From the NCBI RefSeq assembly GCF_008728195.1, contig NZ_CP031598.1:372001-436000 (forward strand): 64,000 nt of DNA, read 5' to 3'. Under the pieces are notes generated by a model. The model had not been told where the DNA came from. It made no database searches and saw only the letters and a program-made list of their open reading frames with translations. This DNA is from Roseovarius indicus. GTDB lineage: Bacteria > Pseudomonadota > Alphaproteobacteria > Rhodobacterales > Rhodobacteraceae. Made by a program: the position numbers and the translations under genes. The number at the start of each line of letters is the position of its first letter. Positions within the stretch are counted from its first letter, which is position 1. Shown piece after piece: positions 1-64,000 of the stretch.

Positions 1-1
1 C

Positions 2-763
2 ATGAACCTGACAGCTATCCGTGCGATCTATGTTTTCGAAATGGCGCGGTTTTTCCGCACCCTGCTGCAAAGCTTCATCTCGCCGGTGATCTCGACCTCG
101 CTCTATTTCGTCGTCTTCGGCGCGGCCATCGGCAGCCGCATCGACCAGGTCGAGGGCGTCAGCTATGGCGCCTTCATCGTGCCGGGGCTGATCATGCTGA
201 CGGTGATGACGCAAGGTATCTCGAACGCCTCCTTCGCCATCTACTTCCCGAAATTCATCGGCACGATCTTCGAGCTTCTCTCGGCGCCGGTGAACTTTCT
301 CGAAATCGTGCTGGGCTATGTCGGCGCGGCGGCCACCAAGGCGCTGTTCATCGGCATCGTGATCCTCGGCACCTCGGCGTTCTTCGTCGATCTCGACATC
401 CAGCACCCGCTGGCGATGGTGGTCTTCCTGCTGCTGACTTGCATATCCTTCGCCCTGTTCGGCTTCATCATCGGCATCTGGGCGGGGAATTTCGAACAGC
501 TGCAGCTGATCCCGCTGCTGGTCATCACGCCGCTCGTGTTCCTCGGCGGGTCGTTCTACTCGATCTCGATGCTGCCGCCCGTCTGGCAGACGATCACCAT
601 GTTCAACCCGGTGGTCTACCTGATCTCGGGTTTCCGCTGGTCGTTCTTCGGGCAGGCCGACGTGGCGATCGGGTTCAGCCTCTTTGCCATCGGGCTCTTC
701 ACCACGATCTGCCTCGTGATCGTCTGGCTGATCTTCAAGACCGGCTGGCGTATCCGCTCGTGA
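2..763 (+). CDS. ABC-2 type transporter permease
   Basis: This 253-residue polytopic inner-membrane protein has about six hydrophobic helices and no nucleotide-binding motifs. It fits the ABC-2 export permease family (YadH/NodJ-like) in length and in the late [12 protein letters not shown] segment, which matches the family's conserved loop before the last helices. The ATG lies at base 2, so the ATP-binding partner expected just upstream is outside the window. It would form the membrane pore of an exporter for a drug, lipid or polysaccharide; the substrate cannot be read from the sequence. The start looks genuine because the N-terminus is a short amphipathic stretch followed directly by helix 1, although upstream sequence is missing. 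Confidence 0.85.
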
Positions 764-778
764 TCGCCGTCGGGTTTT

Positions 779-800
779 GAGTATTTTTGGCAAGATGAAG
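779..800 (+). repeat. dispersed TATTTTTGGC-AAGATGAAG motif, copy 1
   Basis: The short element reads GAGTATTTTTGGCAAGATGA followed by AG and sits 15 bases after the permease stop codon. Related copies occur at 14391-14416 (opposite strand), 19700-19721 and 46435-46460, always in gaps next to gene ends. Its function is unknown. Confidence 0.5.
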
Positions 801-893
801 GGCGGGGCGGCGCCTCCCCGGTACGGTGCCGCAAGGTAAGTCGCCGGAATAATGTGCCTCGCGTACGGGTTTTTTGCGTCTGCACGTAAAACA

Positions 894-907
894 GCGGGGC
901 GCCCCGC
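894..907. terminator. GC palindrome, possible weak terminator
   Basis: GCGGGGCGCCCCGC is a perfect 14-base palindrome between the ABC permease and the S49 peptidase. It has no T-tract, so terminator function is only possible. The rest of the 764-943 gap shows no gene. Confidence 0.3.
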
Positions 908-943
908 CTTGTTATGGGCGCCCGCGCGATCTACATCGGGCGG

Positions 944-1741
944 ATGAAGCTGAAACTGCCTTTTGTCGACCGCGGGCCGCTTGTCGCCGTGATCCGTCTC
1001 AATGGTGCCATCGGCACGGGCGGGCGCGCGCAGCTCAACGACGAGTCGCTGGCCCCGATCATCGAAAAGGCGTTCAAGCGCGGCAAGCCAAAGGCGGTGG
1101 CGCTGGTGATCAACTCACCGGGCGGCTCTCCGGTGCAATCCTCGCTCATCGCGGCCCGCATCCGCCGGCTGGCGGAAGAGAAATCCGTGCCCGTCCATGC
1201 CTTCGTCGAAGACGTGGCGGCCTCGGGCGGCTACTGGCTGGCCTCGGCGGCCGATGACATCTGGGTCGACGAAAGCTCGATCGTCGGTTCGATCGGCGTG
1301 ATCTCGGCGGGGTTCGGCGCGCATGTGCTGCTGGCCCGGCAAGGGGTCGAGCGTCGCGTCTACACCGCCGGCAAGTCGAAAAGCATGCTCGACCCGTTCC
1401 TTCCCGAAAAGGAGGAGGACGTGAAGCGCCTCAAGTCGCTGCTCGACCAGATGCACGAGACCTTCACCGCGCAGATCAAATCGCGCCGGGGCGACCGCCT
1501 CGCCGACCGACAGGACCTTTTCACCGGCGAATTCTGGCTGGGCAGCCGCGCGGTCGAGCTTGGCCTCGCCGATGGCGTGGCCCATGTCGTGCCCAAGCTG
1601 AAGGCGCTCTACGGCGACAAGGTGCGCTTTGCCCGCTACGGCAAGAAGCGCGGCCTGTTCCAGCGGTTCGGCGCGACCATGGCGCAGGACGCCTTCGACA
1701 CCATCGAGGAGCGGGCGGCCTATGCCCGTTTCGGCCTCTGA
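944..1741 (+). CDS. S49 family serine peptidase (SppA-like)
   Basis: This 265-residue member of the signal peptide peptidase A / protease IV family would cleave membrane-associated peptides with a Ser-Lys dyad. INSPGGSP lies near residues 57-63. The nucleophile is Ser94 in AASGGYW, and the Lys is one of Lys144/Lys146 in TAGKSKS about 50 residues later, as in bacterial short-form SppA. No signal peptide is visible, so it may be a cytosolic-side or peripherally attached form. An in-frame ATG at 914 is possible, but neither start has a strong ribosome site; 944 begins with the typical KLKLPF N-terminus. A small membrane protein overlaps its 3' end. Confidence 0.85.
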   Translation: MKLKLPFVDRGPLVAVIRLNGAIGTGGRAQLNDESLAPIIEKAFKRGKPKAVALVINSPGGSPVQSSLIAARIRRLAEEKSVPVHAFVEDVAASGGYWLASAADDIWVDESSIVGSIGVISAGFGAHVLLARQGVERRVYTAGKSKSMLDPFLPEKEEDVKRLKSLLDQMHETFTAQIKSRRGDRLADRQDLFTGEFWLGSRAVELGLADGVAHVVPKLKALYGDKVRFARYGKKRGLFQRFGATMAQDAFDTIEERAAYARFGL

Positions 1742-1913
1742 CGTGATCGTCAAGATCGTCATATTGTTCCTCGTCTTCATGGTCGTGATGGCCATGTTCG
1801 GCAAGTTCCGCTTTCCCGGCCAGCAGCGCCTCGCCTCTGCGCGCTGCAAGAACTGCGGCCGGTTCCGCCTTGGCAAGGGTCCGTGCGACTGCCGGAAAGG
1901 CAAGGCGAAATGA
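1722..1913 (+). CDS. small membrane protein with C-terminal four-Cys knuckle
   Basis: The 63-residue protein has one hydrophobic helix (about residues 9-28) followed by a basic tail with two cysteine pairs, CKNC and CDC, which could form a small metal-binding knuckle. The ATG at 1722 overlaps the S49 gene by 20 bases and is preceded by GAGGAG at about 10 bases; a GTG at 1743 is the alternative. Its stop codon overlaps the next gene's ATG (ATGA), so it is translationally coupled to the antiporter. I do not recognise a named family. The tight packing argues that it is a real gene. Confidence 0.6.
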   Translation: MPVSASDVIVKIVILFLVFMVVMAMFGKFRFPGQQRLASARCKNCGRFRLGKGPCDCRKGKAK

Positions 1914-2872
1914 TCGTATGGCTGCTGGCAGGGCTCGGTCTGCTGATTCTGCTTCTGGCGGGGGATGCCCTCGTGAAAGGAGCTGTTAACCTCAGCCTGC
2001 GTGTGGGCATACCTGCGCTCATCGTCAGCCTAACGATCGTGGCCTTCGGGACCTCGGCACCAGAGCTGCTGATCTCGGTCAATGCCGTGCTGGATGACAA
2101 GCCGGGCCTCGGGCTGGGCAACGTGGTGGGCTCGAACACCGCCAACATCCTGCTGGTGCTGGGCGTGCCGGCGCTGATGACGGGCCTGCACACCAGCCAG
2201 TGCGACACCCGCAAGACCTATCTCTTCATGATCGGCGCGACGGTGATCTTCATCGGCCTCGCCTTCCGCGGCACGTTCGACATGCTGGCGGGTGGCCTGC
2301 TGCTGGGGATGCTGGCCTTCGTGCTGGCCGATGCCTTCCGCGAGGCGCGCAACCACCGCCGCGCCTGTGCCGCCGCCGCGCTCGACCCCGATGACGAGGA
2401 AGAGGTCGAAGGCGCCGACCCCAACATGCCGTGGTGGCAGATCTACGTCTTCCTCGTGCTGGGCCTCGTCGGCCTGCCACTGGGCGCCGACCTTCTGGTC
2501 GACAACGCCTCGATCATCGCGCGGCGCTACGGCGTCAGCGACTCGGTGATCGGGCTGACGCTGGTGGCGCTGGGCACCTCGCTGCCGGAACTGGCAACAA
2601 CGGTCATGGCGGCCCTGCGTCGTCAGGCCGACGTGGCGCTGGGCAACGTGATCGGGTCGAACCTGTTCAACCTGCTGGCCATCATCGGCATCACCACGAT
2701 GATCGGAGAGATCCCGGTCGACCCCGAGTTCCTGCAATTCGACCTGTGGGTAATGCTGGGCGCCTCGCTGCTGCTGGGGCCTTTCGTCCTGATGAAGATA
2801 GATATCAACCGGATCTGGGGCATTGTCCTGACGGCGCTCTATCTCGTCTATGTCACGTTCATACTGACCTGA
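1910..2872 (+). CDS. calcium/sodium antiporter (CaCA family, YrbG-like)
   Basis: The protein is a 320-residue inner-membrane cation/Ca2+ exchanger. Two inverted alpha-repeats are evident: AFGTSAPELLISVNA near residues 45-59 and ALGTSLPELATTVMA near 220-235. Each carries the G-T-S-x-P-E ion-binding signature. About ten transmembrane helices are split by an acidic cytosolic loop (DPDDEEEVEGADP). The ATG at 1910 overlaps the stop of the preceding small protein. It would exchange Ca2+ against Na+ or H+; ion specificity is not readable. Confidence 0.9.
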   Translation: MIVWLLAGLGLLILLLAGDALVKGAVNLSLRVGIPALIVSLTIVAFGTSAPELLISVNAVLDDKPGLGLGNVVGSNTANILLVLGVPALMTGLHTSQCDTRKTYLFMIGATVIFIGLAFRGTFDMLAGGLLLGMLAFVLADAFREARNHRRACAAAALDPDDEEEVEGADPNMPWWQIYVFLVLGLVGLPLGADLLVDNASIIARRYGVSDSVIGLTLVALGTSLPELATTVMAALRRQADVALGNVIGSNLFNLLAIIGITTMIGEIPVDPEFLQFDLWVMLGASLLLGPFVLMKIDINRIWGIVLTALYLVYVTFILT

Positions 2873-2888
2873 AGAGGGGGCGCGCGGA

Positions 2889-3671
2889 ATGACACGGGCA
2901 CTTGTAACGGGAGCAGGCAAGCGGCTGGGCCGCGCGATGGCGCTGGACCTGGCGCGGCGCGGGCATGACGTGGCGGTGCATTACGCAAGCTCCGCCGATG
3001 CCGCCGCCGAGGTGGTTTCTGAAATCGAGGGCATGGGCCGCCGCGCCGTGGCGCTGCAGGCCGACCTGCTGGCCGAGGACGAGGTGCAGGCCCTTCTGCC
3101 CCGCGCGGCCGAGGCGCTGGGCGGGCCGATCCTGACGCTGGTGAACAACGCCTCGATCTTCGAATACGACAGGATCGAAACCGCCACTCGCGACAGCTGG
3201 GACAGGCATCTCGAAAGCAACCTGCGCGCGCCTTTCGTGCTGATCCAGGCACTCGCCGCGCAGATCCCCGACCCGGAGACCGACGAGAACGGTGAGCCGG
3301 TCGCGCAGGGGCTGGCGGTCAACATGATCGACCAGCGCGTGCGCAAGCTGACGCCCGAGTTCATGAGCTACACCATCGCCAAGTCGGCGCTCTGGACCCT
3401 GACCCGCACCGCCGCGCAGGGTTTGGCGCCGAAAGTCAGGGTCAACGGCATCGGCCCCGGCCCCACGATCATCGGCCACCGGCAGAGCGACGACCACTTC
3501 CGCCGACAGCGTCAATCGACCGTTCTGGAACGCGGCGCCGACGCCACCGACATCACCGCCGCGCTGGGCTACCTGCTCGATGCGCGGGCCGTGACGGGCC
3601 AGTTGATATGCGTCGACGGCGGTCAGCATCTCGGCTGGCAGACACCCGATATTCAGGGGGTCGAACCCTGA
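2889..3671 (+). CDS. SDR family oxidoreductase, pteridine reductase/FolM-like
   Basis: This is a 260-residue classical short-chain dehydrogenase/reductase. TGAGKRLGRA at residues 7-16 is the nucleotide site; the Arg in GxRLG is typical of NADPH-dependent pteridine reductases. LVNNAS lies near residue 85 and the YTIAK catalytic Tyr-Lys near 160-164. The long insert around EPVAQGLAVNMIDQRV and the downstream PGPT are PTR1/FolM-like. It lies 16 bases after the antiporter. A dihydropteridine or dihydrofolate reductase role is inferred from these motifs; a generic SDR function cannot be excluded. Confidence 0.8.
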   Translation: MTRALVTGAGKRLGRAMALDLARRGHDVAVHYASSADAAAEVVSEIEGMGRRAVALQADLLAEDEVQALLPRAAEALGGPILTLVNNASIFEYDRIETATRDSWDRHLESNLRAPFVLIQALAAQIPDPETDENGEPVAQGLAVNMIDQRVRKLTPEFMSYTIAKSALWTLTRTAAQGLAPKVRVNGIGPGPTIIGHRQSDDHFRRQRQSTVLERGADATDITAALGYLLDARAVTGQLICVDGGQHLGWQTPDIQGVEP

Positions 3672-3957
3672 CCCCGCGACAAGTTGTGCACGTGTCACGG
3701 TGCCGTGAAGGAAGCGTTACAAAAAATTTAATGTTTTCAGTGCATTGGTGTATATACAGTTTTTTATATAGTGAAATCAATAGGTTAAAAAACCGATTAA
3801 ATTTTAGGCAACTCAACGAAGCCGTCCAAAAACAACGAGAATTTTGGTGTACCAATAAGTTGTCCGCAGCCTTATCCACAGGAATCGTGGAAAGCTTTCC
3901 TCTTGATCCTGCCGGGTTAAGATTGCAGCCAAGGCCAAGAATCATCAAGTACCCTGC
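3672..3957. promoter_or_regulatory. AT-rich intergenic region with DnaA-box-like 9-mer
   Basis: This 286-base gap is strikingly A+T rich against the GC-rich genome, especially 3720-3810. It contains an inverted repeat AAAATTTAAT (3723-3732) / ATTAAATTTT (3796-3805), a GGTTAAAAAACC hairpin (3783-3794) and a perfect DnaA consensus TTATCCACA at 3872-3880. It most likely carries the uvrC promoter and leader. An open frame running through it (3608-3961) has no coding character. Confidence 0.5.
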
Positions 3958-5829
3958 ATGAGCGAGCAAACCCCCGATACCACGCCGCGCACAGGCCCGC
4001 GCGTCATCCAGAGTTACCTCAAGACGCTCGACTCCTCGCCGGGCGTCTACCGGATGCTGGATGCGCAGGCGCGTGTTCTCTACGTCGGCAAGGCGCGCAA
4101 CCTGCGGGCGCGGGTGTCGAACTACGCTCGCCCCACCGGCCACACGCCGCGCATCGCCCGGATGATCCTCGAAACCGCGTCGATGATGTTCCTCACCACC
4201 TCGACCGAGACCGAGGCACTGCTGCTCGAACAGAACCTCATCAAGCAGCTCAAGCCGCGCTACAACGTGCTTTTGCGCGACGACAAGAGCTTCCCCAACA
4301 TCATGGTGACCAAGGCGCACCCCTACCCGATGATCAAGAAGCACCGGGGGGCCAAGACCGAAAAGGGCGCCTATTACGGCCCCTTCGCCAGCGCCGGCGC
4401 AGTGAACCGCACGCTCGCGCAGCTTCAGAAGGTGTTCCAGCTGCGCAACTGCTCGGATTCCATGTTCGAAAGCCGCACGCGGCCCTGCCTGCAATACCAG
4501 ATCAAGCGCTGCACGGCGCCCTGCGTCGGCTACATCTCGGAAGAGGAGTACGGCGCGCAAGTGCGGGACGCCGAGCGCTATCTCTCCGGCCGCTCCACCG
4601 ACGTGCAGGAGAAGCTGAAGACCCAGATGATGGACGCCTCGGAATCGATGGAGTTCGAGCGCGCCGCCGCCCTGCGTGACCGGATCAAGGCTTTGACACA
4701 GGTGCAGACGGCGCAGGGCATCAACCCCCGCACGGTGACCGAGGCCGACCTGCTGGCGCTGCATCTCGAAAACGGGCAGGCCTGCGTGCAGGTCTTTTTC
4801 ATCCGCGCCGGTCAGAACTGGGGCAACAACGATTTCTACCCCCGCGTCGGCGCCGACGTGGAAGAGGCCGAGGTGCTCGAGGCCTTCCTCGGCCAGTTCT
4901 ACGACAACAAGGAACCGCCCCGGCAGGTGATCCTCTCGCACCCGATCGAGAACGAAGACCTGATGGCCGACGCCCTTTCCGGCAAGCGCGGCGGCAAGGT
5001 CGAGATCCTCGTGCCCAGGCGTGGCGAGAAGGCCGAGCTGGTCGACAGCGCGCTCCGCAACGCCCGCGAGAGCCTCGCCCGCAAGATGGCCGAGACGGCG
5101 ACGCAAGCCAAGCTGCTCAAGGGGCTGGCCGAGGCCTTCGATCTCGAAGAGCCGCCGAAACGCATCGAGGTCTACGACAACAGCCACATCCAGGGCACCA
5201 ATGCCGTCGGCGCCATGATCGTCGCCGGCCCCGACGGGCTGATGAAGAACCAGTACCGCAAGTTCAACATCCGCGGCGACGACCTGACCCCGGGCGACGA
5301 TTTCGGCATGATGAAGGAGGTTCTGACCCGCCGCTTCAAGCGGTTGCTGAAGGAAGACCCCGACCGCGAAGAAGGGCACTGGCCCGACCTGCTGCTGATC
5401 GACGGCGGGGCAGGGCAGGTCAGCGCCGTCGCCCAGATCATGCGCGAGATGGGCGTGCAGGACATCCCCATGGTCGGCGTCGCCAAGGGCATCGACCGCG
5501 ATCACGGCAAGGAAGAATTCCACCGCGTCGGCAAACGCCCCAAGGCGCTGCGCCACAACGACCCGGTGCTCTATTTCGTCCAGCGCCTGCGCGACGAGGC
5601 GCACAGGTTTGCCATCGGCACCCACCGCGCGAAACGCGCCAAGGGCGTCTCGGCCTCACCGCTCGACGACATCCCCGGCGTGGGCGCCTCCCGCAAGCGG
5701 GCGCTCCTCACCCATTTCGGCTCCGCCAAGGCCGTCAGCCGCGCGGCCCTGAGCGACCTGAAGGCGGTCGACGGCGTGTCGGAGGGGTTGGCGCAGAAGG
5801 TCTATGACTATTTCCACGAGAAAGGCTAG
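3958..5829 (+). CDS. uvrC: excinuclease ABC subunit C (UvrC)
   Basis: UvrC makes both incisions around a UvrB-bound DNA lesion in nucleotide excision repair. At 623 residues the length is normal. The N-terminal GIY-YIG nuclease (PGVYRM and [16 protein letters not shown], about 28-57) is followed by a Cys cluster, the UvrB-interacting UVR segment (about 215-250), the RNase H-like second nuclease ([20 protein letters not shown], about 402-421) and two C-terminal helix-hairpin-helix motifs ([18 protein letters not shown] and following). No LexA-type GTTC-N7-GTTC box was seen upstream. Confidence 0.98.
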
Positions 5830-5835
5830 GCGCCC

Positions 5836-5899
5836 GGAATTTTCGAAAACTCCGGGATAGAAAATGCGCATTTTCTATCCCGTTTTCTGCGAAGAAAAC
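5836..5899. terminator. three consecutive hairpins after uvrC
   Basis: Three hairpins abut one another. The first is near-palindromic (5836-5853, GGAATTTTCGAAAACTCC). The second is a perfect 28-base palindrome, 5854-5881, with half GGGATAGAAAATGC. The third is GTTTTCT-gcga-AGAAAAC at 5882-5899. A GC stem, CCGCCC/GGGCGG, follows at about 5906-5927 before an A/T run. The arrangement is suitable for two-way termination between uvrC and the MFS gene. Confidence 0.55.
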
Positions 5900-6088
5900 G
5901 GCCACCGCCCGGCCGCGCAGGGCGGGCAAAAAAATTTTCCGTCGCAACGACCTTCCCCCGTCTTGACGCCTCCCCCGCCCATCTCCATCTGCGCCGGAGC
6001 AGGCCACCGCCCGCACCCGCCTAAAGACACCGCGCCCGCCAGATCATAGCGGCGCAGACCCGGACCGCCGATTGGGGAGACCCGCACA

Positions 6089-7354
6089 ATGTTTCAGGTT
6101 CTGGGTGCCGTCTGGGCGCTTCTTCTCGGTATGATTCTGATCATGGCCGGCAACGGCATGCAGTCCACCCTGATGGGCGTGCGCGGCGGGATCGAGGGGT
6201 TCTCGACACTGCACCTGTCCTTCGTCACCGCCGGTTATTTCGTGGGCTTCCTCCTTGGCTCGCGGCTGGCACCGCGAATGATCCAGCATGTCGGCCACGT
6301 GCGCGTCTTCGCGGCTCTGGGGTCCTTCATGTCGGCGGCGCTCATCGCCTACCCGCTGCTGGCCGACCCGATCGCGTGGGCGGGGCTGCGCATCGTCATC
6401 GGTTTTGCCATGTCGGGCATCTACGTCACCGCCGAAAGCTGGCTCAACCATTCCGCCTCCAACGCGCAGCGGGGCAAGCTTCTGTCCGCCTACATGGTGG
6501 CGCAGACCACGGGCGACATGTCGGCGCAGGGCCTTCTGAACCTCGCCGACCCGGCAGAGCCCACGCTGTTCATCGCGGCCTCTATCCTTGTCTCGCTCGC
6601 CTTTGCGCCGATCCTGCTGTCGGCCAACCCGGTGCCCTTCAACGAGAGCGCCAAGGCGATGAGCCTGCGCCGCCTCTACCACGCCTCGCCGCTTGGCACG
6701 GTGGGGGTCTTCCTGCTGGGTGGCGTCTTCTCGGCCCAGGCGGGGATGGCGGCCGTCTATGGCTCGTCGGCCGGGCTTTCGGTGCGCGAGATCTCGATCT
6801 TCATCACCTCGCTTCTGGCGGGCTCTCTGGTCATGCAATACCCGATCGGCTGGCTGTCCGACCGGATGGATCGGCGGCGCGTCATCATCCTTGCCGCCAT
6901 CATCGGGGCAGGGGCCTGCACGCTGGGGTTCACCTCGGACGCGGCGCTGCCCGTGCTGATGGTGGCGGGGTTCTTCACCGGGGGCATGGCCATGCCGCTC
7001 TATTCGCTGCTCATCGCCTATGTGAACGACTACCTCGATCCCGATGACATGCCGGCGGCCTCGGGCGGGTTGATCTTCGCCTATGGCGCGGGCGCCATCA
7101 CCGGTCCGATCATCGCCGGTCAGGCGATGGAGCTCACGGGCCCGCAGACCTTCTGGCTGGTACTGGCCAGCCTCTTCGCCGCCATCGCAATCTATGGTCT
7201 CTGGCGGATGACCCGCCGCCCGGGGGTTTCGGCGGAGGATTCCAGTGCCTATTTCGGGGCTATCCCAACCGGCTCCTCCATGGCCATCGAAACGGCGCAG
7301 GAGGCGGTGCAATATGAAGAGGAGCACGGCGAGACAAGCGGCCGGACGGGCTGA
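6089..7354 (+). CDS. MFS transporter (YcaD/CsbX-like)
   Basis: The protein is a 421-residue major facilitator with twelve predicted helices. The motif-A loop SDRMDRRRV (about residues 256-264) lies between helices 7 and 8, the second-half repeat position. The N-terminal GNGMQSTLMGVRG resembles YcaD-type carriers. It ends in a hydrophilic acidic tail of about 45 residues. The substrate is unknown. It stands alone after the uvrC terminator region; the ATG at 6089 is preceded by GGGGAGACC. Confidence 0.85.
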   Translation: MFQVLGAVWALLLGMILIMAGNGMQSTLMGVRGGIEGFSTLHLSFVTAGYFVGFLLGSRLAPRMIQHVGHVRVFAALGSFMSAALIAYPLLADPIAWAGLRIVIGFAMSGIYVTAESWLNHSASNAQRGKLLSAYMVAQTTGDMSAQGLLNLADPAEPTLFIAASILVSLAFAPILLSANPVPFNESAKAMSLRRLYHASPLGTVGVFLLGGVFSAQAGMAAVYGSSAGLSVREISIFITSLLAGSLVMQYPIGWLSDRMDRRRVIILAAIIGAGACTLGFTSDAALPVLMVAGFFTGGMAMPLYSLLIAYVNDYLDPDDMPAASGGLIFAYGAGAITGPIIAGQAMELTGPQTFWLVLASLFAAIAIYGLWRMTRRPGVSAEDSSAYFGAIPTGSSMAIETAQEAVQYEEEHGETSGRTG

Positions 7355-7410
7355 CGCCCGGGGTACGCTTGTCCTTTCACGTGCCTCCGGAAAGGTCTAA
7401 GACTGGCCCC

Positions 7411-8070
7411 ATGACGTGGACCATACCAAACGTGCTCACCACCCTCCGGCTGCTGGCGGCGCCGGCGGTGGCTGTGATGTTCCTCTATTTCACCCGACCC
7501 TGGGCCGACTGGTTCGCGCTCGTGCTGTTCGTGGGCGCGGCGATCACCGACTATTTCGACGGCTACCTCGCCCGGATGTGGAAACAGACCACCAAGCTCG
7601 GCACCATGCTCGACCCCATCGCCGACAAGGCGATGGTGGTGATCGCGCTGATGGTGATCGTGGGGTATTCCAGCATGTCGCCGTGGCTGGTGCTGCCCGC
7701 CACGGTAATCCTGTTCCGCGAGGTGTTCGTCAGCGGGCTTCGCGAATTCCTCGGCGACACCGCCGGCACGCTCAAGGTCACCAAGCTGGCCAAGTGGAAG
7801 ACCACGGCGCAGATGGTCGCCATCGCCGTGCTCTTTGCCCAGGGCGTGTTCGAACACTACCTCTGGGCCAGCACCGAGGGCATGGACCAGGCGATGGTCG
7901 ACGCCATCCTCGCCGGTCAGGAGGAGGACCTGCACGGCCTGCAGTGGAAGCTGACGGGCATGGTCTGGTGTGGGCATGTCGGTCTGTGGCTGCTGTGGCT
8001 GGCCGCGGCGCTGACGCTGATCACCGGGTTCGACTATTTCCGCAAAGCCACGCCGTTTCTGAAGGACTGA
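7411..8070 (+). CDS. pgsA: CDP-diacylglycerol-glycerol-3-phosphate 3-phosphatidyltransferase
   Basis: PgsA makes phosphatidylglycerol phosphate from CDP-diacylglycerol and glycerol 3-phosphate in the inner membrane, the committed step to phosphatidylglycerol and cardiolipin. The protein is 219 residues. The CDP-alcohol phosphotransferase signature D-x2-DG-x2-AR-x8-G-x3-D-x3-D is complete (DYFDGYLAR ... GTMLDPIAD). The start at 7411 gives the usual MTWTIPNVLTTLRL N-terminus. It lies 4 bases upstream of moaD, the order usual in Rhodobacteraceae. Confidence 0.96.
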   Translation: MTWTIPNVLTTLRLLAAPAVAVMFLYFTRPWADWFALVLFVGAAITDYFDGYLARMWKQTTKLGTMLDPIADKAMVVIALMVIVGYSSMSPWLVLPATVILFREVFVSGLREFLGDTAGTLKVTKLAKWKTTAQMVAIAVLFAQGVFEHYLWASTEGMDQAMVDAILAGQEEDLHGLQWKLTGMVWCGHVGLWLLWLAAALTLITGFDYFRKATPFLKD

Positions 8071-8074
8071 CGCG

Positions 8075-8320
8075 ATGGATGTTCTCTATTTCGCATGGGT
8101 GCGGGAACGCATCGGCCACCCGAAAGACCGGATCGAAACGCCCCCCGGCACGGTGCGCGAGTTGGTCGAAGACCTCCGCGGGCGCGAGGAACGCTATGCC
8201 GCGGCCTTTGCGGACCTGTCGGCGCTGCGGGTAGCGGTCGATCAGGAACTGTCGGATTTCGATGCGCCGCTCGACGGCGTGCGCGAGGTGGCGTTCTTTC
8301 CGCCGATGACCGGGGGCTGA
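8075..8320 (+). CDS. moaD: molybdopterin synthase small subunit MoaD
   Basis: This 81-residue ubiquitin-fold protein ends in the Gly-Gly tail (PPMTGG) that is adenylated and thiocarboxylated to carry sulfur into cyclic pyranopterin monophosphate. It begins MDVLYFAWVRERIG, typical of MoaD. It lies between pgsA and moaE with gaps of 4 bases each, so the three are probably cotranscribed. Its partner is the MoaE protein encoded next. Confidence 0.95.
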   Translation: MDVLYFAWVRERIGHPKDRIETPPGTVRELVEDLRGREERYAAAFADLSALRVAVDQELSDFDAPLDGVREVAFFPPMTGG

Positions 8321-8324
8321 CGCG

Positions 8325-8768
8325 ATGGATATCCGCGTGCAGGCAGAGCCGTTCGATTTCGGGGCCGAGGCCGGCGCCTTCGCTGCCCGGCAGGAGGGCA
8401 TGGGCGCGGTCGTCACCTTCACCGGCATCGTGCGCGACCTGGAGGGTGGCGGGCTTCGCGCGATGGAGATCGAGCATTACCCGGGCATGACCGAAAAGGC
8501 GATCGAAGCCATCGCCAAGGAAGCGGCCGAGCGCTGGCACACCGGCGATCTGCTGGTCATCCACCGTTACGGGCCACTGGCCCCCGGCGACATGATCATG
8601 ATGGTCGCCACCGCTGCCCCGCACCGGGCCGACGCCTTTCAGGCGGCGGAATTTCTAATGGATTTCCTGAAATCCCGTGCGCCCTTCTGGAAGAAGGAAG
8701 TCGCGCAGGATGGCGCCGACTGGGTCGCCGCCCGCGACGAGGACGAAGACGCGTTGGGCCGCTGGTAG
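8325..8768 (+). CDS. moaE: molybdopterin synthase large subunit MoaE
   Basis: MoaE forms the heterotetrameric molybdopterin synthase with MoaD and inserts two sulfurs into the precursor. The 147-residue length is normal. The family segments GAVVTFTGIVRD, LEIEHYPGMTEK-like (here AMEIEHYPGMTEK), VIHRYGPLAPGD and the C-terminal catalytic region APFWKKE with two lysines are all present. Confidence 0.97.
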   Translation: MDIRVQAEPFDFGAEAGAFAARQEGMGAVVTFTGIVRDLEGGGLRAMEIEHYPGMTEKAIEAIAKEAAERWHTGDLLVIHRYGPLAPGDMIMMVATAAPHRADAFQAAEFLMDFLKSRAPFWKKEVAQDGADWVAARDEDEDALGRW

Positions 8769-8774
8769 CGGCCC

Positions 8775-9062
8775 CTACTTGAACCGGCTCCGTGCCTTTT
8801 CCATGGCACTGCTCATCTCGGACCACGCCTTCTCGGCGCCGGCCTTCATGTCGGTCCAGGCTTCGCCTTGCGAGCTTTTCAGCTTCTCCACCTGCGCCTG
8901 CATCTCGTCGCGCCGCTGGCGCAGCTCGTCGAGTTGCTTTTCATAATCGATCTGGCTGTCGGCACTGGCGCCCTTGGCCTGCGCCCGCAGCTTGTCGATC
9001 TCGGCCTGCCATTCCTCGAGCTTGGCCTCGTATTTCTGCTTGTAGGCTTGTTGCTGGTCCAT
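8775..9062 (-). CDS. small coiled-coil protein, stress-response-like
   Basis: The 95-residue soluble protein is almost entirely heptad-rich helix, dense in Lys, Glu and Gln and without Cys. The sequence resembles small coiled-coil proteins annotated as sll1863-type stress proteins, but this rests on composition and layout only. It is convergent with moaE (6-base gap). No partner is suggested by the neighbours. Confidence 0.65.
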   Translation of the reverse strand: MDQQQAYKQKYEAKLEEWQAEIDKLRAQAKGASADSQIDYEKQLDELRQRRDEMQAQVEKLKSSQGEAWTDMKAGAEKAWSEMSSAMEKARSRFK

Positions 9063-9183
9063 GGGTCAAATCCTTTCATCCGAGATTGGTTTTGACCGCC
9101 CGTTCCGGGGACGGCTGTCTATGCCTCAAAGCTAGGAAGGCGGCCGCTGCGCTTCAACAGCGCCATGCCTCAACCTCTTGCGG

Positions 9184-9465
9184 TCAATCGGAATACTCGT
9201 CGCCACCATCGTCGGGCACGGTGCTCATTCCCATGGCAAGTATCCCGGCGGCGGCCCCCTCCGGCTCGGCCGGCTTGGGTTTCCGGAAGGCGAGTATGAA
9301 CAGAACCACGCCCGCAAACCCCAGCAAACCGCCCCCGAAGAGCGCTGCGTAGATGTGGTTCTGATCGGCAGTGCTGGAGGCAAGGTTCATCTCTGTCAGG
9401 GCAAAAGCGATCCCCCCGGCAATGAAGCCGAGCGACAGCAACAGAAGGATGAGCTTCCTGATCAT
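9184..9465 (-). CDS. small two-helix membrane protein
   Basis: This 93-residue protein has two hydrophobic helices (about 5-24 and 40-61) and an acidic C-terminal tail (PDDGGDEYSD). GGTGGAGGAG about 9 bases before the ATG at 9465 decides the start over an upstream in-frame codon. I recognise no family. It lies alone between the coiled-coil gene and the oxoprolinase, on the same strand as both. Confidence 0.6.
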   Translation of the reverse strand: MIRKLILLLLSLGFIAGGIAFALTEMNLASSTADQNHIYAALFGGGLLGFAGVVLFILAFRKPKPAEPEGAAAGILAMGMSTVPDDGGDEYSD

Positions 9466-9539
9466 GGTCTGTGTCTCCTCCACCGGAGGTAGTGCACTCT
9501 TGCGCGAAATCACGCGTCTGTCAAAACCGCATCGGCGGC

Positions 9540-12500
9540 TTATGGCGCGCCCCAGCCACCGCCGCCCGGGGTTTCCATGCCGAAAACGCTGCCCGCGGGC
9601 AGGTCGATCTCGTCATTTCCCGCCAATTCGCGCTGCTCCCCGCCGGGCAGAACGGCCCAGTTTCGACCCACCTTGCCCGGCTCGCCGCCATCGACGCCGA
9701 AAGGCGGAATGATGCGGTGATTGCTGAGCGTGGTGACGGTGACCGGTTCCAGGAACCGCAAAAGCCGCGTCACGCCATGCCCCCCGCGCCATTGGCCCGC
9801 GCCGCCCGATCCGGGCCGGATCGAGAACTCCTCGAGCCTGACCGGAAACCTCTTCTCAAGGATTTCCGGGTCGGTCATCCGCGTGTTCGTCATATGCGTC
9901 TGCACTGCGTCGCACCCGTCGAATCCGGGGCCCGCGCCCGTGCCCCCGGCGATGGTCTCGTAATTCTGGAACTGGTCATTGCCCCAGACGAAATTGTTCA
10001 TCGTCGCCTGGGACCCCGCGATCACGTGCAGCGCGCCGTAGAGGGCATTGCAGGTGGCCTGGCTTACTTCCGTATTGCCGGAAATCACAGCGGCCGGGTA
10101 GACCGGGTTCAGCATCGAGCCTTCGGGGATAATGATGTTCAGCGGCTTCAGGCACCCCTCGTTCAGCGGGATCTCCGCCCCCACCATCGTCCGAAACACG
10201 TACAGCACCACGGCCCGGCAGATCGATTTCGGCGCGTTGTAATTCCCCTCGTGCTGCGGGCTGGTGCCGGTGAAGTCGATCGTGGCCTCGCGGTTCTCCG
10301 CATCGACCGTCACCTTCACCTCGATCACCGCGCCATGATCCATCGGGTAGGTGAACTGCCCGTCGGTCAGCCGGTCGATCACCCGCCGCACGCTCTCCTC
10401 GGCATTGTCCTGCACGTGGCCCATATAGGCCTGCACCACGTCGAGACCGAACGTGTCGACCACCTTCAGCAGCGCCTGCCGCCCGGTCTCGTTCGCGGCG
10501 ATCTGCGCCTTCAGGTCGGCCATGTTCTGGGGAATGTTGCGGCAGGGGTATTTGCCCGAGGCCAGCAGCGCCTCCGCCTCCGGCTCCAGCAGCGTTCCCT
10601 TGTCGACCAGCTTGACGTTGTCGATCAGAACGCCTTCCTCGTCGATGTGCTTGCTGTCGGGCGGCGCACTCCCGGGCGTGCGCCCGCCGATATCCGCATG
10701 GTGCCCCCGTGAGCCCAGCCAGAAGACCGGCTTGTCGCCTACGAAGACCGGCGTCACAACCGTCACGTCGGGCAGATGCGTGCCGCCATTATAGGGCGAG
10801 TTCAGCACGTAGGCATCGCCCTGCGCCACGTCCGGGTTCAGCCGCATCACCGTCTTGATCGAATCCGACATCGACCCAAGATGCACCGGCACATGCGGGG
10901 CGTTCGCCACCAGGTCACCCTGCGCATCGAAGATCGCACAGGAGAAATCCAGCCGCTCCTTGATATTGACCGAGGCGGATGTGTTCTCCAGCGTCGCGCC
11001 CATCTGGTCGGCCACCGACATGAAGAGGTTGTTGAACACCTCCAGCAAGACCGGGTCCGCCTCGGTGCCTGCCGCATGGTCGCGCGCCTTGGCCTCCACC
11101 CGCTCCAGCAGCAGGTTGCCCATCCTATCCACCGACGCTTCCCAGCCGGGCTCGACCACGTTGGTGCCGGTGGGCTCTGTGATGATCGCGGGGCCCGCGA
11201 TCCGGCTCTCCGGCGAAAGCCGCTCGCGGTCATAAAGCGGGACGTCACGCCGTTCCCCTTCGATATGCACAGGCACCTGTGCCACCGACGCGCCATCGCC
11301 ATCCGGCAGAACCGCAGCGGGGCTTTGTCCCGTGCGCCCGATCGCCTCGACGCTCAGCATGTCGAAGACAATCTCCCGCTCGGGTGAGGCGAAGCCGAAC
11401 CGCTGCCGATGCGCCGCCTCGAACGCCATGCGCATCTCCTCGACCGTGCCGAATGGCACCTCCAAAGCCTGATGCGCATTATCATACCGAAGATGTGCCC
11501 GGCGCTCGACGTCGATATCGGTGATCCCCTGGCTTTCGACCTCGGTCTTCGCCTGGCCCGAGATCCGCTCCAGAACGTCCTGCGTCGCCTCGACGTCGTC
11601 GAGAGGCGCATCCATCTGCACCTCGCGCATCGCCCGCACCTCGGCCAGCCCCATGCCATAGGCCGACAGCACCCCGGCATGCGGGTGGATCAGCACCTTG
11701 GTCATCCCCAGCGCATCGGCCACAAGACAGGCATGCTGCCCACCCGCGCCGCCGAAGCATTGCAGCGTATAGCGCGTGACGTCATGGCCGCGCTGCACAG
11801 AAATCTTCTTGATCGCGTTGGCCATGTTGTCGACGGCGATCCGCAGGAAGCCTTCGGCCATCTCCTCGGGGCTGCGGGGCGCCTCTCCCGTCTCGGCCGA
11901 GACGGTCTCGGCCAGGTCTGCGAATTTCTCCCGCACCACCTCTGCATCGAGGGGCGCGTTCCCCTCCGGCCCGAAGACGGCCGGAAAATGGTCAGGGTTC
12001 AGCTTTCCCAGCATCACGTTGCAATCGGTCACCGCCAGCGGCCCGCCCCGCCGATAACACGCCGGCCCCGGGTCGGCCCCGGCACTCTCGGGCCCCACCT
12101 GGAACCGCCCGTCCTTGAACTTGCAGATCGAGCCGCCCCCGGCGGCCACGGTGTGAATATCCATCATCGGCGCGCGCATCCGCACGCCCGCCACTTCCGT
12201 CTCGAAGCTGCGTTCGTAATCGCCGGCATAGTGGCTGACATCCGTCGATGTCCCGCCCATGTCGAAGCCGATCAGGCGGTCATGCCCCGCCGCCTCGCCC
12301 GTCTTGACCATCCCGACAATGCCCCCCGCCGGGCCCGACAGGATGGCATCCTTCCCCTGGAACAGCTTCGCATCGGTCAGCCCGCCATTCGACTGCATGA
12401 ACAACAGCGCCTCGCAGGCCCGGCCAACGTCCAGCGCATCGGCCACCTGGTCGACATACCGCCGCAGCAAGGGCGAGAGATACGCATCGACCACCGCCGT

Positions 12501-13118
12501 ATCCCCGCGGCCCACCAGCTTGGCCAGCCGGTTGACCTGGTGGCTGGCGGTGATCTGGGTAAACCCGATCTCGGCGGCGATATCGGCGACCCGCCGCTCG
12601 TGCTCTGGGTTGAGATAGGCGTGCAACCCGGCAATCGCCACGGCGCGGATGCCCCTGTCATGGGCGCCTTGCAGGGTGATCCGCGCCTTGTCTTCGTCGA
12701 GCGGCCTCACGACGGCGCCATCGGCGTCCAGCCGCTCATCCAGCTCCGCCACCTCTTCATAGAGAAGATCGGGCCGCCTGATATGCAGATCGAACAGCCG
12801 CGGCCGGGTCTGGTAGCCGATCCGCAAAAGATCGCGAAACCCTTGCGTGATGAGCAGCAGGACCCGCTCGCCCTTGCGTTCCAGAAGCGCGTTGGTGGCC
12901 ACCGTGGTGCCCATCTTGACCGCCTTGATCGAGCCGTCGGCGAAATTCCCCTCTTCGCCCATCACTTCGCGAATACCCTGCACGGCGGCATCGTGATACC
13001 GCTCCGGGTTTTCGGACAGAAGCTTGTGCGTATGCACCGTGCCATCGGGGGCAAGGGCGACCACATCGGTGAATGTGCCACCGCGATCGATCCAGAACTC
13101 CCACGGGGCAGTGCCCAT
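9540..13118 (-). CDS. ATP-dependent 5-oxoprolinase/hydantoinase, fused HyuA-HyuB type
   Basis: At 1192 residues this is the full-length fused form. An N-terminal HyuA-like actin-fold ATPase (about 1-690) with WIDRGGTFTDVV (8-19) and FDMGGTSTDVSHY is followed by a HyuB-like hydrolase domain (about 700-1185). The family opens 5-oxoproline or hydantoins with ATP to yield glutamate or N-carbamoyl amino acids. The C-terminal GGGGWGAP tail is typical. The start at 13118 has a good GAGGAGG at 9 bases. Glutathione-cycle 5-oxoprolinase is the likeliest role; hydantoin substrates remain possible. Confidence 0.92.
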   Translation of the reverse strand: MGTAPWEFWIDRGGTFTDVVALAPDGTVHTHKLLSENPERYHDAAVQGIREVMGEEGNFADGSIKAVKMGTTVATNALLERKGERVLLLITQGFRDLLRIGYQTRPRLFDLHIRRPDLLYEEVAELDERLDADGAVVRPLDEDKARITLQGAHDRGIRAVAIAGLHAYLNPEHERRVADIAAEIGFTQITASHQVNRLAKLVGRGDTAVVDAYLSPLLRRYVDQVADALDVGRACEALLFMQSNGGLTDAKLFQGKDAILSGPAGGIVGMVKTGEAAGHDRLIGFDMGGTSTDVSHYAGDYERSFETEVAGVRMRAPMMDIHTVAAGGGSICKFKDGRFQVGPESAGADPGPACYRRGGPLAVTDCNVMLGKLNPDHFPAVFGPEGNAPLDAEVVREKFADLAETVSAETGEAPRSPEEMAEGFLRIAVDNMANAIKKISVQRGHDVTRYTLQCFGGAGGQHACLVADALGMTKVLIHPHAGVLSAYGMGLAEVRAMREVQMDAPLDDVEATQDVLERISGQAKTEVESQGITDIDVERRAHLRYDNAHQALEVPFGTVEEMRMAFEAAHRQRFGFASPEREIVFDMLSVEAIGRTGQSPAAVLPDGDGASVAQVPVHIEGERRDVPLYDRERLSPESRIAGPAIITEPTGTNVVEPGWEASVDRMGNLLLERVEAKARDHAAGTEADPVLLEVFNNLFMSVADQMGATLENTSASVNIKERLDFSCAIFDAQGDLVANAPHVPVHLGSMSDSIKTVMRLNPDVAQGDAYVLNSPYNGGTHLPDVTVVTPVFVGDKPVFWLGSRGHHADIGGRTPGSAPPDSKHIDEEGVLIDNVKLVDKGTLLEPEAEALLASGKYPCRNIPQNMADLKAQIAANETGRQALLKVVDTFGLDVVQAYMGHVQDNAEESVRRVIDRLTDGQFTYPMDHGAVIEVKVTVDAENREATIDFTGTSPQHEGNYNAPKSICRAVVLYVFRTMVGAEIPLNEGCLKPLNIIIPEGSMLNPVYPAAVISGNTEVSQATCNALYGALHVIAGSQATMNNFVWGNDQFQNYETIAGGTGAGPGFDGCDAVQTHMTNTRMTDPEILEKRFPVRLEEFSIRPGSGGAGQWRGGHGVTRLLRFLEPVTVTTLSNHRIIPPFGVDGGEPGKVGRNWAVLPGGEQRELAGNDEIDLPAGSVFGMETPGGGGWGAP

Positions 13119-13249
13119 GCCGTTGTGCCTCCTCTCCCCGCTAAAGGGAAGGTTTGGCGCCGCACAATCAAATGTCAACGCCGGATGGCATTGAAATCCG
13201 TGCGATTTTCGGTGCTAATACAATCGAAATCGGATAACGGGAGCCCTCC

Positions 13250-13666
13250 ATGGACCTGCGCAAGATCACTGACGACTACACTGTCTCTCCGCAAATAGAC
13301 GTCGAGAATGTGCGCGAGATCGCCAACGCCGGGTATCGCTCGGTCATGTGCAACCGGCCCGACGGCGAAGAGCCGGGCCAGACCGGCTATGCCCTCATCG
13401 CCGAGGCGGCCGAGGCCGAGGGGCTCAAAGTGGTCTCCGTGCCAATCACCTCGGGCATGATCACGCCCGAGGCGCTCGACGAGTTCCGCAAGGCGCTCAA
13501 GGACATGCCCAAGCCAATGCTGGCCTATTGTCGCTCGGGCACGCGCTGCACCATGCTCTGGGCCATCGCCCAGCACGGCACGATGGAGGATTCCGAGATC
13601 GAGCGCCGCGCCGCCGAGGCGGGCTACGACGTCTCGGGCGTGTTGCGGCAGCTCGGGGCGCAATGA
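13250..13666 (+). CDS. DUF442/TIGR01244 phosphatase-fold protein
   Basis: The 138-residue protein belongs to the DUF442 (beta-lactamase hydrolase-like, TIGR01244) group. It has a cysteine-phosphatase/rhodanese-type loop CRSGTRC near residue 88, in which Cys-x5-Arg could bind phosphate or persulfide. FadH-type sulfide detoxification proteins carry a similar domain, but here it stands alone. It is divergent from the oxoprolinase, and its stop overlaps the ATG of the next gene (ATGA). Confidence 0.8.
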   Translation: MDLRKITDDYTVSPQIDVENVREIANAGYRSVMCNRPDGEEPGQTGYALIAEAAEAEGLKVVSVPITSGMITPEALDEFRKALKDMPKPMLAYCRSGTRCTMLWAIAQHGTMEDSEIERRAAEAGYDVSGVLRQLGAQ

Positions 13667-14379
13667 CCGGCTGGATCGCGCTGGGTAAAGCCCCTGACGG
13701 CGTGCGCGCCTGTGCCATGAAGGGCGGTAGGCTGCTGGAACAGGTCACCGCCGGCAGCGAAGGCGCGGCGCTCGAGAACCTCTCCGAACCCGCCGAGCGG
13801 ATCCTCCGCATCGGCGATGGCACCCCGGCCGCGCTGCCGGCCAATATCCTGCCCGAGGGCGGCCACGGGCTGCCCGGCTTCAGCCAGAAATCACCACCCG
13901 ACGTGATCGGCGCCTGGGTCCGGCTCTGGCTCGCCGGGTTCCTGTCGAACCAGCCCAACTGGGATGGGGTGATCAACGCCACAGAAGGGCCGGTCAGCCA
14001 CTGGATCCACATCAGCGCGGGCGAGGCGGTCAGCTCGCAAAGCTTCCTCACGCCGCGCCTGATCGACGCGCTGGGCGGGGCCGAAACCCCCGACACCGAC
14101 GCCATGAATGACAGCCTCAGCCGCCCCGAACGCCTTGCCGCCCATCTCCGCGCGGCCGAGGTCGCGGGCAACATGCAGGCCCTCACCGGCCACCTGATCG
14201 GCGCCGAACTCGCCGCCGCCCGCGCCTATTGGCTGGGCCAGCAGGTCGCCGTCATCGCCCCGCCCCCGGCGCCCATCGCCGCTGCCCTCAAGGCGCAAAG
14301 CGTGCCCTGCGAAACCCAAACGCCTGACGACCTCCTCGCGCCCGGTCTCGCCGCCATAGGCAAGACCCTGGGCCTCTAA
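13663..14379 (+). CDS. DgoK-like 2-keto-3-deoxygalactonokinase homologue, degenerate
   Basis: The 238-residue protein resembles the 2-dehydro-3-deoxygalactonokinase family in its central part (HWIHISAGE, SFLTPRLIDALGG), but it is shorter than the usual ~300 residues. It also lacks the DWGTTN-type phosphate-1 loop expected at the N-terminus, where it reads WIALGKAPDGVRA. It may be a non-catalytic paralogue. The start is fixed by a 4-base ATGA overlap with the upstream gene. A galactonate pathway is not encoded nearby, so sugar kinase activity is doubtful. Confidence 0.5.
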   Translation: MTGWIALGKAPDGVRACAMKGGRLLEQVTAGSEGAALENLSEPAERILRIGDGTPAALPANILPEGGHGLPGFSQKSPPDVIGAWVRLWLAGFLSNQPNWDGVINATEGPVSHWIHISAGEAVSSQSFLTPRLIDALGGAETPDTDAMNDSLSRPERLAAHLRAAEVAGNMQALTGHLIGAELAAARAYWLGQQVAVIAPPPAPIAAALKAQSVPCETQTPDDLLAPGLAAIGKTLGL

Positions 14380-14390
14380 ACACCCCACGC

Positions 14391-14416
14391 TTCTTCTGGC
14401 CAAAAATATCCCGGGG
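14391..14416 (-). repeat. dispersed GATATTTTTGGCCAGAAGAAG motif, copy 2
   Basis: On the minus strand this reads CGGGATATTTTTGGCCAGAA followed by GAAG. It lies 12 bases after the DgoK-like stop codon and belongs to the same short family as 779-800, 19700-19721 and 46435-46460. Confidence 0.55.
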
Positions 14417-14478
14417 GTCGCCATTGTCGCGCCATTGGTCCGAGAGACAATGGCGACGGGCTGGCCCCCAGTTCCGAC

Positions 14479-15402
14479 CTATCCCGCAGGCGCCCCCGCC
14501 CGATGCCGGCAGGGCCCCGCCAAGGCCGCCACCCCAAGGATCACCCCCGACACCGTCGCGATCATCCCCGCCGCGCTCACCGCGTTGTCCGAGCCCAGCC
14601 AGAGCGGACCGTATCCGGCCAGCACGTAGCCCAGCACCGCCGAAAGTGTCGCGAACACCACCGACCAGCCGATCTGGCGCTCGAGCCGGTTGGTCATCAT
14701 CCGCGCCGCGGCCGGCGGGCAGATGAACATGGCAATCACGATAATCGACCCCACCGCGTCGAACGCCGCCACCGCCGCGATCGCCGCCACCACCACCAGC
14801 GACAGCCCGATCAACCCGGTGGGCAGGCCCAGCGTCCGCGCAAACCCCTCGTCGAAGGTCGAGAGTTTCAGCGGCCGCCACAGCAGGAAGATGAACGCGC
14901 ACACGAAAAGCAGCGTGAAGAACATCCGTGGCAGTTCCGGCGGCAGGCCCTTCAGCGCCTCCCAGTCCAGCAAGGACGCCCAGCCCAGCCCGTCCAGCCA
15001 GATAAGGCTTTCGAGATTGCCGTAAAGCGCGTGCTGAACGTCGAGATGCACGCTCGACGTATCCGATTGCTCCAGCAACAGCACGCCGCCCGCGAACATC
15101 GAGGTGAACACCACCCCCATCGCCGCGCCCGGCTCGATCCGGCCCACCCGGCGGATCACCTCGATCAGCAGCACCGTCACCAGGGCCGCTGCCCCGGCCC
15201 CGATCAGCATCGGCCAGGCCGACACCACCCCCGTCACCAGAAAGGCCAGCACGATTCCCGGCAGCACCACGTGGCTGATCGCATCGCCGATCAGCGCCTG
15301 CCGCCTGAGCAACAGGAAATTTCCCGGCAGGGCGCAGGCAATCGCCGCGAAGATCCCGATCAGGAGCGGCGGCAGCGACAGCGAGACGAATTCCAGCCCC
15401 AT
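14479..15402 (-). CDS. metal ABC transporter permease (SitD/MntC-like)
   Basis: This 307-residue ABC-3 family permease has about eight helices. The conserved GDAISHVVLPG (about 39-49) and the late GSIIVIAMFICPPAAARM are hallmarks of Zn/Mn/Fe importers. It forms a membrane heterodimer with the product of the overlapping upstream permease gene; its ATG at 15402 overlaps that gene's stop, with an adjacent GTG at 15405 as alternative. It is the last gene of the four-gene metal operon. Confidence 0.92.
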   Translation of the reverse strand: MGLEFVSLSLPPLLIGIFAAIACALPGNFLLLRRQALIGDAISHVVLPGIVLAFLVTGVVSAWPMLIGAGAAALVTVLLIEVIRRVGRIEPGAAMGVVFTSMFAGGVLLLEQSDTSSVHLDVQHALYGNLESLIWLDGLGWASLLDWEALKGLPPELPRMFFTLLFVCAFIFLLWRPLKLSTFDEGFARTLGLPTGLIGLSLVVVAAIAAVAAFDAVGSIIVIAMFICPPAAARMMTNRLERQIGWSVVFATLSAVLGYVLAGYGPLWLGSDNAVSAAGMIATVSGVILGVAALAGPCRHRAGAPAG

Positions 15403-16601
15403 CACGTCGCCGCCTCCGGTTTCAGCGCCCGGTCCAGCTCGGCAATCTGGTCCGCCGTCAAAAGCGTCTCCAGCGGCGTCAGCCCGTCATACCGTGCGGC
15501 GGCCGCCTCGTGCCGCGGATCGGCGCGCAACAATTGCCACCGCCGCTCGTCCAGCAGGGCGCGCGCCGCCTTGGCACGGCCGGCCTCCGTTGCCACGCCG
15601 TCGGCCCGAATGAGCCCCGCCCGCCGCATCAGCCGCAGCGTCAGCCCCTCATAGATCGGCTGCTCCTGCGCCAGCGCCAGCAACCCCTGCCGCACATGCA
15701 CCCGCGCCTGGAACCTGCGATGCCGTAGCACGGCGGCCAGCACTCCGCGCCCAGGCGCGAACAGCAGCGAGACCGCGAAAAAGCCAAATGCTACCAGTAC
15801 GATGATCGGCCCTGTCGGCAGGTCCGGCGCCGTCGCCGACAGCGCCGCCCCGATCCAGCCCGACGCCCCGCCGATGGCGCCCGCGATGCCCACCACGCTG
15901 CCCATCCGGTCGCTCCAGAACCGCGCCGCGACTGCGGGGATGATCAAGAGCGCCACGATCAGGATCAGCCCGACGATCTTCAGCCCCACCACCGTGATCG
16001 CCAGGGCCAGCCCCATCATCGCCAGATCGGTCCGCCGCACGTCGATACCGGTCGAGGCCGCGAATTCGGAATCGAACGCCACCAGAGTCATCGGCCGCCG
16101 CAACAGCACCACCAGCGCCAGCACCAGCGCCCCGCCGGTCGCGATGATCACCGCGTCGTTCCAGAGCATCCCAGCGGTCGAGCCCAGCAGGAAGGTCTCC
16201 AGCCCCGCCTGCCGCCCCGAACTCATCGTCTGGATCACCGTCAGCAAGACGATCCCCAGCCCGAAGAATACCGACAGAACCGCCCCGATCGCCGCATCCT
16301 CCGCCAGCCGCGTGCGGGTGGACAGCCAGCTCACGCAGAGGAGACCAATCGCGGCAGAGAGGGCCGAGCCCAGCAGCAACCCGGGCAGGAACCGCCCGTC
16401 GCCGCCCAGCAGCACCATGAAGATGAACGCCAACCCGACACCCGGCAGGGTGGCATGGCTGATCGCATCGCTCACCAGCGCCCGCTTGCCGACATAGAGG
16501 AAGGTGCCGGTGGCACCCGCCGCGACCCCCAACAGGGCCGCACCGATGGTCACCAGCGTGGCGTTGTAGCCAAGTTGCAGTGTGAGGGCTTCAAACAGCA
16601 T
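15402..16601 (-). CDS. metal ABC transporter permease with C-terminal extension (SitC/TroC-like)
   Basis: The protein is 399 residues. The first ~285 form an ABC-3 permease (ALVSDAISHATLPGVGLAF; IVALLIIPAVAARFW). The remaining ~110 are a soluble, Arg/Ala-rich cytosolic tail with helix-rich segments (RQGLLALAQEQPIYEGLTLR; LMRRAGLIRADGVATEAGRA) that look like a winged helix of the DtxR kind, as described for TroC-type permeases. A GTG at 16613 could add four residues. A 108-base GC-rich gap separates it from the ATPase gene. Confidence 0.9.
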   Translation of the reverse strand: MLFEALTLQLGYNATLVTIGAALLGVAAGATGTFLYVGKRALVSDAISHATLPGVGLAFIFMVLLGGDGRFLPGLLLGSALSAAIGLLCVSWLSTRTRLAEDAAIGAVLSVFFGLGIVLLTVIQTMSSGRQAGLETFLLGSTAGMLWNDAVIIATGGALVLALVVLLRRPMTLVAFDSEFAASTGIDVRRTDLAMMGLALAITVVGLKIVGLILIVALLIIPAVAARFWSDRMGSVVGIAGAIGGASGWIGAALSATAPDLPTGPIIVLVAFGFFAVSLLFAPGRGVLAAVLRHRRFQARVHVRQGLLALAQEQPIYEGLTLRLMRRAGLIRADGVATEAGRAKAARALLDERRWQLLRADPRHEAAAARYDGLTPLETLLTADQIAELDRALKPEAAT

Positions 16602-16627
16602 GATCGGCGCCACCCACCGTCGAGCCC

Positions 16628-16648
16628 GCCCCGGGCCTGACCCGAGGC
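16628..16648. repeat. GCC-CGGGCCTGACCCG-GGC palindrome, copy 1
   Basis: The imperfect palindrome is centred on CGGGCCTGACCCG inside the gap between the metal ATPase and permease genes. A near-identical element at 32152-32172 forms the core of a convergent terminator. A second GC stem (CCCCGGC/GCCGGGG) follows at about 16669-16687. The pair may tune operon mRNA stability. Confidence 0.5.
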
Positions 16649-16721
16649 CTCCGGGCCAGCCACAAGGCCCCGGCTCGGGGGCCGGGGCGCGGACCGTGCC
16701 ACGTCAAAACCATTGCGAAAC

Positions 16722-17519
16722 CTACCCCGCCACCGACATCTGCGCCGTCGCCAGACGCCCGCCATAGGCCTCGTGAAGATGCGCCTCGGTGAACGCCTCT
16801 TCGACCGTCCCTTCGGCAATCCGAGAGGTGTTGATCAGGAACACCCGGTCGAAATATTCCGGTACCGTCGACAGGTCGTGATGCACCGCGACCACCGTCT
16901 TGCCCTGCGCCTTCAGCTCCTTCAGCACGGCGATGATCGCCTTCTCGGTGGCCGCATCCACGCCCGCGAACGGCTCGTCCAGCAAGTACAGGTCCGCCCC
17001 TTGGGCGAGCGCCCGGGCAAGGAACACCCGCTGCTGCTGTCCGCCTGACAATTGCCCGATCTGCCGGTCGGCGAAATCGCTCATGCCGACCCGGTCGAGA
17101 CACGCCAGGGCCGTCTGCATCTGCCGCGTGGTCACCCGCCGCAACAACCCAAGCCGCCGATACAACCCCATCAACACGACATCGAGCACGCGCGTCGGGA
17201 AATCCCAGTCCACGCTCGCCCGTTGCGGCACATAGGCGATCCGCCCCCGCTGCTTGGCCAAGGGCTTGCCGTAGCACGTCACCTGCCCCGACAAGGGCCG
17301 CACGATTCCCAGCGCGGCCTTGAGCAGGGTCGATTTTCCCGCGCCGTTCGGCCCGATGATCGCCGTCATGGCGCCGACCCGGAAGGTCGCATCGACCGAG
17401 AACACCGCCGGCTTCTCGCCATAAGACACCGTCAGGCCACGCACCGCCAGCGGGCTCTCCGCAAGCCCTTCGTCGCGCGGCTGATTGCGCCCATCCTTCG
17501 CAGCGAGCGTCAGGTTCAT
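16722..17519 (-). CDS. metal ABC transporter ATP-binding protein (SitB/MntB-like)
   Basis: The 265-residue ATPase powers the adjacent metal importer. It has Walker A GPNGAGKST, Q-loop VPQRASVDWDFP, signature LSGGQQQR, Walker B LYLLDEPFAGVD and the switch His in HHDLS. VDWDFP after the Q-loop is common in Mn/Fe-type rather than ZnuC proteins. The ATG at 17519 lies 4 bases after the stop of the binding-protein gene, so the two are cotranscribed. Confidence 0.94.
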   Translation of the reverse strand: MNLTLAAKDGRNQPRDEGLAESPLAVRGLTVSYGEKPAVFSVDATFRVGAMTAIIGPNGAGKSTLLKAALGIVRPLSGQVTCYGKPLAKQRGRIAYVPQRASVDWDFPTRVLDVVLMGLYRRLGLLRRVTTRQMQTALACLDRVGMSDFADRQIGQLSGGQQQRVFLARALAQGADLYLLDEPFAGVDAATEKAIIAVLKELKAQGKTVVAVHHDLSTVPEYFDRVFLINTSRIAEGTVEEAFTEAHLHEAYGGRLATAQMSVAG

Positions 17520-17523
17520 CGCC

Positions 17524-18489
17524 TCAACTCCCCGCCGCCAGCTTGCCATCCATCCCGCGTGCGGGCACGTCGCCCCCTAGCGCTGCGGCAATGGTGCTCA
17601 CGTTATGATCGATCATCCCGACATAGGTCCCTTCATAGGTGCCCGGCTGGCCCATCGCGTCGGAGAAAAGCTCGCCGCCGATGGCCACCTCGTGCCCCTG
17701 CGCCGCCGCCCCTTCGACCAAGGCGCGCATGTTCCGGTCGGAGACCGAGCTTTCCACGAAAACCGCTCCGATATCGCGCTCGACCAGCATGTCGACCAGC
17801 GTCTTGATCCGGTCCAGCCCGGCCTCGGATTCGGTCGAGATCCCCTGGATGCCGATCACCTCGTAACCAAAGCTGCGCCCGAAATACCCGAACGCGTCAT
17901 GCGCGGTCAGCAGTACGCGGGCGGGCTCGGGCACGGTCGCGAGCGTCTCGCTGGCATAAGTGCTCAGCCGGTCGATCTCGGTCAGATGCGCCTCCGCGTT
18001 TGCGGCGAAGGTCTCCGCATGCTCCGGTGCGGTCTCGGCCAGCGCTGATTCCACCCCGCGCACAACATGCGCCCAGAGGTCCGGCACCATCCACACATGC
18101 GGGTCGAACTTGTCGGCGTAATCGGCATGCCCGATCCGCTGCTCCACCGGCACCGCTTCGCCCACGGCGACCACATTGCCGCGCTTGGCCAGCTTCAGCA
18201 GCAACTCTTCCATCTGCGCTTCGAGGTAGAGACCGTGGTAGAGCACAAGATCGGCCCGCGTCAGCGCCACGATATCCGTTCGCGTCTGCCGATAGGAGTG
18301 GGGGTCGACACCGGGGCCCATCAGCCCCTTCACCTCGACCAGGTCGCCACCCACCTGCCGCGCGGCATCCGCGATTATACCGGTGGTGGCAACGACGCCG
18401 ATCTTTCCTTCGGCGGCGCGCAACGGGGTCGCCGCCAGCGCCGTGCCGGCAAGCATCAGTCCGAGAAAGCGACGTCTCGGTGTGCGCAT
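17524..18489 (-). CDS. metal ABC transporter substrate-binding protein (SitA/MntA-like)
   Basis: The 321-residue periplasmic cluster A-I binding protein begins with a Tat-like or Sec signal (MRTPRRRFLGLMLAGTALAA). Metal-ligand positions of the TroA/PsaA type are visible: His in GVDPHSY, His in DPHVWM, an acidic/His site near LLTAHDAFGYF and a C-terminal Asp. The His-rich loop of ZnuA is absent, which favours Mn2+ (or Fe2+). The start at 18489 places the twin arginines at residues 5-7. Two Fur-family boxes lie 37-81 bases upstream. Confidence 0.92.
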   Translation of the reverse strand: MRTPRRRFLGLMLAGTALAATPLRAAEGKIGVVATTGIIADAARQVGGDLVEVKGLMGPGVDPHSYRQTRTDIVALTRADLVLYHGLYLEAQMEELLLKLAKRGNVVAVGEAVPVEQRIGHADYADKFDPHVWMVPDLWAHVVRGVESALAETAPEHAETFAANAEAHLTEIDRLSTYASETLATVPEPARVLLTAHDAFGYFGRSFGYEVIGIQGISTESEAGLDRIKTLVDMLVERDIGAVFVESSVSDRNMRALVEGAAAQGHEVAIGGELFSDAMGQPGTYEGTYVGMIDHNVSTIAAALGGDVPARGMDGKLAAGS

Positions 18490-18525
18490 GTCTGCTGTCC
18501 TTCCGATAGCCATGAGACATGAATA

Positions 18526-18570
18526 TGCGAGTCATTCGCAGAAAGTCAATGCAGTTGCGACTTATTCTCA
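18526..18570 (-). promoter_or_regulatory. two Fur/Mur-type operators upstream of the metal importer
   Basis: On the minus strand two 15-mers share the 7-1-7 palindrome pattern: TGCGAATGACTCGCA (18526-18540) and TGAGAATAAGTCGCA (18556-18570). They are spaced exactly 30 bases apart on the same face of the helix. This fits manganese-responsive Mur/Fur repression of the sitABCD-like operon. The divergent deoC start lies 89 bases beyond. Confidence 0.65.
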
Positions 18571-18658
18571 TTTTTAGAAGTGCGGCCCCGCCAAATTGCC
18601 CCCGCCTGCCGCCGCGGCCAGCTTGCCAAGGGCCAACACCCGTGCCACGCTTCCTCAC

Positions 18659-19672
18659 ATGAGCGAAACGCAAAACGCCCCGTCCGACACGCAAACCGAC
18701 CCCGCGCAGATGCACCTGCCGCAGGCGGTCGAGCCGCGCAACGCGGGCCTGCCGCTGGATATGGCATGGCTCCGCTCGGTACAGGCCAACAGCTCGGCCA
18801 TCGAACGCCGCGCCAAGACCCTTCCGGGCCGCCGGACCGTCAAGAAGGACCATCAGGCGGCGTGGCTCTGCCGGGCGATCTCCTGCATCGACCTGACGAC
18901 ACTTTCCGGCGACGATACCGAGGGCCGCGTCCGCCGCCTCTGCGCCAAGGCCCGCCAGCCGGTGCGCCACGACCTGCTCGAGGCGCTGGGCATGGAAGGC
19001 CTCACCGTCGGCGCCGTCTGCGTCTATCACGAGATGGTCGCCCCCGCCGTCGCCGCCCTGCAGGGCAGCAACATCCCCGTCGCCGCCGTCTCCACCGGGT
19101 TCCCCGCCGGTCTCTCGCCCTACCCCCTGCGCGTGGCCGAGATCGAGGCCAGCACCGCCGCCGGCGCCCGCGAGATCGATATCGTGATCTCCCGCCGCCA
19201 TGTTCTCACCGGCAACTGGCAGGCGCTCTACGACGAAATGCGCGCCTTCCGCGATGCCTGCGGCGAGGCGCATGTGAAGGCCATCCTCGCCACCGGCGAG
19301 CTGGGCTCGCTCCGCAACGTCGCTCGCGCTTCGCTTGTCTGCATGATGGCGGGCGCCGATTTCATCAAGACCTCGACCGGCAAGGAAAGCGTCAACGCCA
19401 CCCTGCCGGTGACTCTGGTGATGCTCCGCGCCATCCGCGACTACCACGCCGCCACCGGCTGGCGGGTGGGCTACAAGCCGGCGGGCGGGATATCGAAGGC
19501 GAAGGACGCGCTTGTCTACCTCTCGATGATCAAGGAAGAGCTGGGCGACCGCTGGCTCCGCCCCGACCTCTTCCGCTTCGGCGCATCCTCGCTGCTGGGC
19601 GATATCGAGCGGCAGCTGGAACACCACGTGACCGGACAGTATTCGGCGGGGTGGCGTCATGCCGTTGGCTGA
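18659..19672 (+). CDS. deoC: deoxyribose-phosphate aldolase
   Basis: DeoC splits 2-deoxyribose 5-phosphate into acetaldehyde and glyceraldehyde 3-phosphate in deoxynucleoside catabolism. The protein is 337 residues (long form). TIM-barrel motifs include VAAVSTGFPAG, EIDIVISR, VKAILATGEL, the Schiff-base Lys in GADFIKTSTGK and the second Lys in VGYKPAGGI. The start at 18659 avoids an upstream extension that enters the operator region. The following aldehyde dehydrogenase could consume the acetaldehyde. Confidence 0.94.
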   Translation: MSETQNAPSDTQTDPAQMHLPQAVEPRNAGLPLDMAWLRSVQANSSAIERRAKTLPGRRTVKKDHQAAWLCRAISCIDLTTLSGDDTEGRVRRLCAKARQPVRHDLLEALGMEGLTVGAVCVYHEMVAPAVAALQGSNIPVAAVSTGFPAGLSPYPLRVAEIEASTAAGAREIDIVISRRHVLTGNWQALYDEMRAFRDACGEAHVKAILATGELGSLRNVARASLVCMMAGADFIKTSTGKESVNATLPVTLVMLRAIRDYHAATGWRVGYKPAGGISKAKDALVYLSMIKEELGDRWLRPDLFRFGASSLLGDIERQLEHHVTGQYSAGWRHAVG

Positions 19673-19699
19673 GTGCTCGGGGCCGGTGTTGCGCCATTT

Positions 19700-19721
19700 G
19701 GATATTTGGACCAAGAAGAAG
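19700..19721 (+). repeat. dispersed GATATTTGGACCAAGAAGAAG motif, copy 3
   Basis: The element lies just after deoC and immediately before the ALDH start; its AAGAAGAAG end may also serve as a purine-rich ribosome site. It belongs to the same family as 779-800, 14391-14416 and 46435-46460. Confidence 0.5.
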
Positions 19722-19723
19722 CC

Positions 19724-22069
19724 ATGACCGTTCGCGAAATCTACGATACGATGGCGTATGGGGCGGCGCCGGAGAGTGCTGCAGACGCCTATGCCTGGCT
19801 TGTGGATCAGGGCGACCGGTTCGGGCATTTCATCGACGGTGTTTTTACAGACCCGGGCGAGGGCTTCGAGTCGCGGAACCCGGCCACGGGCGAAGTGCTG
19901 GCAACCCTGACGCAGGCGACGGCCGAAGACGTGGAAGAGTCGGTTGCCGCCGCGCGGAAGGCACAAGGCCGTTGGGAACGCCTCGGCGGGCCGGGCCGGG
20001 CGCGGCATTTGTATGCGTTGGCGCGGCTGCTGCAGAAGCATGCGCGGCTCTTCGCGGTGCTCGAAACCCTCGATAACGGCAAGCCCATCCGCGAGGCGCG
20101 CGACATCGATGTGCCGTTGGCTCAGCGGCATTTCTACTTCCACGCCGGCCTCGCCCAGTTGTTGGAAAGCGAGAGGCCGGGCCAGCAGGCGCTCGGCGTC
20201 TGCGGGCAGGTGATCCCGTGGAACTTCCCGCTCCTCATGCTGTCGTGGAAGGTCGCCCCGGCGCTGGCGGCGGGGAATACCGTGGTTCTGAAGCCGGCCG
20301 AATGGACCTCGCTTACCGCGCTTCTCTTCGCCGATATCTGCCGGCAGGCCGGGCTGCCGAAGGGTGTGGTGAACATTGTCACCGGCGATGGTGAGGTGGG
20401 CGAGATGATCGTCGCCCATGAGGGCATCGACAAGGTCGCCTTCACCGGCTCTACCGCCGTCGGCCGCCGCATCCGCGAGGTCACGGCTGGGCAGGGTAAG
20501 GGGCTGACACTCGAACTGGGCGGCAAGTCGCCCTACGTGGTCTTCGACGATGCCGACCTGGATTCAGCGGTCGAGGGCCTCGTCGATGCCATCTGGTTCA
20601 ACCAGGGTCAGGTCTGCTGCGCTGGCTCCCGCCTGCTGGTGCAGGAAGGCGTGGCCGAGCGCTTCCACGACAAGCTGCGCCATCGCATGGCCAACCTGCG
20701 CATGGGCAACCCGCTCGACAAGTGCATCGATATCGGCGCCATGGTCGACCCGGTGCAGCGCGACCGGGTGGCGGAGATGGTCGCCGCTTGCGACAGCGGC
20801 CAGACCTACCGCGCCGATATCGACACCCCGCAAACCGGCGCGTTCTACCCCCCCACGCTCATCACCGGCCTGTCGCCCGCCGACCCGCTGATGCAGGAGG
20901 AGATCTTCGGCCCCGTACTCGTCGGCACCACCTTCCGCACGCCGGCCGAGGCGGTGCAGCTTGCCAACAACATCCGCTACGGGCTGGCGGCCTCGGTCTG
21001 GTCGGAGAATCTCAACCTGGCGCTCGACGTGGCGCCCAAGCTGGCGGCGGGCGTGGTCTGGATCAACGGCACCAACATGTTCGACGCCGCCGCCCCCTTC
21101 GGCGGGGTGCGCGAAAGCGGCTTCGGCCGCGAAGGCGGGTGGGAGGGGCTCTCGGCCTATCTGAAGCCCGCAGGCCAGCCTAAGAAACTCAAACCGCTCG
21201 AACCCTTCCCCGGCAATGGCGACCCCGAGCCCGGCATCGATCGCACCCCCAAGCTTTACATCGGCGGCAAGCAGGCCCGCCCCGACGGTGGCTATTCCCG
21301 CGCCATCCATGCCCGCAGCGGCAAGCTGCTGGGCCAGGTCCCCATTGCCAACCGCAAGGATATCCGCAACGCGGTCGAGGCGGCCCGGGGTGCATCTGCA
21401 TGGTCCGCCACCCCGGGCCATTCCCGCGCGCAGATCCTCTATTACATGGCCGAGAACCTCTCGGCCCGCACTGACGACTTCGCCTCCCGGATCAACGCCC
21501 AAACTGGCGCCCGCACCGGCAAGCGCGAGGTCGAGGCCGCCATCACCCGCCTCTTCAGCTACGCCGCCTGGGCCGACAAGTTCGACGGGCAGGCCCACGG
21601 CGTACCCCTCCGGGGCATGGCGCTGGCGATGCGCGAACCCGTGGGCGTGATCGGCGTGATTTGCCCTGACGAGGCGCCGCTCCTTGGCCTGATCTCGATG
21701 ATCGGTCCGGCCATGGCGATGGGCAACCGCGCGGTGCTGCTGGCGTCGGAACCCTTCCCGCTCTCGGCGCTGGAATTCGTGCAGATCCTCGAAACCTCCG
21801 ACGTGCCGGGCGGGGTGGTGAACATCCTCACCGGCTCTCACGCGGAGCTGGCCCCGCACCTCGCAGGCCACGCGGATGTTGACGCCGTCTGGTCTTTCTC
21901 CTCCTCCGACATCTCGGGCGAGGTCGAACGCGCCAGCGCGGGCAACCTCAAACGCACATGGGTCAATAACGGCCACGCCCGCGACTGGTTCGCGCCCGAG
22001 GCGGAAGGCCGCGCCTTTCTGGAACAGGCAACAGAGGTCAAAACCGTGTGGGTGCCCTACGGCGAATAG
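19724..22069 (+). CDS. ALDH16-type double-domain aldehyde dehydrogenase
   Basis: The 781-residue protein has two aldehyde dehydrogenase modules. The first (about 35-500) is complete: PWNFPLLML, general base Glu in LELGGKSP, catalytic Cys in FNQGQVCCAG. The second (about 505-781) keeps the fold landmarks (REPVGVIGVICPDEAPLLGL; FSSSD in place of FTGS; the WV tail) but has no catalytic Cys or LELGG segment. This layout matches the ALDH16 family, whose bacterial members (known from Loktanella, a Rhodobacteraceae) are active in domain 1. Placement behind deoC suggests oxidation of acetaldehyde. Confidence 0.9.
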   Translation: MTVREIYDTMAYGAAPESAADAYAWLVDQGDRFGHFIDGVFTDPGEGFESRNPATGEVLATLTQATAEDVEESVAAARKAQGRWERLGGPGRARHLYALARLLQKHARLFAVLETLDNGKPIREARDIDVPLAQRHFYFHAGLAQLLESERPGQQALGVCGQVIPWNFPLLMLSWKVAPALAAGNTVVLKPAEWTSLTALLFADICRQAGLPKGVVNIVTGDGEVGEMIVAHEGIDKVAFTGSTAVGRRIREVTAGQGKGLTLELGGKSPYVVFDDADLDSAVEGLVDAIWFNQGQVCCAGSRLLVQEGVAERFHDKLRHRMANLRMGNPLDKCIDIGAMVDPVQRDRVAEMVAACDSGQTYRADIDTPQTGAFYPPTLITGLSPADPLMQEEIFGPVLVGTTFRTPAEAVQLANNIRYGLAASVWSENLNLALDVAPKLAAGVVWINGTNMFDAAAPFGGVRESGFGREGGWEGLSAYLKPAGQPKKLKPLEPFPGNGDPEPGIDRTPKLYIGGKQARPDGGYSRAIHARSGKLLGQVPIANRKDIRNAVEAARGASAWSATPGHSRAQILYYMAENLSARTDDFASRINAQTGARTGKREVEAAITRLFSYAAWADKFDGQAHGVPLRGMALAMREPVGVIGVICPDEAPLLGLISMIGPAMAMGNRAVLLASEPFPLSALEFVQILETSDVPGGVVNILTGSHAELAPHLAGHADVDAVWSFSSSDISGEVERASAGNLKRTWVNNGHARDWFAPEAEGRAFLEQATEVKTVWVPYGE

Positions 22070-22545
22070 GCGCCGCGCTTGTCCGCCTTCTCCGTCAGCC
22101 CGGTGATGTAGCGGCTGAACGCGTCATCCTCGCCTTCCAGAAGCCTTGGCAGGGCGGCGCGGAAATCGGGCCGGCGGAGCCAGTCGATCATGTCATCCTC
22201 CCACGACAGCCAGCGCCGCTTTGCATCGCCGGTTAGATGCTCGGAATGCAGGATGATGTAGGCCTTCTCGAAGAGCGAGACGAGCATTTCGAAGACGATA
22301 TCGCGCCGCTCGCGCTGTTCGTCGGTCAGCGTGCTCTTCGGCGCGCCGCGGCTCATCAGCAGCAGGTCGGCATTGTCCATCACCAGCCGCAGGAACCCGT
22401 CATATTCCTGCGTCAGGTTGCGGTGCAACTCGTGTTCCTCGTTGATCCGCCGCAGCCGCTCTTCGCGGACGATCACGTAGATCGCGATCGGAAAGCCGAG
22501 CACGGTGACGACATAGCTGAGCCCTTCGAGCCATTGCATCAACAT
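22057..22545 (-). CDS. membrane-anchored protein of unknown function
   Basis: The 162-residue protein has one N-terminal transmembrane helix (about 8-26) followed by a charged helical cytosolic domain (REERLRRINEEHELHRNLTQ and on). It resembles DUF4760-like single-span proteins but I cannot name a function. The ATG at 22545 is preceded by GGAAGGA. Its 3' end overlaps the convergent ALDH gene by 13 bases. Confidence 0.6.
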   Translation of the reverse strand: MLMQWLEGLSYVVTVLGFPIAIYVIVREERLRRINEEHELHRNLTQEYDGFLRLVMDNADLLLMSRGAPKSTLTDEQRERRDIVFEMLVSLFEKAYIILHSEHLTGDAKRRWLSWEDDMIDWLRRPDFRAALPRLLEGEDDAFSRYITGLTEKADKRGAYSP

Positions 22546-22654
22546 GGGGGCGGTCCTTCCTGAGCGGTGATGTGCGGCAGGATAGGGCAGGGGGGCGTGA
22601 AAGGGCAATCCACCGGCGTGAAGGTTGTGCCCGCCGGCCTCCGGACCGTCCAAC

Positions 22655-22684
22655 AAAAAAAGCCCCCGCCCATAAGGCGGGGGT
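22655..22684 (-). terminator. rho-independent terminator of ccrM
   Basis: On the minus strand the stem CCCCCGCC/GGCGGGGG (22663-22683, loop TTATG) is followed by seven T residues (22661-22655). It is the clearest intrinsic terminator in the window and closes the rnhB-ccrM transcript. Confidence 0.9.
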
Positions 22685-22752
22685 GCAGAGTTGAGTGCCT
22701 GCAAAGTCAGGCCACAGGCACCGGCGGTATTCTTCTGATTTCGGAGGGGGCT

Positions 22753-23958
<1,206 letters not shown>

Positions 23959-23960
<2 letters not shown>

Positions 23961-24591
23961 AGTGGGTTACTGATTTATCTTGATACAAGATATTGTGTAC
24001 TGGTTTGAACGAACGTCTATGGTGTGGGGTGACACCGAGATTTTGAAGGGCGGCCATGTGGCTTTTCGAGCCATAGCCCGCGTTTGTCTCCCAACCGTAG
24101 CCGGGAAACTGTTGCGCCAAATCCCACATGATGCGGTCGCGCCTGATTTTCGCCACAATCGACGCGGCAGCAATTGACGCACAAAGGCTGTCGCCCTTGA
24201 TCACCGCCCGCGCCGGCCCGGCACAGTTTCGGGGAATCATGTTGCCGTCGATCAGCGCCATGCAGGCCGGCTTGCTCAACCCCGCGAGCGCCCGCTCCAT
24301 CGCCAGGTGCGCGGCCCGCAGGATGTTGATTTCGTCGATCTCCTCGACGCTGGCATGGGCCACCGAGACCTCGGCACATGCCATGATCTCGTCATGCAGC
24401 GCGGCCCGACGCATCGCGCTCAACTTCTTGGAATCGTTCAGGCCTTCGGGAACGCAATCGGGCTCCAGCACCACGGCACAGGCCGTCACCGGGCCCGCCA
24501 GCGGCCCCCGCCCCACCTCGTCGACCCCGGCCACGCGCAGCGCGCCCTGGCTCAGCAGGTCAAGTTCCATAAGGTAGGTGGGCCCGGTCAT
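23959..24591 (-). CDS. rnhB: ribonuclease HII
   Basis: RNase HII removes misincorporated ribonucleotides and RNA primers from DNA. The protein is 210 residues. The acidic active site is visible in AGVDEVGRGPLAGPV (D and E), ALIDGN (D) and the later D of DRIMWDLA. KGDSLCASIAAASIVAK is the family signature. The start is uncertain: ATG 24591, ATG 24570 or GTG 24621 are all in frame, none with a strong Shine-Dalgarno. Its gene precedes ccrM on the same strand, as in several alphaproteobacteria. Confidence 0.95.
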
Positions 24592-24637
24592 GCCTCTGGA
24601 AATCACGTTGGCGGGTTGCACGGGGTGGCCGGCGTGG

Positions 24638-25255
24638 TCAGCCGGCGCTGCGGAGGTCCTGGATCAGGGCGTCGATATTGCCACGGCGGGCATCGAGCAT
24701 GGCGCCAATCTCGGTGCGTTCGCTCAGACGGAGGCTGACGCCCTCGATCAGCATGTCGAAGAACAGGTCACGCCCCGAGCGGTCGGAGACCAGGAAACGC
24801 ACCTCGAAGGGCGCCTCGCCGCGCAGGTAGACGGTGGAGATGACCTCGTGCCACGACTTCACCTGGCGCACGCCCTGCACCTCGATCCGGCCGCCGACGA
24901 ACTGGCGGAACTGCTTGCCGTACTTGCGGGCGATGTAGCCGCGGAAGGCATCGGTGAAGGCACGCATCTGGGCTGCGCTGGCGCGGCGCGAATCGGCGCC
25001 GAGCGTGGATTGCGCGATGATGTTCACATCGGCGTAGCGGGCGAAGATGCTCTCGAAATCCTGTATCATGCCGCCGAGCGACTTGCCCGAGGCGATGACG
25101 CGGTTGATCTCGGCCACGACCTTGTCGATGAGCGCCCTGGCCGTGGCATCGTTCAGCGCCATTGCCGGCAGGGGCAGGGCGAGCGCCGTGGTGGTGGCGA
25201 GGCCGGCCCCGAGAAGGCGGCGGCGGGTGAAATTACTCGGCATAGGGATCGTCAT
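24638..25255 (-). CDS. mlaC: MlaC/Ttg2D-type phospholipid-binding protein
   Basis: MlaC shuttles phospholipids across the periplasm between the outer-membrane MlaA lipoprotein and the inner-membrane Mla complex. The 205-residue precursor has a twin-arginine-like signal (TRRRLLGAGLATTTALALP). The mature MlaC domain has ALIDKVVAEINRV, the RYADVNIIAQSTLG segment and FRGYIARKYGKQF. The ATG at 25255 is chosen for its GAGG at 6 bases; ATG 25243 is the alternative. It overlaps the end of mlaA by 23 bases. The mlaFED genes are not in the window. Confidence 0.9.
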   Translation of the reverse strand: MTIPMPSNFTRRRLLGAGLATTTALALPLPAMALNDATARALIDKVVAEINRVIASGKSLGGMIQDFESIFARYADVNIIAQSTLGADSRRASAAQMRAFTDAFRGYIARKYGKQFRQFVGGRIEVQGVRQVKSWHEVISTVYLRGEAPFEVRFLVSDRSGRDLFFDMLIEGVSLRLSERTEIGAMLDARRGNIDALIQDLRSAG

Positions 25256-26042
25256 AGGGGTCCTCATAAGTCGCGCCATACGGATCTTCGTAGGGATCAA
25301 CATAGGCGTCGCCCTCGCTTCCGCCCAGTTTGAACCTGCGATTCTGAAGATAAAGTGAGCGTGCCTGCGCGTAACTGTCGGCGCTGTCGTAAAGGACACC
25401 ATCGATCGAATCGCCATAGCGGCCCCGCTGGGTGAGCGTGGCCGAGACGCTGGCCGAGGGCGGGATGTAGGATTCGGGCGATTCCAGCACGTAGCGCAGC
25501 GGATTGGTGAACAGGTCGACCCAGCGGCCGGCATAGGCGCGCTCGGTCGAGGGGCCGAAGATCGGCGTTTCGACATAAGCGCCCTCGCGCACGCCCCATA
25601 CGGCGAGGGTTTCGCCGAAATCAGCTTCCGTCGCCGCGGGCATGTTCAGCTCGGTCGCCGGATCGAAGAAGCCGCCCAGCCCGAACGTGGTGTTCACGAG
25701 GAATCGGTAGGTGTCTTCCGTGGCTCCACGCATGTTGCCCTGAAGGATGTTGTTCACCACCGCCTGCGGGATCGACAGGTTGGCCGAAAAACGCGAGACC
25801 GCGGTCTCGATGTCGTCGGGCATGAAGGCGCTGTAGCCCCGGCTGACTGGCCGGATCACCGAGCGGTCGAGGTTCTTGTTGAACTCGTGGACCGAGCGAT
25901 TGCGCTTTTCATACGGATCCCACGGCTCACCCGGCGGGTGGTTCGGGCCCGGGGCGGAGCAAGCCGCCAGCCCCGCCGCCAGCACTGCTCCGAGCGCAGC
26001 GCGTAAGACGCGGGTGGATGTAAGCGAGGTCAGGTAGGTCAA
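25233..26042 (-). CDS. mlaA: MlaA/VacJ-family outer-membrane lipoprotein
   Basis: The 269-residue lipoprotein takes mislocalised phospholipid from the outer leaflet of the outer membrane. It has a lipobox (LAAC, Cys28), then the VacJ motifs DPYEKRNRSVHEFN, NNILQGN, FLVNTTFGLGGFFDPA, DFGETLAVWGV and PIFGPS. The C-terminus carries an unusual acidic tail of repeated D-P-Y units (VDPYEDPYGATYEDPYDDPY), absent from typical MlaA. It is cotranscribed with mlaC and divergent from the type I secretion genes. Confidence 0.92.
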   Translation of the reverse strand: MTYLTSLTSTRVLRAALGAVLAAGLAACSAPGPNHPPGEPWDPYEKRNRSVHEFNKNLDRSVIRPVSRGYSAFMPDDIETAVSRFSANLSIPQAVVNNILQGNMRGATEDTYRFLVNTTFGLGGFFDPATELNMPAATEADFGETLAVWGVREGAYVETPIFGPSTERAYAGRWVDLFTNPLRYVLESPESYIPPSASVSATLTQRGRYGDSIDGVLYDSADSYAQARSLYLQNRRFKLGGSEGDAYVDPYEDPYGATYEDPYDDPYAE

Positions 26043-26210
26043 GAAGCAGCCGCCACGATGTTAATAAAACCGTACATAAACTATAGGATCATTCTGCCCA
26101 GAAGTCGCCCCGTCAGATCGACACAGATGTGGCGCTTTGGCGACAGTAGGTCTATGGCAGGATGAGGGTAATTTGCAACCTCGGCCGGTAACAAGAAGAA
26201 CCATGATTTC

Positions 26211-27950
26211 ATGACCAATCAATCTCAGGATGTGCGGCGTGGCCGGGCGGAACTTCGGGCCGCACGACGCGAGAGCCGGGGCCTCTACTGGTTCGTTGGG
26301 CTGTTCAGCTTTTTCGTGAACCTTCTGATGCTGACCGGGCCGCTTTACATGTTGCAGGTCTATGACCGGGTTCTGGGCAGCCGGTCGGTCGAGACGCTCA
26401 TCGCGCTGTCGGTGCTGGTTCTGTTTCTTTTCAGCATGATGGGCCTGCTCGACTACGCCCGTGGCCGGATCATGGGGCGCGTTGCGGCGCGGTTTCAGGC
26501 CCGGCTCGACCGTCGGGTGTTCGATGCGGTGATCCGCAAATCGGCTATCGCACCGGATGCCAACAGTGCCACCGGCCTGCGCGATCTGGAGTCGGTACAG
26601 CGGCTGATGTCGTCGCCAGTGCTGATGTCGCTCTTCGACATCCCCTGGACGCCTTTTTTCCTTGCCGGTATCTGGATCTTTCACCCGTGGCTGGGCACGC
26701 TGGCCATCGTCGGCGGAGCCGTGCTCATTCTCATCACCGTGCTCAACCAGCGGATGACGAGCGAGCCGCTGCAGGAGGCCAATCGCTCGGTCGTGCAGGC
26801 CGAACAGATGGCGGAACAGATTCGCACCGAGTCGGAAATGGTGCAGGCGATGGGAATGCGCGATGCCGCCTTCGGCCGCTGGCAGGAGATGCGGTCGAAA
26901 GCCCTCAGGGGGCAGATCGCCGCATCTGACCTTGGCGGCACCTTCACCACCTCGACCCGCGCGTTTCGGCTGTTCCTGCAGTCGGCGATGCTGGGCGTCG
27001 GGGCCTTCCTGGTGCTGCGGGGCGAACTGACGCCGGGGGCGATGATAGCCGGGTCGATCCTGATGGGCCGTGCGCTGGCGCCGGTCGAGCAGGCGATCAC
27101 CCAATGGCCGATGGTGCAACGGGCGAAACGCGGCTGGGAAAGCCTCGAGGAGCTTCTGTCGGCTGTCCCGCCAGAGGCGCCGAAGACGCCGCTGCCGCGC
27201 CCCGCGGCGCGGCTGGACGTTCAGCGAATGACGGTCGCGCCACCGGGCGAGACGCAGCCTTCGCTGCGCGGCATCAGCTTTTCGGTGCAGCCGGGGCAGG
27301 CGGTGGGCGTGATCGGGCCCTCGGGGGCGGGCAAGTCGTCGCTGGCCCGGGCATTGACGGGGGTGTGGCGGCCGGCGGGTGGGTCGATCCGGCTCGACGG
27401 GGCAGCGCTCGATCAGTACGAGCCGGCGATGCTGGGCCGGCATGTCGGCTATCTGCCACAGCGGGTGCAGCTGTTCGACGGCACGATCACCGAGAATATC
27501 GCGCGTCTGGCGGACGAGCCCGACGCGGCGCAGGTGGTGGCCGCCGCGAAGATGGCCGATGCACACGAGATGATCCTGAAGCTGCCGCAAGGCTATGACA
27601 CGCGCGTGACCGCGGCCAGTGCCCGACTCTCGGGCGGGCAGATGCAGCGGATCGGGTTGGCGCGGGCGATGTATGGCGACCCGGTGATCCTTGTGCTCGA
27701 CGAGCCGAATTCGAACCTCGACAACGAGGGGAACGCGGCGGTGAATGCCGCGATCAAGCGGTTCAAGGCGCAGGAACGCTCGGTGCTGGTCATGGCGCAC
27801 AGGCCGGCCGCGATCCAGGAATGCGACCAGATCCTCATGCTGGATGGCGGGCTGGTGCGCGCCTTCGGGCCCAAGGACGAAGTGCTGAAACAGGTGGTGC
27901 AGAACCATGAGCAGATTGCCAAGGCGCGCGGCGGCGGAGGTGTGCAATGA
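26211..27950 (+). CDS. type I secretion system permease/ATPase (PrtD-like)
   Basis: This 579-residue inner-membrane exporter fuses a six-helix transmembrane domain (about 20-310) to an ABC ATPase: Walker A GPSGAGKSS near 369, signature LSGGQMQR near 472, Walker B VILVLDEPNSNLD near 493. It lacks an N-terminal peptidase or CLD domain, as in PrtD. Its ATPase energises export of RTX-type proteins straight to the outside. It overlaps the adaptor gene by 4 bases. No RTX substrate or TolC-like channel is encoded nearby, so those partners must lie elsewhere. Confidence 0.92.
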   Translation: MTNQSQDVRRGRAELRAARRESRGLYWFVGLFSFFVNLLMLTGPLYMLQVYDRVLGSRSVETLIALSVLVLFLFSMMGLLDYARGRIMGRVAARFQARLDRRVFDAVIRKSAIAPDANSATGLRDLESVQRLMSSPVLMSLFDIPWTPFFLAGIWIFHPWLGTLAIVGGAVLILITVLNQRMTSEPLQEANRSVVQAEQMAEQIRTESEMVQAMGMRDAAFGRWQEMRSKALRGQIAASDLGGTFTTSTRAFRLFLQSAMLGVGAFLVLRGELTPGAMIAGSILMGRALAPVEQAITQWPMVQRAKRGWESLEELLSAVPPEAPKTPLPRPAARLDVQRMTVAPPGETQPSLRGISFSVQPGQAVGVIGPSGAGKSSLARALTGVWRPAGGSIRLDGAALDQYEPAMLGRHVGYLPQRVQLFDGTITENIARLADEPDAAQVVAAAKMADAHEMILKLPQGYDTRVTAASARLSGGQMQRIGLARAMYGDPVILVLDEPNSNLDNEGNAAVNAAIKRFKAQERSVLVMAHRPAAIQECDQILMLDGGLVRAFGPKDEVLKQVVQNHEQIAKARGGGGVQ

Positions 27951-29254
27951 GCTCGGCTGACAGCGGCCGGTGGTCCGTGCGCGGGCCGATGACGGTGGGG
28001 CTGATCGGTCTGTTGCTGCTCGTGGGGGGCTTCGGCACCTGGGCATCGATCACCACGATTTCAGGGGCGATCATCGCGCCCGGGCGGATCGAGGTGGATC
28101 AGAACCGACAGGTCGTGCAGCACCCTGACGGCGGCGTCGTGGCCGCGATCGAGGTGGACGAGGGCGACGTGGTCGAGGCAGGAGACGTGCTGATCCGGCT
28201 CGACGAGACGGCGCTGGCCTCGCAACTGGCGATCACCGAAAACGAACTCTTCGAACTGATGGCGCGGCGGGGCCGGCTGGAGGCCGAGCGCGACGAAGCC
28301 GGGGAGATCAGTTTCGATCCGCTGCTGGTCGAGGTGGCGGCGGAGCGGCCGGATATGGCCGGGCTGATGCAGGGCCAGAAACGGCTGATGGAGGCGCGGG
28401 CCGACTCAATCGCGCAGGAGATCGATCAGCTGGAAAAGCGGCGCGGGCAGATCGCCAACCAGATCGAGGGCATCACCGCCCAGGAAGAGGCGCTCGAGCG
28501 GCAGCTCGAGCTGATCGGCAGCGAGCTGGAGGATCAGCAATCGCTGCTCGACCGCGGACTGGCGCAGGCCGCGCGGGTGCTGGGCCTGCAAAGGGAACAG
28601 GCGCGACTGAGCGGGCAGGTGGGCGAACTGGCGGCGTCGAAGGCGCAGGCCGCCGGCCGGATCACCGAGATCGAGGTCGAGATCCTGAAACTGGGCTCGC
28701 GCAGGCGGGAAGAGGCGATCACCAACCTGCGTGATATCCAGTACCGGGAACTCGAGCTGCTGGAAGAGCGCCGGGCGCTCATCGAACAGCTCAACCGGCT
28801 TGATATCCGCGCGCCCGTTGGCGGGGTGGTCTATGGCCTGACGGTGTTCGCCCTGCGCGCCGTGGTGCGGCCGGCCGACCCGCTTCTATACGTGATCCCG
28901 CAGGACAAGCCGCTGATCATCAACGCCGAGATCGATCCAATCCATATCGACAAGCTGTTCGTCGGGCAGGATGTGGTGCTGCGGTTCCCGGCGCTCGACC
29001 AGCGGACAACGCCCGAACTGACCGGGACGGTCATGCAGATCTCGGCCGATGCGTTCCAGGAACAGGAGACGCGGCGAAGCTTCTACCGGGCCGAAATCAC
29101 GTTGAGCGAGGGGGAGCAGGCGAAGCTGCCCGAAGGCGTGACGCTTATCCCGGGTATGCCGGTGGAGGCCTTCGTGCGCACAGCCGACCGCACGCCGATT
29201 GCGTACCTCGTGAAGCCGCTGACGGATTACTTCACCAAGGCGTTCCGGGAATAG
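27947..29254 (+). CDS. HlyD-family type I secretion adaptor (PrtE-like)
   Basis: The 435-residue periplasmic adaptor has one N-terminal transmembrane helix (about 13-35), a split lipoyl/barrel-sandwich domain (IIAPGRIEVDQNRQVVQHPD and LDIRAPVGGVVYGLTVF) and a long coiled-coil hairpin (about 90-270) rich in Glu, Gln and Arg. The C-terminal beta-barrel domain ends in LVKPLTDYFTKAF. GGAGG lies 6 bases before its ATG, which overlaps the ATPase stop. It should link the inner-membrane ATPase to an outer-membrane TolC protein. Confidence 0.92.
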   Translation: MSSADSGRWSVRGPMTVGLIGLLLLVGGFGTWASITTISGAIIAPGRIEVDQNRQVVQHPDGGVVAAIEVDEGDVVEAGDVLIRLDETALASQLAITENELFELMARRGRLEAERDEAGEISFDPLLVEVAAERPDMAGLMQGQKRLMEARADSIAQEIDQLEKRRGQIANQIEGITAQEEALERQLELIGSELEDQQSLLDRGLAQAARVLGLQREQARLSGQVGELAASKAQAAGRITEIEVEILKLGSRRREEAITNLRDIQYRELELLEERRALIEQLNRLDIRAPVGGVVYGLTVFALRAVVRPADPLLYVIPQDKPLIINAEIDPIHIDKLFVGQDVVLRFPALDQRTTPELTGTVMQISADAFQEQETRRSFYRAEITLSEGEQAKLPEGVTLIPGMPVEAFVRTADRTPIAYLVKPLTDYFTKAFRE

Positions 29255-29376
29255 GGCCCAGCCCCGGCCAGGTAACCGGCTGACAGCGAAATCCGGCACC
29301 CCCGCACAATACGGGTTTTCAACCCAGCCCCGCCCGAGTAGCGTCCGCCGCGACAGACCAGATGTTGGAGGACACG

Positions 29377-29838
29377 ATGGGTGAGTTCGAGAAAAAGCTG
29401 GCCGAAATGGGCGTGAGCCTGCCCGACGCGCCGGCCCCGGCGGCGAATTACGTGCCTTACGTGCAGGTGGGCGATACGCTCTACGTCTCGGGCCAGATCC
29501 CCAAGGTGGGCGATACGCTGGTCAAGGGCAAGCTGGGTGACGACATGGATACCGTGAGCGGCGCCGAGGCGGCGAAGGTCTGTGCCATCGCGCTTCTGGC
29601 GCAGGTCAAGGCGGCCTGTGGCGGCGACCTGGACAAGCTGAAGAAGGTGGTGAAGCTGACCGGCTTCGTCAACTCGACGCCCGACTATGACGAACAGCCG
29701 ATGGTGGTGAACGGCGCGTCGGATTTCATGGCCGAGGCGCTGGGCGAGGCAGGGCGGCATTCCCGCTCGGCGGTGTCGGCCGCGTCGCTGCCGTTCGGCG
29801 TGGCGGTCGAGATCGAAGGCATCTTCCAGATCGGATGA
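29377..29838 (+). CDS. RidA-family protein
   Basis: The protein has 153 residues, belongs to the YjgF/YER057c/UK114 family and probably forms a trimer. RidA proper hydrolyses reactive enamine/imine intermediates from pyridoxal enzymes, but this member has the longer VSLPDAPAPAANYVPYVQVG start of the subgroup with less certain activity. The catalytic Arg expected in the R-S-x-V segment is present (GRHSRSAVSAASLPFG). The ATG at 29377 follows GGAGG at 4-5 bases and is preferred over ATG 29362. Its stop overlaps the phosphodiesterase start. Confidence 0.85.
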   Translation: MGEFEKKLAEMGVSLPDAPAPAANYVPYVQVGDTLYVSGQIPKVGDTLVKGKLGDDMDTVSGAEAAKVCAIALLAQVKAACGGDLDKLKKVVKLTGFVNSTPDYDEQPMVVNGASDFMAEALGEAGRHSRSAVSAASLPFGVAVEIEGIFQIG

Positions 29839-30602
29839 GCCAGCTTCCGGAAGATTTCCTGCGGCGGCCCATCGCGCACCGTGCGCTGCATGACGTGGCG
29901 GACGGGCGGCCGGAGAATTCGCGCGCCGCGATCGCGGCGGCGATCGAGGCGGGGTACGGCATCGAGATCGACCTGCAGCTTAGCCGCGATGGCCGGGCGA
30001 TGGTGTTTCACGATTATGACCTCGGGCGGCTGACCGGCGACAAGGGCCCGATCCGCCAACGCGAGGCGGCGGAGCTGGCGCAGATCGGCCTGCTGGGCGG
30101 GCACGAGGGCGTACCGAGCTTCGCCGAGGTGCTGGAGCTGGTCGACGGCCGGGCGCCTTTGCTGGTCGAACTGAAGGATCAGCACGGGCAGATGGGCGTG
30201 ACCGACGATGCGCTGGAACAGGCCGCGGCAGCGGATCTGGCGGGGTACAACGGCCCCCTGGCGCTGATGTCGTTCAACCCCAACATGGTGGGTCGGATGG
30301 CCGAATTGGCCCCGGCGTGGCCGCGCGGGATTGTCACCTGCGGCTACGAGGCCGAGGATTGGCCGCTTCTGAAGGAAGCGACGCGTGATCATCTGCGGGA
30401 TATCCCCGATTACGACGATGCCGGGTGCAGCTTCATCAGCCATCATGCCACCGACCTTGGCCGCGACCGTGTGGCCGAGCTGAATGCGGGTGGCGCGGCG
30501 GTGCTGTGCTGGACGATCCGGTCGCCCGAAGCGGAGGCAGAGGCGCGCAAGGTTGCCCAGAACATCACCTTCGAGGGGTACCTCGCGGCCATTCCCGCTT
30601 GA
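29835..30602 (+). CDS. glycerophosphodiester phosphodiesterase family protein
   Basis: This 255-residue TIM-barrel enzyme hydrolyses glycerophosphodiesters to glycerol 3-phosphate and an alcohol. The GDPD signature HR-xn-ExD-xn-H is intact: HRALHD (15-20), ENS, EIDLQLSRDG and VFHDYDLGRLTG. Metal-binding LLVELKD follows. There is no signal peptide, so it is cytosolic. It is coupled by a 4-base overlap with the RidA gene and followed by the FemAB-like gene. Confidence 0.9.
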   Translation: MSQLPEDFLRRPIAHRALHDVADGRPENSRAAIAAAIEAGYGIEIDLQLSRDGRAMVFHDYDLGRLTGDKGPIRQREAAELAQIGLLGGHEGVPSFAEVLELVDGRAPLLVELKDQHGQMGVTDDALEQAAAADLAGYNGPLALMSFNPNMVGRMAELAPAWPRGIVTCGYEAEDWPLLKEATRDHLRDIPDYDDAGCSFISHHATDLGRDRVAELNAGGAAVLCWTIRSPEAEAEARKVAQNITFEGYLAAIPA

Positions 30603-30659
30603 ACTCGGGCCGATCGGGCACAAGTCTAGGCGACAGGATTCAAGCAGGGGCATAGGCCA

Positions 30660-31847
30660 ATGGACGGGCAGGCGGTTACAATCACCGTGCATGACCGGCT
30701 TGACCAGATCGGTCAGGCGGATTGGGACGCCTGTGCCTGCCCCGAGGCCAGCGATGGCGGGGCGCCGAATGACCCTTTCACCACCTATCGGTTCTTGAAG
30801 GCGCTGGAAGACAGCGGGTCTGTCGGCCGGGGCACGGGTTGGCATCCGCAATACATGTCGGCCGAGGTGAACGGGCAGGTGATTGCCTGTGCGCCGCTTT
30901 ACGCCAAGACCCACAGCCAGGGCGAATATATCTTCGATTTCAACTGGGCGCATGCCTATGAGCAGGCGGGGGGGCGGTATTACCCCAAGCTTCAGATGGC
31001 CGTGCCGTTCACGCCGGTGACGGGCCGGCGGTTGCTGACGCGCCCCGGATACGAGGACGCGGGGCGCGCGGCACTGGTGCACGGGGCGGTGCAGCTGGCT
31101 GACCGCAACAGCATCTCGTCGCTGCATATCACCTTCTGCACGGGCGAGGAGACGGAAGCGGGCGAGGCGATGGGGCTGATGCCCCGGGCGTCGCAGCAGT
31201 TTCTCTGGCTGAACCGGAGGTACGCGGATTTCGACGATTTCCTTGCCTCGATGTCGTCACGCAAGCGGAAGAACATCCGCAAGGAGCGGCGGGAGGCCAA
31301 TGATTTCGGCGGCGAAATACGCATGCTGACAGGCGACGATATCGAGCCGCAGCACTGGGATGCGGTCTGGACCTTCTACCAGGATACCGGCGCGCGGAAA
31401 TGGGGCACGCCGTACCTCACGCGGGAGTTTTTCGATATCGCGCACGAGGTGCTGCGCGACGATATCCTGCTGGTGCTGGCCGAGCGGGAGGGCCGGCCCG
31501 TGGCCGGGGCTCTGAACATGATCGGGCGCGATGCGCTTTTCGGGCGGTACTGGGGCTGTGTCGAGCATCACCCCTGCCTGCATTTCGAGCTGTGCTATTA
31601 CCGTGCGATCGATTTTGCCATCGAGCAGGGGCTCGCGCGCGTCGAGGCGGGCGCGCAGGGCGAGCACAAGCTGGCCCGCGGATACCTGCCGGCGGAGACA
31701 CATTCCTTGCACTGGGTGCGCGATGCGGGTTTCGCCGAGGCGATTGAGCATTATCTAAAGGCGGAGAGGAACGCGGTGAATGAGGATATAGAAATCCTCA
31801 CCAGTTATGGCCCGTTCCGGAAGGACAATAGAGAGGAACGCCAGTGA
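30660..31847 (+). CDS. FemAB-like/GNAT-fold acyltransferase (DUF482)
   Basis: The 395-residue protein of the DUF482 (peptidogalycan biosynthesis-like) family has two GNAT-like folds related to FemAB aminoacyltransferases. Typical features are [12 protein letters not shown] near the N-terminus, [31 protein letters not shown] and the C-terminal [17 protein letters not shown] and [12 protein letters not shown]. The true acceptor is unknown. It ends by overlapping the phhB start by 4 bases. Confidence 0.85.
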
Positions 31848-32140
31848 CCGAGAAACTCAGCGATACCGCCCGCAAGACCACGCTGGAGCCGCTGCTCGAA
31901 GCCGGTTGGGAGCTTGATGACGGGCGCGATGCGATCAGCAAAAAGTATGAATTCGAGAATTTCGTCGAGGCGTTTGGCTTCATGACGAAATGCGCGATCT
32001 GGGCGGAGAAATGGAATCACCACCCGGAGTGGTCGAACGTCTACAAGACGGTGAATGTCACGCTGACCACGCATGACGTGGACGGTTTGAGTTCGCTTGA
32101 CGTGAAGCTGGCCCGGAAAATGGATGGGCTGGCCGAGTAA
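31844..32140 (+). CDS. phhB: 4a-hydroxytetrahydrobiopterin dehydratase
   Basis: This 98-residue pterin-4a-carbinolamine dehydratase recycles the pterin cofactor after aromatic hydroxylation. The active-site His cluster is present in [16 protein letters not shown], followed by [15 protein letters not shown]. The length is standard. No phenylalanine hydroxylase is encoded nearby. The gene is coupled to the acyltransferase by an ATGA-type overlap. Confidence 0.95.
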
Positions 32141-32146
32141 CGTTTG

Positions 32147-32179
32147 AACGCGCCTCGGGCCTGACCCGGGGCGCGTTTC
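32147..32179. terminator. bidirectional terminator between phhB and pgm
   Basis: AACGCGCC TCGGG - CCTGA - CCCGG GGCGCGTT forms a 13-pair stem with one wobble, followed by T residues on the plus strand and preceded by A residues. The genes on both sides converge here. Its core (32152-32172) repeats the element at 16628-16648. Confidence 0.8.
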
Positions 32180-32187
32180 ATCTGCGA

Positions 32188-33684
32188 TCAGATCTTCTGG
32201 TCGTATTCGCCCACGGAAGGCTCGGTGCGGATCACCGTGTCGAGTTCTTCGAAGATGGCGCGCATTTCGGCGTCGCTGTCGGAGCTCTCGCAGACCACCA
32301 CCAGGTTCGGCGTGTTGGAGCTGGCCCGCACCAGCCCCCAGCTGCCGTTGTCGAGGATGACGCGGGCGCCGTTGACGGTGACCACTTCCTTGATCTTGCG
32401 GCCAGCGAAGGTTTCGTCATCTTCGGCCTTGGCGACGAGTTTCTCGACGACGCGGTCGAGCACGTCGTATTTCTCGGTGTCCGAACAGTAGGGCGACATG
32501 GTGGGGGTCGACCAGGTTTGCGGCAGGGCGCGGCGCAGGTCGGACATGGACATCTCGGGGTTGCGGTCCATCAGCTTGCAGATCTCGACGGCGACGCGCA
32601 TGCCGCAGTCGTAGCCGCGGCCGACGGGTTCGGCGAGGAAGTAGTGGCCGGATTTCTCGAAGCCGGCGAGGGCGCCAATTTCCTTGACCCGCCGCTTCAT
32701 GTGGCTGTGGCCGGTTTTCCAGTAATCGGCGGTGACGCCGTTCTTCTGCAGCTCGGGATCCGAGGCGAAGAGGCCGGTCGATTTCACGTCGGCCACGAAG
32801 GTGGAGTTCGGGTAGATCTTCGACAGGTCGCGGGCCATGATCACGCCGACCTTGTCGGCGAAGATCTCCTCGCCCTCGTCGTCGACGACCCCGCAGCGGT
32901 CGCCGTCGCCGTCGAAGCCGAGCGCCAGATCGGCGCCGGAGGCGCGCACGGCATCGGCCATGTCGTGCAGCATTTCCATCGCTTCGGGGTTCGGGTTGTA
33001 GTTGGGGAAGGTATAGTCGAGTTCGGTGTGGAGCGGCACGACCTCGACGCCAAGACGCTCGAAAAGCTCGGGCGCGATGGCCGAGGCGGTGCCGTTGCCG
33101 GTGGCGCAGACGACCTTGAGCTTGCGGGACATGCGGAAATCGCCGATCAGGTCGTCGAGATAGGCCTCGCGCACGCCATCGACGAACTCGTAGCCGCCGC
33201 CGTCGCGTTTCTCGCCTTCGCCATTGAGGACGATATCGCGCAGCTCGCCCATTTCATCCGGTCCGTGGGTGAGGGGCCGGTCGAAGCCCATTTTCACGCC
33301 GGTCCAGCCGTTGGGGTTGTGGCTGGCCGTGACCATGGCGACCGCCGGCACGTCGAGGTGGAACTGCGAGAAATAGGCCATGGGCGAGAGGGCCGGGCCG
33401 ATATCCTTGACCTGGATGCCGGCCTGCATGAGGCCGACGATCAGGGCGTTCTTGATCGAGAGCGAATAGTCGCGATAGTCGTTGCCGACGGCAATCACCG
33501 GCGCGATGCCGCGCTTGTGCATCTGGGTGCCAAGGCCGAGGCCGAGAGCGGTCATGCCGGGCAGGTTGATCTCGTCAGGGTATTTCCAGCGTGCGTCGTA
33601 CTCGCGAAAGCCGGTGGGCTTGATCATCGGATCGCGCAGGAAAGACCACGTATTGGGGGTGACGTCGGGCAGCGGTTTGGTCAC
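32188..33684 (-). CDS. phosphomannomutase/phosphoglucomutase (AlgC-like)
   Basis: The 498-residue alpha-D-phosphohexomutase interconverts hexose 6- and 1-phosphates, supplying mannose 1-P or glucose 1-P for envelope sugars. The phosphoserine loop is TASHNPNGWTG, the metal loop is GFDGDGDRCGVVD, and the C-terminal substrate-phosphate loop is VRASSNTPNLVV. It heads toward the terminator at 32147 and sits 21 bases after kdsA on the same strand, consistent with a polysaccharide role. Confidence 0.92.
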   Translation of the reverse strand: MTKPLPDVTPNTWSFLRDPMIKPTGFREYDARWKYPDEINLPGMTALGLGLGTQMHKRGIAPVIAVGNDYRDYSLSIKNALIVGLMQAGIQVKDIGPALSPMAYFSQFHLDVPAVAMVTASHNPNGWTGVKMGFDRPLTHGPDEMGELRDIVLNGEGEKRDGGGYEFVDGVREAYLDDLIGDFRMSRKLKVVCATGNGTASAIAPELFERLGVEVVPLHTELDYTFPNYNPNPEAMEMLHDMADAVRASGADLALGFDGDGDRCGVVDDEGEEIFADKVGVIMARDLSKIYPNSTFVADVKSTGLFASDPELQKNGVTADYWKTGHSHMKRRVKEIGALAGFEKSGHYFLAEPVGRGYDCGMRVAVEICKLMDRNPEMSMSDLRRALPQTWSTPTMSPYCSDTEKYDVLDRVVEKLVAKAEDDETFAGRKIKEVVTVNGARVILDNGSWGLVRASSNTPNLVVVCESSDSDAEMRAIFEELDTVIRTEPSVGEYDQKI

Positions 33685-33705
33685 GGGTGGAGATCCTTCT
33701 GAAAG

Positions 33706-34539
33706 TCAGAGGCTGAGCGGGTTTTCCTTGGCCAGCCTGTCGAATTGCATGAGCGTGGAAATCAGCGCAGGCATCTGCGCGAGGGGGATCATGTTCGGCC
33801 CGTCGGAGGGGGCGGTGTCGGGGTCTTCATGGGTTTCTATGAACACGGCGGCCACCCCGATTGCAACCGCCGCCCGCGCCATGACCGGCGCGAATTCGCG
33901 CTGTCCGCCGGAGGAGCCACCGAGGCCGCCTGGCTGTTGCACGGAATGGGTGGCGTCCATCACCACCGGGTAGCCGGTCTGCGCCATCTGCGGGAGCGAG
34001 CGCATGTCGGCGACAAGCGCGTTGTAGCCGAAGGTGGTGCCGCGTTCGGTGAGCATAAGCCGGGTGTTGCCGGTGCTTTCCAGCTTGGAGATGACACCGG
34101 CCATGTCCCACGGGGCAAGGAACTGCCCCTTCTTGACGTTGATCGCCGCGCCGGTTTCGCCGGCGGCGAGCAGCAGGTCGGTCTGGCGGCAGAGGAAGGC
34201 CGGGATTTGCAGCACGTCGCAGACCGCCGCCACGGGGGCGCATTGGTCGGGCAGGTGCACGTCGGTCAGCACCGGCAGGCCGAGCGTGTCCTTGACCGAT
34301 TGCATGACCTTCAGCCCCTCGTCGATACCAAGCCCGCGCTTGCCCGACATGGAGGAGCGGTTGGCCTTGTCGAAGGAGCCCTTGAAGATGAACTGGGCGC
34401 CGGCGGCCTTGCAGGCTTCGGCCATCTTCCCGGCGATCATCTGGGCGTGGTCTGTGCTTTCAAGCTGACAAGGGCCGGCGATGACCGTCAGGGGGCGGTC
34501 ATTGCCGATCGTGAGGTCGGAAATTGTGACATGCGTCAT
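33706..34539 (-). CDS. kdsA: 3-deoxy-8-phosphooctulonate synthase, metal-dependent class
   Basis: KdsA condenses phosphoenolpyruvate with arabinose 5-phosphate to Kdo 8-phosphate, for lipopolysaccharide and capsule. The protein is 277 residues. VIAGPCQLES has Cys where metal-free enzymes have Asn, pointing to the metallo-KdsA class; KGSFDKANRSS and VMDATHSVQQPG bind substrates. It lies 3 bases after the KpsE-like gene, linking Kdo supply to the capsule exporter. Confidence 0.95.
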   Translation of the reverse strand: MTHVTISDLTIGNDRPLTVIAGPCQLESTDHAQMIAGKMAEACKAAGAQFIFKGSFDKANRSSMSGKRGLGIDEGLKVMQSVKDTLGLPVLTDVHLPDQCAPVAAVCDVLQIPAFLCRQTDLLLAAGETGAAINVKKGQFLAPWDMAGVISKLESTGNTRLMLTERGTTFGYNALVADMRSLPQMAQTGYPVVMDATHSVQQPGGLGGSSGGQREFAPVMARAAVAIGVAAVFIETHEDPDTAPSDGPNMIPLAQMPALISTLMQFDRLAKENPLSL

Positions 34540-34542
34540 GGG

Positions 34543-36228
34543 TTAGGACGATACCTGCTCTCTCAGAATGGACGCGGTGAGCGACACCATGAGGTAGATA
34601 CCGGCAAAAATCAGGAACGCAACGATCGTGTTCTCGAAGGCCCGCGGATAGGAGGGATCCTGCGAAGCGACGGGCGTGACGCTGACCGTGAGGTAGCGGA
34701 CCTGCTTGTTCGCCTCGATCTCCGAGGCGCGCTTGGCCTCGAGCGCCGATTGCAGCACCAGGTCGGCAGTGGCGAGGTCGGCCTGCGCCATCTGAATCTC
34801 TGCGGCCTGTGAGGCGAGCGAGGCCGAATTCTCGGTCGCATCGGTCAGGCGGGCGTTCTGCTTGGCAAGCTCGCGTTGCAGCACCTCGATCTGGCTGCGC
34901 AGCGCCTCGACCTTGGCGGCGTTGGGGCGGGAGTTGTTGAGCTGGGTGTTGAGGGCCAGCTCCTTCTCCTGCAGCTGCAGTTCGACGTTCTGGATCAAGG
35001 CGCGGATGTTGGCGACCTCGCCCTCGGGGTCGAGGATCGACCCCTCCTGCAGGGTGACCAGCCGTTCCTGTGCGGCGCGGCGTTCGGCCTTGGCATCGTC
35101 AAGGCTGGCCACGGCGGTCTTCACCGCGTCCTGCCGTTTTTCCTGGCTCAGGTGGTCGACGCGTTCCTCGGCATATTCGATGAGCTTCTGCGAGAACTGC
35201 TGGCTGACTTCGGGGTCGGCCGTCGACAGCTCCATCCGGATGACGCCTTCGGTCGGGTCGTAACCGAGCTTCACGTATTTCTTGTAGATGCTGTAGGCGG
35301 CCTCGTTCGTGGCGTCGGGATCGAGCCGCTGGATCGGGTCGATCCAAGGTTGGCTGAAATGCTCGCGAAAGCCCACGTCCTGATCGAGGCGCAGCATGGC
35401 GTCTTTCGATTGCAGGTAGGATTGGGTCGCGATGGAGTCCTGACCGGTGGCGAAGGCGGTGCCGCTGAAGAGGCCCGAGGCGGGCGACGACCCGGCGGAG
35501 CCGTCGGCTGTAAGGATCAGGAATTCGGACTTGGTGGAATACATCGGCGTGGCGATGCTGAAATAGTAGTAGCCCACAATGAACGTCGGCAACAGGACGA
35601 ATGCCAGCAACCGCGACATGAGCAGCGCGAGCTTGCGCCGCCTGCGTCGGCCGATGTCGCGCTGGATCTGCATGATCTCGGAGGCTCGCCGATCGGCCGG
35701 ACTGACCTCTGTCGAGGGGAGGTAGGTCTGTCCCGTGGGCACCGTCTGGGGCAGCTGGATACGCCCCTCGCCGGTTTCGGCGGGCTGGGTGTTGTTCGTG
35801 GTGACCAACTCGAGGATGTTCGAGCGCTGGAACGGGTCGATGCCCTTGGCGCGCAGCAGGCGGACGGCGTCGAAATCCGAGGTGGGCGCCAGCCCGTGTT
35901 TCTGGGCCATGCGGCGGGCCATGCGCAGCTGGCGGCCGGTCAGACCCTCGTTGCGGATGGCGTCGATGTCTCTCGATGCGCCCATCTCCGAGGCGCTCGA
36001 GACCATGCCCGCGCGGGTCTCGGTCTCAGTCTCAGTCTCAGGGTCGTATGCGGCCGAAGCAGGCTCGGACGTGTACGAAGAACTCGAGCCCGAGGATTGC
36101 GGCCCCGGATACTGCTGATCTTGCCGCGGGTCTTCCGACGGCGTTTGCGCGGTGTCCGACACCGGGCCCGGCTGGCTGGCCGGCGTGCGGCGGATGCGGA
36201 ACTTCCTAGCCTTGGGTTTCGTAGTCAT
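34543..36228 (-). CDS. KpsE/RkpR-like capsule export inner-membrane protein
   Basis: The 561-residue polysaccharide co-polymerase/export protein has an unusually long Ser/Pro/Glu-rich cytosolic N-terminus (about 1-190, with an E-T-E-T-E-T repeat near 63-71). Then come TM1 (about 200-222), a periplasmic coiled coil (about 330-500) and TM2 near the C-terminus (AFENTIVAFLIFAGIYLMVS). This is the KpsE/Wzz-like topology of ABC-dependent capsule export. It overlaps the KpsT-like gene by 23 bases. The N-terminal tail is the odd part. Confidence 0.85.
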   Translation of the reverse strand: MTTKPKARKFRIRRTPASQPGPVSDTAQTPSEDPRQDQQYPGPQSSGSSSSYTSEPASAAYDPETETETETRAGMVSSASEMGASRDIDAIRNEGLTGRQLRMARRMAQKHGLAPTSDFDAVRLLRAKGIDPFQRSNILELVTTNNTQPAETGEGRIQLPQTVPTGQTYLPSTEVSPADRRASEIMQIQRDIGRRRRRKLALLMSRLLAFVLLPTFIVGYYYFSIATPMYSTKSEFLILTADGSAGSSPASGLFSGTAFATGQDSIATQSYLQSKDAMLRLDQDVGFREHFSQPWIDPIQRLDPDATNEAAYSIYKKYVKLGYDPTEGVIRMELSTADPEVSQQFSQKLIEYAEERVDHLSQEKRQDAVKTAVASLDDAKAERRAAQERLVTLQEGSILDPEGEVANIRALIQNVELQLQEKELALNTQLNNSRPNAAKVEALRSQIEVLQRELAKQNARLTDATENSASLASQAAEIQMAQADLATADLVLQSALEAKRASEIEANKQVRYLTVSVTPVASQDPSYPRAFENTIVAFLIFAGIYLMVSLTASILREQVSS

Positions 36229-36865
36229 AAAGCTGTCTTGCCTCTTCCAAGGTATCGAACATGTGAAGCTGGCCGTTCTTCAGAACGGCCGCGGAGCGCG
36301 CGAACTTCTCGAGCGTCTGCGGCTGGTGCGAGACGATCACGACGGTCGTCGTCGCCAGCCGCTCTTTCAGGATCTCGCCGGCCTTGCGGTTGAACTCGAC
36401 ATCCGTCGAGCTGGGCATGCCTTCGTCGATCAGGTACATATCGAAGTCGAGCGCCAGCATGAGCGCGAAGGTGAAGCGCGCGCGCATTCCCGACGAGTAG
36501 GTGCCCAAGGGTTGGTCGAAATACTCGCCCAGCCCGCAAAGCCAGCGGCAGAACGCCTCGACGTAATCGGGGTCGAGCCCGTAGAGCCGCGCGATGTAGC
36601 GGGAGTTTTCCATCGCCGAGACCTTGGTGATGACACCGCCCATGAAGCCCAGCGGAAAGCTGATGCGGCAGCCACGGCGGATTTCGCCCTCGTCGGGTTT
36701 TTCGAGCCCGGCCATCATCTTGATCAGGGTGGTCTTGCCGGTACCGTTGGGCGCGAGGATGCCGAGACTGCGGCCAAGCTCGACGCGGAAAGACACACGG
36801 TCAAGAATGACCTTGCGCTGACTTCCCGTCCAGAAAGACTTGCTCACATTTTCGAATTCGAGCAT
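36206..36865 (-). CDS. KpsT-like polysaccharide ABC transporter ATP-binding protein
   Basis: This 219-residue ATPase is of the KpsT/Wzt family. It has a relaxed Walker A (APNGTGKTT), the signature variant YSSGMRARFTFALML and Walker B YLIDEGMPSSTD. The GMP in place of DEP is typical of this group. It would drive export of a Kdo-linked capsule polymer. The permease KpsM is not encoded in this window. A possible promoter lies at 36947-36976. Confidence 0.93.
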   Translation of the reverse strand: MLEFENVSKSFWTGSQRKVILDRVSFRVELGRSLGILAPNGTGKTTLIKMMAGLEKPDEGEIRRGCRISFPLGFMGGVITKVSAMENSRYIARLYGLDPDYVEAFCRWLCGLGEYFDQPLGTYSSGMRARFTFALMLALDFDMYLIDEGMPSSTDVEFNRKAGEILKERLATTTVVIVSHQPQTLEKFARSAAVLKNGQLHMFDTLEEARQLYDYETQG

Positions 36866-36946
36866 CCAATGGCTCCGGTGCTGCTCTGACGGCCCTCTTG
36901 TCGTAACGGGGCTTCGTTAAGGCCTTATACGCCAACGTCGTTCTTC

Positions 36947-36976
36947 AGTATGTCCGATTTCGGGTGAATGTTTCAA
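36947..36976 (-). promoter_or_regulatory. possible sigma-70 promoter of the kps-kdsA block
   Basis: On the minus strand TTGAAA and CATACT are 18 bases apart, about 82 bases upstream of the KpsT-like start. The match at -10 is weak and was found by eye. The rest of the 36866-37092 gap shows no gene. Confidence 0.3.
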
Positions 36977-37092
36977 TAAATCGTGGCCATTTTAAGCCAT
37001 GCTGCGTCAAAAATGACGGGTCCGCCCCCGGTTTTGTTTCCATTGTGGAACTGTTTTGGCCGGGAGCGGTGATTTTGCCGGGGCGCCAGCGG

Positions 37093-38121
37093 TCAGGCGA
37101 TGGCCTGCCAGGCGAGCCCCGCGAGGACGGCGCCGGTGATTGCAAGGCCCAGGTAGGCCGCGAAAACCCGGGGTTTGACGAGGGCCCAGACGGCGATGGC
37201 AGCGGGGATGGAACTGACGCCGCCGGCGATGACGAAGCTCATGGCGGCGCCGTTGCTCATGCCCTGGGCCAGCAGCGCGTCGACCAGCGGCACGGCGGCA
37301 TAGCCGTTGAGATAGGCCGGGGCGCCGACGAGCGCGCCGAGGAGGATGGTGCCGAGGCCGTCGCCGCCTAGCAGGCCGGCGATCGCGTCGGCGGGGATGT
37401 ATTCCAGCATCAGGGCTTCGATGACATAGGCGAGCGCCAGCCATTTCAGCAGGAAGACCGCGTTGTCGAGGGCGCTGGCCTTGAAGGCGTCGGCGCGCTC
37501 GGTGTCTTGCCAGAAACGCCAGACGGGTTTGCCCTCGAAGGGTTTCTTCACGCCGCAGCACCCGCCGACCTGGGGCTTGTCGCGCAGCGGCTCGGTGAAG
37601 ACCGCCGAGCGGGCGGCGGCCATGGTGACGAACCCGCCGAAGAGGCCGAGGCCAATGGCGGCGAGGGTCTTAGCGACGGCGAAATCCCAGCCGAGCGTGC
37701 CTGAGGTGATGAGGAACATCGCCGGGTCCATGATGGGCGAGGCGAGCCAGAAAGCCATGACGGCGCCAAGCGGCGCGCCGAGGGCGAGCATGGCGGCGAT
37801 GAAGGGGATGACCTCGCAGGAGCAGAAGGGAGAGAGGCCGCCGAGGAGGGCGGCGAGGACGATCATGCGTGTCTGGCGGCCTTCGAAAGCTTTCGCCAGC
37901 AACGTCTCGGCGCCGGTGGCCTTCATGAAGGCCACGGCGAGCACGGCGAAGGCGATGAAGGGCGCGGTGTGCCAGAGGGCGTTGGCGGCGAAGGCGAGGG
38001 TGGGACGGAATTGGATGGGGTCGAAGAAGGCTGTCAGCGCGAGGATGACGCCGAGGGCGAGCCAGGCCTTGTCGGTCTTCTGCCACCAGAGGCGGGCGGC
38101 CGGGAGGGAGATGTCAGTCAT
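37093..38121 (-). CDS. ArsP/DUF318-type permease
   Basis: The 342-residue permease has eight or so helices. The hallmark LSPFCSCEVIPF (about residues 95-106) carries the conserved Cys pair of the ArsP / SO_0444-like family. A cytosolic loop contains GGCCGVKKP, a likely soft-metal site. Such permeases export methylarsenite or copper/zinc-type thiophilic ions. Its ATG lies within the end of the ArsR-type gene, so the pair is one operon. Which metal is transported cannot be told. Confidence 0.85.
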   Translation of the reverse strand: MTDISLPAARLWWQKTDKAWLALGVILALTAFFDPIQFRPTLAFAANALWHTAPFIAFAVLAVAFMKATGAETLLAKAFEGRQTRMIVLAALLGGLSPFCSCEVIPFIAAMLALGAPLGAVMAFWLASPIMDPAMFLITSGTLGWDFAVAKTLAAIGLGLFGGFVTMAAARSAVFTEPLRDKPQVGGCCGVKKPFEGKPVWRFWQDTERADAFKASALDNAVFLLKWLALAYVIEALMLEYIPADAIAGLLGGDGLGTILLGALVGAPAYLNGYAAVPLVDALLAQGMSNGAAMSFVIAGGVSSIPAAIAVWALVKPRVFAAYLGLAITGAVLAGLAWQAIA

Positions 38122-38455
38122 GGGCGTGATCCGCGGGGTTGGGGCTGTCGGCGCAGCATTCGCGCAGCAGGAAATCGGAGAGGGCGCGCAGTTCGTCATA
38201 GGCGACGGCGGCGCAGATGATGCTTCGGCCCTGCTTTTCCTGGGTAACGAGGCCGGCCTGGGCGAGAATTTTCATGTGGTGGGTGAGCGTCGAGCCGGTG
38301 ACGCCGGTGCGTTGGCCCAGCTCGCCGATGGTCAGGCCGTCGGTGCCGGCGCGGACGAGGCTGCGCAGGACGGCGAGGCGCTGTTCGCTGCCGAGCGCGG
38401 CGAAGGTGGAGGCGGCGAGGGCGAGGTCGTGATCGGAGATGGGTGACTGTTTCAT
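38114..38455 (-). CDS. ArsR-family transcriptional repressor
   Basis: This 113-residue winged-helix regulator has the ArsR core (LGSEQRLAVLRSLVRAGTDG, then TGSTLTHHMKILAQAGLV as recognition helix) and a Cys-containing C-terminus (RECCADS) that may sense thiophilic metalloid. The usual ELCVCDL site is missing, so sensing would use the C-terminal Cys pair. It overlaps the permease gene by 8 bases and probably represses it from the inverted repeat just upstream. Confidence 0.88.
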   Translation of the reverse strand: MKQSPISDHDLALAASTFAALGSEQRLAVLRSLVRAGTDGLTIGELGQRTGVTGSTLTHHMKILAQAGLVTQEKQGRSIICAAVAYDELRALSDFLLRECCADSPNPADHAHD

Positions 38456-38467
38456 GATTCTAGAATG

Positions 38468-38504
38468 ATCGAAATATTTGCGCGCCGGCAAGCGTTATTT
38501 CGAT
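38468..38504. promoter_or_regulatory. ArsR-type operator
   Basis: ATCGAAATA (38468-38476) and TATTTCGAT (38496-38504) form a perfect 9-base inverted repeat with a 19-base spacer, beginning 13 bases upstream of the arsR start. Position and AT-rich arms fit autorepression by the ArsR-type protein. Confidence 0.55.
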
Positions 38505-38550
38505 ATTTGTCGAACTGTCCGCTCGTCACGCCCTTGCAGGCGTGCCTCGC

Positions 38551-39240
38551 TCAGGTCTCGGAGGCGCGGGTCAGCGACAGGCGCGCGGTTTCGAGATGTT
38601 CCTTCATGATGTTCGCCGCGCGCTCGGGTTCCCGCGTGCGGATGGCGTTCATGATCTGACGGTGCTGGACGTTGTAGGTGCGGATGGTTTGGGCATCGAG
38701 CGTCAGATGGCGCATCCGGGTCCAGTCATCCTCGCTCCGGACATTGCCGATCTGGTCGATGATCCAGATCAGCAGGCCGTTGCGCGTCGAATCGACAAGC
38801 GCGCGGTGAAACTCGGTATCGGCCTCGGAGAAGGCGACCGGGTCTTCGGTGCACTCCTCCATCCGGGTGCAGAGCTCTTCCATGCGGTCGAAATCGGTGT
38901 GCCGGCCATGCAGCACGGCGAGGCGGCAGACATGCGGTTCCAGCGCGAATCGGGTGTCCATCAGTTCGAGCGGGGTGGCGTTCTCGATGGCGTCCGTGGT
39001 CGAGCGATCTGGTTTGTGAACCACATATGTACCGCTGCCGGCGCGAATCTCGACATAGCCTTCCTGTTCAAGCCGGGTCAGCGCCTTGCGGATCGTGCCC
39101 CGTGCGGCACCATAGGTTTCCGCCAGGACTCGCTCCGGCGGCAGGCGGTCGTGCAGCTGCAGATTTCCCTTTGAAATCTCGCGCCTTACCAGTGCCGCGA
39201 TGTCGGCTGCTCCCAGTTTCTGATCGCTCGATGCACTCAT
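38551..39240 (-). CDS. GntR-family regulator (FadR/FCD subfamily)
   Basis: The 229-residue repressor has an N-terminal winged helix (LPPERVLAETYGAARGTIRK then ALTRLEQEGYVEIRAGSGTYV) and a C-terminal FCD ligand domain with the metal-binding positions D-x3-H (DTEFHRALV) and two later His. It is divergent from the glutamine-synthetase-like gene and probably controls the 39.6-46.3 kb operon in response to a carboxylate or amine-derived ligand. Confidence 0.9.
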   Translation of the reverse strand: MSASSDQKLGAADIAALVRREISKGNLQLHDRLPPERVLAETYGAARGTIRKALTRLEQEGYVEIRAGSGTYVVHKPDRSTTDAIENATPLELMDTRFALEPHVCRLAVLHGRHTDFDRMEELCTRMEECTEDPVAFSEADTEFHRALVDSTRNGLLIWIIDQIGNVRSEDDWTRMRHLTLDAQTIRTYNVQHRQIMNAIRTREPERAANIMKEHLETARLSLTRASET

Positions 39241-39257
39241 ACACGCCCTCCCTCGAA

Positions 39258-39332
39258 TGGTCCAAAGTTATACCAAAACGATGAAATTTCCAGCATAAAC
39301 TTACCTATTGGATCAAAAGTGGTTGACTTTTG
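39258..39332. promoter_or_regulatory. divergent control region with two inverted repeats
   Basis: A GntR-like TGGT-N10-ACCA (39258-39275) and a perfect arm pair CAAAAGT-N5-ACTTTTG (39314-39332) lie just upstream of the FCD regulator. Both are candidate operators for it. The remaining gap up to 39621 shows no gene and no clear terminator. Confidence 0.45.
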
Positions 39333-39621
39333 GCCGACGCAGCGGAAAGCTTTATTCACGCGGTAAACCTCCGCGCCGGACGTGTCGCGGACGGTAACAC
39401 TTTTGTTTGGGAGTGCTCCATGGCGGCACATCTGGAACAAACGAATGCTCGGGTCATGCACCCATCTTTACATGCGATGCGCGTCGCAGGGAAGCTGCGC
39501 ACCTTTCTCGATCTCCGGGGCATGGACCGGACATGACAGGATTGGTTCACGCAACTTAAGGGCCAAAACGCCGCCGAATGGCATCAGACCAGAGGTGGCA
39601 CAACCATCAGGGAGCAAGAAA

Positions 39622-41100
39622 GTGGCTGAAATGGATATTGAAAAGTTCGTCGAGGCGCCGGGCCGCGACGAAAAGATCAAGGAAGTTCGGAAGAAGATCG
39701 ACGAGCTGGGTATCGAATATCTCTACCTGCAGTTTGTCTCTGTCACCGGCAAGATCATGGGCAAGGGGATCCCGGCCGATCACTGGGAACAGGTCGCCAA
39801 GAAGGGCTTCCAGCTCGTCTACGGCGCGACGATGAACCTCTTCCTGAACCGGGCGGGCGACTACTTGGGCTATGGCCCGGAAGCGGCCGAGCTGGTCGGT
39901 ATTCCCGAGCCGGAAACCTTCATGCAGCTGCCCTGGGCGCCGGAAATCGGCCGGTTCTACTGCACGCTGTTCCGCAACCGAGAGGAAAAGGTTGATCCGG
40001 GTGCATACCTGACGTCGGATTGCCGCGGCAACCTGCGCCGTCTGCACGAGGAATTCACCAAGAAGCACGGCACCAAGCTGCGGATCGGCACCGAGCCCGA
40101 GATGATGTGGCTGAAGTTCGACGAGAACGGCAAGCCGAAGGACGGCTATTCCAAGCCCTATTGCTATCACATCGACCAGTTCGAGAGCCTGCGGCCGGTG
40201 TCGCTCCAGGTGATCCGCTATGCCCGCAAGATGGGCCTCGACATGATCCAGGGCGACCACGAGGACGCGCCCGGTCAGCTCGAGCTCAACTGGATGTTCG
40301 ACGACGTGTTGCGCAATGCCGACCGTCTGACCACCTATCGCCAGATCTGCGCCCAGGTGGCGCGCGAGAACGGCATTTTCGCCTGCTTCATGACCAAGCC
40401 CTTCATGGGGGTTTCGGCCAGCGGCTGTCACCACAACATGAGCCTGTGGCGCGGTGGCGAGGACGAGTTCGTCAAGTGCGGCAACAACCCCGACGACCTG
40501 CCGGGGATGGCCGACAACTACATGTACGTGAAAGGCGGCGAGAACACCTTCATGCCCGACACCGACGACCCGCAGATGCCGGGCACCGAAGGTCTGAAGG
40601 CGATCGGCGGCGTGGTGCATCACCTGCAGGCGCTCACCGCGATCGGCTGTTCGACGGTGAACTCCTACCGCCGGCTGTGGGACACGGGCTTCTGGGCGCC
40701 GGTCTTCTCTGACTGGGGCTTCCAGAACCGGACGACCGGCCTGCGGGTTTCGGCGCCCGGCCGCTTCGAGTACCGTTCGGTCGACTCGATGGTGAACCCC
40801 TACCTGATGGGCTCGACCCTGCTGGCGGCGATGGATGACGGGCTGGAGAACAGCCTCGACCCGGGCAAGCCGGAAGAGCGCAACATCTACGAGGCGATGG
40901 AGCAAGGCAAGGAAGTGAAGAAGCTTCCGATGAGCCTTGGCGAGGCGCTCGACAAGCTTGCGGCGAGCGATGTCGTCCAGCGCGGTCTGCCGGGCGAGAT
41001 GTACCGTCTCTACGACGAGTACAAGCGCGACGAGTTCGCCCGCTTCATGTCGACCGTCACCGAGTGGGACAACGAAATGTACATGGAATGTCTGCCCTGA
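39622..41100 (+). CDS. glutamine-synthetase-family gamma-glutamyl amide ligase
   Basis: The 492-residue GS-fold enzyme would join the gamma-carboxyl of glutamate to ammonia or an amine using ATP. Active-site segments are intact: GTEPEMMW, GDHEDAPGQLELNW, FMTKPFMGVSASGCHHNMSL, NSYRRLW, and APGRFEYRSVDSMVNPYL. It starts at GTG 39622 (GGGAG 7 bases upstream; ATG 39631 is possible). Followed by an amidotransferase and glutamate-synthase-like proteins, it recalls gmaS-mgsABC (methylamine) or glnT-glxBCD blocks, and PuuA-type ligases. The substrate amine is not determined. Confidence 0.85.
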   Translation: MAEMDIEKFVEAPGRDEKIKEVRKKIDELGIEYLYLQFVSVTGKIMGKGIPADHWEQVAKKGFQLVYGATMNLFLNRAGDYLGYGPEAAELVGIPEPETFMQLPWAPEIGRFYCTLFRNREEKVDPGAYLTSDCRGNLRRLHEEFTKKHGTKLRIGTEPEMMWLKFDENGKPKDGYSKPYCYHIDQFESLRPVSLQVIRYARKMGLDMIQGDHEDAPGQLELNWMFDDVLRNADRLTTYRQICAQVARENGIFACFMTKPFMGVSASGCHHNMSLWRGGEDEFVKCGNNPDDLPGMADNYMYVKGGENTFMPDTDDPQMPGTEGLKAIGGVVHHLQALTAIGCSTVNSYRRLWDTGFWAPVFSDWGFQNRTTGLRVSAPGRFEYRSVDSMVNPYLMGSTLLAAMDDGLENSLDPGKPEERNIYEAMEQGKEVKKLPMSLGEALDKLAASDVVQRGLPGEMYRLYDEYKRDEFARFMSTVTEWDNEMYMECLP

Positions 41101-41114
41101 GGCATTCCATCCTC

Positions 41115-41150
41115 AAGGCGGCAGGTGACCCTCTTGCCTGCCGCCTTTCT
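41115..41150 (+). terminator. intra-operon terminator/attenuator after the GS-like gene
   Basis: A perfect 11-base stem AAGGCGGCAGG/CCTGCCGCCTT with an 11-base loop, followed by TCTT, lies 14 bases after the stop codon. It likely lowers expression of downstream genes relative to the ligase, or stabilises the upstream mRNA. Confidence 0.65.
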
Positions 41151-41195
41151 TGAACAGCAACGCGACAACCAGACAACCAAAGGAGGCGCATCCAG

Positions 41196-42131
41196 ATGTG
41201 CGGAATTGCTGGATTGATCCACAAGGGCAAGAGCGCAAACGTCGGGTCGGAAATGACCCTGATGTTGCAGGCCCTGAAACACCGAGGACCGGACAGCACC
41301 GGGTATGCGGTCTACGGCGAGCCGAAGGAAGGCGAGTATATCATGCGCCTCAAGGTCGCCGAGGCCGAAGACCGGGCGCGCGGCCACAGCGTGCACAAGC
41401 TGATTTCCGACCGCATCGCCGCGGTCGACGAAATCCTGGGCGAGCATGACGTGACCGTGAAATCGAAGAACGCGGTGACCGAATACGCCCTGCGTTACGT
41501 GCTGAGTGATATCGACGACACCGGCAAGCTGGCCGGCCGCCTCGAGGAGATCGAGGGCGTCGAGATCCTGTCCTTCGGCAACGGGCTCGAACTGATCAAG
41601 GACCTGGGCGACGCCACCGTGGTTTCGAACCAATACGGCCTGAACGAGTTCAAGGGCACGCACGGCATCGGCCACACGCGGATGGCGACAGAGTCGGATG
41701 TCGACATCAAGTCGGCGCACCCCTACTGGGCCTTCCCCTATAACGACGTGAGCGTCGTCCATAACGGGCAGATCACCAACTACTGGATCATGCGCCGCGA
41801 GATGGAACGCAAGGGCCATCGTTTCATGTCGAACTGCGACAGCGAGCTGCTGGCGGTCTACACGGCCCACAACCTTGCCAATGGCGTGTCGCTCGAGGAC
41901 AGCCTGAAGCAGTCGATCCAGGAGATCGACGGCGTCTTCACTTACCTCGTGGCGACCAAGGACCAGCTGGGCATGGCCAAGGATACGATGGCCGCCAAAC
42001 CGCTGGTTCTGTACGAATCCGATGATCTGATCGCGATGGCCTCGGAAGAGGTGGCGATCCGGGCAATCCTTCCCGAAGAGATCGATACGACAGACCCTTA
42101 TGACGAGGAGGTTCGGGTATGGCAGGCGTAA
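41196..42131 (+). CDS. class II glutamine amidotransferase domain protein (GlxB/MgsA-like)
   Basis: This 311-residue Ntn-type glutaminase subunit has the nucleophile Cys2 after Met removal (MCGIAGL), then KHRGPDSTG, GIGHTRMATES, VVHNGQITN and the NCDSE glutamine-site motif. It releases ammonia from glutamine (or an alkylamine from gamma-glutamyl amide, in MgsA) for the FMN subunit. An insert of about 65 residues follows the first beta-strands. It overlaps the next gene by 13 bases, so the subunits are coupled. Confidence 0.88.
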   Translation: MCGIAGLIHKGKSANVGSEMTLMLQALKHRGPDSTGYAVYGEPKEGEYIMRLKVAEAEDRARGHSVHKLISDRIAAVDEILGEHDVTVKSKNAVTEYALRYVLSDIDDTGKLAGRLEEIEGVEILSFGNGLELIKDLGDATVVSNQYGLNEFKGTHGIGHTRMATESDVDIKSAHPYWAFPYNDVSVVHNGQITNYWIMRREMERKGHRFMSNCDSELLAVYTAHNLANGVSLEDSLKQSIQEIDGVFTYLVATKDQLGMAKDTMAAKPLVLYESDDLIAMASEEVAIRAILPEEIDTTDPYDEEVRVWQA

Positions 42132-42988
42132 CCGACGAAGAACTCAAGCAGATGACCCAGGAAGAGCGGGTCACCGCTCTGGGGATGCGCACCGAACAGC
42201 TGACGGGCAAGTCGCTCTATGTCGAATTCGACCCCGATGCCGAGGAACGCTTTACCTACCCCTGGGCGCCAGATGTCGACTTCAACAAGCGCACCGAGCT
42301 TGATACCGACAAGATGACCACGACCGAGGTGAACAGCTCCATCCGCGAGCTGATGCGCGAGGGCTATGGCACGATCGTGCTGCAGAACCCGCGCGGCAAG
42401 CACAGCCTTGGCGTCGGTATCCTGAGCCGGCTCAACCTGATCATCGAGGGCTCCTGCGGGTATTTCGGCGTGGGCCTCATCGACGGGCCGAACGTGCGGA
42501 TCACCGGCCGGGTCGGCTGGTCCTGCGGTGAGAACATGATGGCGGGCACCATCGTCATCGAGAAGAACGCAGGCTCGACTTTCGGCGCGGCGATGCGCGG
42601 CGGCGATCTTGTCTGCCGCGGCTCGGTGGGTTCGCGCACGGGGATCGATCAGAAGGGCGGCACGATCATCGTCGGTGGCGACACCGGCGCACTGTCGGGC
42701 TTCATGATGCAACGCGGGCGGATGGTTGTCTGCGGCAATGCCGGAAAGAACCTCGGCGACTCGATGTATGACGGCACGATCTACGTGGGCGGCGAAATCA
42801 AGTCGCTCGGCGTCGATGCCGTCGAGGCCGAGCTGACCGATCTCGACAAGAAGTGGCTGACACGCAAGCTCACGCAGTACGGGCTGATGCCCGACAAGGG
42901 CGTCGATCACTTCACCAAGGTCGTGGCCGGCAAGCAGCTGTGGAACTACGACAACCTCGAACCGACCGAGAAGAAATTGATCCTGTAA
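42119..42988 (+). CDS. GXGXG-domain glutamate synthase-like subunit (GlxC/MgsB-like)
   Basis: The 289-residue protein's central part (about 95-240) is a right-handed beta-helix of the glutamate synthase alpha-subunit C-terminal type, with repeated G-x-G-x-G-like turns (GSCGYFGVGL, GRVGWSCGENM, GSTFGAAMRGGD, GGTIIVGGDTG). It has no catalytic centre of its own and organises the tunnel between amidotransferase and FMN subunit. The N-terminal ~90 residues are an extra helical part. Confidence 0.88.
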   Translation: MAGVTDEELKQMTQEERVTALGMRTEQLTGKSLYVEFDPDAEERFTYPWAPDVDFNKRTELDTDKMTTTEVNSSIRELMREGYGTIVLQNPRGKHSLGVGILSRLNLIIEGSCGYFGVGLIDGPNVRITGRVGWSCGENMMAGTIVIEKNAGSTFGAAMRGGDLVCRGSVGSRTGIDQKGGTIIVGGDTGALSGFMMQRGRMVVCGNAGKNLGDSMYDGTIYVGGEIKSLGVDAVEAELTDLDKKWLTRKLTQYGLMPDKGVDHFTKVVAGKQLWNYDNLEPTEKKLIL

Positions 42989-42990
42989 AA

Positions 42991-43036
42991 GGGTGGGTTG
43001 GCACCCACCCTACGGGGTCGGGGGCGCCAACCGCCG
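42991..43036. repeat. REPIN-like paired palindrome, copy 1
   Basis: The palindrome GGGTGGGTTGGCACCCACCC followed by TACG (42991-43014) is trailed by a degraded inverted partner (about 43015-43036, GTCGGGGGCGCCAACCGCC). It sits in the gap before the FMN-subunit gene. The same unit recurs at 44426 and 49716. Confidence 0.65.
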
Positions 43037-43059
43037 CACACGGATAAGGAGACACGACA

Positions 43060-44424
43060 ATGGCTGACGGCGATCTGCCACAGAAAAAGCCCCTGGGCCG
43101 CGACAATTACCGGCTGGGCGACAGCTTCATCTTCCCGCCCAACGTGATGGACGACATCCACATCAAGTCCGAGCTTGGCCGCTACCGGATGCGGGGGTTC
43201 TCGCTGTTCAAGAAAATCCCGCACTGGGATGACCTGACCTTCCTTCCCGGCACGCTGACGCGGTTCGTGATCGAGGGCTACCGCGAGAAATGCGAGACCA
43301 AGACGGTGATCGGCCCGCGCGCCAAGAAGCCGCTGGAGCTGGATATTCCGGTCTATATCACCGGCATGTCCTTCGGCGCGCTCAGCTACGAGGCGAAAAC
43401 CGCGCTGGCACGGGGCGCCACGATGGCGGGCACGGCGACCTGCTCGGGCGAGGGCGGCATGATCCCCGATGAGCGGCGCTACAGCTCGAAATGGTTCTAC
43501 CAGTGCATCCAGTCGCGCTATGGCTTCAACCCGAACCACCTGATCCTCGCCGATGGCTGCGAGTTCTTCATCGGGCAGGGCTGTAAAGTCGGCCTTGGCG
43601 GCCACCTGATGGGTCAGAAAGTGACCGACCAGGTTGCCGAGATGCGCTCGCTGCCCGCCGGCATCGACCAGCGCTCACCCGCCCGTCACCCCGACTGGCT
43701 CGGCCCGGATGACCTTGCACTGAAGATCCAGGAGATCCGCGAGGCGACCGACTGGCAGATCCCGATCCAGCTCAAGCTGGGCGCGGCGCGGGTCTATGAC
43801 GACGTGCGCATGGCGGTGAAGTGTGACCCCGACAGCATCTATATCGACGGGATGGAAGGCGGCACCGGCGCCGGCCCGCACCTTGCCACCGAGGATACCG
43901 GCGTGCCGGGCATGGCCGCCATCCGCCAGGCGCGGAAGGCGATCGACGACCTTGGCAAGCGCGGCGAGATCAGCCTTGTCTATGCGGGCGGCATCCGCAA
44001 TGGCGCCGACGTGGCGAAAGCCATCGCGCTGGGCGCCGACGCCATCGCCATCGGCCACTCGGCGATGATGGCGCTGAACTGCAACAAGGACATCCCCGAG
44101 GCCAACTATCCCGAAGAGATCGGCGCGGAGCCCGGTTACTGCTACCACTGCCACACGGGCCGCTGCCCGGTCGGCGTGGCGACGCAGGACCCCAAGCTGC
44201 GCGAACGGCTTGATCCGGATGCGGCGGCGGAACGTGTCTACAACTTCCTCCACACGCTCACCATCGAGGCGCAGCTCTTCGCCCGCGCCTGTGGCAAGAC
44301 CTACATCCACTCGCTGGAGCCCGAGGATATTGCCGCGCTGACGATGGAAGCCTCGGCCATGGCCGGTGTGCCGCTTGCGGGCACCAACCATACCGTGGGC
44401 GTCGAGGATTATCACCACTTCTAA
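43060..44424 (+). CDS. FMN-binding glutamate synthase-like protein (GlxD/MgsC-like)
   Basis: This 454-residue TIM-barrel flavoprotein corresponds to the FMN domain of glutamate synthase. ITGMSFGALSYEAKTALARG and GEGGM bind FMN and oxoglutarate. IYIDGMEGGTGAGP, LVYAGGIRNGADVAKAIALG and the [3Fe-4S]-type cysteines in CYHCHTGRCPVGV are conserved. With the two upstream proteins it forms a three-subunit complex that would make glutamate or an N-alkylglutamate from oxoglutarate. A REPIN-like element precedes it. Confidence 0.9.
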   Translation: MADGDLPQKKPLGRDNYRLGDSFIFPPNVMDDIHIKSELGRYRMRGFSLFKKIPHWDDLTFLPGTLTRFVIEGYREKCETKTVIGPRAKKPLELDIPVYITGMSFGALSYEAKTALARGATMAGTATCSGEGGMIPDERRYSSKWFYQCIQSRYGFNPNHLILADGCEFFIGQGCKVGLGGHLMGQKVTDQVAEMRSLPAGIDQRSPARHPDWLGPDDLALKIQEIREATDWQIPIQLKLGAARVYDDVRMAVKCDPDSIYIDGMEGGTGAGPHLATEDTGVPGMAAIRQARKAIDDLGKRGEISLVYAGGIRNGADVAKAIALGADAIAIGHSAMMALNCNKDIPEANYPEEIGAEPGYCYHCHTGRCPVGVATQDPKLRERLDPDAAAERVYNFLHTLTIEAQLFARACGKTYIHSLEPEDIAALTMEASAMAGVPLAGTNHTVGVEDYHHF

Positions 44425-44425
44425 G

Positions 44426-44478
44426 CGGTGGGTTGTCACCCACCCTACGGCTTGACCGTGGGGTGGGCGGACCCCACC
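44426..44478. repeat. REPIN-like paired palindrome, copy 2
   Basis: CGGTGGGTTGTCACCCACCC with TACGG (44426-44450) and an inverted partner GGGGTGGGCGGACCCCACC (44460-44478) fill the gap between the FMN-subunit gene and the 137-residue gene. Confidence 0.65.
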
Positions 44479-44500
44479 TTTCCGACAAGGAGAGACACAA

Positions 44501-44914
44501 ATGGCTGGAACACAGTACCGCGGCTCGGAGATCACCGATGTCGACCAGTTCCTGAAAGACGCCGACGGGCTTGGCTCGGAGCGCGAGAAGGAAATCGGCC
44601 AGCATATCGGCTATCGCTACGACGTGAACCTGGTGCCGGATTACGACCGGATCACCCCTTATCTTCAGAAATACATGGAGGTCATGGGCTGGGACGACCT
44701 GAACTGGCTGGAAGACGTGCACATGGGCTATGAAGAAGGCGCCCCTGCCGTGTTCGACCGGAACAACAATGGCTGGATCCGCGTGCCCGACACGCTCGAT
44801 CTGCCCGACAACCAGCAGGATCGGGACATGATCGCGCGCGAGCTTCTTCTGAAGTTCCAGATGTCCGACCGGCACCCGCTGGTGGCGCTGCGCAAGGCTT
44901 ACATGAAGTTCTGA
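44501..44914 (+). CDS. unrecognised 137-residue operon protein
   Basis: This soluble, acidic protein is rich in Asp, Tyr and aromatic residues (DVNLVPDYDRITPYLQKYME; VMGWDDLNWLEDVHMGYEEG) and has no Cys, signal or transmembrane segment. I recognise no family. It has a good AAGGAGAG ribosome site and lies 6 bases before the amidase gene inside the GS/GltS-like operon, so it is probably a real accessory subunit or enzyme of this pathway. Confidence 0.7.
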   Translation: MAGTQYRGSEITDVDQFLKDADGLGSEREKEIGQHIGYRYDVNLVPDYDRITPYLQKYMEVMGWDDLNWLEDVHMGYEEGAPAVFDRNNNGWIRVPDTLDLPDNQQDRDMIARELLLKFQMSDRHPLVALRKAYMKF

Positions 44915-44920
44915 AGCATC

Positions 44921-45769
44921 ATGCCGCGCCCGCTCGATATCGCCTGTCTTCAGACACGGCCCCGGCCCGAGTTCCGCCCGGCGCTGGACGAGGCCTTGCC
45001 CCTGGCCGACACGGCGGCGCGGGCGGGCGCGGATATTCTCTTTCTGCCGGAATATTGCGGCGGGCTGCAATCCGAGGGGTCGGCCTTGACGCCGCCTTCT
45101 GCGCCGGAGTCAGAGCACCCTTTCCTGCAAGAGATGCAGGGCTTTGCGCGCGACCGGAAGATCTGGATCAACCTCGGCTCCATCGCCGTGGACGGGCCCG
45201 ACGGGCGGATCATCAACCGCGGGTTCATGCTGGACGATTCGGGCGAAATTCGCGGGCGCTACGACAAGATCAACATGTTCGACATCCAGCTGTCGGAAAC
45301 CGAGGTCTATCACGAAAGCGCTCGGGTGAGCCCGGGCTCGAAGGCGGTGATCCATGACACGCCCTTCGCCCGGATCGGGCACACGATCTGTTACGACCTG
45401 CGCTTTCCGCAGCTGTTCCGCACGCTGGCGCAGGCCGGGGCGGAGATCCTCATTTGCCCGGCGGCCTTTACGAAGAAGACCGGCGAAGCGCATTGGCATG
45501 TGCTGAACCGGGCCCGCGCCATCGAGACCACCCGTTTCGTCATTTCCGCCTGTGCCATCGGCCCGGTGCCGGGGGGCGGGGAGTGTTACGGTCATTCGCT
45601 GGTGGTCAGCCCGTGGGGCGAGGTGATCAGCGATGGCGGCACCATTCCCGGCGTTGTGCAGGCGCGCATCGACCTTGATGCCGTGGCCGAGGCCGAGGGC
45701 CGCGTGCCCAGCCTGATGAACGACCGGCCCTTCACCCTTTCCCATTCCTCCCACAGGAGCGTTGCATGA
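44921..45769 (+). CDS. carbon-nitrogen hydrolase (nitrilase superfamily amidase)
   Basis: The 282-residue enzyme has the complete catalytic triad Glu44 (LFLPEYCG), Lys116 (GRYDKINMFD) and Cys157 (HTICYDLRFP). The layout is closest to omega-amidase/deaminated-glutathione-amidase (Nit1/Nit2) types, which hydrolyse gamma-amides of oxo-dicarboxylates. In this operon it could cleave a gamma-glutamyl or oxoglutaramate-type amide. It overlaps the next gene by 4 bases. Confidence 0.9.
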   Translation: MPRPLDIACLQTRPRPEFRPALDEALPLADTAARAGADILFLPEYCGGLQSEGSALTPPSAPESEHPFLQEMQGFARDRKIWINLGSIAVDGPDGRIINRGFMLDDSGEIRGRYDKINMFDIQLSETEVYHESARVSPGSKAVIHDTPFARIGHTICYDLRFPQLFRTLAQAGAEILICPAAFTKKTGEAHWHVLNRARAIETTRFVISACAIGPVPGGGECYGHSLVVSPWGEVISDGGTIPGVVQARIDLDAVAEAEGRVPSLMNDRPFTLSHSSHRSVA

Positions 45770-46356
45770 GTTCGCTGGCCTCGCAATTCGGGCAGAGCTT
45801 TTCCAACCACCCCTTGCGCATGGGCTTCCTGCGCTGGCAATGCCGGGTGCGGCAGATGGCCATGCGCGACAAGGATGGCCGGCCGGATGATGCGATCATG
45901 CCGGAGGTGTTCCTGCCGGGCCAGGACGAGCCGCTGGGCGCGATCATCACGGTGATGAGCAAGACGCCGGGCTATTCGGTGACGCCCGAGTTGGAGCACA
46001 TGTCCGCCAAGACCAACGACCCGGCACAGCGGCGCGAGCAGGCGATCCGGTTTCTCGCGGCGGGGTATTACCAACAGGCGGCGGAGTTCTCTGACATCCT
46101 GACCGCCACCTTCCCGCCGGGCTCGCCCGGCGCGGCACAGATCCACGAGGCCGGGCGCTGTACGCTGGTCTTCGAGGCCTATGCCCAGCGGTTCGAGCTC
46201 GACTGCAAGGTCTGGCGGCTGGCGCCGCATAACCTTCTGCACCAGGCGACGATGGCGCATAACCGGCTCTTCAATCCGGGGATTCCGGGGGACACGGTCG
46301 TGCTGGGGTTCGAGCCGGACTGGGAAAACTGCACCTCCGACCCGAAGATCGCCTGA
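45766..46356 (+). CDS. unrecognised 196-residue operon protein
   Basis: The soluble mixed alpha/beta protein has several conserved-looking aromatic/His patches (HPLRMGFLRWQCRVRQ, KVWRLAPHNLLHQATMAHNR) and no signal or transmembrane helix. I do not recognise the family. Translational coupling (4-base overlap) to the amidase implies a role in the same pathway. It is the last gene before a composite hairpin and the dispersed TATTTTTG motif, so this transcript probably ends here. Confidence 0.7.
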   Translation: MSSLASQFGQSFSNHPLRMGFLRWQCRVRQMAMRDKDGRPDDAIMPEVFLPGQDEPLGAIITVMSKTPGYSVTPELEHMSAKTNDPAQRREQAIRFLAAGYYQQAAEFSDILTATFPPGSPGAAQIHEAGRCTLVFEAYAQRFELDCKVWRLAPHNLLHQATMAHNRLFNPGIPGDTVVLGFEPDWENCTSDPKIA

Positions 46357-46412
46357 CCTGAAGGCGCGCCTTGCGGCGCAGCCGGTTGGTTTGCGTTCGG
46401 GCCACGCAGGCC

Positions 46413-46460
46413 TTGGGGGCGCTGCCCCCAAACCCCCGGGATATTTTTGCCAAGAAGAAG
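46413..46460 (+). repeat. composite hairpin plus GGGATATTTTTGCCAAGAAGAAG motif, copy 4
   Basis: A TTGGGGGC-gct-GCCCCCAA hairpin (46413-46431) is followed by the dispersed motif (46435-46460). It probably acts as a transcript end for the upstream operon. The remaining part of the 46357-46626 gap holds the regulator promoter. Confidence 0.6.
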
Positions 46461-46592
46461 CAGGGGCGCATTCCCTGCACTTTCATTTTTCCGGAAATAC
46501 TCTCGCCGAAGGCGTCCTGACCTCGCGGCCGGCGGCGTCGTTCGCGGGTGCGCGGTGCCGTTACGGAAATGTCTCGACACCTGAATACAGTT

Positions 46593-46600
46593 TGTATACA
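46593..46600. promoter_or_regulatory. TGTATACA palindrome upstream of GntR gene
   Basis: TGTATACA, flanked by AATACAGTT and AACGTATCC, lies 27 bases before the regulator start. It is a plausible GntR autoregulatory site; the call rests on position and symmetry only. Confidence 0.4.
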
Positions 46601-46626
46601 TAACGTATCCAGAAAGGATTCGCGAT

Positions 46627-47331
46627 ATGGCCCCAGACCGGAAGACCCAATGCCTCGAAGATCTGCGGATGCGGATTCTGCGGCAGGAGATCGCGCCGGG
46701 CGCCGATCTCGACGAGGCGGCGATCTGTGCCGAGTACGGCTTGTCGCGGACCCCCGTGCGGGAGATTTTTCAGCGGCTGGCGGGCGAGGGGTACCTGACG
46801 CAAGGCCAGAACCGTGGGCCGAAGGTGGCGTCGATGGACCTTCCGGTGATGCGGATGTTCTTTCAGACCGCGCCGATGATCTATGCCAACGTCGCGCGGC
46901 TGGCGGCCGAGAACCGGCGCGCCGACGAGATCCCGCCGCTGAAGGCCACGCAGGAGGAATTCCGCGCCGCGACCGAGGCCGGCGATGCCGGCAGTGCCGC
47001 GCTGCTGAACCACCGCTTTCACCGGCAGATCGGCGAGATGGCGCACAACCCCTACCTGCTGGCCAGTCTCAACCGCATGTTGATCGACCATACGCGGCTG
47101 AGCCAGACCTTCTATCGCCCGGCCTCGGAAGACGAGACGGCGCGCGTGAAGGCCGCCATCGACCATCACGACGCGATGATCGCCGCCATCGAGGCGCATG
47201 ACGCCGACGGCATCGTCGACCTGACCATCGAACACTGGAACCTGTCGCGCGACCGGCTGGAGCGGTTTGTCACCCCTGACCCGCTGCCGCTTGACGTGCT
47301 TTCCAAAGAGGACCGCGCCAATGCAGTTTGA
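46627..47331 (+). CDS. GntR-family regulator (FCD subfamily)
   Basis: The 234-residue protein has a winged helix (EIAPGADLDEAAICAEYGLS; RTPVREIFQRLAGEGYL) and an FCD domain with His ligands in HRFHRQIGEMAHN and IEHWNLSRD. AAGGA lies 9 bases before the ATG. It overlaps the next gene by 11 bases, so it is cotranscribed with the enzymes it probably controls (46.6-55.3 kb). Confidence 0.9.
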   Translation: MAPDRKTQCLEDLRMRILRQEIAPGADLDEAAICAEYGLSRTPVREIFQRLAGEGYLTQGQNRGPKVASMDLPVMRMFFQTAPMIYANVARLAAENRRADEIPPLKATQEEFRAATEAGDAGSAALLNHRFHRQIGEMAHNPYLLASLNRMLIDHTRLSQTFYRPASEDETARVKAAIDHHDAMIAAIEAHDADGIVDLTIEHWNLSRDRLERFVTPDPLPLDVLSKEDRANAV

Positions 47332-48229
47332 AGGGATCTGGACGCCCATCGTCACGCCCCTGAACGCCGATTTCTCGATCAACGAGGCCGCGCTGGCCGA
47401 GGTGGTCGAATACCTGATCGCCGGTGGCGTGAACGGGATCATCTCGGCCGGGACGACAGGGGAATATTACGCCCAGACGGTCGAAGAGCGGGCGCACCTG
47501 GCGAAGCTCACGAAGGAGATGATCGGCGGCCGGGTGCCGCTGGTGGTGGGCACCGGCGCGCTGCGCACCGAGGACAGTATCGAGTTTGCGAAGATGGCCA
47601 AGGGGGTGGGCGCCGACGCGATCCTCGTGGCGACGCCGCCCTATTCGGTGCCGACGGGGCGCGAGATCGCGCTGCATGCGCTGGCGATCGACCGGGCGGT
47701 GGACATGCCGGTGATGCTTTACAACTACCCGGGCCGGATGGGCGTGAACATGGACGCCGACACGCTGGATCGCCTTGGCCGCTCGCCCAATTTCTGCGGC
47801 ATCAAGGAAAGCAGCGGCGACATCAACCGCCTGCACCTGGTCGCGCGGGAGTATCCTCACCTGGGGCTGCTTTGCGGGATGGATGACCAGGCGCTCGAGT
47901 TCTTTGCCTGGGGCGCCAAGGGCTGGGTCTGTGCCGGGTCGAACTTCGCGCCGGAGGCGCATGTGGCGCTTTACAAGGCGTGTGTGGTCGAGGGCGACTT
48001 CACCAAGGGCCGGCGGATCATGTCGGCGATGATGCCGCTGATGAGCGTGCTCGAACAGGGCGGCAAGTTCATCCAGTGCATCAAGCACGGGCTGACGATG
48101 CGCGGCATTCCCGCGGGCCCGCCCCGCAAGCCGCTGCAACCGCTCAACAAGGACGACAAGCGCGCGCTGGAAGAGGTGATCCGCACGCTCGACACCGCCA
48201 TCGCCGCGATCACGGGAGAGGCCAAATGA
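47321..48229 (+). CDS. dihydrodipicolinate synthase-family lyase/deaminase
   Basis: This 302-residue class I aldolase-fold enzyme has the SAGTTGEYY carboxylate-binding loop, LYNYPGRMG with the proton-relay Tyr, and the Schiff-base Lys162 in CGIKESSGD. Members include DapA, N-acetylneuraminate lyase, 5-keto-4-deoxyglucarate dehydratase and pyrroline-4-hydroxy-2-carboxylate deaminase. Pairing with a GntR regulator and an aldehyde dehydrogenase favours a catabolic dehydratase/deaminase over lysine synthesis. The substrate is unassigned. Confidence 0.88.
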   Translation: MQFEGIWTPIVTPLNADFSINEAALAEVVEYLIAGGVNGIISAGTTGEYYAQTVEERAHLAKLTKEMIGGRVPLVVGTGALRTEDSIEFAKMAKGVGADAILVATPPYSVPTGREIALHALAIDRAVDMPVMLYNYPGRMGVNMDADTLDRLGRSPNFCGIKESSGDINRLHLVAREYPHLGLLCGMDDQALEFFAWGAKGWVCAGSNFAPEAHVALYKACVVEGDFTKGRRIMSAMMPLMSVLEQGGKFIQCIKHGLTMRGIPAGPPRKPLQPLNKDDKRALEEVIRTLDTAIAAITGEAK

Positions 48230-49719
48230 CCGAGTTACTGACCCGCGAGGAATACGCCGCCATCGCCGCCGACCTCGACCTGCCCGCGGCGCCGTTCATC
48301 GACGGCAAGTTCCGCAAGGGGAACGGCCCGGTGATGGAGACGGTGAACCCGGCCACGGGCGAGGTGCTGAAAAAGATCTCGACCGCCAATGCCGAGGACG
48401 TGGATTTCGCCGTGAAGAAGGCACGCGAAGCCTTTGACCGGGGCGAGTGGTCGCGGGCGCACCCGTCGGAGCGCAAGGATGTTCTGATCCGCTTCTGCAA
48501 GCTGATCACGCGGCGGCGGCACGAGCTGGCGGTGATGGAGAGCCTCGACAGCGGCAAGCCGATCCGCGATTGCGAGACGATCGACGTGCCGGAGACCATT
48601 CACACGATCAAGTGGCATGGCGAGCTGATCGACAAGATCTACGACCAGACCGGCCCGAGCGGGGACGACGCGATTTCGATGATCGTGCGCGAGCCATTGG
48701 GCGTGGTGGCCGCCGTGCTGCCGTGGAACTTCCCGATGCTGATGATGGCGTGGAAGATCGGCCCGGCGCTGGCCGCCGGCAACTCGGTGATCGTGAAGCC
48801 CGCCGAGCAGACCAGCCTGACCGCGCTGCGGCTGGCCGAGGTGGCGCATATGGCGGGCATCCCGCGCGGTGTGCTTCAGGTTCTGCCGGGCGACGGGCCA
48901 GGCGTGGGCGAGCCGCTGGGGCTGCACATGGGCGTCGACATGGTGAGCTTTACCGGCTCGACCGAGACCGGCAAGCGGTTCCTGCGCTATTCGGCCGACA
49001 GCAACATGAAGAAGGTCACGCTGGAATGCGGCGGCAAGAACCCGGCAGTCGTGCTGGAGGATGCCGAGAACCTCGATCACGTGGCAGAGCACGTGGTCAA
49101 CGCGGCCTTCTGGAACATGGGCGAGAACTGTTCGGCGACCAGCCGGCTGATCGTGCACAAGGCGGTAAAGGACGCGCTGCTGGAGCGGATCGTGGCAAGG
49201 ATGCGCGACTGGAAGATGGGCGATCCGTTGGATCCGGCGATGCATCTGGGCGCGCTCATTGACGGCGAGCATTGTAAGAAGGTGTCGAAATACCTCAAGG
49301 GCAAGGCCGTTGCCGGGGGTGGCAAGGCGAAAGGGAATTTCGTCGAGCCCACGGTTTACGAGGTGAAGAAATCCGACGCGAAGGCACGCGAAGAAATCTT
49401 CGGGCCGGTCCTGTCGGTCATCGAAGTGGCCAGCACCGAGGAGGCGATCCAGCTGGCCAACGACACCGAATATGGCCTCGCGGCGTCGGTCTTTTCCGGC
49501 AATGTGCGCAAGGCCATCCGCGCCGCGCGGGAGATCCGGGCGGGCACCGTGACGGTCAACTGCTACGGCGAGGGCGATATCTCCACCCCCTTCGGCGGCT
49601 ACAAGCAATCGGGCTTCGGCGGGCGTGACAATTCCATCCACGCCCATGACCAGTTCACCGAAATGAAGACGATCTGGATCGACCTGACCGATCCAAAGGA
49701 CGGCGACAACGTCGGGTAG
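48226..49719 (+). CDS. aldehyde dehydrogenase (PuuC-like)
   Basis: The 497-residue NAD(P)-dependent aldehyde dehydrogenase has VLPWNFPMLMMAWK, FTGSTETGK, Glu in LECGGKNP and the catalytic Cys in NMGENCSATSR. The N-terminal VNPATGEVLKKI and SLDSGKPI.DCETIDVPETI region resembles PuuC-type gamma-glutamyl-aminobutyraldehyde and betaine-aldehyde dehydrogenases. It overlaps the lyase gene by 4 bases. Its stop codon lies inside the left arm of the third REPIN-like element. Confidence 0.9.
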   Translation: MTELLTREEYAAIAADLDLPAAPFIDGKFRKGNGPVMETVNPATGEVLKKISTANAEDVDFAVKKAREAFDRGEWSRAHPSERKDVLIRFCKLITRRRHELAVMESLDSGKPIRDCETIDVPETIHTIKWHGELIDKIYDQTGPSGDDAISMIVREPLGVVAAVLPWNFPMLMMAWKIGPALAAGNSVIVKPAEQTSLTALRLAEVAHMAGIPRGVLQVLPGDGPGVGEPLGLHMGVDMVSFTGSTETGKRFLRYSADSNMKKVTLECGGKNPAVVLEDAENLDHVAEHVVNAAFWNMGENCSATSRLIVHKAVKDALLERIVARMRDWKMGDPLDPAMHLGALIDGEHCKKVSKYLKGKAVAGGGKAKGNFVEPTVYEVKKSDAKAREEIFGPVLSVIEVASTEEAIQLANDTEYGLAASVFSGNVRKAIRAAREIRAGTVTVNCYGEGDISTPFGGYKQSGFGGRDNSIHAHDQFTEMKTIWIDLTDPKDGDNVG

Positions 49720-49770
49720 GGCGGGTGTGAACCCACCACTCGCGCAACGGTGGGTTGGCACCCACCCTAC
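49716..49770. repeat. REPIN-like paired palindrome, copy 3
   Basis: Two inverted REP units face each other: GTAGGGCGGGTGTGAACCCA... (49716-49740) and GGTGGGTTGGCACCCACC... ending CTAC at 49770. The arms pair over about 22 bases with few mismatches, and each arm is itself a hairpin. It lies between the ALDH and MttB-like genes. Confidence 0.7.
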
Positions 49771-49787
49771 GAGAAGGACGGCGCATC

Positions 49788-51341
49788 ATGGCTGATGTGG
49801 CAGAGAAAAGAGCAGCCCGGCGTGGCCGCGGGGCGCGCACCTCGGCGCGGCGGACGCGGGATTTCACGATGCTGCCCGCGCTGAGGCGTGGGCTTCCGCT
49901 GACCGAACCGATGGATATGGAGCAGGTCGAGCGGATCGACGCGGCCTCGATGCATATCCTCGAGAACGTGGGCGTGGTGTTCCGCGACGAGATCGCGCTG
50001 GCCGACTGGAAAGCCGCCGGGGCGAAGGTGGAGGGGGAGACCGTCTATCTTGACCGTGGTCTCGTAAGGGAGCTGATCAAGACGATTCCCGAAACCTTCA
50101 CCTACCACGCGCGCAACCCGGCGAATAACCTGCCGTTCGGCAAGGATCACGCGATCTTCGTGCCGATGACGGGTGCGCCCTACCTACGCGACCTCGACGA
50201 TGTACGGCGGAACCCCACGCTGGAGGATCTGGCGAATTTCCACAAGCTGTCGCATATGCTGCCGGCGCTGCACAGCTCGGCGCATCATATCGTGGAACCT
50301 TACGACCACCCGATCAGCCAGCGGCACCTGCGCATCACCTATTCGTCGATGAAGCATTCCGACAAGACGTTCATGGGCATGACCACCAGCCCGAAGAACG
50401 CCGAGGACGTGATGGAGATGTGCGCGGTCCTGTTTGGCGCGGACTTCATGGAGGATCACCCGGTCGCCACCGGCAACTGCAACGGCAACTCGCCGCTGGT
50501 GTGGGATGAAACCATGCTGGGCGCGATGCGCGCCTTCTGCCGGAAGAACCAGCCGGTGCTGTGCTCGCCCTTTGTGCTGGGCGGGGCGAATACGCCCGCG
50601 TCGGTGGCGCCCTCGGTGGCGCAGCTGAATGCCGAGGTGCTGTCGGCGCTGGCCTACACGCAGGTCATCCGCAAGGGGTGCCCGGCGATCTACGGCCATT
50701 ACCTGTCGACCGTCAGCATGAAATCCGGCGCGCCGATGGCGGGGACGCCCGAGATTTCCCTCATGAACATGATGATCGGACAGATGGCGCGGTTCTACGG
50801 CGTGCCGTGGCGCTCCTCGACCAACCTTGGCGGGGCCAAGACGCTCGATGCGCAGGCGGGCTATGAAAGCGCCACCACGCTGATGGCGCTGCAGATGGCG
50901 GGCACGAATTACATGTGGCACGCCGCGGGCTGGAACGAGGCCGGGATGCATTGCTCGATGGCCAAGTTCGTGGTCGATGCCGAGCAATGCGCCATGGCCT
51001 ACCGCATGGCCGAGGGTATCCGCTGGGACGATTTCGACGAGGCTGTCGCGGCTGTCGCCGATATCGGCCCGGGTGGGCATTACCTTGGCCACGAGCACAC
51101 GCTCGCCAATTTCCAGCGGGCATTCTTCATGCCGGACCTGTTCGATAATAATGCATTTGAACAATGGGTTGCCGAAGGCGGCATCGATACGAACATCCGC
51201 GCCCTCAATCACGCGCGGGACTTGCTGAAGGCCTACGAGGAGCCGACACTCGATGCCGGCGTCAACGAGGCGCTGCTCGATTACATCGCGCGCCGCGAAA
51301 GGGAGATCCCGGCTGCGGATGCGCTGAACCAGGAGTACTGA
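49788..51341 (+). CDS. MttB-like (trimethylamine methyltransferase family) protein, non-pyrrolysine
   Basis: This 517-residue TIM-barrel member of the MttB superfamily has an Arg-rich N-terminus (RRGRGARTSARRTRDF) and family segments FTYHARNPANN, TGNCNGNSPL, GGANTPASVAPS and GTNYMWHAAGWNE. The frame has no in-frame amber codon, so it is a non-Pyl homologue like MtgB, which demethylates quaternary amines with a corrinoid partner. No corrinoid protein is encoded here. It is followed 3 bases later by a P450. Actual substrate and methyl acceptor are unknown. Confidence 0.88.
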   Translation: MADVAEKRAARRGRGARTSARRTRDFTMLPALRRGLPLTEPMDMEQVERIDAASMHILENVGVVFRDEIALADWKAAGAKVEGETVYLDRGLVRELIKTIPETFTYHARNPANNLPFGKDHAIFVPMTGAPYLRDLDDVRRNPTLEDLANFHKLSHMLPALHSSAHHIVEPYDHPISQRHLRITYSSMKHSDKTFMGMTTSPKNAEDVMEMCAVLFGADFMEDHPVATGNCNGNSPLVWDETMLGAMRAFCRKNQPVLCSPFVLGGANTPASVAPSVAQLNAEVLSALAYTQVIRKGCPAIYGHYLSTVSMKSGAPMAGTPEISLMNMMIGQMARFYGVPWRSSTNLGGAKTLDAQAGYESATTLMALQMAGTNYMWHAAGWNEAGMHCSMAKFVVDAEQCAMAYRMAEGIRWDDFDEAVAAVADIGPGGHYLGHEHTLANFQRAFFMPDLFDNNAFEQWVAEGGIDTNIRALNHARDLLKAYEEPTLDAGVNEALLDYIARREREIPAADALNQEY

Positions 51342-51344
51342 ACC

Positions 51345-52529
51345 ATGTGTGCGTTGCCTTATCTCGACCTGACTGACCCCGGGTTTTCCACCCGTGGACC
51401 GGAAGTGATGGCGGCGCGCGATGCGCATTGGTGCGCCGAGACGCCCTATGGGCTGGCGGTGCTGCGCTACATGGAGGTGGGCCGCATCCTGCGCGACCGC
51501 CGGTTCCGGCAGGGCAGCCACGCCTGGCCCGACACGGTGGGGATCGAGGGGCGTTTCGCCGATTTCTGGCGCGACTCGGTGATCGGGCGCGAGGGGGACG
51601 CGCATCGCAAGCTGCGCGCGCTGGCGGTGCCGGCGCTGTCTGAGGAATACGTGCTCAGCCTCAAACCCGCGTTTGACGAGATTGCCCGCGATCTGTGCGA
51701 GGGACTGCGCCAGACCCGCGCCTGCGAGTTCCAGTCGGCCTTTTGCGAGCCCTTCGCCGGGCAGGCGATCACCACGCTTCTGGGCCTGTCACGCGAGCGC
51801 TGGCCCGAGGTGGCGCATGATGCCAGCGACCTCGGGTTGGCAATGGGGATCGAGGCGCCGCAGCATCAGGACCGATTCAACGCCGCCTGTACGCGGCTTT
51901 TCAACCTTGCCGACGAGCTGGTCGCGCGGGTGCGGCGGGGCGAGGACAGCGAAAGCTATGTCGCCCGCATGGTGGCGGAGTTCGACGCCAATGGCGACTG
52001 CACCCATGAAGAGCTGCTGAACACGATCGTGATCTCGATCTTCGGCGGGGTCGACACGACCCGTGCGCTGCTCGGCCTTGGCCTGTCTCTGTTCATCGAG
52101 CACCCGGATCAGTGGCATCTGATGCGCAACGACCCGTCGCTGATCCCCGCCGCGGTCGACGAGTTCATTCGCGCCCGGCCGACAACCACATGGGCCACGC
52201 GAGAGGCGGTGGAGGATGTCGAGATGAACGGGCAGGTGATCGAGAAGGGCACCATCCTGCACCTTTTCGTACATGCCTCGGCCCGCGATCCGGAATATAG
52301 CGACAACCCCGATTTCGACATCACCGCCAAGCGGCGCAAGCATTTCGGCTTTGGCGGCGGGGCGCATCACTGCATCGGGCACTTCGTGGCGCGCACCGAC
52401 ACCGCCTGCGCGCTCGACGCCCTGCGCCAGACCTTCGCCAACGTCGAGTATGACGGCGCCCCCGAATGGCTACCCGACAGCGGCAACACCGGCGCGCGTC
52501 GCCTGCCGATCAAGTACGAGGTCGCCTGA
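51345..52529 (+). CDS. cytochrome P450
   Basis: The 394-residue soluble bacterial P450 has the I-helix oxygen-activation motif FGGVDTT, the ExxR helix EFIR, and the heme-binding loop FGFGGGAHHCIGH with Cys343. Redox partners are not encoded in the window. Between an MttB-like methyltransferase and two SDRs, it could hydroxylate or N-demethylate an alkylamine. Its stop overlaps the start of the next gene (TGATG). Confidence 0.94.
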   Translation: MCALPYLDLTDPGFSTRGPEVMAARDAHWCAETPYGLAVLRYMEVGRILRDRRFRQGSHAWPDTVGIEGRFADFWRDSVIGREGDAHRKLRALAVPALSEEYVLSLKPAFDEIARDLCEGLRQTRACEFQSAFCEPFAGQAITTLLGLSRERWPEVAHDASDLGLAMGIEAPQHQDRFNAACTRLFNLADELVARVRRGEDSESYVARMVAEFDANGDCTHEELLNTIVISIFGGVDTTRALLGLGLSLFIEHPDQWHLMRNDPSLIPAAVDEFIRARPTTTWATREAVEDVEMNGQVIEKGTILHLFVHASARDPEYSDNPDFDITAKRRKHFGFGGGAHHCIGHFVARTDTACALDALRQTFANVEYDGAPEWLPDSGNTGARRLPIKYEVA

Positions 52530-53260
52530 TGAGGTTCGAGGGCAAACGCGCGCTGGTGACCGGCGCGGCAGGGGGCATCGGCGCGGTGCTGGCCGCGATG
52601 CTGCGGGCCGAGGGGGCCGTTGTGGCTGTCACCGACCGGCAGACCGACGGGATCGAGGCCGAGGCGCACTTTGACGGGGATCTCTGCGACGGGGCCTTTT
52701 GTGATGCCTTGCCCGGGCAGGTGGCCGAGGCATTGGGCGGGATCGACCTGCTTTGCAACAATGCGGGTGTCATTACCCGCGGCCCGATCACCGAAGTGAC
52801 CGATGCCGACTACGCGCTAACCATGGCCGTGAATGTCGCCGCACCCTTCCGCCTGTGCCGGGCCGCCATTCCGATCATGGCGGGGCAGGGAGGCGGCGCC
52901 ATCGTCAACACTGCCTCCTGCTGGGGCCTGCGCCCCGGTCCGAACCATCCGCTCTATGTCATGTCCAAGGCGGCGGTCGCCTCGCTCACCCAGTGCCTTG
53001 GTCGCGACCACGCGCATCAGGGCATCCGCGTCAACGCCGTCTGTCCGAACGAGGTCAACACGCCGATGCTGCGCAGCGGATTTGCCGCGCGCGGATTCGA
53101 CCCCGACAAGGCGATGGCAGACCTGCACGCGTCTGTCCCAATTGGCCATGTCGCCGACCCGGAGGAGATTGCCGACGTGATCCTGTTCCTCGCCTCGGAC
53201 GCGGCCCGTTACATGACCGGCGCGTTGCTGGAAGTACACGGAGGCAAGCCAGTCGTATGA
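52529..53260 (+). CDS. SDR family oxidoreductase
   Basis: The 243-residue classical SDR has TGAAGGIG (NAD(P) loop, about 11-18), LCNNAGV, Ser in NTASCWG and YVMSK for Tyr-Lys catalysis. An acidic residue after beta-2 (VTDRQ) favours NAD. It ends LEVHGGKPVV. It is translationally coupled on both sides (P450 upstream, second SDR downstream) and would oxidise an alcohol formed in this pathway. Confidence 0.9.
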   Translation: MRFEGKRALVTGAAGGIGAVLAAMLRAEGAVVAVTDRQTDGIEAEAHFDGDLCDGAFCDALPGQVAEALGGIDLLCNNAGVITRGPITEVTDADYALTMAVNVAAPFRLCRAAIPIMAGQGGGAIVNTASCWGLRPGPNHPLYVMSKAAVASLTQCLGRDHAHQGIRVNAVCPNEVNTPMLRSGFAARGFDPDKAMADLHASVPIGHVADPEEIADVILFLASDAARYMTGALLEVHGGKPVV

Positions 53261-53988
53261 AACGGTTCGACGGAAAAGTGGCGCTGGTGACCGGCGCGTC
53301 CTCGGGCATGGGGGCGGCGACGGCGGACCTGCTGGCCGAAGGTGGGGCGCGGGTGTTCACGGCACAGCGCGGCGGGACGGCGCATGAAAGCATCCCGGCC
53401 GATTTCTCCGACCGGGCCACGCCGGCGCGGGTGATCGGCCATGTGGAACAGGCGGCGGGCCGGCTCGACATCCTGATAAACAATGCCGGAATGATGCGCG
53501 AAGGAACGGTCGAGGAAACAAGCGAGGAAGACTGGGATGCGCAGCTTCACCTCAACCTCACCATTCCGTTCCTGCTGATCCGTGCCGCCATGCCGCTTCT
53601 GAAGGCCTCGAAGGGGGCCATCGTCAACACTGGCTCGATCGAGGGCCTGGGCAACAACCCCCGCCACCCGGCCTATGGCGCGTCGAAAGCCGGGCTGCAC
53701 GGGCTGACCCGCGCCGTGGCGGTGGACGAGGGGCAGCATGGTGTGCGCTGCAACGCGGTGGCGCCGGGCTGGATCGACACGCCGCTGAACGAGGCCTACA
53801 TCGAGAGCCTTGGCGACCCGGCGCAGTTCCGCCGCGAGGTGGGCCGCATCCATCCGATCCGCCGAACCGGCGCGCCAGAGGAAGTCGCCCGCCTGATCTG
53901 CTGGCTCGCCTCGGACGAGGCAAGCTTCGTCACCGGCCAGATCTACACCGTCGACGGCGGGCGCACCGCACAATTGAGCCTGCCATGA
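53257..53988 (+). CDS. SDR family oxidoreductase
   Basis: The second 243-residue SDR has TGASSGMG, LINNAGM, Ser in NTGSIEG, and YGASK for the catalytic Tyr-Lys. VFTAQRGG suggests NADP preference, unlike its neighbour. Identity to the upstream SDR is moderate, so this is not a recent duplication. It overlaps both neighbours by 4 bases. Confidence 0.9.
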   Translation: MKRFDGKVALVTGASSGMGAATADLLAEGGARVFTAQRGGTAHESIPADFSDRATPARVIGHVEQAAGRLDILINNAGMMREGTVEETSEEDWDAQLHLNLTIPFLLIRAAMPLLKASKGAIVNTGSIEGLGNNPRHPAYGASKAGLHGLTRAVAVDEGQHGVRCNAVAPGWIDTPLNEAYIESLGDPAQFRREVGRIHPIRRTGAPEEVARLICWLASDEASFVTGQIYTVDGGRTAQLSLP

Positions 53989-55316
53989 AAGTCACCCGCC
54001 TGCCTGTCGATCCCGGCCCCGCCGGGTGGAACGAGATCCTGCCTGCCGCCGACGCGGCGCAGGAACTGCACGAGCGCACCACCGCCGATTTCCTTGTCAT
54101 CGGCGGCGGCTATGCGGGGCTTGCGGCGACCCGGCGGCTGGCGCAGCTGAACCCCGAGGCGCGGATCGTGCTGCTGGAGGCGAAACGCATCGGCGAGGGA
54201 CCGGCGGGGCGCAATTCCGGTTTCATGATCGACCTGCCGCATGACCTGGCCTCCGACGATTACGGCGGGGCGGTGGAAGCCGATAAGGCCCAGACCCGCG
54301 CCAACCGGGCGGGGATCGACTTCGCCGGGGCGATGGCCGAGGAATACGGGCTTGGCGAGGAGGCGTTTGCCCGGTCGGGCAAGATCAACGCGGCGGCGAC
54401 CGACAAGGGGCATCGGCACAATCTCGACTATGCGCAGCACCTCACGGCGATGGGCGAGGCGAACGAGATGCTCGACGCGGCGCAGATGCGCGAGCTGACT
54501 GGCACGGGCTATTACCAGAGCGGGCTTTACACCCCCGGCACGGCGATGATCCAGCCGGCGATGTTCGTGCGCGGGGTGGCGCGGGGGCTGCGCTCGAACC
54601 GGGTGCGGATCTACGAGAATTCGCCGGTGACGGACCTGAAGCGCAACGGCGCGTGGAACGCGACGACGCCCCGGGGCCGAGTGGTGGCGCCGAAGGTGAT
54701 CCTGGCGGTTAACGGCCATGCCAACAGCTTCGGCTATTTCAAGCGGCAGTTGCTGCATGTCTTCACCTATGCCTCGATGACCCGGGCTTTGACCGCGGAC
54801 GAGGTGCAGAAACTCGGCGGCCAGCCCCGCTGGGGCGCCACACCGGCCGACCCGATGGGCACCACCGTGCGGCGCATTTCGGGGATTGGCGGCGACCGGA
54901 TCGTGATCCGCAACCGGTTCACCTGTGATCCTTCGATGGAGGTGAGCGCCGCGCGGATTGCGCGGGTGGGACGGGATCACGACAGGGCCTTCGCGGCGCG
55001 GTTTCCCATGCTGACGGATGTCGGGATGGAGTATCGCTGGGGCGGGCGGCTGTGCCTGAGCTGGAACAGCGTGCCCGCGACGGGGGAGGTCGAAACGGGG
55101 CTGTTTTCGGCCTGTTGTCAGAACGGGCTGGGCACGGCGAAGGGCACGATGCTGGGGATGGTGACGGCGGATCTGGCGGCGGGGAACCATACCGACCTGC
55201 TGGCCGATGTGCTGTCGCTCGATGCGCCGAAGCGGCTGCCGCCCCTTCCGTTCACCTTCCTCGGCGCCAATGCAGTGATGCGCTGGGGCGAGATGAAGGC
55301 GCGGCGCGAGATGTGA
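53985..55316 (+). CDS. FAD-dependent amine oxidase/dehydrogenase (DAO family)
   Basis: This 443-residue flavoprotein has the ADP-binding GGGYAG (about 40-45), AGRNSGFM and the late DAO-type CQNGLGTAKGT segment. It is similar in layout to PuuB and other gamma-glutamyl-amine or N-methyl amino acid oxidases that release an aldehyde. It is the last gene of the cluster, coupled to the SDR. With the GS-like ligase, PuuC-like ALDH and the amidase it completes a possible gamma-glutamylated amine route. Confidence 0.88.
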   Translation: MKVTRLPVDPGPAGWNEILPAADAAQELHERTTADFLVIGGGYAGLAATRRLAQLNPEARIVLLEAKRIGEGPAGRNSGFMIDLPHDLASDDYGGAVEADKAQTRANRAGIDFAGAMAEEYGLGEEAFARSGKINAAATDKGHRHNLDYAQHLTAMGEANEMLDAAQMRELTGTGYYQSGLYTPGTAMIQPAMFVRGVARGLRSNRVRIYENSPVTDLKRNGAWNATTPRGRVVAPKVILAVNGHANSFGYFKRQLLHVFTYASMTRALTADEVQKLGGQPRWGATPADPMGTTVRRISGIGGDRIVIRNRFTCDPSMEVSAARIARVGRDHDRAFAARFPMLTDVGMEYRWGGRLCLSWNSVPATGEVETGLFSACCQNGLGTAKGTMLGMVTADLAAGNHTDLLADVLSLDAPKRLPPLPFTFLGANAVMRWGEMKARREM

Positions 55317-55377
55317 GGCCGCTCGTCAGCCCTTGCGGGCTGTCTCGCGAGGCAGGCGCGCAAGGGACTGAAGGGCG

Positions 55378-55764
55378 TCAGTCGCGGGCGAGGTCTTTCA
55401 GGATCGGGCAGTCTGGCCGGTTGTCGCCCGCGCAGGTGCGCACCAGTTCGTTGAGCGTATCACGCATCGCCTGAAGCTGGGCGATCTTCTCCTCGATCTG
55501 GTGCAGATGCTCCGACGCCACGCGCTTCACGTCCGCACTGGCCCGGGCGTCATCCTCGTAAAGGGCCAGCAGCGTGCGGCAATCCTCGATCGAAAATCCC
55601 AGCGCGCGGGCCCGCCCGAGAAAGGCCAGCTTGTGCGCATCGGTCTCGCGGAACACGCGATAGCCGTTGGCATCCCGCGCCGGCCGGACAAGGCCGATAT
55701 CCTCGTAGTACCGGATCGTCTTGGCCGGCAGGCCGGTGCGCTCTGCCACGTCGCCGATGTTCAT
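55378..55764 (-). CDS. cueR: Cu(I)-responsive MerR regulator CueR
   Basis: The 128-residue MerR-family activator has a winged helix (NIGDVAERTGLPAKTIRYYE), a dimerisation coiled coil and the Cu(I)-binding Cys pair in the C-terminal loop (CAGDNRPDC). The start at 55764 is chosen because GGAGG stands 5 bases before it; an ATG at 55779 overlapping the copA stop is weaker. It is cotranscribed downstream of copA and should activate the promoter at 58278-58308. Confidence 0.93.
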   Translation of the reverse strand: MNIGDVAERTGLPAKTIRYYEDIGLVRPARDANGYRVFRETDAHKLAFLGRARALGFSIEDCRTLLALYEDDARASADVKRVASEHLHQIEEKIAQLQAMRDTLNELVRTCAGDNRPDCPILKDLARD

Positions 55765-55775
55765 TGCCGCCTCCG

Positions 55776-58271
55776 TCATTCTGCTGCCGCGGGGTGCAGG
55801 GCCGGGGCGGGGCCTGCCGGCTTTTCCGGTACGGCTCGGCCCACCCGGCGCAGGCGCAGCGCGTTGGTGACCACGAAGACCGAGCTCAGCGCCATCGCCC
55901 CCGCCGCCAGCATCGGCGACAGAAGCGTGCCGGTCAGCGGGTAAAGCACGCCCGCCGCCACCGGTATGAGCGCGGCGTTATAGGCGAAGGCCCAGAACAG
56001 GTTCTGCCGGATATTCCGCATGGTCCGCCGCGACAGGTGCCGGGCGGTCGCCACACCGCCAAGGTCGCCCGACATCAGCACCACGTCGGCCGACTCGATG
56101 GCCACATCGGTGCCGGTGCCCACGGCGATGCCGATATCCGCCTCGGCGAGGGCAGGCGCGTCGTTGATCCCGTCGCCCACGAAGACGACCGAGCCGAGGC
56201 TTTCCCGCAGCGCCTGCACCGCCTTCCGCTTGTCGGCGGGCAGCACACCCGCCTCGACATGGTCTATCCCCAGGTCAGCGGCGATGGCATTGGCGGTTGC
56301 CGGTGTATCGCCGGTGATCATGGCGATCTTCAGCCCCTCCTCCCGCAGCGCATCGAGTGCGGCGCGGGTGGTGGGCTTCACCTGGTCGGCCACGGCCATG
56401 AGGCCGGCCAGCTGCCCGTCGATGGCGACAAAGACCGGGCTTTGCCCCATGGCCGACACCTCGCCGGCCGCCCCGTTCAGCGCGTCATGATCCACGCCTT
56501 CCCGCTCCATCAGCCGCGCGGTGCCGATCAGCATCTCATGCCCGTCGACCGTGGCCGACAGACCGTGCCCGCCGATCGCGCGCATGTCCTCGGCCGGCGG
56601 AATATTCAGGCCCTTGTCCCTGGCCGCCTCAACGATGGCCTGCGCGATCGGGTGTTCCGACTGCGCCTCGGCTGCCGCCACGAGGCGCAGCACGGTATCC
56701 TCGTCCTGCCCCTCGACCGTCACCAGCCGGGTCAGGCGGGGGCGCCCCTGGGTCAGCGTACCGGTCTTGTCGAAGGCCACCACGCGCGCCTCGTCGAGCC
56801 GTTGTAGCGCGTCGCCCTTGCGGAACAGAACGCCCAGCTCGGCCGCGCGGCCCGTGCCGACCATGATCGACGTTGGCGTCGCCAGGCCCATCGCACAGGG
56901 GCACGCGATGATCAGCACCGACACGCCCGCCACCAGTGCCAGACCCAGCGCCGGGCTCGGGCCCACGGCCAGCCACACCAGCACCGTCAGAACGGCGATG
57001 GCGATGACCACCGGCACGAAAACCGCGACCACGCGGTCGGCCAGCGACTGGATCGGCAGGCGGGTGCCCTGCGCCCGCTGCACCTCGGCCACGATCTGCG
57101 ACAGCATCGTGTCGCGGCCCACACGGGTGGCCTTGAATGTCAGTGCACTGTCGCCGTTCACCGTGCCGCCGATCACCTCGTCGCCGGGCGCCTTGGCCAC
57201 CGGCACCGGCTCGCCCGAGATCATGCTCTCGTCGACGTAAGCCTCGCCTCTGGTCACCTCGCCATCCACGGCGATCTTCTCGCCCGGGCGGACCAGCAGG
57301 AGGTCACCCGGCTGCACGCTCTCCAGCGGAATATCCTCGTAGCCGCCGTTGCGCTCCACCCGCGCGGTCTTGGGCTGCAGGCCCACCAGCTTGCGGATCG
57401 CCTCGCCCGCCTGCCCGCGCGCCCGCGCCTCGAGCCAGCGGCCGAGAAGGATCAGCGTCACGATCACGGCCGCAGCCTCGAAATAGACGGCCCTTGTGCC
57501 CTCGGGCAGCAGCGACGGCGCGAAAAGCGCCACGGTCGAGAAGGCCCACGCGGCCGACGCGCCAAGCGCCACCAGCGAGTTCATCTCCGGCGCCCCGCGC
57601 AGAAGCGCGGGCACGCCTTTCACGAAGAACTCCCGCCCCGGCCAGACCAGAACGATGGTCGCCAGCACGAATTGCAGCATCCACGAGGTCTGTTGTCCGA
57701 TGGTCTGCTGCACGAAATGGTGGAAGGCGGGGACCATGTGCCCGCCCATCTCGACGATGAAGATCGGCAGGGTCAGGGCACCCGCGATCAGCGTGCGGCG
57801 CAGGGCCGGGGTGGCCTCGTCCTCCTGCCGGTCGGGGCGCGGGGCGCCGTCATCGGCGGGCACGCTCGGGTAGCCGGCATCGCTGACCGCGCGGGCCAGC
57901 TCCTGTGGGCTGATCGCGTCGGTGAAGATCTGCACCGTCGCGGTGCCGGCGGCGAAGTTCACGGCGGCATCGACCACGCCGGGCAAGGCCGTCAGGGCTT
58001 TCTCGACACGGCCGGCGCAGGAGGCGCAGGACATCTCCGACACCTCCAGCGTCACCGTATCGGTGCGCGCCGGGTATCCGGCTTGGTCGAGTGCCTCGAC
58101 GATGGCCGCCTCTGTGCCGTGAGCGGCGGTCACCTCGGCACTGCGGGCGGCGAAATTCACCTCGGCGTTTTCAACGCCGGGCACGGCCGAGATCGCACGC
58201 TGTGCCCGGCCGGCACAGCCGGCACAGGACATCTCGTCGATCTCGATTCGGAAGTGTTGGGTCTGGGTCAT
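55776..58271 (-). CDS. copA: Cu(I)-exporting P-type ATPase CopA
   Basis: The 831-residue P1B-type ATPase has two N-terminal heavy-metal domains with CxxC (Cys16/Cys19 in MSCAGCAGR; second MSCASCAGR near 85-92), the transmembrane CPC site [12 protein letters not shown] near 458, phosphorylation DKTGTLTQG near 497, and [10 protein letters not shown]. It pumps cytosolic Cu(I) to the periplasm. It ends just inside the cueR region, giving a copA-cueR operon led by a CueR box. Confidence 0.97.
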
Positions 58272-58277
58272 GTTTCC

Positions 58278-58308
58278 CAGATAGGGCTTCCAGTCACTGG
58301 AAGGTCAA
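58278..58308 (-). promoter_or_regulatory. CueR-dependent copA promoter
   Basis: The perfect palindrome CTTCCAGTCACTGGAAG (58287-58303) lies between a TTGACC -35 (58308-58303, minus strand) and a TATCTG-like -10 with a long 19-base spacer, the geometry of MerR-family promoters. It is 16 bases or more upstream of the copA ATG. Confidence 0.8.
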
Positions 58309-58331
58309 GGGGGCAGATCAACAAAACGCGA

Positions 58332-58976
58332 TCAGCGGCTCAGAAGGGGTGCGACGAGGTCGGCAATACGGCCCGAGCCCTTTGCCGACGGGTGGGTCTT
58401 GTCCGCCGCGAATAGCGTCAGGTCATCGGGGCGGAACACGTCATCCATGTCGGCCAGCGTCACGCCGGCATCCCGCGCCGCCATCCGGCCCAGCCGCGCC
58501 TCGAGCACCTTGTAGCGCGGCTCGCAGGCTGTCCCTGCGTATTTAGGCGAGGTGTAATAGTCGGCCCAGATCACCTGCGACCCGCGCCTGCGCAGATCGG
58601 CCACCAGCGCGGGGATCGCGCCCTGCGTGCCGTCCTCGGATATCAGCCGGTTGAGCACCGGGCCACATTGGCCGCAGTCACAGTTGGTCAGATCGTTGGC
58701 CCCGCCATTCACGACGACATGCGCGACCCGCACGCCCTCAAGCTGCGAAGGGATGTTCAACGGACCCGCTCCACCCATCACCTTGGCCAGCGGCAGCGAG
58801 ACGTCGCCCACAGGTTCGTTTAACCGCGCCTCCAACTGATCGGCCACCGAGGCCCCGGCGGAACGGTTCCAAGCCATGACGGAATCGCCGGCGACGACGA
58901 TGCGGGCTTGATCGGGAACGCCGCGCCCACAGGCGGCGAGAACAAGGAGGAGGGAGAGGAGGATCACGTGTTTCAT
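58332..58976 (-). CDS. SGNH/GDSL hydrolase-like lipoprotein
   Basis: The 214-residue protein has a lipoprotein signal (LLLVLAACG, Cys16). Block I of the SGNH fold is VVAGDSVMAW, with Ser as nucleophile. The Asn block is VVNGGANDLTN and the terminal Asp-x2-His analogue is ADKTHPSA. It probably deacylates or de-esterifies an envelope substrate. It has four extra Cys (CDCGQC and ACE). The gene is 61 bases from the copA start; no functional link to copper is evident. Confidence 0.8.
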   Translation of the reverse strand: MKHVILLSLLLVLAACGRGVPDQARIVVAGDSVMAWNRSAGASVADQLEARLNEPVGDVSLPLAKVMGGAGPLNIPSQLEGVRVAHVVVNGGANDLTNCDCGQCGPVLNRLISEDGTQGAIPALVADLRRRGSQVIWADYYTSPKYAGTACEPRYKVLEARLGRMAARDAGVTLADMDDVFRPDDLTLFAADKTHPSAKGSGRIADLVAPLLSR

Positions 58977-59285
58977 CCAAGGGGAAGTGATCCAGTCGGG
59001 GTTGGGATCAAGGTAGGGCGGCGGTATCTTGCGGAACAGCAGAGGAGCCGCGCATCGGTGGGCCGCGGTGCGGCGATCCAAACGGGCGTGGCCTGGTGGT
59101 TTATGCCCGCCACGTACATCCGAGGTCACGTTGTCGCTCTGGCCTCTCCAAATCGCCGGGCCGTCGGGGCGGCCCAGCGATGCGCGGCGGGCTTCGCCAT
59201 CTATTCCGCGCGGGAACCTCGATGCCGCGACCAATTGAAAAAGGCCGGACGCCCGGCCCGGCCCTTTCCCGTCATCCCACGATGA
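58977..59285. other. intergenic stretch without recognisable gene
   Basis: This 309-base GC-rich stretch lies between the SGNH gene and the end of preA. Several frames are open but show no family similarity, ribosome site or hydrophobic pattern. I see no terminator with a T-tract. Confidence 0.5.
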
Positions 59286-60590
59286 TCACTCCGCCGCGCA
59301 GGCCCCCGGGTTGTTGGGGTGCATCGTCCAGTTGGCGTAGTCTTCCTCGACGACCTTGCCGGTGCGCTTGTCCACCTCGCCGGGCGCCACCCGCTCCATC
59401 GTGATGCAGTCCTCCACCGGGCAGACATTGACGCAAAGGTTGCAGGCCACGCATTCCTCGTCGATCACCTCGAAGACCCGGTCCTCGGACATCGAGATGG
59501 CCTGGTGGCTGGTATCCTCGCAGGCCGCGTAGCAGCGGCCGCACTTGATGCAGGCATCCTGGTCGATGCGCGCCTTCGTGACGTAGTTGAGGTTGAGGTG
59601 CTGCCAGTCCGAAAGGTTCGGCACCGCGCGGCCCACCAGTTCGTCGACCGAGGTGAACCCCTTCTCGTCCATGTAATGCGACAGGCCCGAGATCATCTCC
59701 TGCACGATCTTGAAGCCATAGGTCATCGCGGCGGTGCAGACCTGCACGTTGCCGGCGCCGAGCGCCATGAACTCGGCCGCGTCCTTCCACGTGGTCACGC
59801 CGCCGATGCCCGAGATGGGCAGGCCCTGCAATTCGGGCGTGCGGGCGATTTCGGCCACCATGTTGAGCGCGATGGGCTTCACCGCCGGGCCGCAATAGCC
59901 GCCATGCGCGCCCTTGCCGTCGATCGTGGGCTCTGGCGCGAAGATGTCGAGGTCGACCCCGGTGATCGAGTTGATCGTGTTGATGAGCGACACCGCGTCG
60001 GCGCCACCATCCTTGGCGGCCTGCGCGGGCTTGCGGATATCGGTGATGTTGGGCGTCAGCTTGACGATCACCGGCAGGTCGGTGTGCTTCTTGCACCATT
60101 CCGCCACCTGCTGCACGTATTCCGGCACCTGGCCCACGGCCGAGCCCATGCCGCGCTCGCTCATCCCGTGGGGGCAGCCGAAGTTCAGCTCGACCCCGTC
60201 ACAGCCCGTCGCCGCCACTTTCTCGAGGATCGCCTTCCAGCTCTCCTCCTCCACCGGAACCATCAGCGAGGCGATGATCGCGCGGTCGGGGTAATCCTTC
60301 TTCACCCGCGTCATCTCGTCGAGGTTGGTCTGCAGCGGCCGGTCGGTGATCAGCTCGATGTTGTTGAGCCCCAGAAGCCGCCGGTCGGCGCCCCAGATCG
60401 CGCCGTAACGCGGGCCGTTCACGTTGACGATGGGCGGGCCTTCCTCGCCCAGCGTCTTCCACACGACCCCGCCCCAGCCGGCCTCGAAGGCGCGGCGGAC
60501 GTTGTATTCCTTGTCCGTCGGCGGGGCCGAGGCCAGCCAGAACGGGTTGGGGGATTTGATCCCGATGAAGTTGGATGTCAGATCGGCCAT
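59286..60590 (-). CDS. preA: NAD-dependent dihydropyrimidine dehydrogenase subunit PreA
   Basis: The 434-residue FMN/Fe-S subunit reduces uracil and thymine to dihydropyrimidines. The dihydroorotate-dehydrogenase-like barrel has ELNFGCPHGMSERGMGSAVG (active loop with Cys) and GIGGVTTW, followed by two [4Fe-4S] motifs (CIKCGRCYAACE and CVACNLCVNVCPVEDC). It partners PreT encoded upstream. A methyltransferase gene separates the two. Confidence 0.95.
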   Translation of the reverse strand: MADLTSNFIGIKSPNPFWLASAPPTDKEYNVRRAFEAGWGGVVWKTLGEEGPPIVNVNGPRYGAIWGADRRLLGLNNIELITDRPLQTNLDEMTRVKKDYPDRAIIASLMVPVEEESWKAILEKVAATGCDGVELNFGCPHGMSERGMGSAVGQVPEYVQQVAEWCKKHTDLPVIVKLTPNITDIRKPAQAAKDGGADAVSLINTINSITGVDLDIFAPEPTIDGKGAHGGYCGPAVKPIALNMVAEIARTPELQGLPISGIGGVTTWKDAAEFMALGAGNVQVCTAAMTYGFKIVQEMISGLSHYMDEKGFTSVDELVGRAVPNLSDWQHLNLNYVTKARIDQDACIKCGRCYAACEDTSHQAISMSEDRVFEVIDEECVACNLCVNVCPVEDCITMERVAPGEVDKRTGKVVEEDYANWTMHPNNPGACAAE

Positions 60591-60624
60591 GTTGTCTGGT
60601 CCTTTCCCTGTTGCCTGCGCGGCC

Positions 60625-61461
60625 CTAGTCCGGCGCGCGGAAGATCATTTCGACCGGGGCGATATCCCCGGCGGATATATGCGTGACGTAGTTCTGCAGC
60701 TTGTCCTTCGCGGTGCCGCCCATCAGCAGGTGAATGCCCAGCGGCGGCGGCCCGCCTGCCTTTTCCATCCGGGCGAAGACCCGGTTGAAGAAGTCGAGCG
60801 CAAAGTCGAGCCGGTTGCGTTCGGCCACAAGCTCGAGCCCGGCCTTTTCGGCGGCCTCGCGGTACATCTCCGGAGGGTCGACGAAGGAAAAGCCCGAGGT
60901 TTCGGCCCACGGAAACGGGAAGTTCAGCGGCTCATCGGAGAGGCGCATCACGTCGAAGAGGGCGAAGGTCCCGCCCGGCGCCAGAACCCGCGCCACCTCG
61001 GCGAAGAGGCCCGTCTTGTCCTCGATATTCATGCCCACGTGGAACATGAGCGCGAGGTCGAAGGCGTCATCCTCCACCGGCAGATCAAGCGCACTGCCGG
61101 TCTTGAAAAGCGTCCGCTCCTCGAGCCCCACCAGCGTGCTCAGCACCTTGGCCGCCGCCACGTAACCGGGCGTCAGATCGACCCCGGTGACGTGACAGCC
61201 CGCCCGCCCCGCCACATGCCGGGCCGTGCCCCCGATGCCCGAACCGATATCGAGCACCCGCATCTCGCGGTCGATCTCGAGCTGGTCGAGCAGCGCGTCG
61301 GTCGCCTCCTGCCCGCCGGTATGGAACTCGTCCACCGGCTTGAGATCGTCGGGCGTCGGCGCCTCCGGGTCGGCGCCGGCCTTTTCCAACGCCGCCTTGA
61401 TCGTGTCGACGATATGCTCGACCGAGTAGTGATCGGCCACACGGGTTTCGAGGCTTTCCAT
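60625..61461 (-). CDS. SAM-dependent methyltransferase
   Basis: This 278-residue class I methyltransferase has VLDIGSGIGGTARHVA as the SAM-binding motif I, TGVDLTPGYV as motif II, FDLALMFHVGMNIEDK and a C-terminal substrate cap. Overall it resembles the coclaurine/sarcosine or UbiE-like small-molecule methyltransferases. The start at 61461 has AAGGG about 10 bases upstream. It lies between preT and preA in the same direction with short gaps (34 and 44 bases), yet methylation has no place in the known pyrimidine route. Confidence 0.82.
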   Translation of the reverse strand: MESLETRVADHYSVEHIVDTIKAALEKAGADPEAPTPDDLKPVDEFHTGGQEATDALLDQLEIDREMRVLDIGSGIGGTARHVAGRAGCHVTGVDLTPGYVAAAKVLSTLVGLEERTLFKTGSALDLPVEDDAFDLALMFHVGMNIEDKTGLFAEVARVLAPGGTFALFDVMRLSDEPLNFPFPWAETSGFSFVDPPEMYREAAEKAGLELVAERNRLDFALDFFNRVFARMEKAGGPPPLGIHLLMGGTAKDKLQNYVTHISAGDIAPVEMIFRAPD

Positions 61462-61505
61462 CGCGGTTTCCCTTTCGCGGGTCATGACCATGTCGGCCAA
61501 GCCTA

Positions 61506-62828
61506 TCACGAAACGAGGCTGGCGTGGATGTCCTCGGCGGCGTCGCGCCCCTCGGCCACCGCAGTCACCGTCAGGTCGTCGCCCCCGGCGGCGCAATCGC
61601 CCCCGGCCCAGACGCCCTCGACACTGGTGCGGCCCGCGCCCGTCACGGCGATCTTGCGGCCGTCGAGCTTGGGCAGGTCGTCGCCCTCCAGCGTCTGGCC
61701 GATGGCCTTGAACAGCTGGTCGGCGGGCAGGCGGAAGCGTTCACCGGTGGGTTTGAGATCGTCGTCGGTATATTCGAACTCGACCTCGCGCACCGCGCCG
61801 TTGCCGTGAATGGCAACCGGCGTGGCGTTGGTGATGATCCGCACGCCCTTCGAGGCGGCAAGATCCTGTTCGTAGACAGAGGCGTTCATCCGGTCGCGGC
61901 CCCGGCGATAGACAAGGCTCACGTTCAGGGCGCCCAGCAGCTTCGACTGCACGGCGGCATCGACGGCGGTCATCCCGCCCCCGATCACCACCACGTCGCG
62001 TCCCACGGGCAGGGAAGACAGGTCGCTTGCCTGCCGCAGCTCGGCGATGAAATCGACGGCGTCGGCGATGCCGTCCTTGTCCTCGTCGGCAAGCCCCAGC
62101 GCGTTCACGCCGCCAAGGCCCACGCCAAGGAACACGGCGTCATATTCCTCGCGCAGCGCTTCGAGCGTCAGATCGCGACCCAACCGCTTGCCCGTTTCGA
62201 CGGTGATGCCGCCGATCTTCAAAAGCCAGTCGACCTCGGCCTGGGCAAAACCGCCCACCGTCTTGTACGCGGCGATGCCGTATTCGTTCAGTCCGCCGGG
62301 CTTTTCCCGCCCGTCGAACAGCACCACGTCGGACCCGCGCATCGCCAGCCGGTGCGCGCAGGACAGGCCAGCTGGCCCGGCACCCACGACGGCCACGCGC
62401 TTGCCCGTCGGTGCGCCGCGCTTGAACGGGTGCACGTCCTTGGCCATCAGCGTGTCGGTGGCATAGCGCTGCAACTGGCCGATCAGCACCGGCTTGCCCT
62501 CGGCCACCTCGCGCACGCACACCTCTTCGCAAAGCGTCTCGGTCGGGCAGACCCGGGCGCACATGCCGCCAAGGATGTTCTGGCTCAGGATCGTCTCGGC
62601 CGCCGCCTCGGGCGTGCCGGTGGCGATCTGCCGGATGAAGAGGGGGATGTCGATGTCGGTGGGGCAGGCGGTGATGCAGGGCGCATCGTGGCAGAAGTAG
62701 CAGCGATCCGCCGCAACCAGCGCTTCGTGATCGTCGAGTGGGTCATGCAGGTCGGCGAAGTTCTCTTCGTAATCCTGTGCCTGCAGCCTGCCGGAGACGA
62801 TTCCCGGCGAAAAGGCGTTGTGGGTCAA
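61506..62828 (-). CDS. preT: NAD(P)-dependent dihydropyrimidine dehydrogenase subunit PreT
   Basis: The 440-residue GltD-like flavoprotein passes electrons from NADH to PreA. N-terminal Fe-S cysteines lie in CYFCHDAPCITACP and CARVCPTETLCEEVC; FAD/NAD loops are AVVGAGPAGLSCAHRLA and VVVIGGGMTAVDAA. I choose a TTG start at 62828 because GGAGG stands 5 bases before it and it gives the usual THNAFSPGIVSGRL N-terminus; the frame remains open to 63002. The candidate operator is at 62884-62899. Confidence 0.92.
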   Translation of the reverse strand: MTHNAFSPGIVSGRLQAQDYEENFADLHDPLDDHEALVAADRCYFCHDAPCITACPTDIDIPLFIRQIATGTPEAAAETILSQNILGGMCARVCPTETLCEEVCVREVAEGKPVLIGQLQRYATDTLMAKDVHPFKRGAPTGKRVAVVGAGPAGLSCAHRLAMRGSDVVLFDGREKPGGLNEYGIAAYKTVGGFAQAEVDWLLKIGGITVETGKRLGRDLTLEALREEYDAVFLGVGLGGVNALGLADEDKDGIADAVDFIAELRQASDLSSLPVGRDVVVIGGGMTAVDAAVQSKLLGALNVSLVYRRGRDRMNASVYEQDLAASKGVRIITNATPVAIHGNGAVREVEFEYTDDDLKPTGERFRLPADQLFKAIGQTLEGDDLPKLDGRKIAVTGAGRTSVEGVWAGGDCAAGGDDLTVTAVAEGRDAAEDIHASLVS

Positions 62829-62883
62829 GATGTCCTCCACGTGTTGGCCGTGTTTTTCAAAGGAGTATGACACAGGTTCTTTT

Positions 62884-62899
62884 TTTATCAAATGGTAAA
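62884..62899 (-). promoter_or_regulatory. RutR-like operator upstream of preT
   Basis: On the minus strand TTTACCATTTGATAAA matches the RutR consensus (TTGACCA-N2-TGGTCAA) at most positions and is itself nearly palindromic. It is centred about 63 bases before the preT start. It suggests uracil-responsive control of pyrimidine catabolism. Confidence 0.45.
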
Positions 62900-63105
62900 A
62901 TTTCAGCACGTCACCGCATGTTTCAGCAGTTGGAAAAGCCGCTCGGTCGAGGCGCGTGTGGTTTGAGCGCAACAGCTCGCGTACACGCGGTGAGTGTATC
63001 AAACTGAGCTTGCCTCCGCGCGGAAGAGCGACTTAGCTGGCAGCCCGACCCACCCAACTTCTTTGGTAGGCAGGAAAAATCAAGACAACACAGGATTAAG
63101 TAACA

Positions 63106-63606
63106 GTGTCTTTCAGGTTCATTGTGCCGGCTCTGGCCGCAATTCTCATGACGACCACCGGCTGCGCCACCGTGACCCGCGGCAGCACCGAAGAAGTCAC
63201 CTTCACCTCCAAGCCCAGCGGGGCAGTCGTCACGACCGGCCTGGGCTCCGGCTGCACCACGCCCTGCGCGATACGCATCAGCCGGAAAGAGGCATTCTGG
63301 GTGACCTTCAAGCGCGGCCGCGACGTCCGCAAGCTGCATGTCACGGTCAAGTCCTCGTCGGACGGCACCGCCGCGACGGCCGGCAATTTCATCGCCGGCG
63401 GGCTGATCGGCGTGGCGGTCGATGCCGATTCCGGCGCAACGCTCGACCACGTGCCGAACCCGGTGCATGTCGATTTCTCCGTGCCGCAGGCGGACATTCA
63501 GCAATCGGCAGACGCCTATTACCACGCGATCCGAAAGGCCGAGGAAGAGAAGTTCGCCAAGGAGCGCGCGGCCGAAAAGGCCGCGAAGGAAAAGCAGATG
63601 CAGTGA
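63106..63606 (+). CDS. PEGA-like lipoprotein
   Basis: The 166-residue lipoprotein has a signal ending in TTTGC (Cys20) and a mature part with a PEGA-type segment (VTFTSKPSGAVVTTGLGSGC; TTPCAIRISRKEAFWVTFKR). A glycine-rich hydrophobic stretch GNFIAGGLIGVAVDADSGAT follows, and the C-terminus is Lys/Glu/Ala-rich. The start is GTG at 63106 with AGGA about 10 bases upstream. Such proteins are often mislabelled translation initiation factor 2. Location is the outer membrane or periplasm; the role is unknown. Confidence 0.75.
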   Translation: MSFRFIVPALAAILMTTTGCATVTRGSTEEVTFTSKPSGAVVTTGLGSGCTTPCAIRISRKEAFWVTFKRGRDVRKLHVTVKSSSDGTAATAGNFIAGGLIGVAVDADSGATLDHVPNPVHVDFSVPQADIQQSADAYYHAIRKAEEEKFAKERAAEKAAKEKQMQ

Positions 63607-63628
63607 TCGCGCGCGGCAGTCGCGCGCC

Positions 63629-64000
63629 TTATCGCGACTGCTCGTGCTCCAGCCTTTGCCGGGCAATTTCCTCGTTGCGGTCGGCCTTCTGCTGATCGGC
63701 CAACGACTGTTCGACGTAAGTGAGATGCGCCTCGACGGCGGCGCGCGCGGCTTCGGGGTCGCGCGCCTGAAGGGCGGTGTTGATCGCCCGGTGCTGGTCG
63801 AGCAGGGCGCCCCGCGTGGTGCGCTGCTTGAACATGACCTGCCGGTTGTAGAACACGCCCTCCCGCAAAAGCTGGAACATCGACCGCATCATGTGCAGCA
63901 TCACCACGTTGTGGCTGGCCTCGATGATCGACATGTGAAACTCGGCATCTAGCCGGGCCTCGTCCTCGGGGTTGGTCTTGCGGTGGGCGGCCTCCATCTT
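63629..64000 (-). CDS. FCD-domain GntR regulator, partial at window edge
   Basis: Only the last 123 residues lie in the window. They form the FCD ligand domain: DAEFHMSIIEASHN with D and H metal positions, HMMRSMFQLLREGVF, and DQHRAINTALQARDPEAARA with later His. The N-terminal DNA-binding helix lies beyond base 64000. It resembles PdhR/LldR-type repressors. It is convergent with the lipoprotein gene; CAGTCGCG/CGCGACTG (63617-63640) could be a terminator overlapping its end. Confidence 0.85.
   Translation of the reverse strand, partial: KMEAAHRKTNPEDEARLDAEFHMSIIEASHNVVMLHMMRSMFQLLREGVFYNRQVMFKQRTTRGALLDQHRAINTALQARDPEAARAAVEAHLTYVEQSLADQQKADRNEEIARQRLEHEQSR

Follow-up and report, generated by a model that had tools for sequence, protein, structure and literature searches.

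What looks like an undescribed second amine-attaching system in Roseovarius indicus, which marine bacteria lacking Dmm may use for dimethylamine

How is one to read a locus in which a glutamine synthetase-like ligase, a split glutamate synthase, an amidase, an MttB-like protein and a cytochrome P450 lie on one strand of a genome that also retains the canonical GmaS/MgsABC system? Is this one pathway or two? Which amine does the ligase attach, and what is the P450 doing there? The locus lies within the window analysed here (64,000 nucleotides of Roseovarius indicus, contig NZ_CP031598.1, positions 372,001 to 436,000), and a preliminary description had proposed that all of it acts on one N-methylated or alkylated amine.

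Layout of the cluster

Every gene named in that description is open where it had been placed and carries the expected Pfam domain (GS C-domain, class-II GATase, GXGXG, Glu_synthase, CN_hydrolase, DHDPS, Aldedh, MTTB, P450, DAO, two FCD regulators and two SDRs). The divergent FCD regulator in front (R1) and the internal one (R2) were both recovered by Pfam. The set of co-directional genes also stands, but it numbers fourteen non-regulator genes on recount, not thirteen, and the 4-base overlaps said to join most of them occur at only 4 of 14 junctions, the remainder being three overlaps, of 1, 11 and 13 bases, and seven gaps of 3 to 270 bases. Module 1 (39.6-46.4 kb) and its surroundings comprise:

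38551..39240, minus strand: R1, FCD-type GntR regulator divergent from module 1 (Pfam FCD and GntR)
39631..41100, plus strand: GS2, GmaS-like amine:glutamate ligase, 489 aa (Gln-synt_C)
41196..42131, plus strand: GlxB, MgsA-like class-II amidotransferase subunit (GATase_6/7; 31% to own MgsA)
42119..42988, plus strand: GlxC, MgsB-like GXGXG subunit (GXGXG; 40% to own MgsB)
43060..44424, plus strand: GlxD, MgsC-like FMN glutamate synthase subunit (Glu_synthase; 54% to own MgsC)
44501..44914, plus strand: p137, small protein (137 aa), conserved GlxD neighbour (no Pfam/NCBIfam match)
44921..45769, plus strand: nitrilase-superfamily amidase (CN_hydrolase)
45766..46356, plus strand: p196, predicted FMN split-barrel-like protein (structure model, pLDDT 92.2)
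46460..46478, plus strand: terminator-like hairpin between module 1 and module 2

The 270-base gap lies 3' of module 1 and 5' of module 2 (46.6-55.3 kb). Three terminator-like sites fall in a 600-base region, both strands counted, where shuffles expect 0.5, and TTGTATACA at 46592, ahead of R2, occurs nowhere else in the window (0.01 expected). Because of this gap with its hairpin and the TTGTATACA site before R2, we read the cluster as two transcription units, each with an FCD regulator of its own.

The ligase and its operon

What kind of ligase is GS2? The gene had been correctly recognised but its start, given as 39622, is most likely 39631, since homologue alignments begin at residue 1-3. 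The protein shares 27-32% identity with the GmaS of the same genome (28% in the genome search) and carries the motif IQGDHEDAPGQLELNW and a GFWAP flap, with no DGSS. The residue comparison with GmaS (PMC7948447) covered Gln175, Asp177, Glu179, Glu186 and Asn188 of the pocket, the flap and Asp50'; these pocket residues are matched, the flap has Trp and there is no Asp50'. Pocket and flap agree with GmaS, arguing for the amine ligase type that had been suggested and against an ammonia glutamine synthetase, a reading rejected on these residues. GS2 misses the cut-off of the GmaS model TIGR03105 (300.8 bits vs 469.6). It is also far from PuuA (NF045547, 209.3 bits vs a cut-off of 650), and on this score and the GmaS-like pocket PuuABC-type polyamine catabolism is rejected. 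RhGmaS itself takes dimethylamine (DMA) in vitro, with a preference for methylamine (MMA) (PMC7948447). Relatives abound in databases: 3,174 of 7,998 candidates scored against a small-genome GS2 reach E <= 1e-100.

The glutamate synthase is split into three separate subunits (GATase, GXGXG and Glu_synthase), bearing out its description as MgsABC-like; GlxB begins Met-Cys. By its sequence, module 1 resembles GmaS/MgsABC and forms a second system of this kind beside the canonical one. It shares with gmaS-mgsABC the joining of an amine ligase and a three-part glutamate-synthase-like enzyme in one operon, as well as the amine-pocket residues and the Trp that replaces the catalytic flap Glu. It differs in being an extra operon in the same genome, with p137 and its own FCD regulator, and in its link to the P450 or to a FAD enzyme, referred to here as DAO447. 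At E <= 0.001, neither p137 nor p196 (137 and 196 aa) has a match among the Pfam and NCBIfam models. GlxD is followed by p137 in 28 of 30 loci, both exceptions being broken at contig ends, and p137 has 61 invariant columns in an alignment of 34 sequences; of 8,000 database candidates scored for it, 7,999 match at E <= 0.001. Its predicted structure (pLDDT 71.6) resembles no PDB fold at E <= 0.001, and a search of PLSDB plasmids returned no homologue. The p196 model finds flavin split barrels at a best Foldseek E of 3.0e-4 (TM 0.42 by query length). In the 12 unbroken family loci p196 is always kept and the amidase is kept in 10 (L145-L156). Of the 30 GS2 loci from family and class, 26 include an R1 homologue of at least 35% (13/13 of L145-L157, 13/17 of L210-L228); L036 has none.

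The dimethylamine step

Which amine would such a second system attach? Among Tmm-bearing genomes, GS2 and dimethylamine monooxygenase are nearly mutually exclusive. The family set (n=34) has 14 genomes with GS2 only, 18 with DmmA only, one with both and one with neither (Fisher 1.5e-7, a value that ignores phylogeny). The class-wide set (n=15), overlapping the first in G000 alone, has 12 with GS2 only, from eight families, three with Dmm only, from three families, and none with both or neither. Exceptions are G046, with GS2 (a 51% relative) and DmmA, and the Tmm-negative G413, with GS2 (62%) and a DmmA-type gene.

Gene neighbourhoods point the same way. At 11 of 13 module 1 loci in other family genomes (L145-L157) the fetched stretch holds tmm, tdm or tmoXVW; the two loci without trimethylamine (TMA) genes, L146 and L157, are contigs shorter than 10 kb. 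L153 combines MgdA, MgdC, DAO447, GS2-GlxBCD-p137-Nit-p196, Tmm, TmoXVW and Tdm, with no DmmA at the locus, and GS2 next to tmm/tdm recurs beyond Rhodobacteraceae. The R. indicus GS2 is itself ~1.8 Mb from tmm, beside which neither tdm nor tmoXVW was seen (L174). In the genomes that carry it, dmmDABC likewise adjoins tmm/gmaS/mgd genes (L181, L229), and judging from its distribution module 1 would take over the step that dmmDABC serves. Unlike dmmDABC, which works by direct oxygenation, module 1 is predicted to use ligase chemistry, and PF11927, a DmmABC subunit, is absent from the Pfam matches of both modules; the only PF11927 gene of the genome (169.4 bits, low-scoring clade) is ~2 Mb from the cluster.

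If DMA is attached, what removes its methyl groups? The suspected link between P450 and ligase holds: with P450 relatives counted at 43% or more, all 10 P450 genomes among 149 (R. indicus included) have GS2, one of them (G046) as the 51% relative. DAO447 (at least 75%), related in sequence to sarcosine oxidase and dimethylglycine dehydrogenase among others, occurs in 6 of the 149 genomes, all with GS2. P450 and DAO447 show weak complementarity in GS2-bearing genomes (8 have the P450 alone, 4 have DAO447 alone, 2 carry both and 2 lack both; p 0.12). The two with neither are G014 and G102, and GS2 of G102 is broken by a contig end. In G083 (GS2 70%) and G046 the ligase adjoins the P450 with no GlxBCD or p137 within the 20 kb fetched, so the five-gene unit GS2-GlxBCD-p137 is not universal. 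The P450, which in Roseovarius sits within module 2, may be an N-demethylase following module 1, a role that DAO447 may fill elsewhere.

Directly observed are the gene content, the residues of the amine pocket, the synteny and the patterns of co-occurrence; substrates, intermediates and the point at which the P450 acts we infer as follows. GS2 would convert DMA, glutamate and ATP to gamma-glutamyl-dimethylamide. The dimethylamino group would next be transferred to 2-oxoglutarate by GlxBCD together with p137, and N,N-dimethylglutamate would result, in parallel with the MgsABC step from gamma-glutamylmethylamide to N-methylglutamate. Oxidative N-demethylation, by DAO447 in many genomes and by the P450 in Roseovarius and in some others, would then produce N-methylglutamate, from which Mgd would release glutamate and a C1 unit. 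Module 1 would stand in for DmmABC where Tmm and Tdm make DMA from TMA or TMAO. That GS2-GlxBCD-p137 with DAO447 or P450 forms such a DMA route, avoiding free methylamine and filling the gap in Dmm-lacking marine bacteria, is a tentative reading to which we give slightly less than an even chance. The Dmm-lacking bacteria concerned include small low-GC genomes that look like SAR11. Mgd also takes part in homarine catabolism (PMC13390433); a look through the literature gave nothing that ties the cluster genes to homarine.

Could the demethylase act first? DAO447 or P450 would then turn DMA into MMA and formaldehyde, with GS2-GlxBCD as a duplicated MMA system. The GmaS-type pocket, the confinement of both DAO447 and P450 to GS2-bearing genomes in the family set, the pairing of GS2 and P450 without GlxBCD in G083 and G046, and the four GS2-bearing family genomes missing canonical GmaS (G064, G079, G101, G102) would suit this order. 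However, canonical GmaS is kept in 11 of 14 family and 10 of 11 class genomes with GS2 and Tmm (the class count excludes G000), so GS2 is not simply replacing GmaS and a second MMA ligase would be redundant. Moreover, two GS2-bearing genomes have neither demethylase, and the families related to DAO447 act on N-methyl amino acids, not free amines. We consider the order unlikely. For the route through N,N-dimethylglutamate, G101 (one contig, completeness 100) is instructive: Tmm, GS2 and DAO447 are present, no GmaS exceeds the threshold and a DmmA-type gene is missing (the PF11927 gene of this genome reaches 171.3), which is the gene set predicted by a route bypassing MMA.

Is DMA the right substrate at all? 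Of the genomes that carry GS2, 1 of 16 in the family and 17 of 29 in the class lack Tmm; TMA-derived DMA therefore cannot be the sole use of GS2, and RhGmaS is broad in vitro (PMC7948447). Module 1 might serve another secondary or small primary amine, the Dmm exclusion being a shared gene-cluster history. Yet the exclusion repeats across the class, in eight families against three, and the tmm/tdm adjacency recurs outside Rhodobacteraceae, which makes this alternative distinctly improbable.

Module 2 and its relation to module 1

46627..47331, plus strand: R2, second FCD regulator, first gene of module 2 (Pfam; 71/80 MttB loci)
47321..48229, plus strand: DHDPS-family enzyme, candidate Pyr4H2C deaminase (DHDPS; 74/80 MttB loci)
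48226..49719, plus strand: aldehyde dehydrogenase, candidate alpha-KGSA dehydrogenase (Aldedh; 76/80 MttB loci)
49788..51341, plus strand: MttB-superfamily methyltransferase (PF06253, 708.9 bits; no in-frame stop)
51345..52529, plus strand: cytochrome P450, candidate N-demethylase (Pfam)
52529..53260, plus strand: SDR1 (Pfam; 31/80 MttB loci)
53257..53988, plus strand: SDR2 (Pfam)
53985..55316, plus strand: DAO-family FAD oxidoreductase of module 2 (Pfam; 73/80 MttB loci)

What would module 2 degrade? The MttB-DHDPS-ALDH-DAO cluster is widespread among the MttB loci compared. The DHDPS-family enzyme just exceeds the dapA cut-off TIGR00674 (208.6 vs 206.15), and the best NCBIfam match of the aldehyde dehydrogenase is PuuC, under its cut-off (508.1 vs 850). 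The MttB-like protein misses TIGR02369 (282.7 vs 525) and matches the glycine betaine methyltransferase PDB 9yce at E 7.9e-109. A pyrrolysine codon was considered for the one TAG of an MttB paralogue and rejected, because a single open frame of 516 residues terminates there. The characterised trans-4-hydroxyproline betaine (Hpb/Hyp) pathway uses a Rieske demethylase; module 2 instead has MttB, and no HpbD-like epimerase gene is among the window genes. The likeness, at family level only, lies in the DHDPS, ALDH and DAO triad, described in that pathway as DAAO, DHDPS and ALDH (PMC4113996), and some module 2 relatives add an HpbD-like enzyme, matched in 9 of 81 loci compared as hydroxyproline-betaine epimerase, and an OYE-type flavoenzyme. 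MtgBCD of Ruegeria pomeroyi, an aerobic marine bacterium, carries out cobalamin-dependent glycine betaine demethylation (PMC12478193); the module 2 MttB belongs to the PF06253 family, as does its MtgB. Module 2 is probably a separate operon for (hydroxy)proline-type betaines. MttB would pass one methyl group to a corrinoid protein, after which the DAO would oxidise the ring, the DHDPS-type enzyme deaminate the product and the ALDH yield 2-oxoglutarate.

Do the two modules nevertheless act together? The preliminary description would have counted as refuted had they never occurred together in other genomes; they do co-occur, module 1 preceding module 2 at 7 named loci, abutting in six and separated by ~5 kb of other genes in L058. 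They are separable, and neighbours in some Roseovarius relatives. Module 2 might free methylamine or dimethylamine for module 1 to capture, as a single pathway for one N-methylated or alkylated amine would have it; these 7 of the 63 evaluable loci all carry the P450, which sits in module 2 yet follows GS2 genome-wide. Against the single substrate originally proposed, the upstream stretch seen contains no module 1 at 56 of the 63 evaluable MttB loci, module 1 elsewhere adjoins TMA genes, and the terminator-like hairpin and module 2's own regulator and palindrome separate the two. A single pathway is quite unlikely. That module 1 is instead a second gamma-glutamyl-amide system for dimethylamine, and module 2 a separate betaine operon, seems to us about evenly balanced between right and wrong.

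Why does this matter? DMA handling in bacteria with Tmm, Tdm and GmaS but no dmmDABC has been called a "metabolic bottleneck" (PMC5520151), and Pelagibacter HTCC1062, which lacks dmmDABC, can grow with TMAO as its only source of nitrogen, for which an unknown isoenzyme was suggested (PMC8918994). In the open-access literature searched, no published gamma-glutamyl-dimethylamide, dimethylglutamate or other non-Dmm route was recognised, which is not proof of absence. GS2-GlxBCD-p137, with thousands of database relatives, is a concrete candidate for the missing DMA step and opens the gap to direct testing, which might have consequences for DMA fluxes in the sea. In metagenomes, markers of the gmaS type may also pick up a second ligase that acts on a different substrate. 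Module 1 looks like an undescribed second amine-attaching system that Dmm-lacking marine bacteria may use for dimethylamine.

Division of the gene set into two units

The gene set placed at 39.6-55.3 kb by the preliminary description is present in the window with all frames open:

39.6-46.4 kb: module 1, GS2 (a GmaS-like ligase), GlxB, GlxC, GlxD, p137, Nit (a nitrilase-superfamily amidase) and p196, with a divergent FCD regulator, R1
46413-46439: GC-rich hairpin-like sequence between the modules, single copy in the window even at 3 mismatches
46.6-55.3 kb: module 2, R2 (a second FCD regulator), a DHDPS-family protein (DapA), ALDH, MttB, P450, SDR1, SDR2 and DAO
55378-58271, other strand, directly downstream: gene pair, judged by eye, for a MerR-type regulator and a P-type ATPase of the copper type; several Roseovarius relatives also have homologues of both close to the cluster

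Profile searches matched p137 and p196 to no Pfam or NCBIfam family. Do the two modules serve one amine, as had been proposed? That interpretation is partly supported: the GS2 pocket is of the amine type, not ammonia, but the halves read as two operons. The 270 bases between them contain a terminator-like hairpin, and a palindromic TTGTATACA site, occurring once in the window, lies ahead of R2; judged from these sequences, each module would be an operon with a regulator of its own.

Linkage was counted at the 63 named MttB loci whose sequence extends 9.3 kb or more upstream of that gene, taken from the best 80 of 261 relatives found in a single-protein search. Seven have the P450 and module 1, two the P450 only, none module 1 only and 54 neither (p 6.5e-8); for Roseovarius-titled loci the counts are 7, 1, 0 and 8 (p 0.0014). 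Module 1 is therefore tied to the P450 near MttB. A p137 homologue lies on a 3,576,288-base contig, equal in length to the R. nubinhibens scaffold in which the MttB locus (L052) is without the P450; this suggests that module 1 also resides elsewhere in Roseovarius.

The putative substrate of module 2

Among the best 80 of the 261 MttB relatives, the closest named one is in a Roseovarius MAG (96%). Of these 80 loci, 66 have the full set of R2, DapA, ALDH and DAO, and some of the other 14 are broken by contig ends; SDR1 is found in 31 and the P450 in 12. The 81 MttB loci compared also hold a 677-aa OYE-type flavoenzyme (6/81), a ProC-like reductase (13/81) and an MR/MLE enzyme (9/81) matching PDB 4e8g/4izg/4j1o (380 bits) and 2pmq/4h2h (314 bits), entries which we take to be HpbD hydroxyproline-betaine epimerases. 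One HpbD-like protein also resembles cis-3-hydroxyproline dehydratase, under the cut-off; the window has no HpbD-like gene. 4-Hydroxyproline catabolism is described with a triad of DAAO, DHDPS and ALDH (PMC4113996), present at family level in module 2 as DAO, DHDPS and ALDH, and an MttB-family enzyme of aerobic marine bacteria is reported to work via MtgBCD (PMC12478193). Because of the triad, the HpbD-like, OYE and ProC-like accessory genes and this aerobic precedent, the best reading is that module 2 would act on a substrate of the (hydroxy)proline-betaine type; the DHDPS-family protein scores narrowly over the dapA cut-off, which counts against it.

Elsewhere in the host genome (6.17 Mb) there are nine further MttB-superfamily matches (25-43% to the window MttB), so the host may demethylate several quaternary amines. 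Two contigs of one MAG (L050, L051) each carry a 95% identical relative of the window MttB followed by the P450; either the locus is duplicated or the bin mixes strains.

Module 1 as a second GmaS-like system

The host also has a canonical mgsABC-gmaS operon (L175). Identities to its counterparts are 31% for GlxB, 40% for GlxC, 54% for GlxD and 28% for GS2, and GS2 scores 300.8 bits against TIGR03105 (GmaS; cut-off 469.6), the L175 gene 663.4. By sequence, module 1 gives the host a second system of the GmaS/MgsABC type. Residues of the methylamine pocket and flap are named from the RhGmaS structure (PMC7948447); aligned there, all 35 GS2 rows at least 66% identical, window included, read IQGDHEDAPGQ[L/I]ELN[W/F/Y] plus GFWAP, and the host GlnA reads DKHHHEV plus GFEAP. 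A further 51% row (L035, genome G046) has IQGDCEDAPGQIELNY plus GLWAP. Since the RhGmaS residues are kept, the expected substrate of GS2 is an alkylamine rather than ammonia.

GS2 occurs in 16 of 149 family genomes, a count that takes in the 51% relative of G046 and, in G102, a copy broken by a contig end. The order GS2-GlxB-GlxC-GlxD-p137 is kept in 28 of 30 family and class-wide loci (L145-L157, L210-L228), the remaining two being broken at contig ends; L222 has an extra gene between GlxC and GlxD. Unbroken family loci have p196 in 12/12 and Nit in 10/12. In G083 (L036) and G046 (L035), the ligase adjoins the P450, and the 20 kb stretch compared has neither GlxBCD nor p137; another GS-like gene of a different type (28% to GS2) stands beside the P450 and the GS2-like gene, and L035 also has, by eye, a ferredoxin/rubredoxin reductase-like gene and polyamine-type ABC transporter genes.

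What surrounds GS2 elsewhere? Genes for TMA or TMAO (tmm, tdm or tmoXVW) lie within the fetched stretch in 11 of 13 family loci (L145-L157), the other two being contigs under 10 kb. Tmm was called by NCBIfam NF058570 (805.9 bits, cut-off 675) and matches to PDB 5ipy/5gsn, presumably Roseovarius Tmm; Tdm by DUF1989 plus GCV_T architecture in one representative (L152). The distance from tmm to GS2 is ~18 kb on the same contig in G083 and ~1.8 Mb in the host; in G046 tmm is on a different contig. A formate-tetrahydrofolate ligase-like gene, read by eye from its N-terminus, adjoins p137 in L219 and L220 and lies near Tmm in L211, which would fit C1 production. Two small single-contig genomes look like SAR11-like candidates: G354 (1.20 Mb, 32-33% GC at the locus) holds GmaS, p137-GlxDCB-GS2-DAO447, Tdm, TmoXVW, Tmm (one internal stop in the match) and MgdA/MgdC within ~27 kb, and G178 (1.41 Mb, 35% GC) has a similar set. 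HTCC1062, without dmmDABC, is reported to grow on TMAO, an unknown isoenzyme being suggested (PMC8918994).

GS2 and dimethylamine monooxygenase

PF11927 (DmmA) scores in the family set form two groups, at least 215 bits versus at most 198; the threshold was chosen after this gap was seen, and G032 (two partial matches at contig ends) was counted positive. The high group was linked to the dmm genes that G010 and G399 carry next to tmm/gmaS, where DmmC and DmmD were assigned by eye and from gene order. Among 34 Tmm-positive family genomes, 14 have GS2 only, 18 DmmA only, one both (G046) and one neither (G033, 74% complete), an exclusion with Fisher p 1.5e-7, genomes treated as independent. Class-wide, 15 of 289 genomes are Tmm-positive: 12 with GS2 only (host included; G178 scored Dmm-negative although it has a 51-bit PF11927 match), three with DmmA only (225-272 bits) and none with both or neither (p 0.003 without the host, genomes treated as independent). 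Outside Tmm-positive genomes, G413 has both GS2 and a DmmA-type gene, GS2 occurs without Tmm in 1/16 family and 17/29 class genomes, and PF11927 genes above 200 bits occur without Tmm in many class genomes.

Is it then GmaS or Dmm that GS2 replaces? Canonical GmaS is kept in 11 of 14 GS2-only Tmm-positive family genomes (absent from G079, G101 and G102) and 16 of 18 Dmm-only ones (absent from G021, 79% complete, and G078, 83%); class-wide, host excluded, in 10/11 with GS2 and Tmm (exception G340, 64% complete) and 3/3 with Dmm and Tmm. GS2 would therefore replace Dmm, not GmaS.

Two proteins are candidate demethylases. Ten of the 149 family genomes have a P450 relative of at least 43%, and all ten have GS2 (p 7e-12, genomes treated as independent), or 9/10 when the 51% ligase in G046 is left out; the next matches in this set are at 26-32% and at most 126 bits. 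The P450 lies outside a module-2-like cluster in 8 of 9 relatives with surroundings compared, and inside only in G109 (L029); within module 2 it may, as a guess, N-demethylate N-methyl amino acids for the two modules alike. DAO447, an FAD protein with sequence similarity to sarcosine oxidase and dimethylglycine dehydrogenase, is present in 18 of 30 GS2 loci (6 family, 12 class); at 75% identity or more it occurs in six family genomes, all with GS2, a seventh match (G008, 40%) being without it. GS2-positive family genomes have the P450 only (8), DAO447 only (4), both (2) or neither (2), a suggestive but not significant complementarity (p 0.12). MgdA and MgdC both match inside the fetched GS2 stretch in L147, L153, L211, L213 and L224, and the stretches L036, L227 and L228 have a match to MgdA only, which fits N-methylglutamate as an intermediate.

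DMA would enter as N,N-dimethylglutamate, and we infer that free methylamine is thereby bypassed. The single-contig genome G101, with Tmm, GS2 and DAO447 present and GmaS and a DmmA-type gene absent, has the gene content expected from such an entry. The novelty lies in module 1, a candidate for an alternative DMA route.
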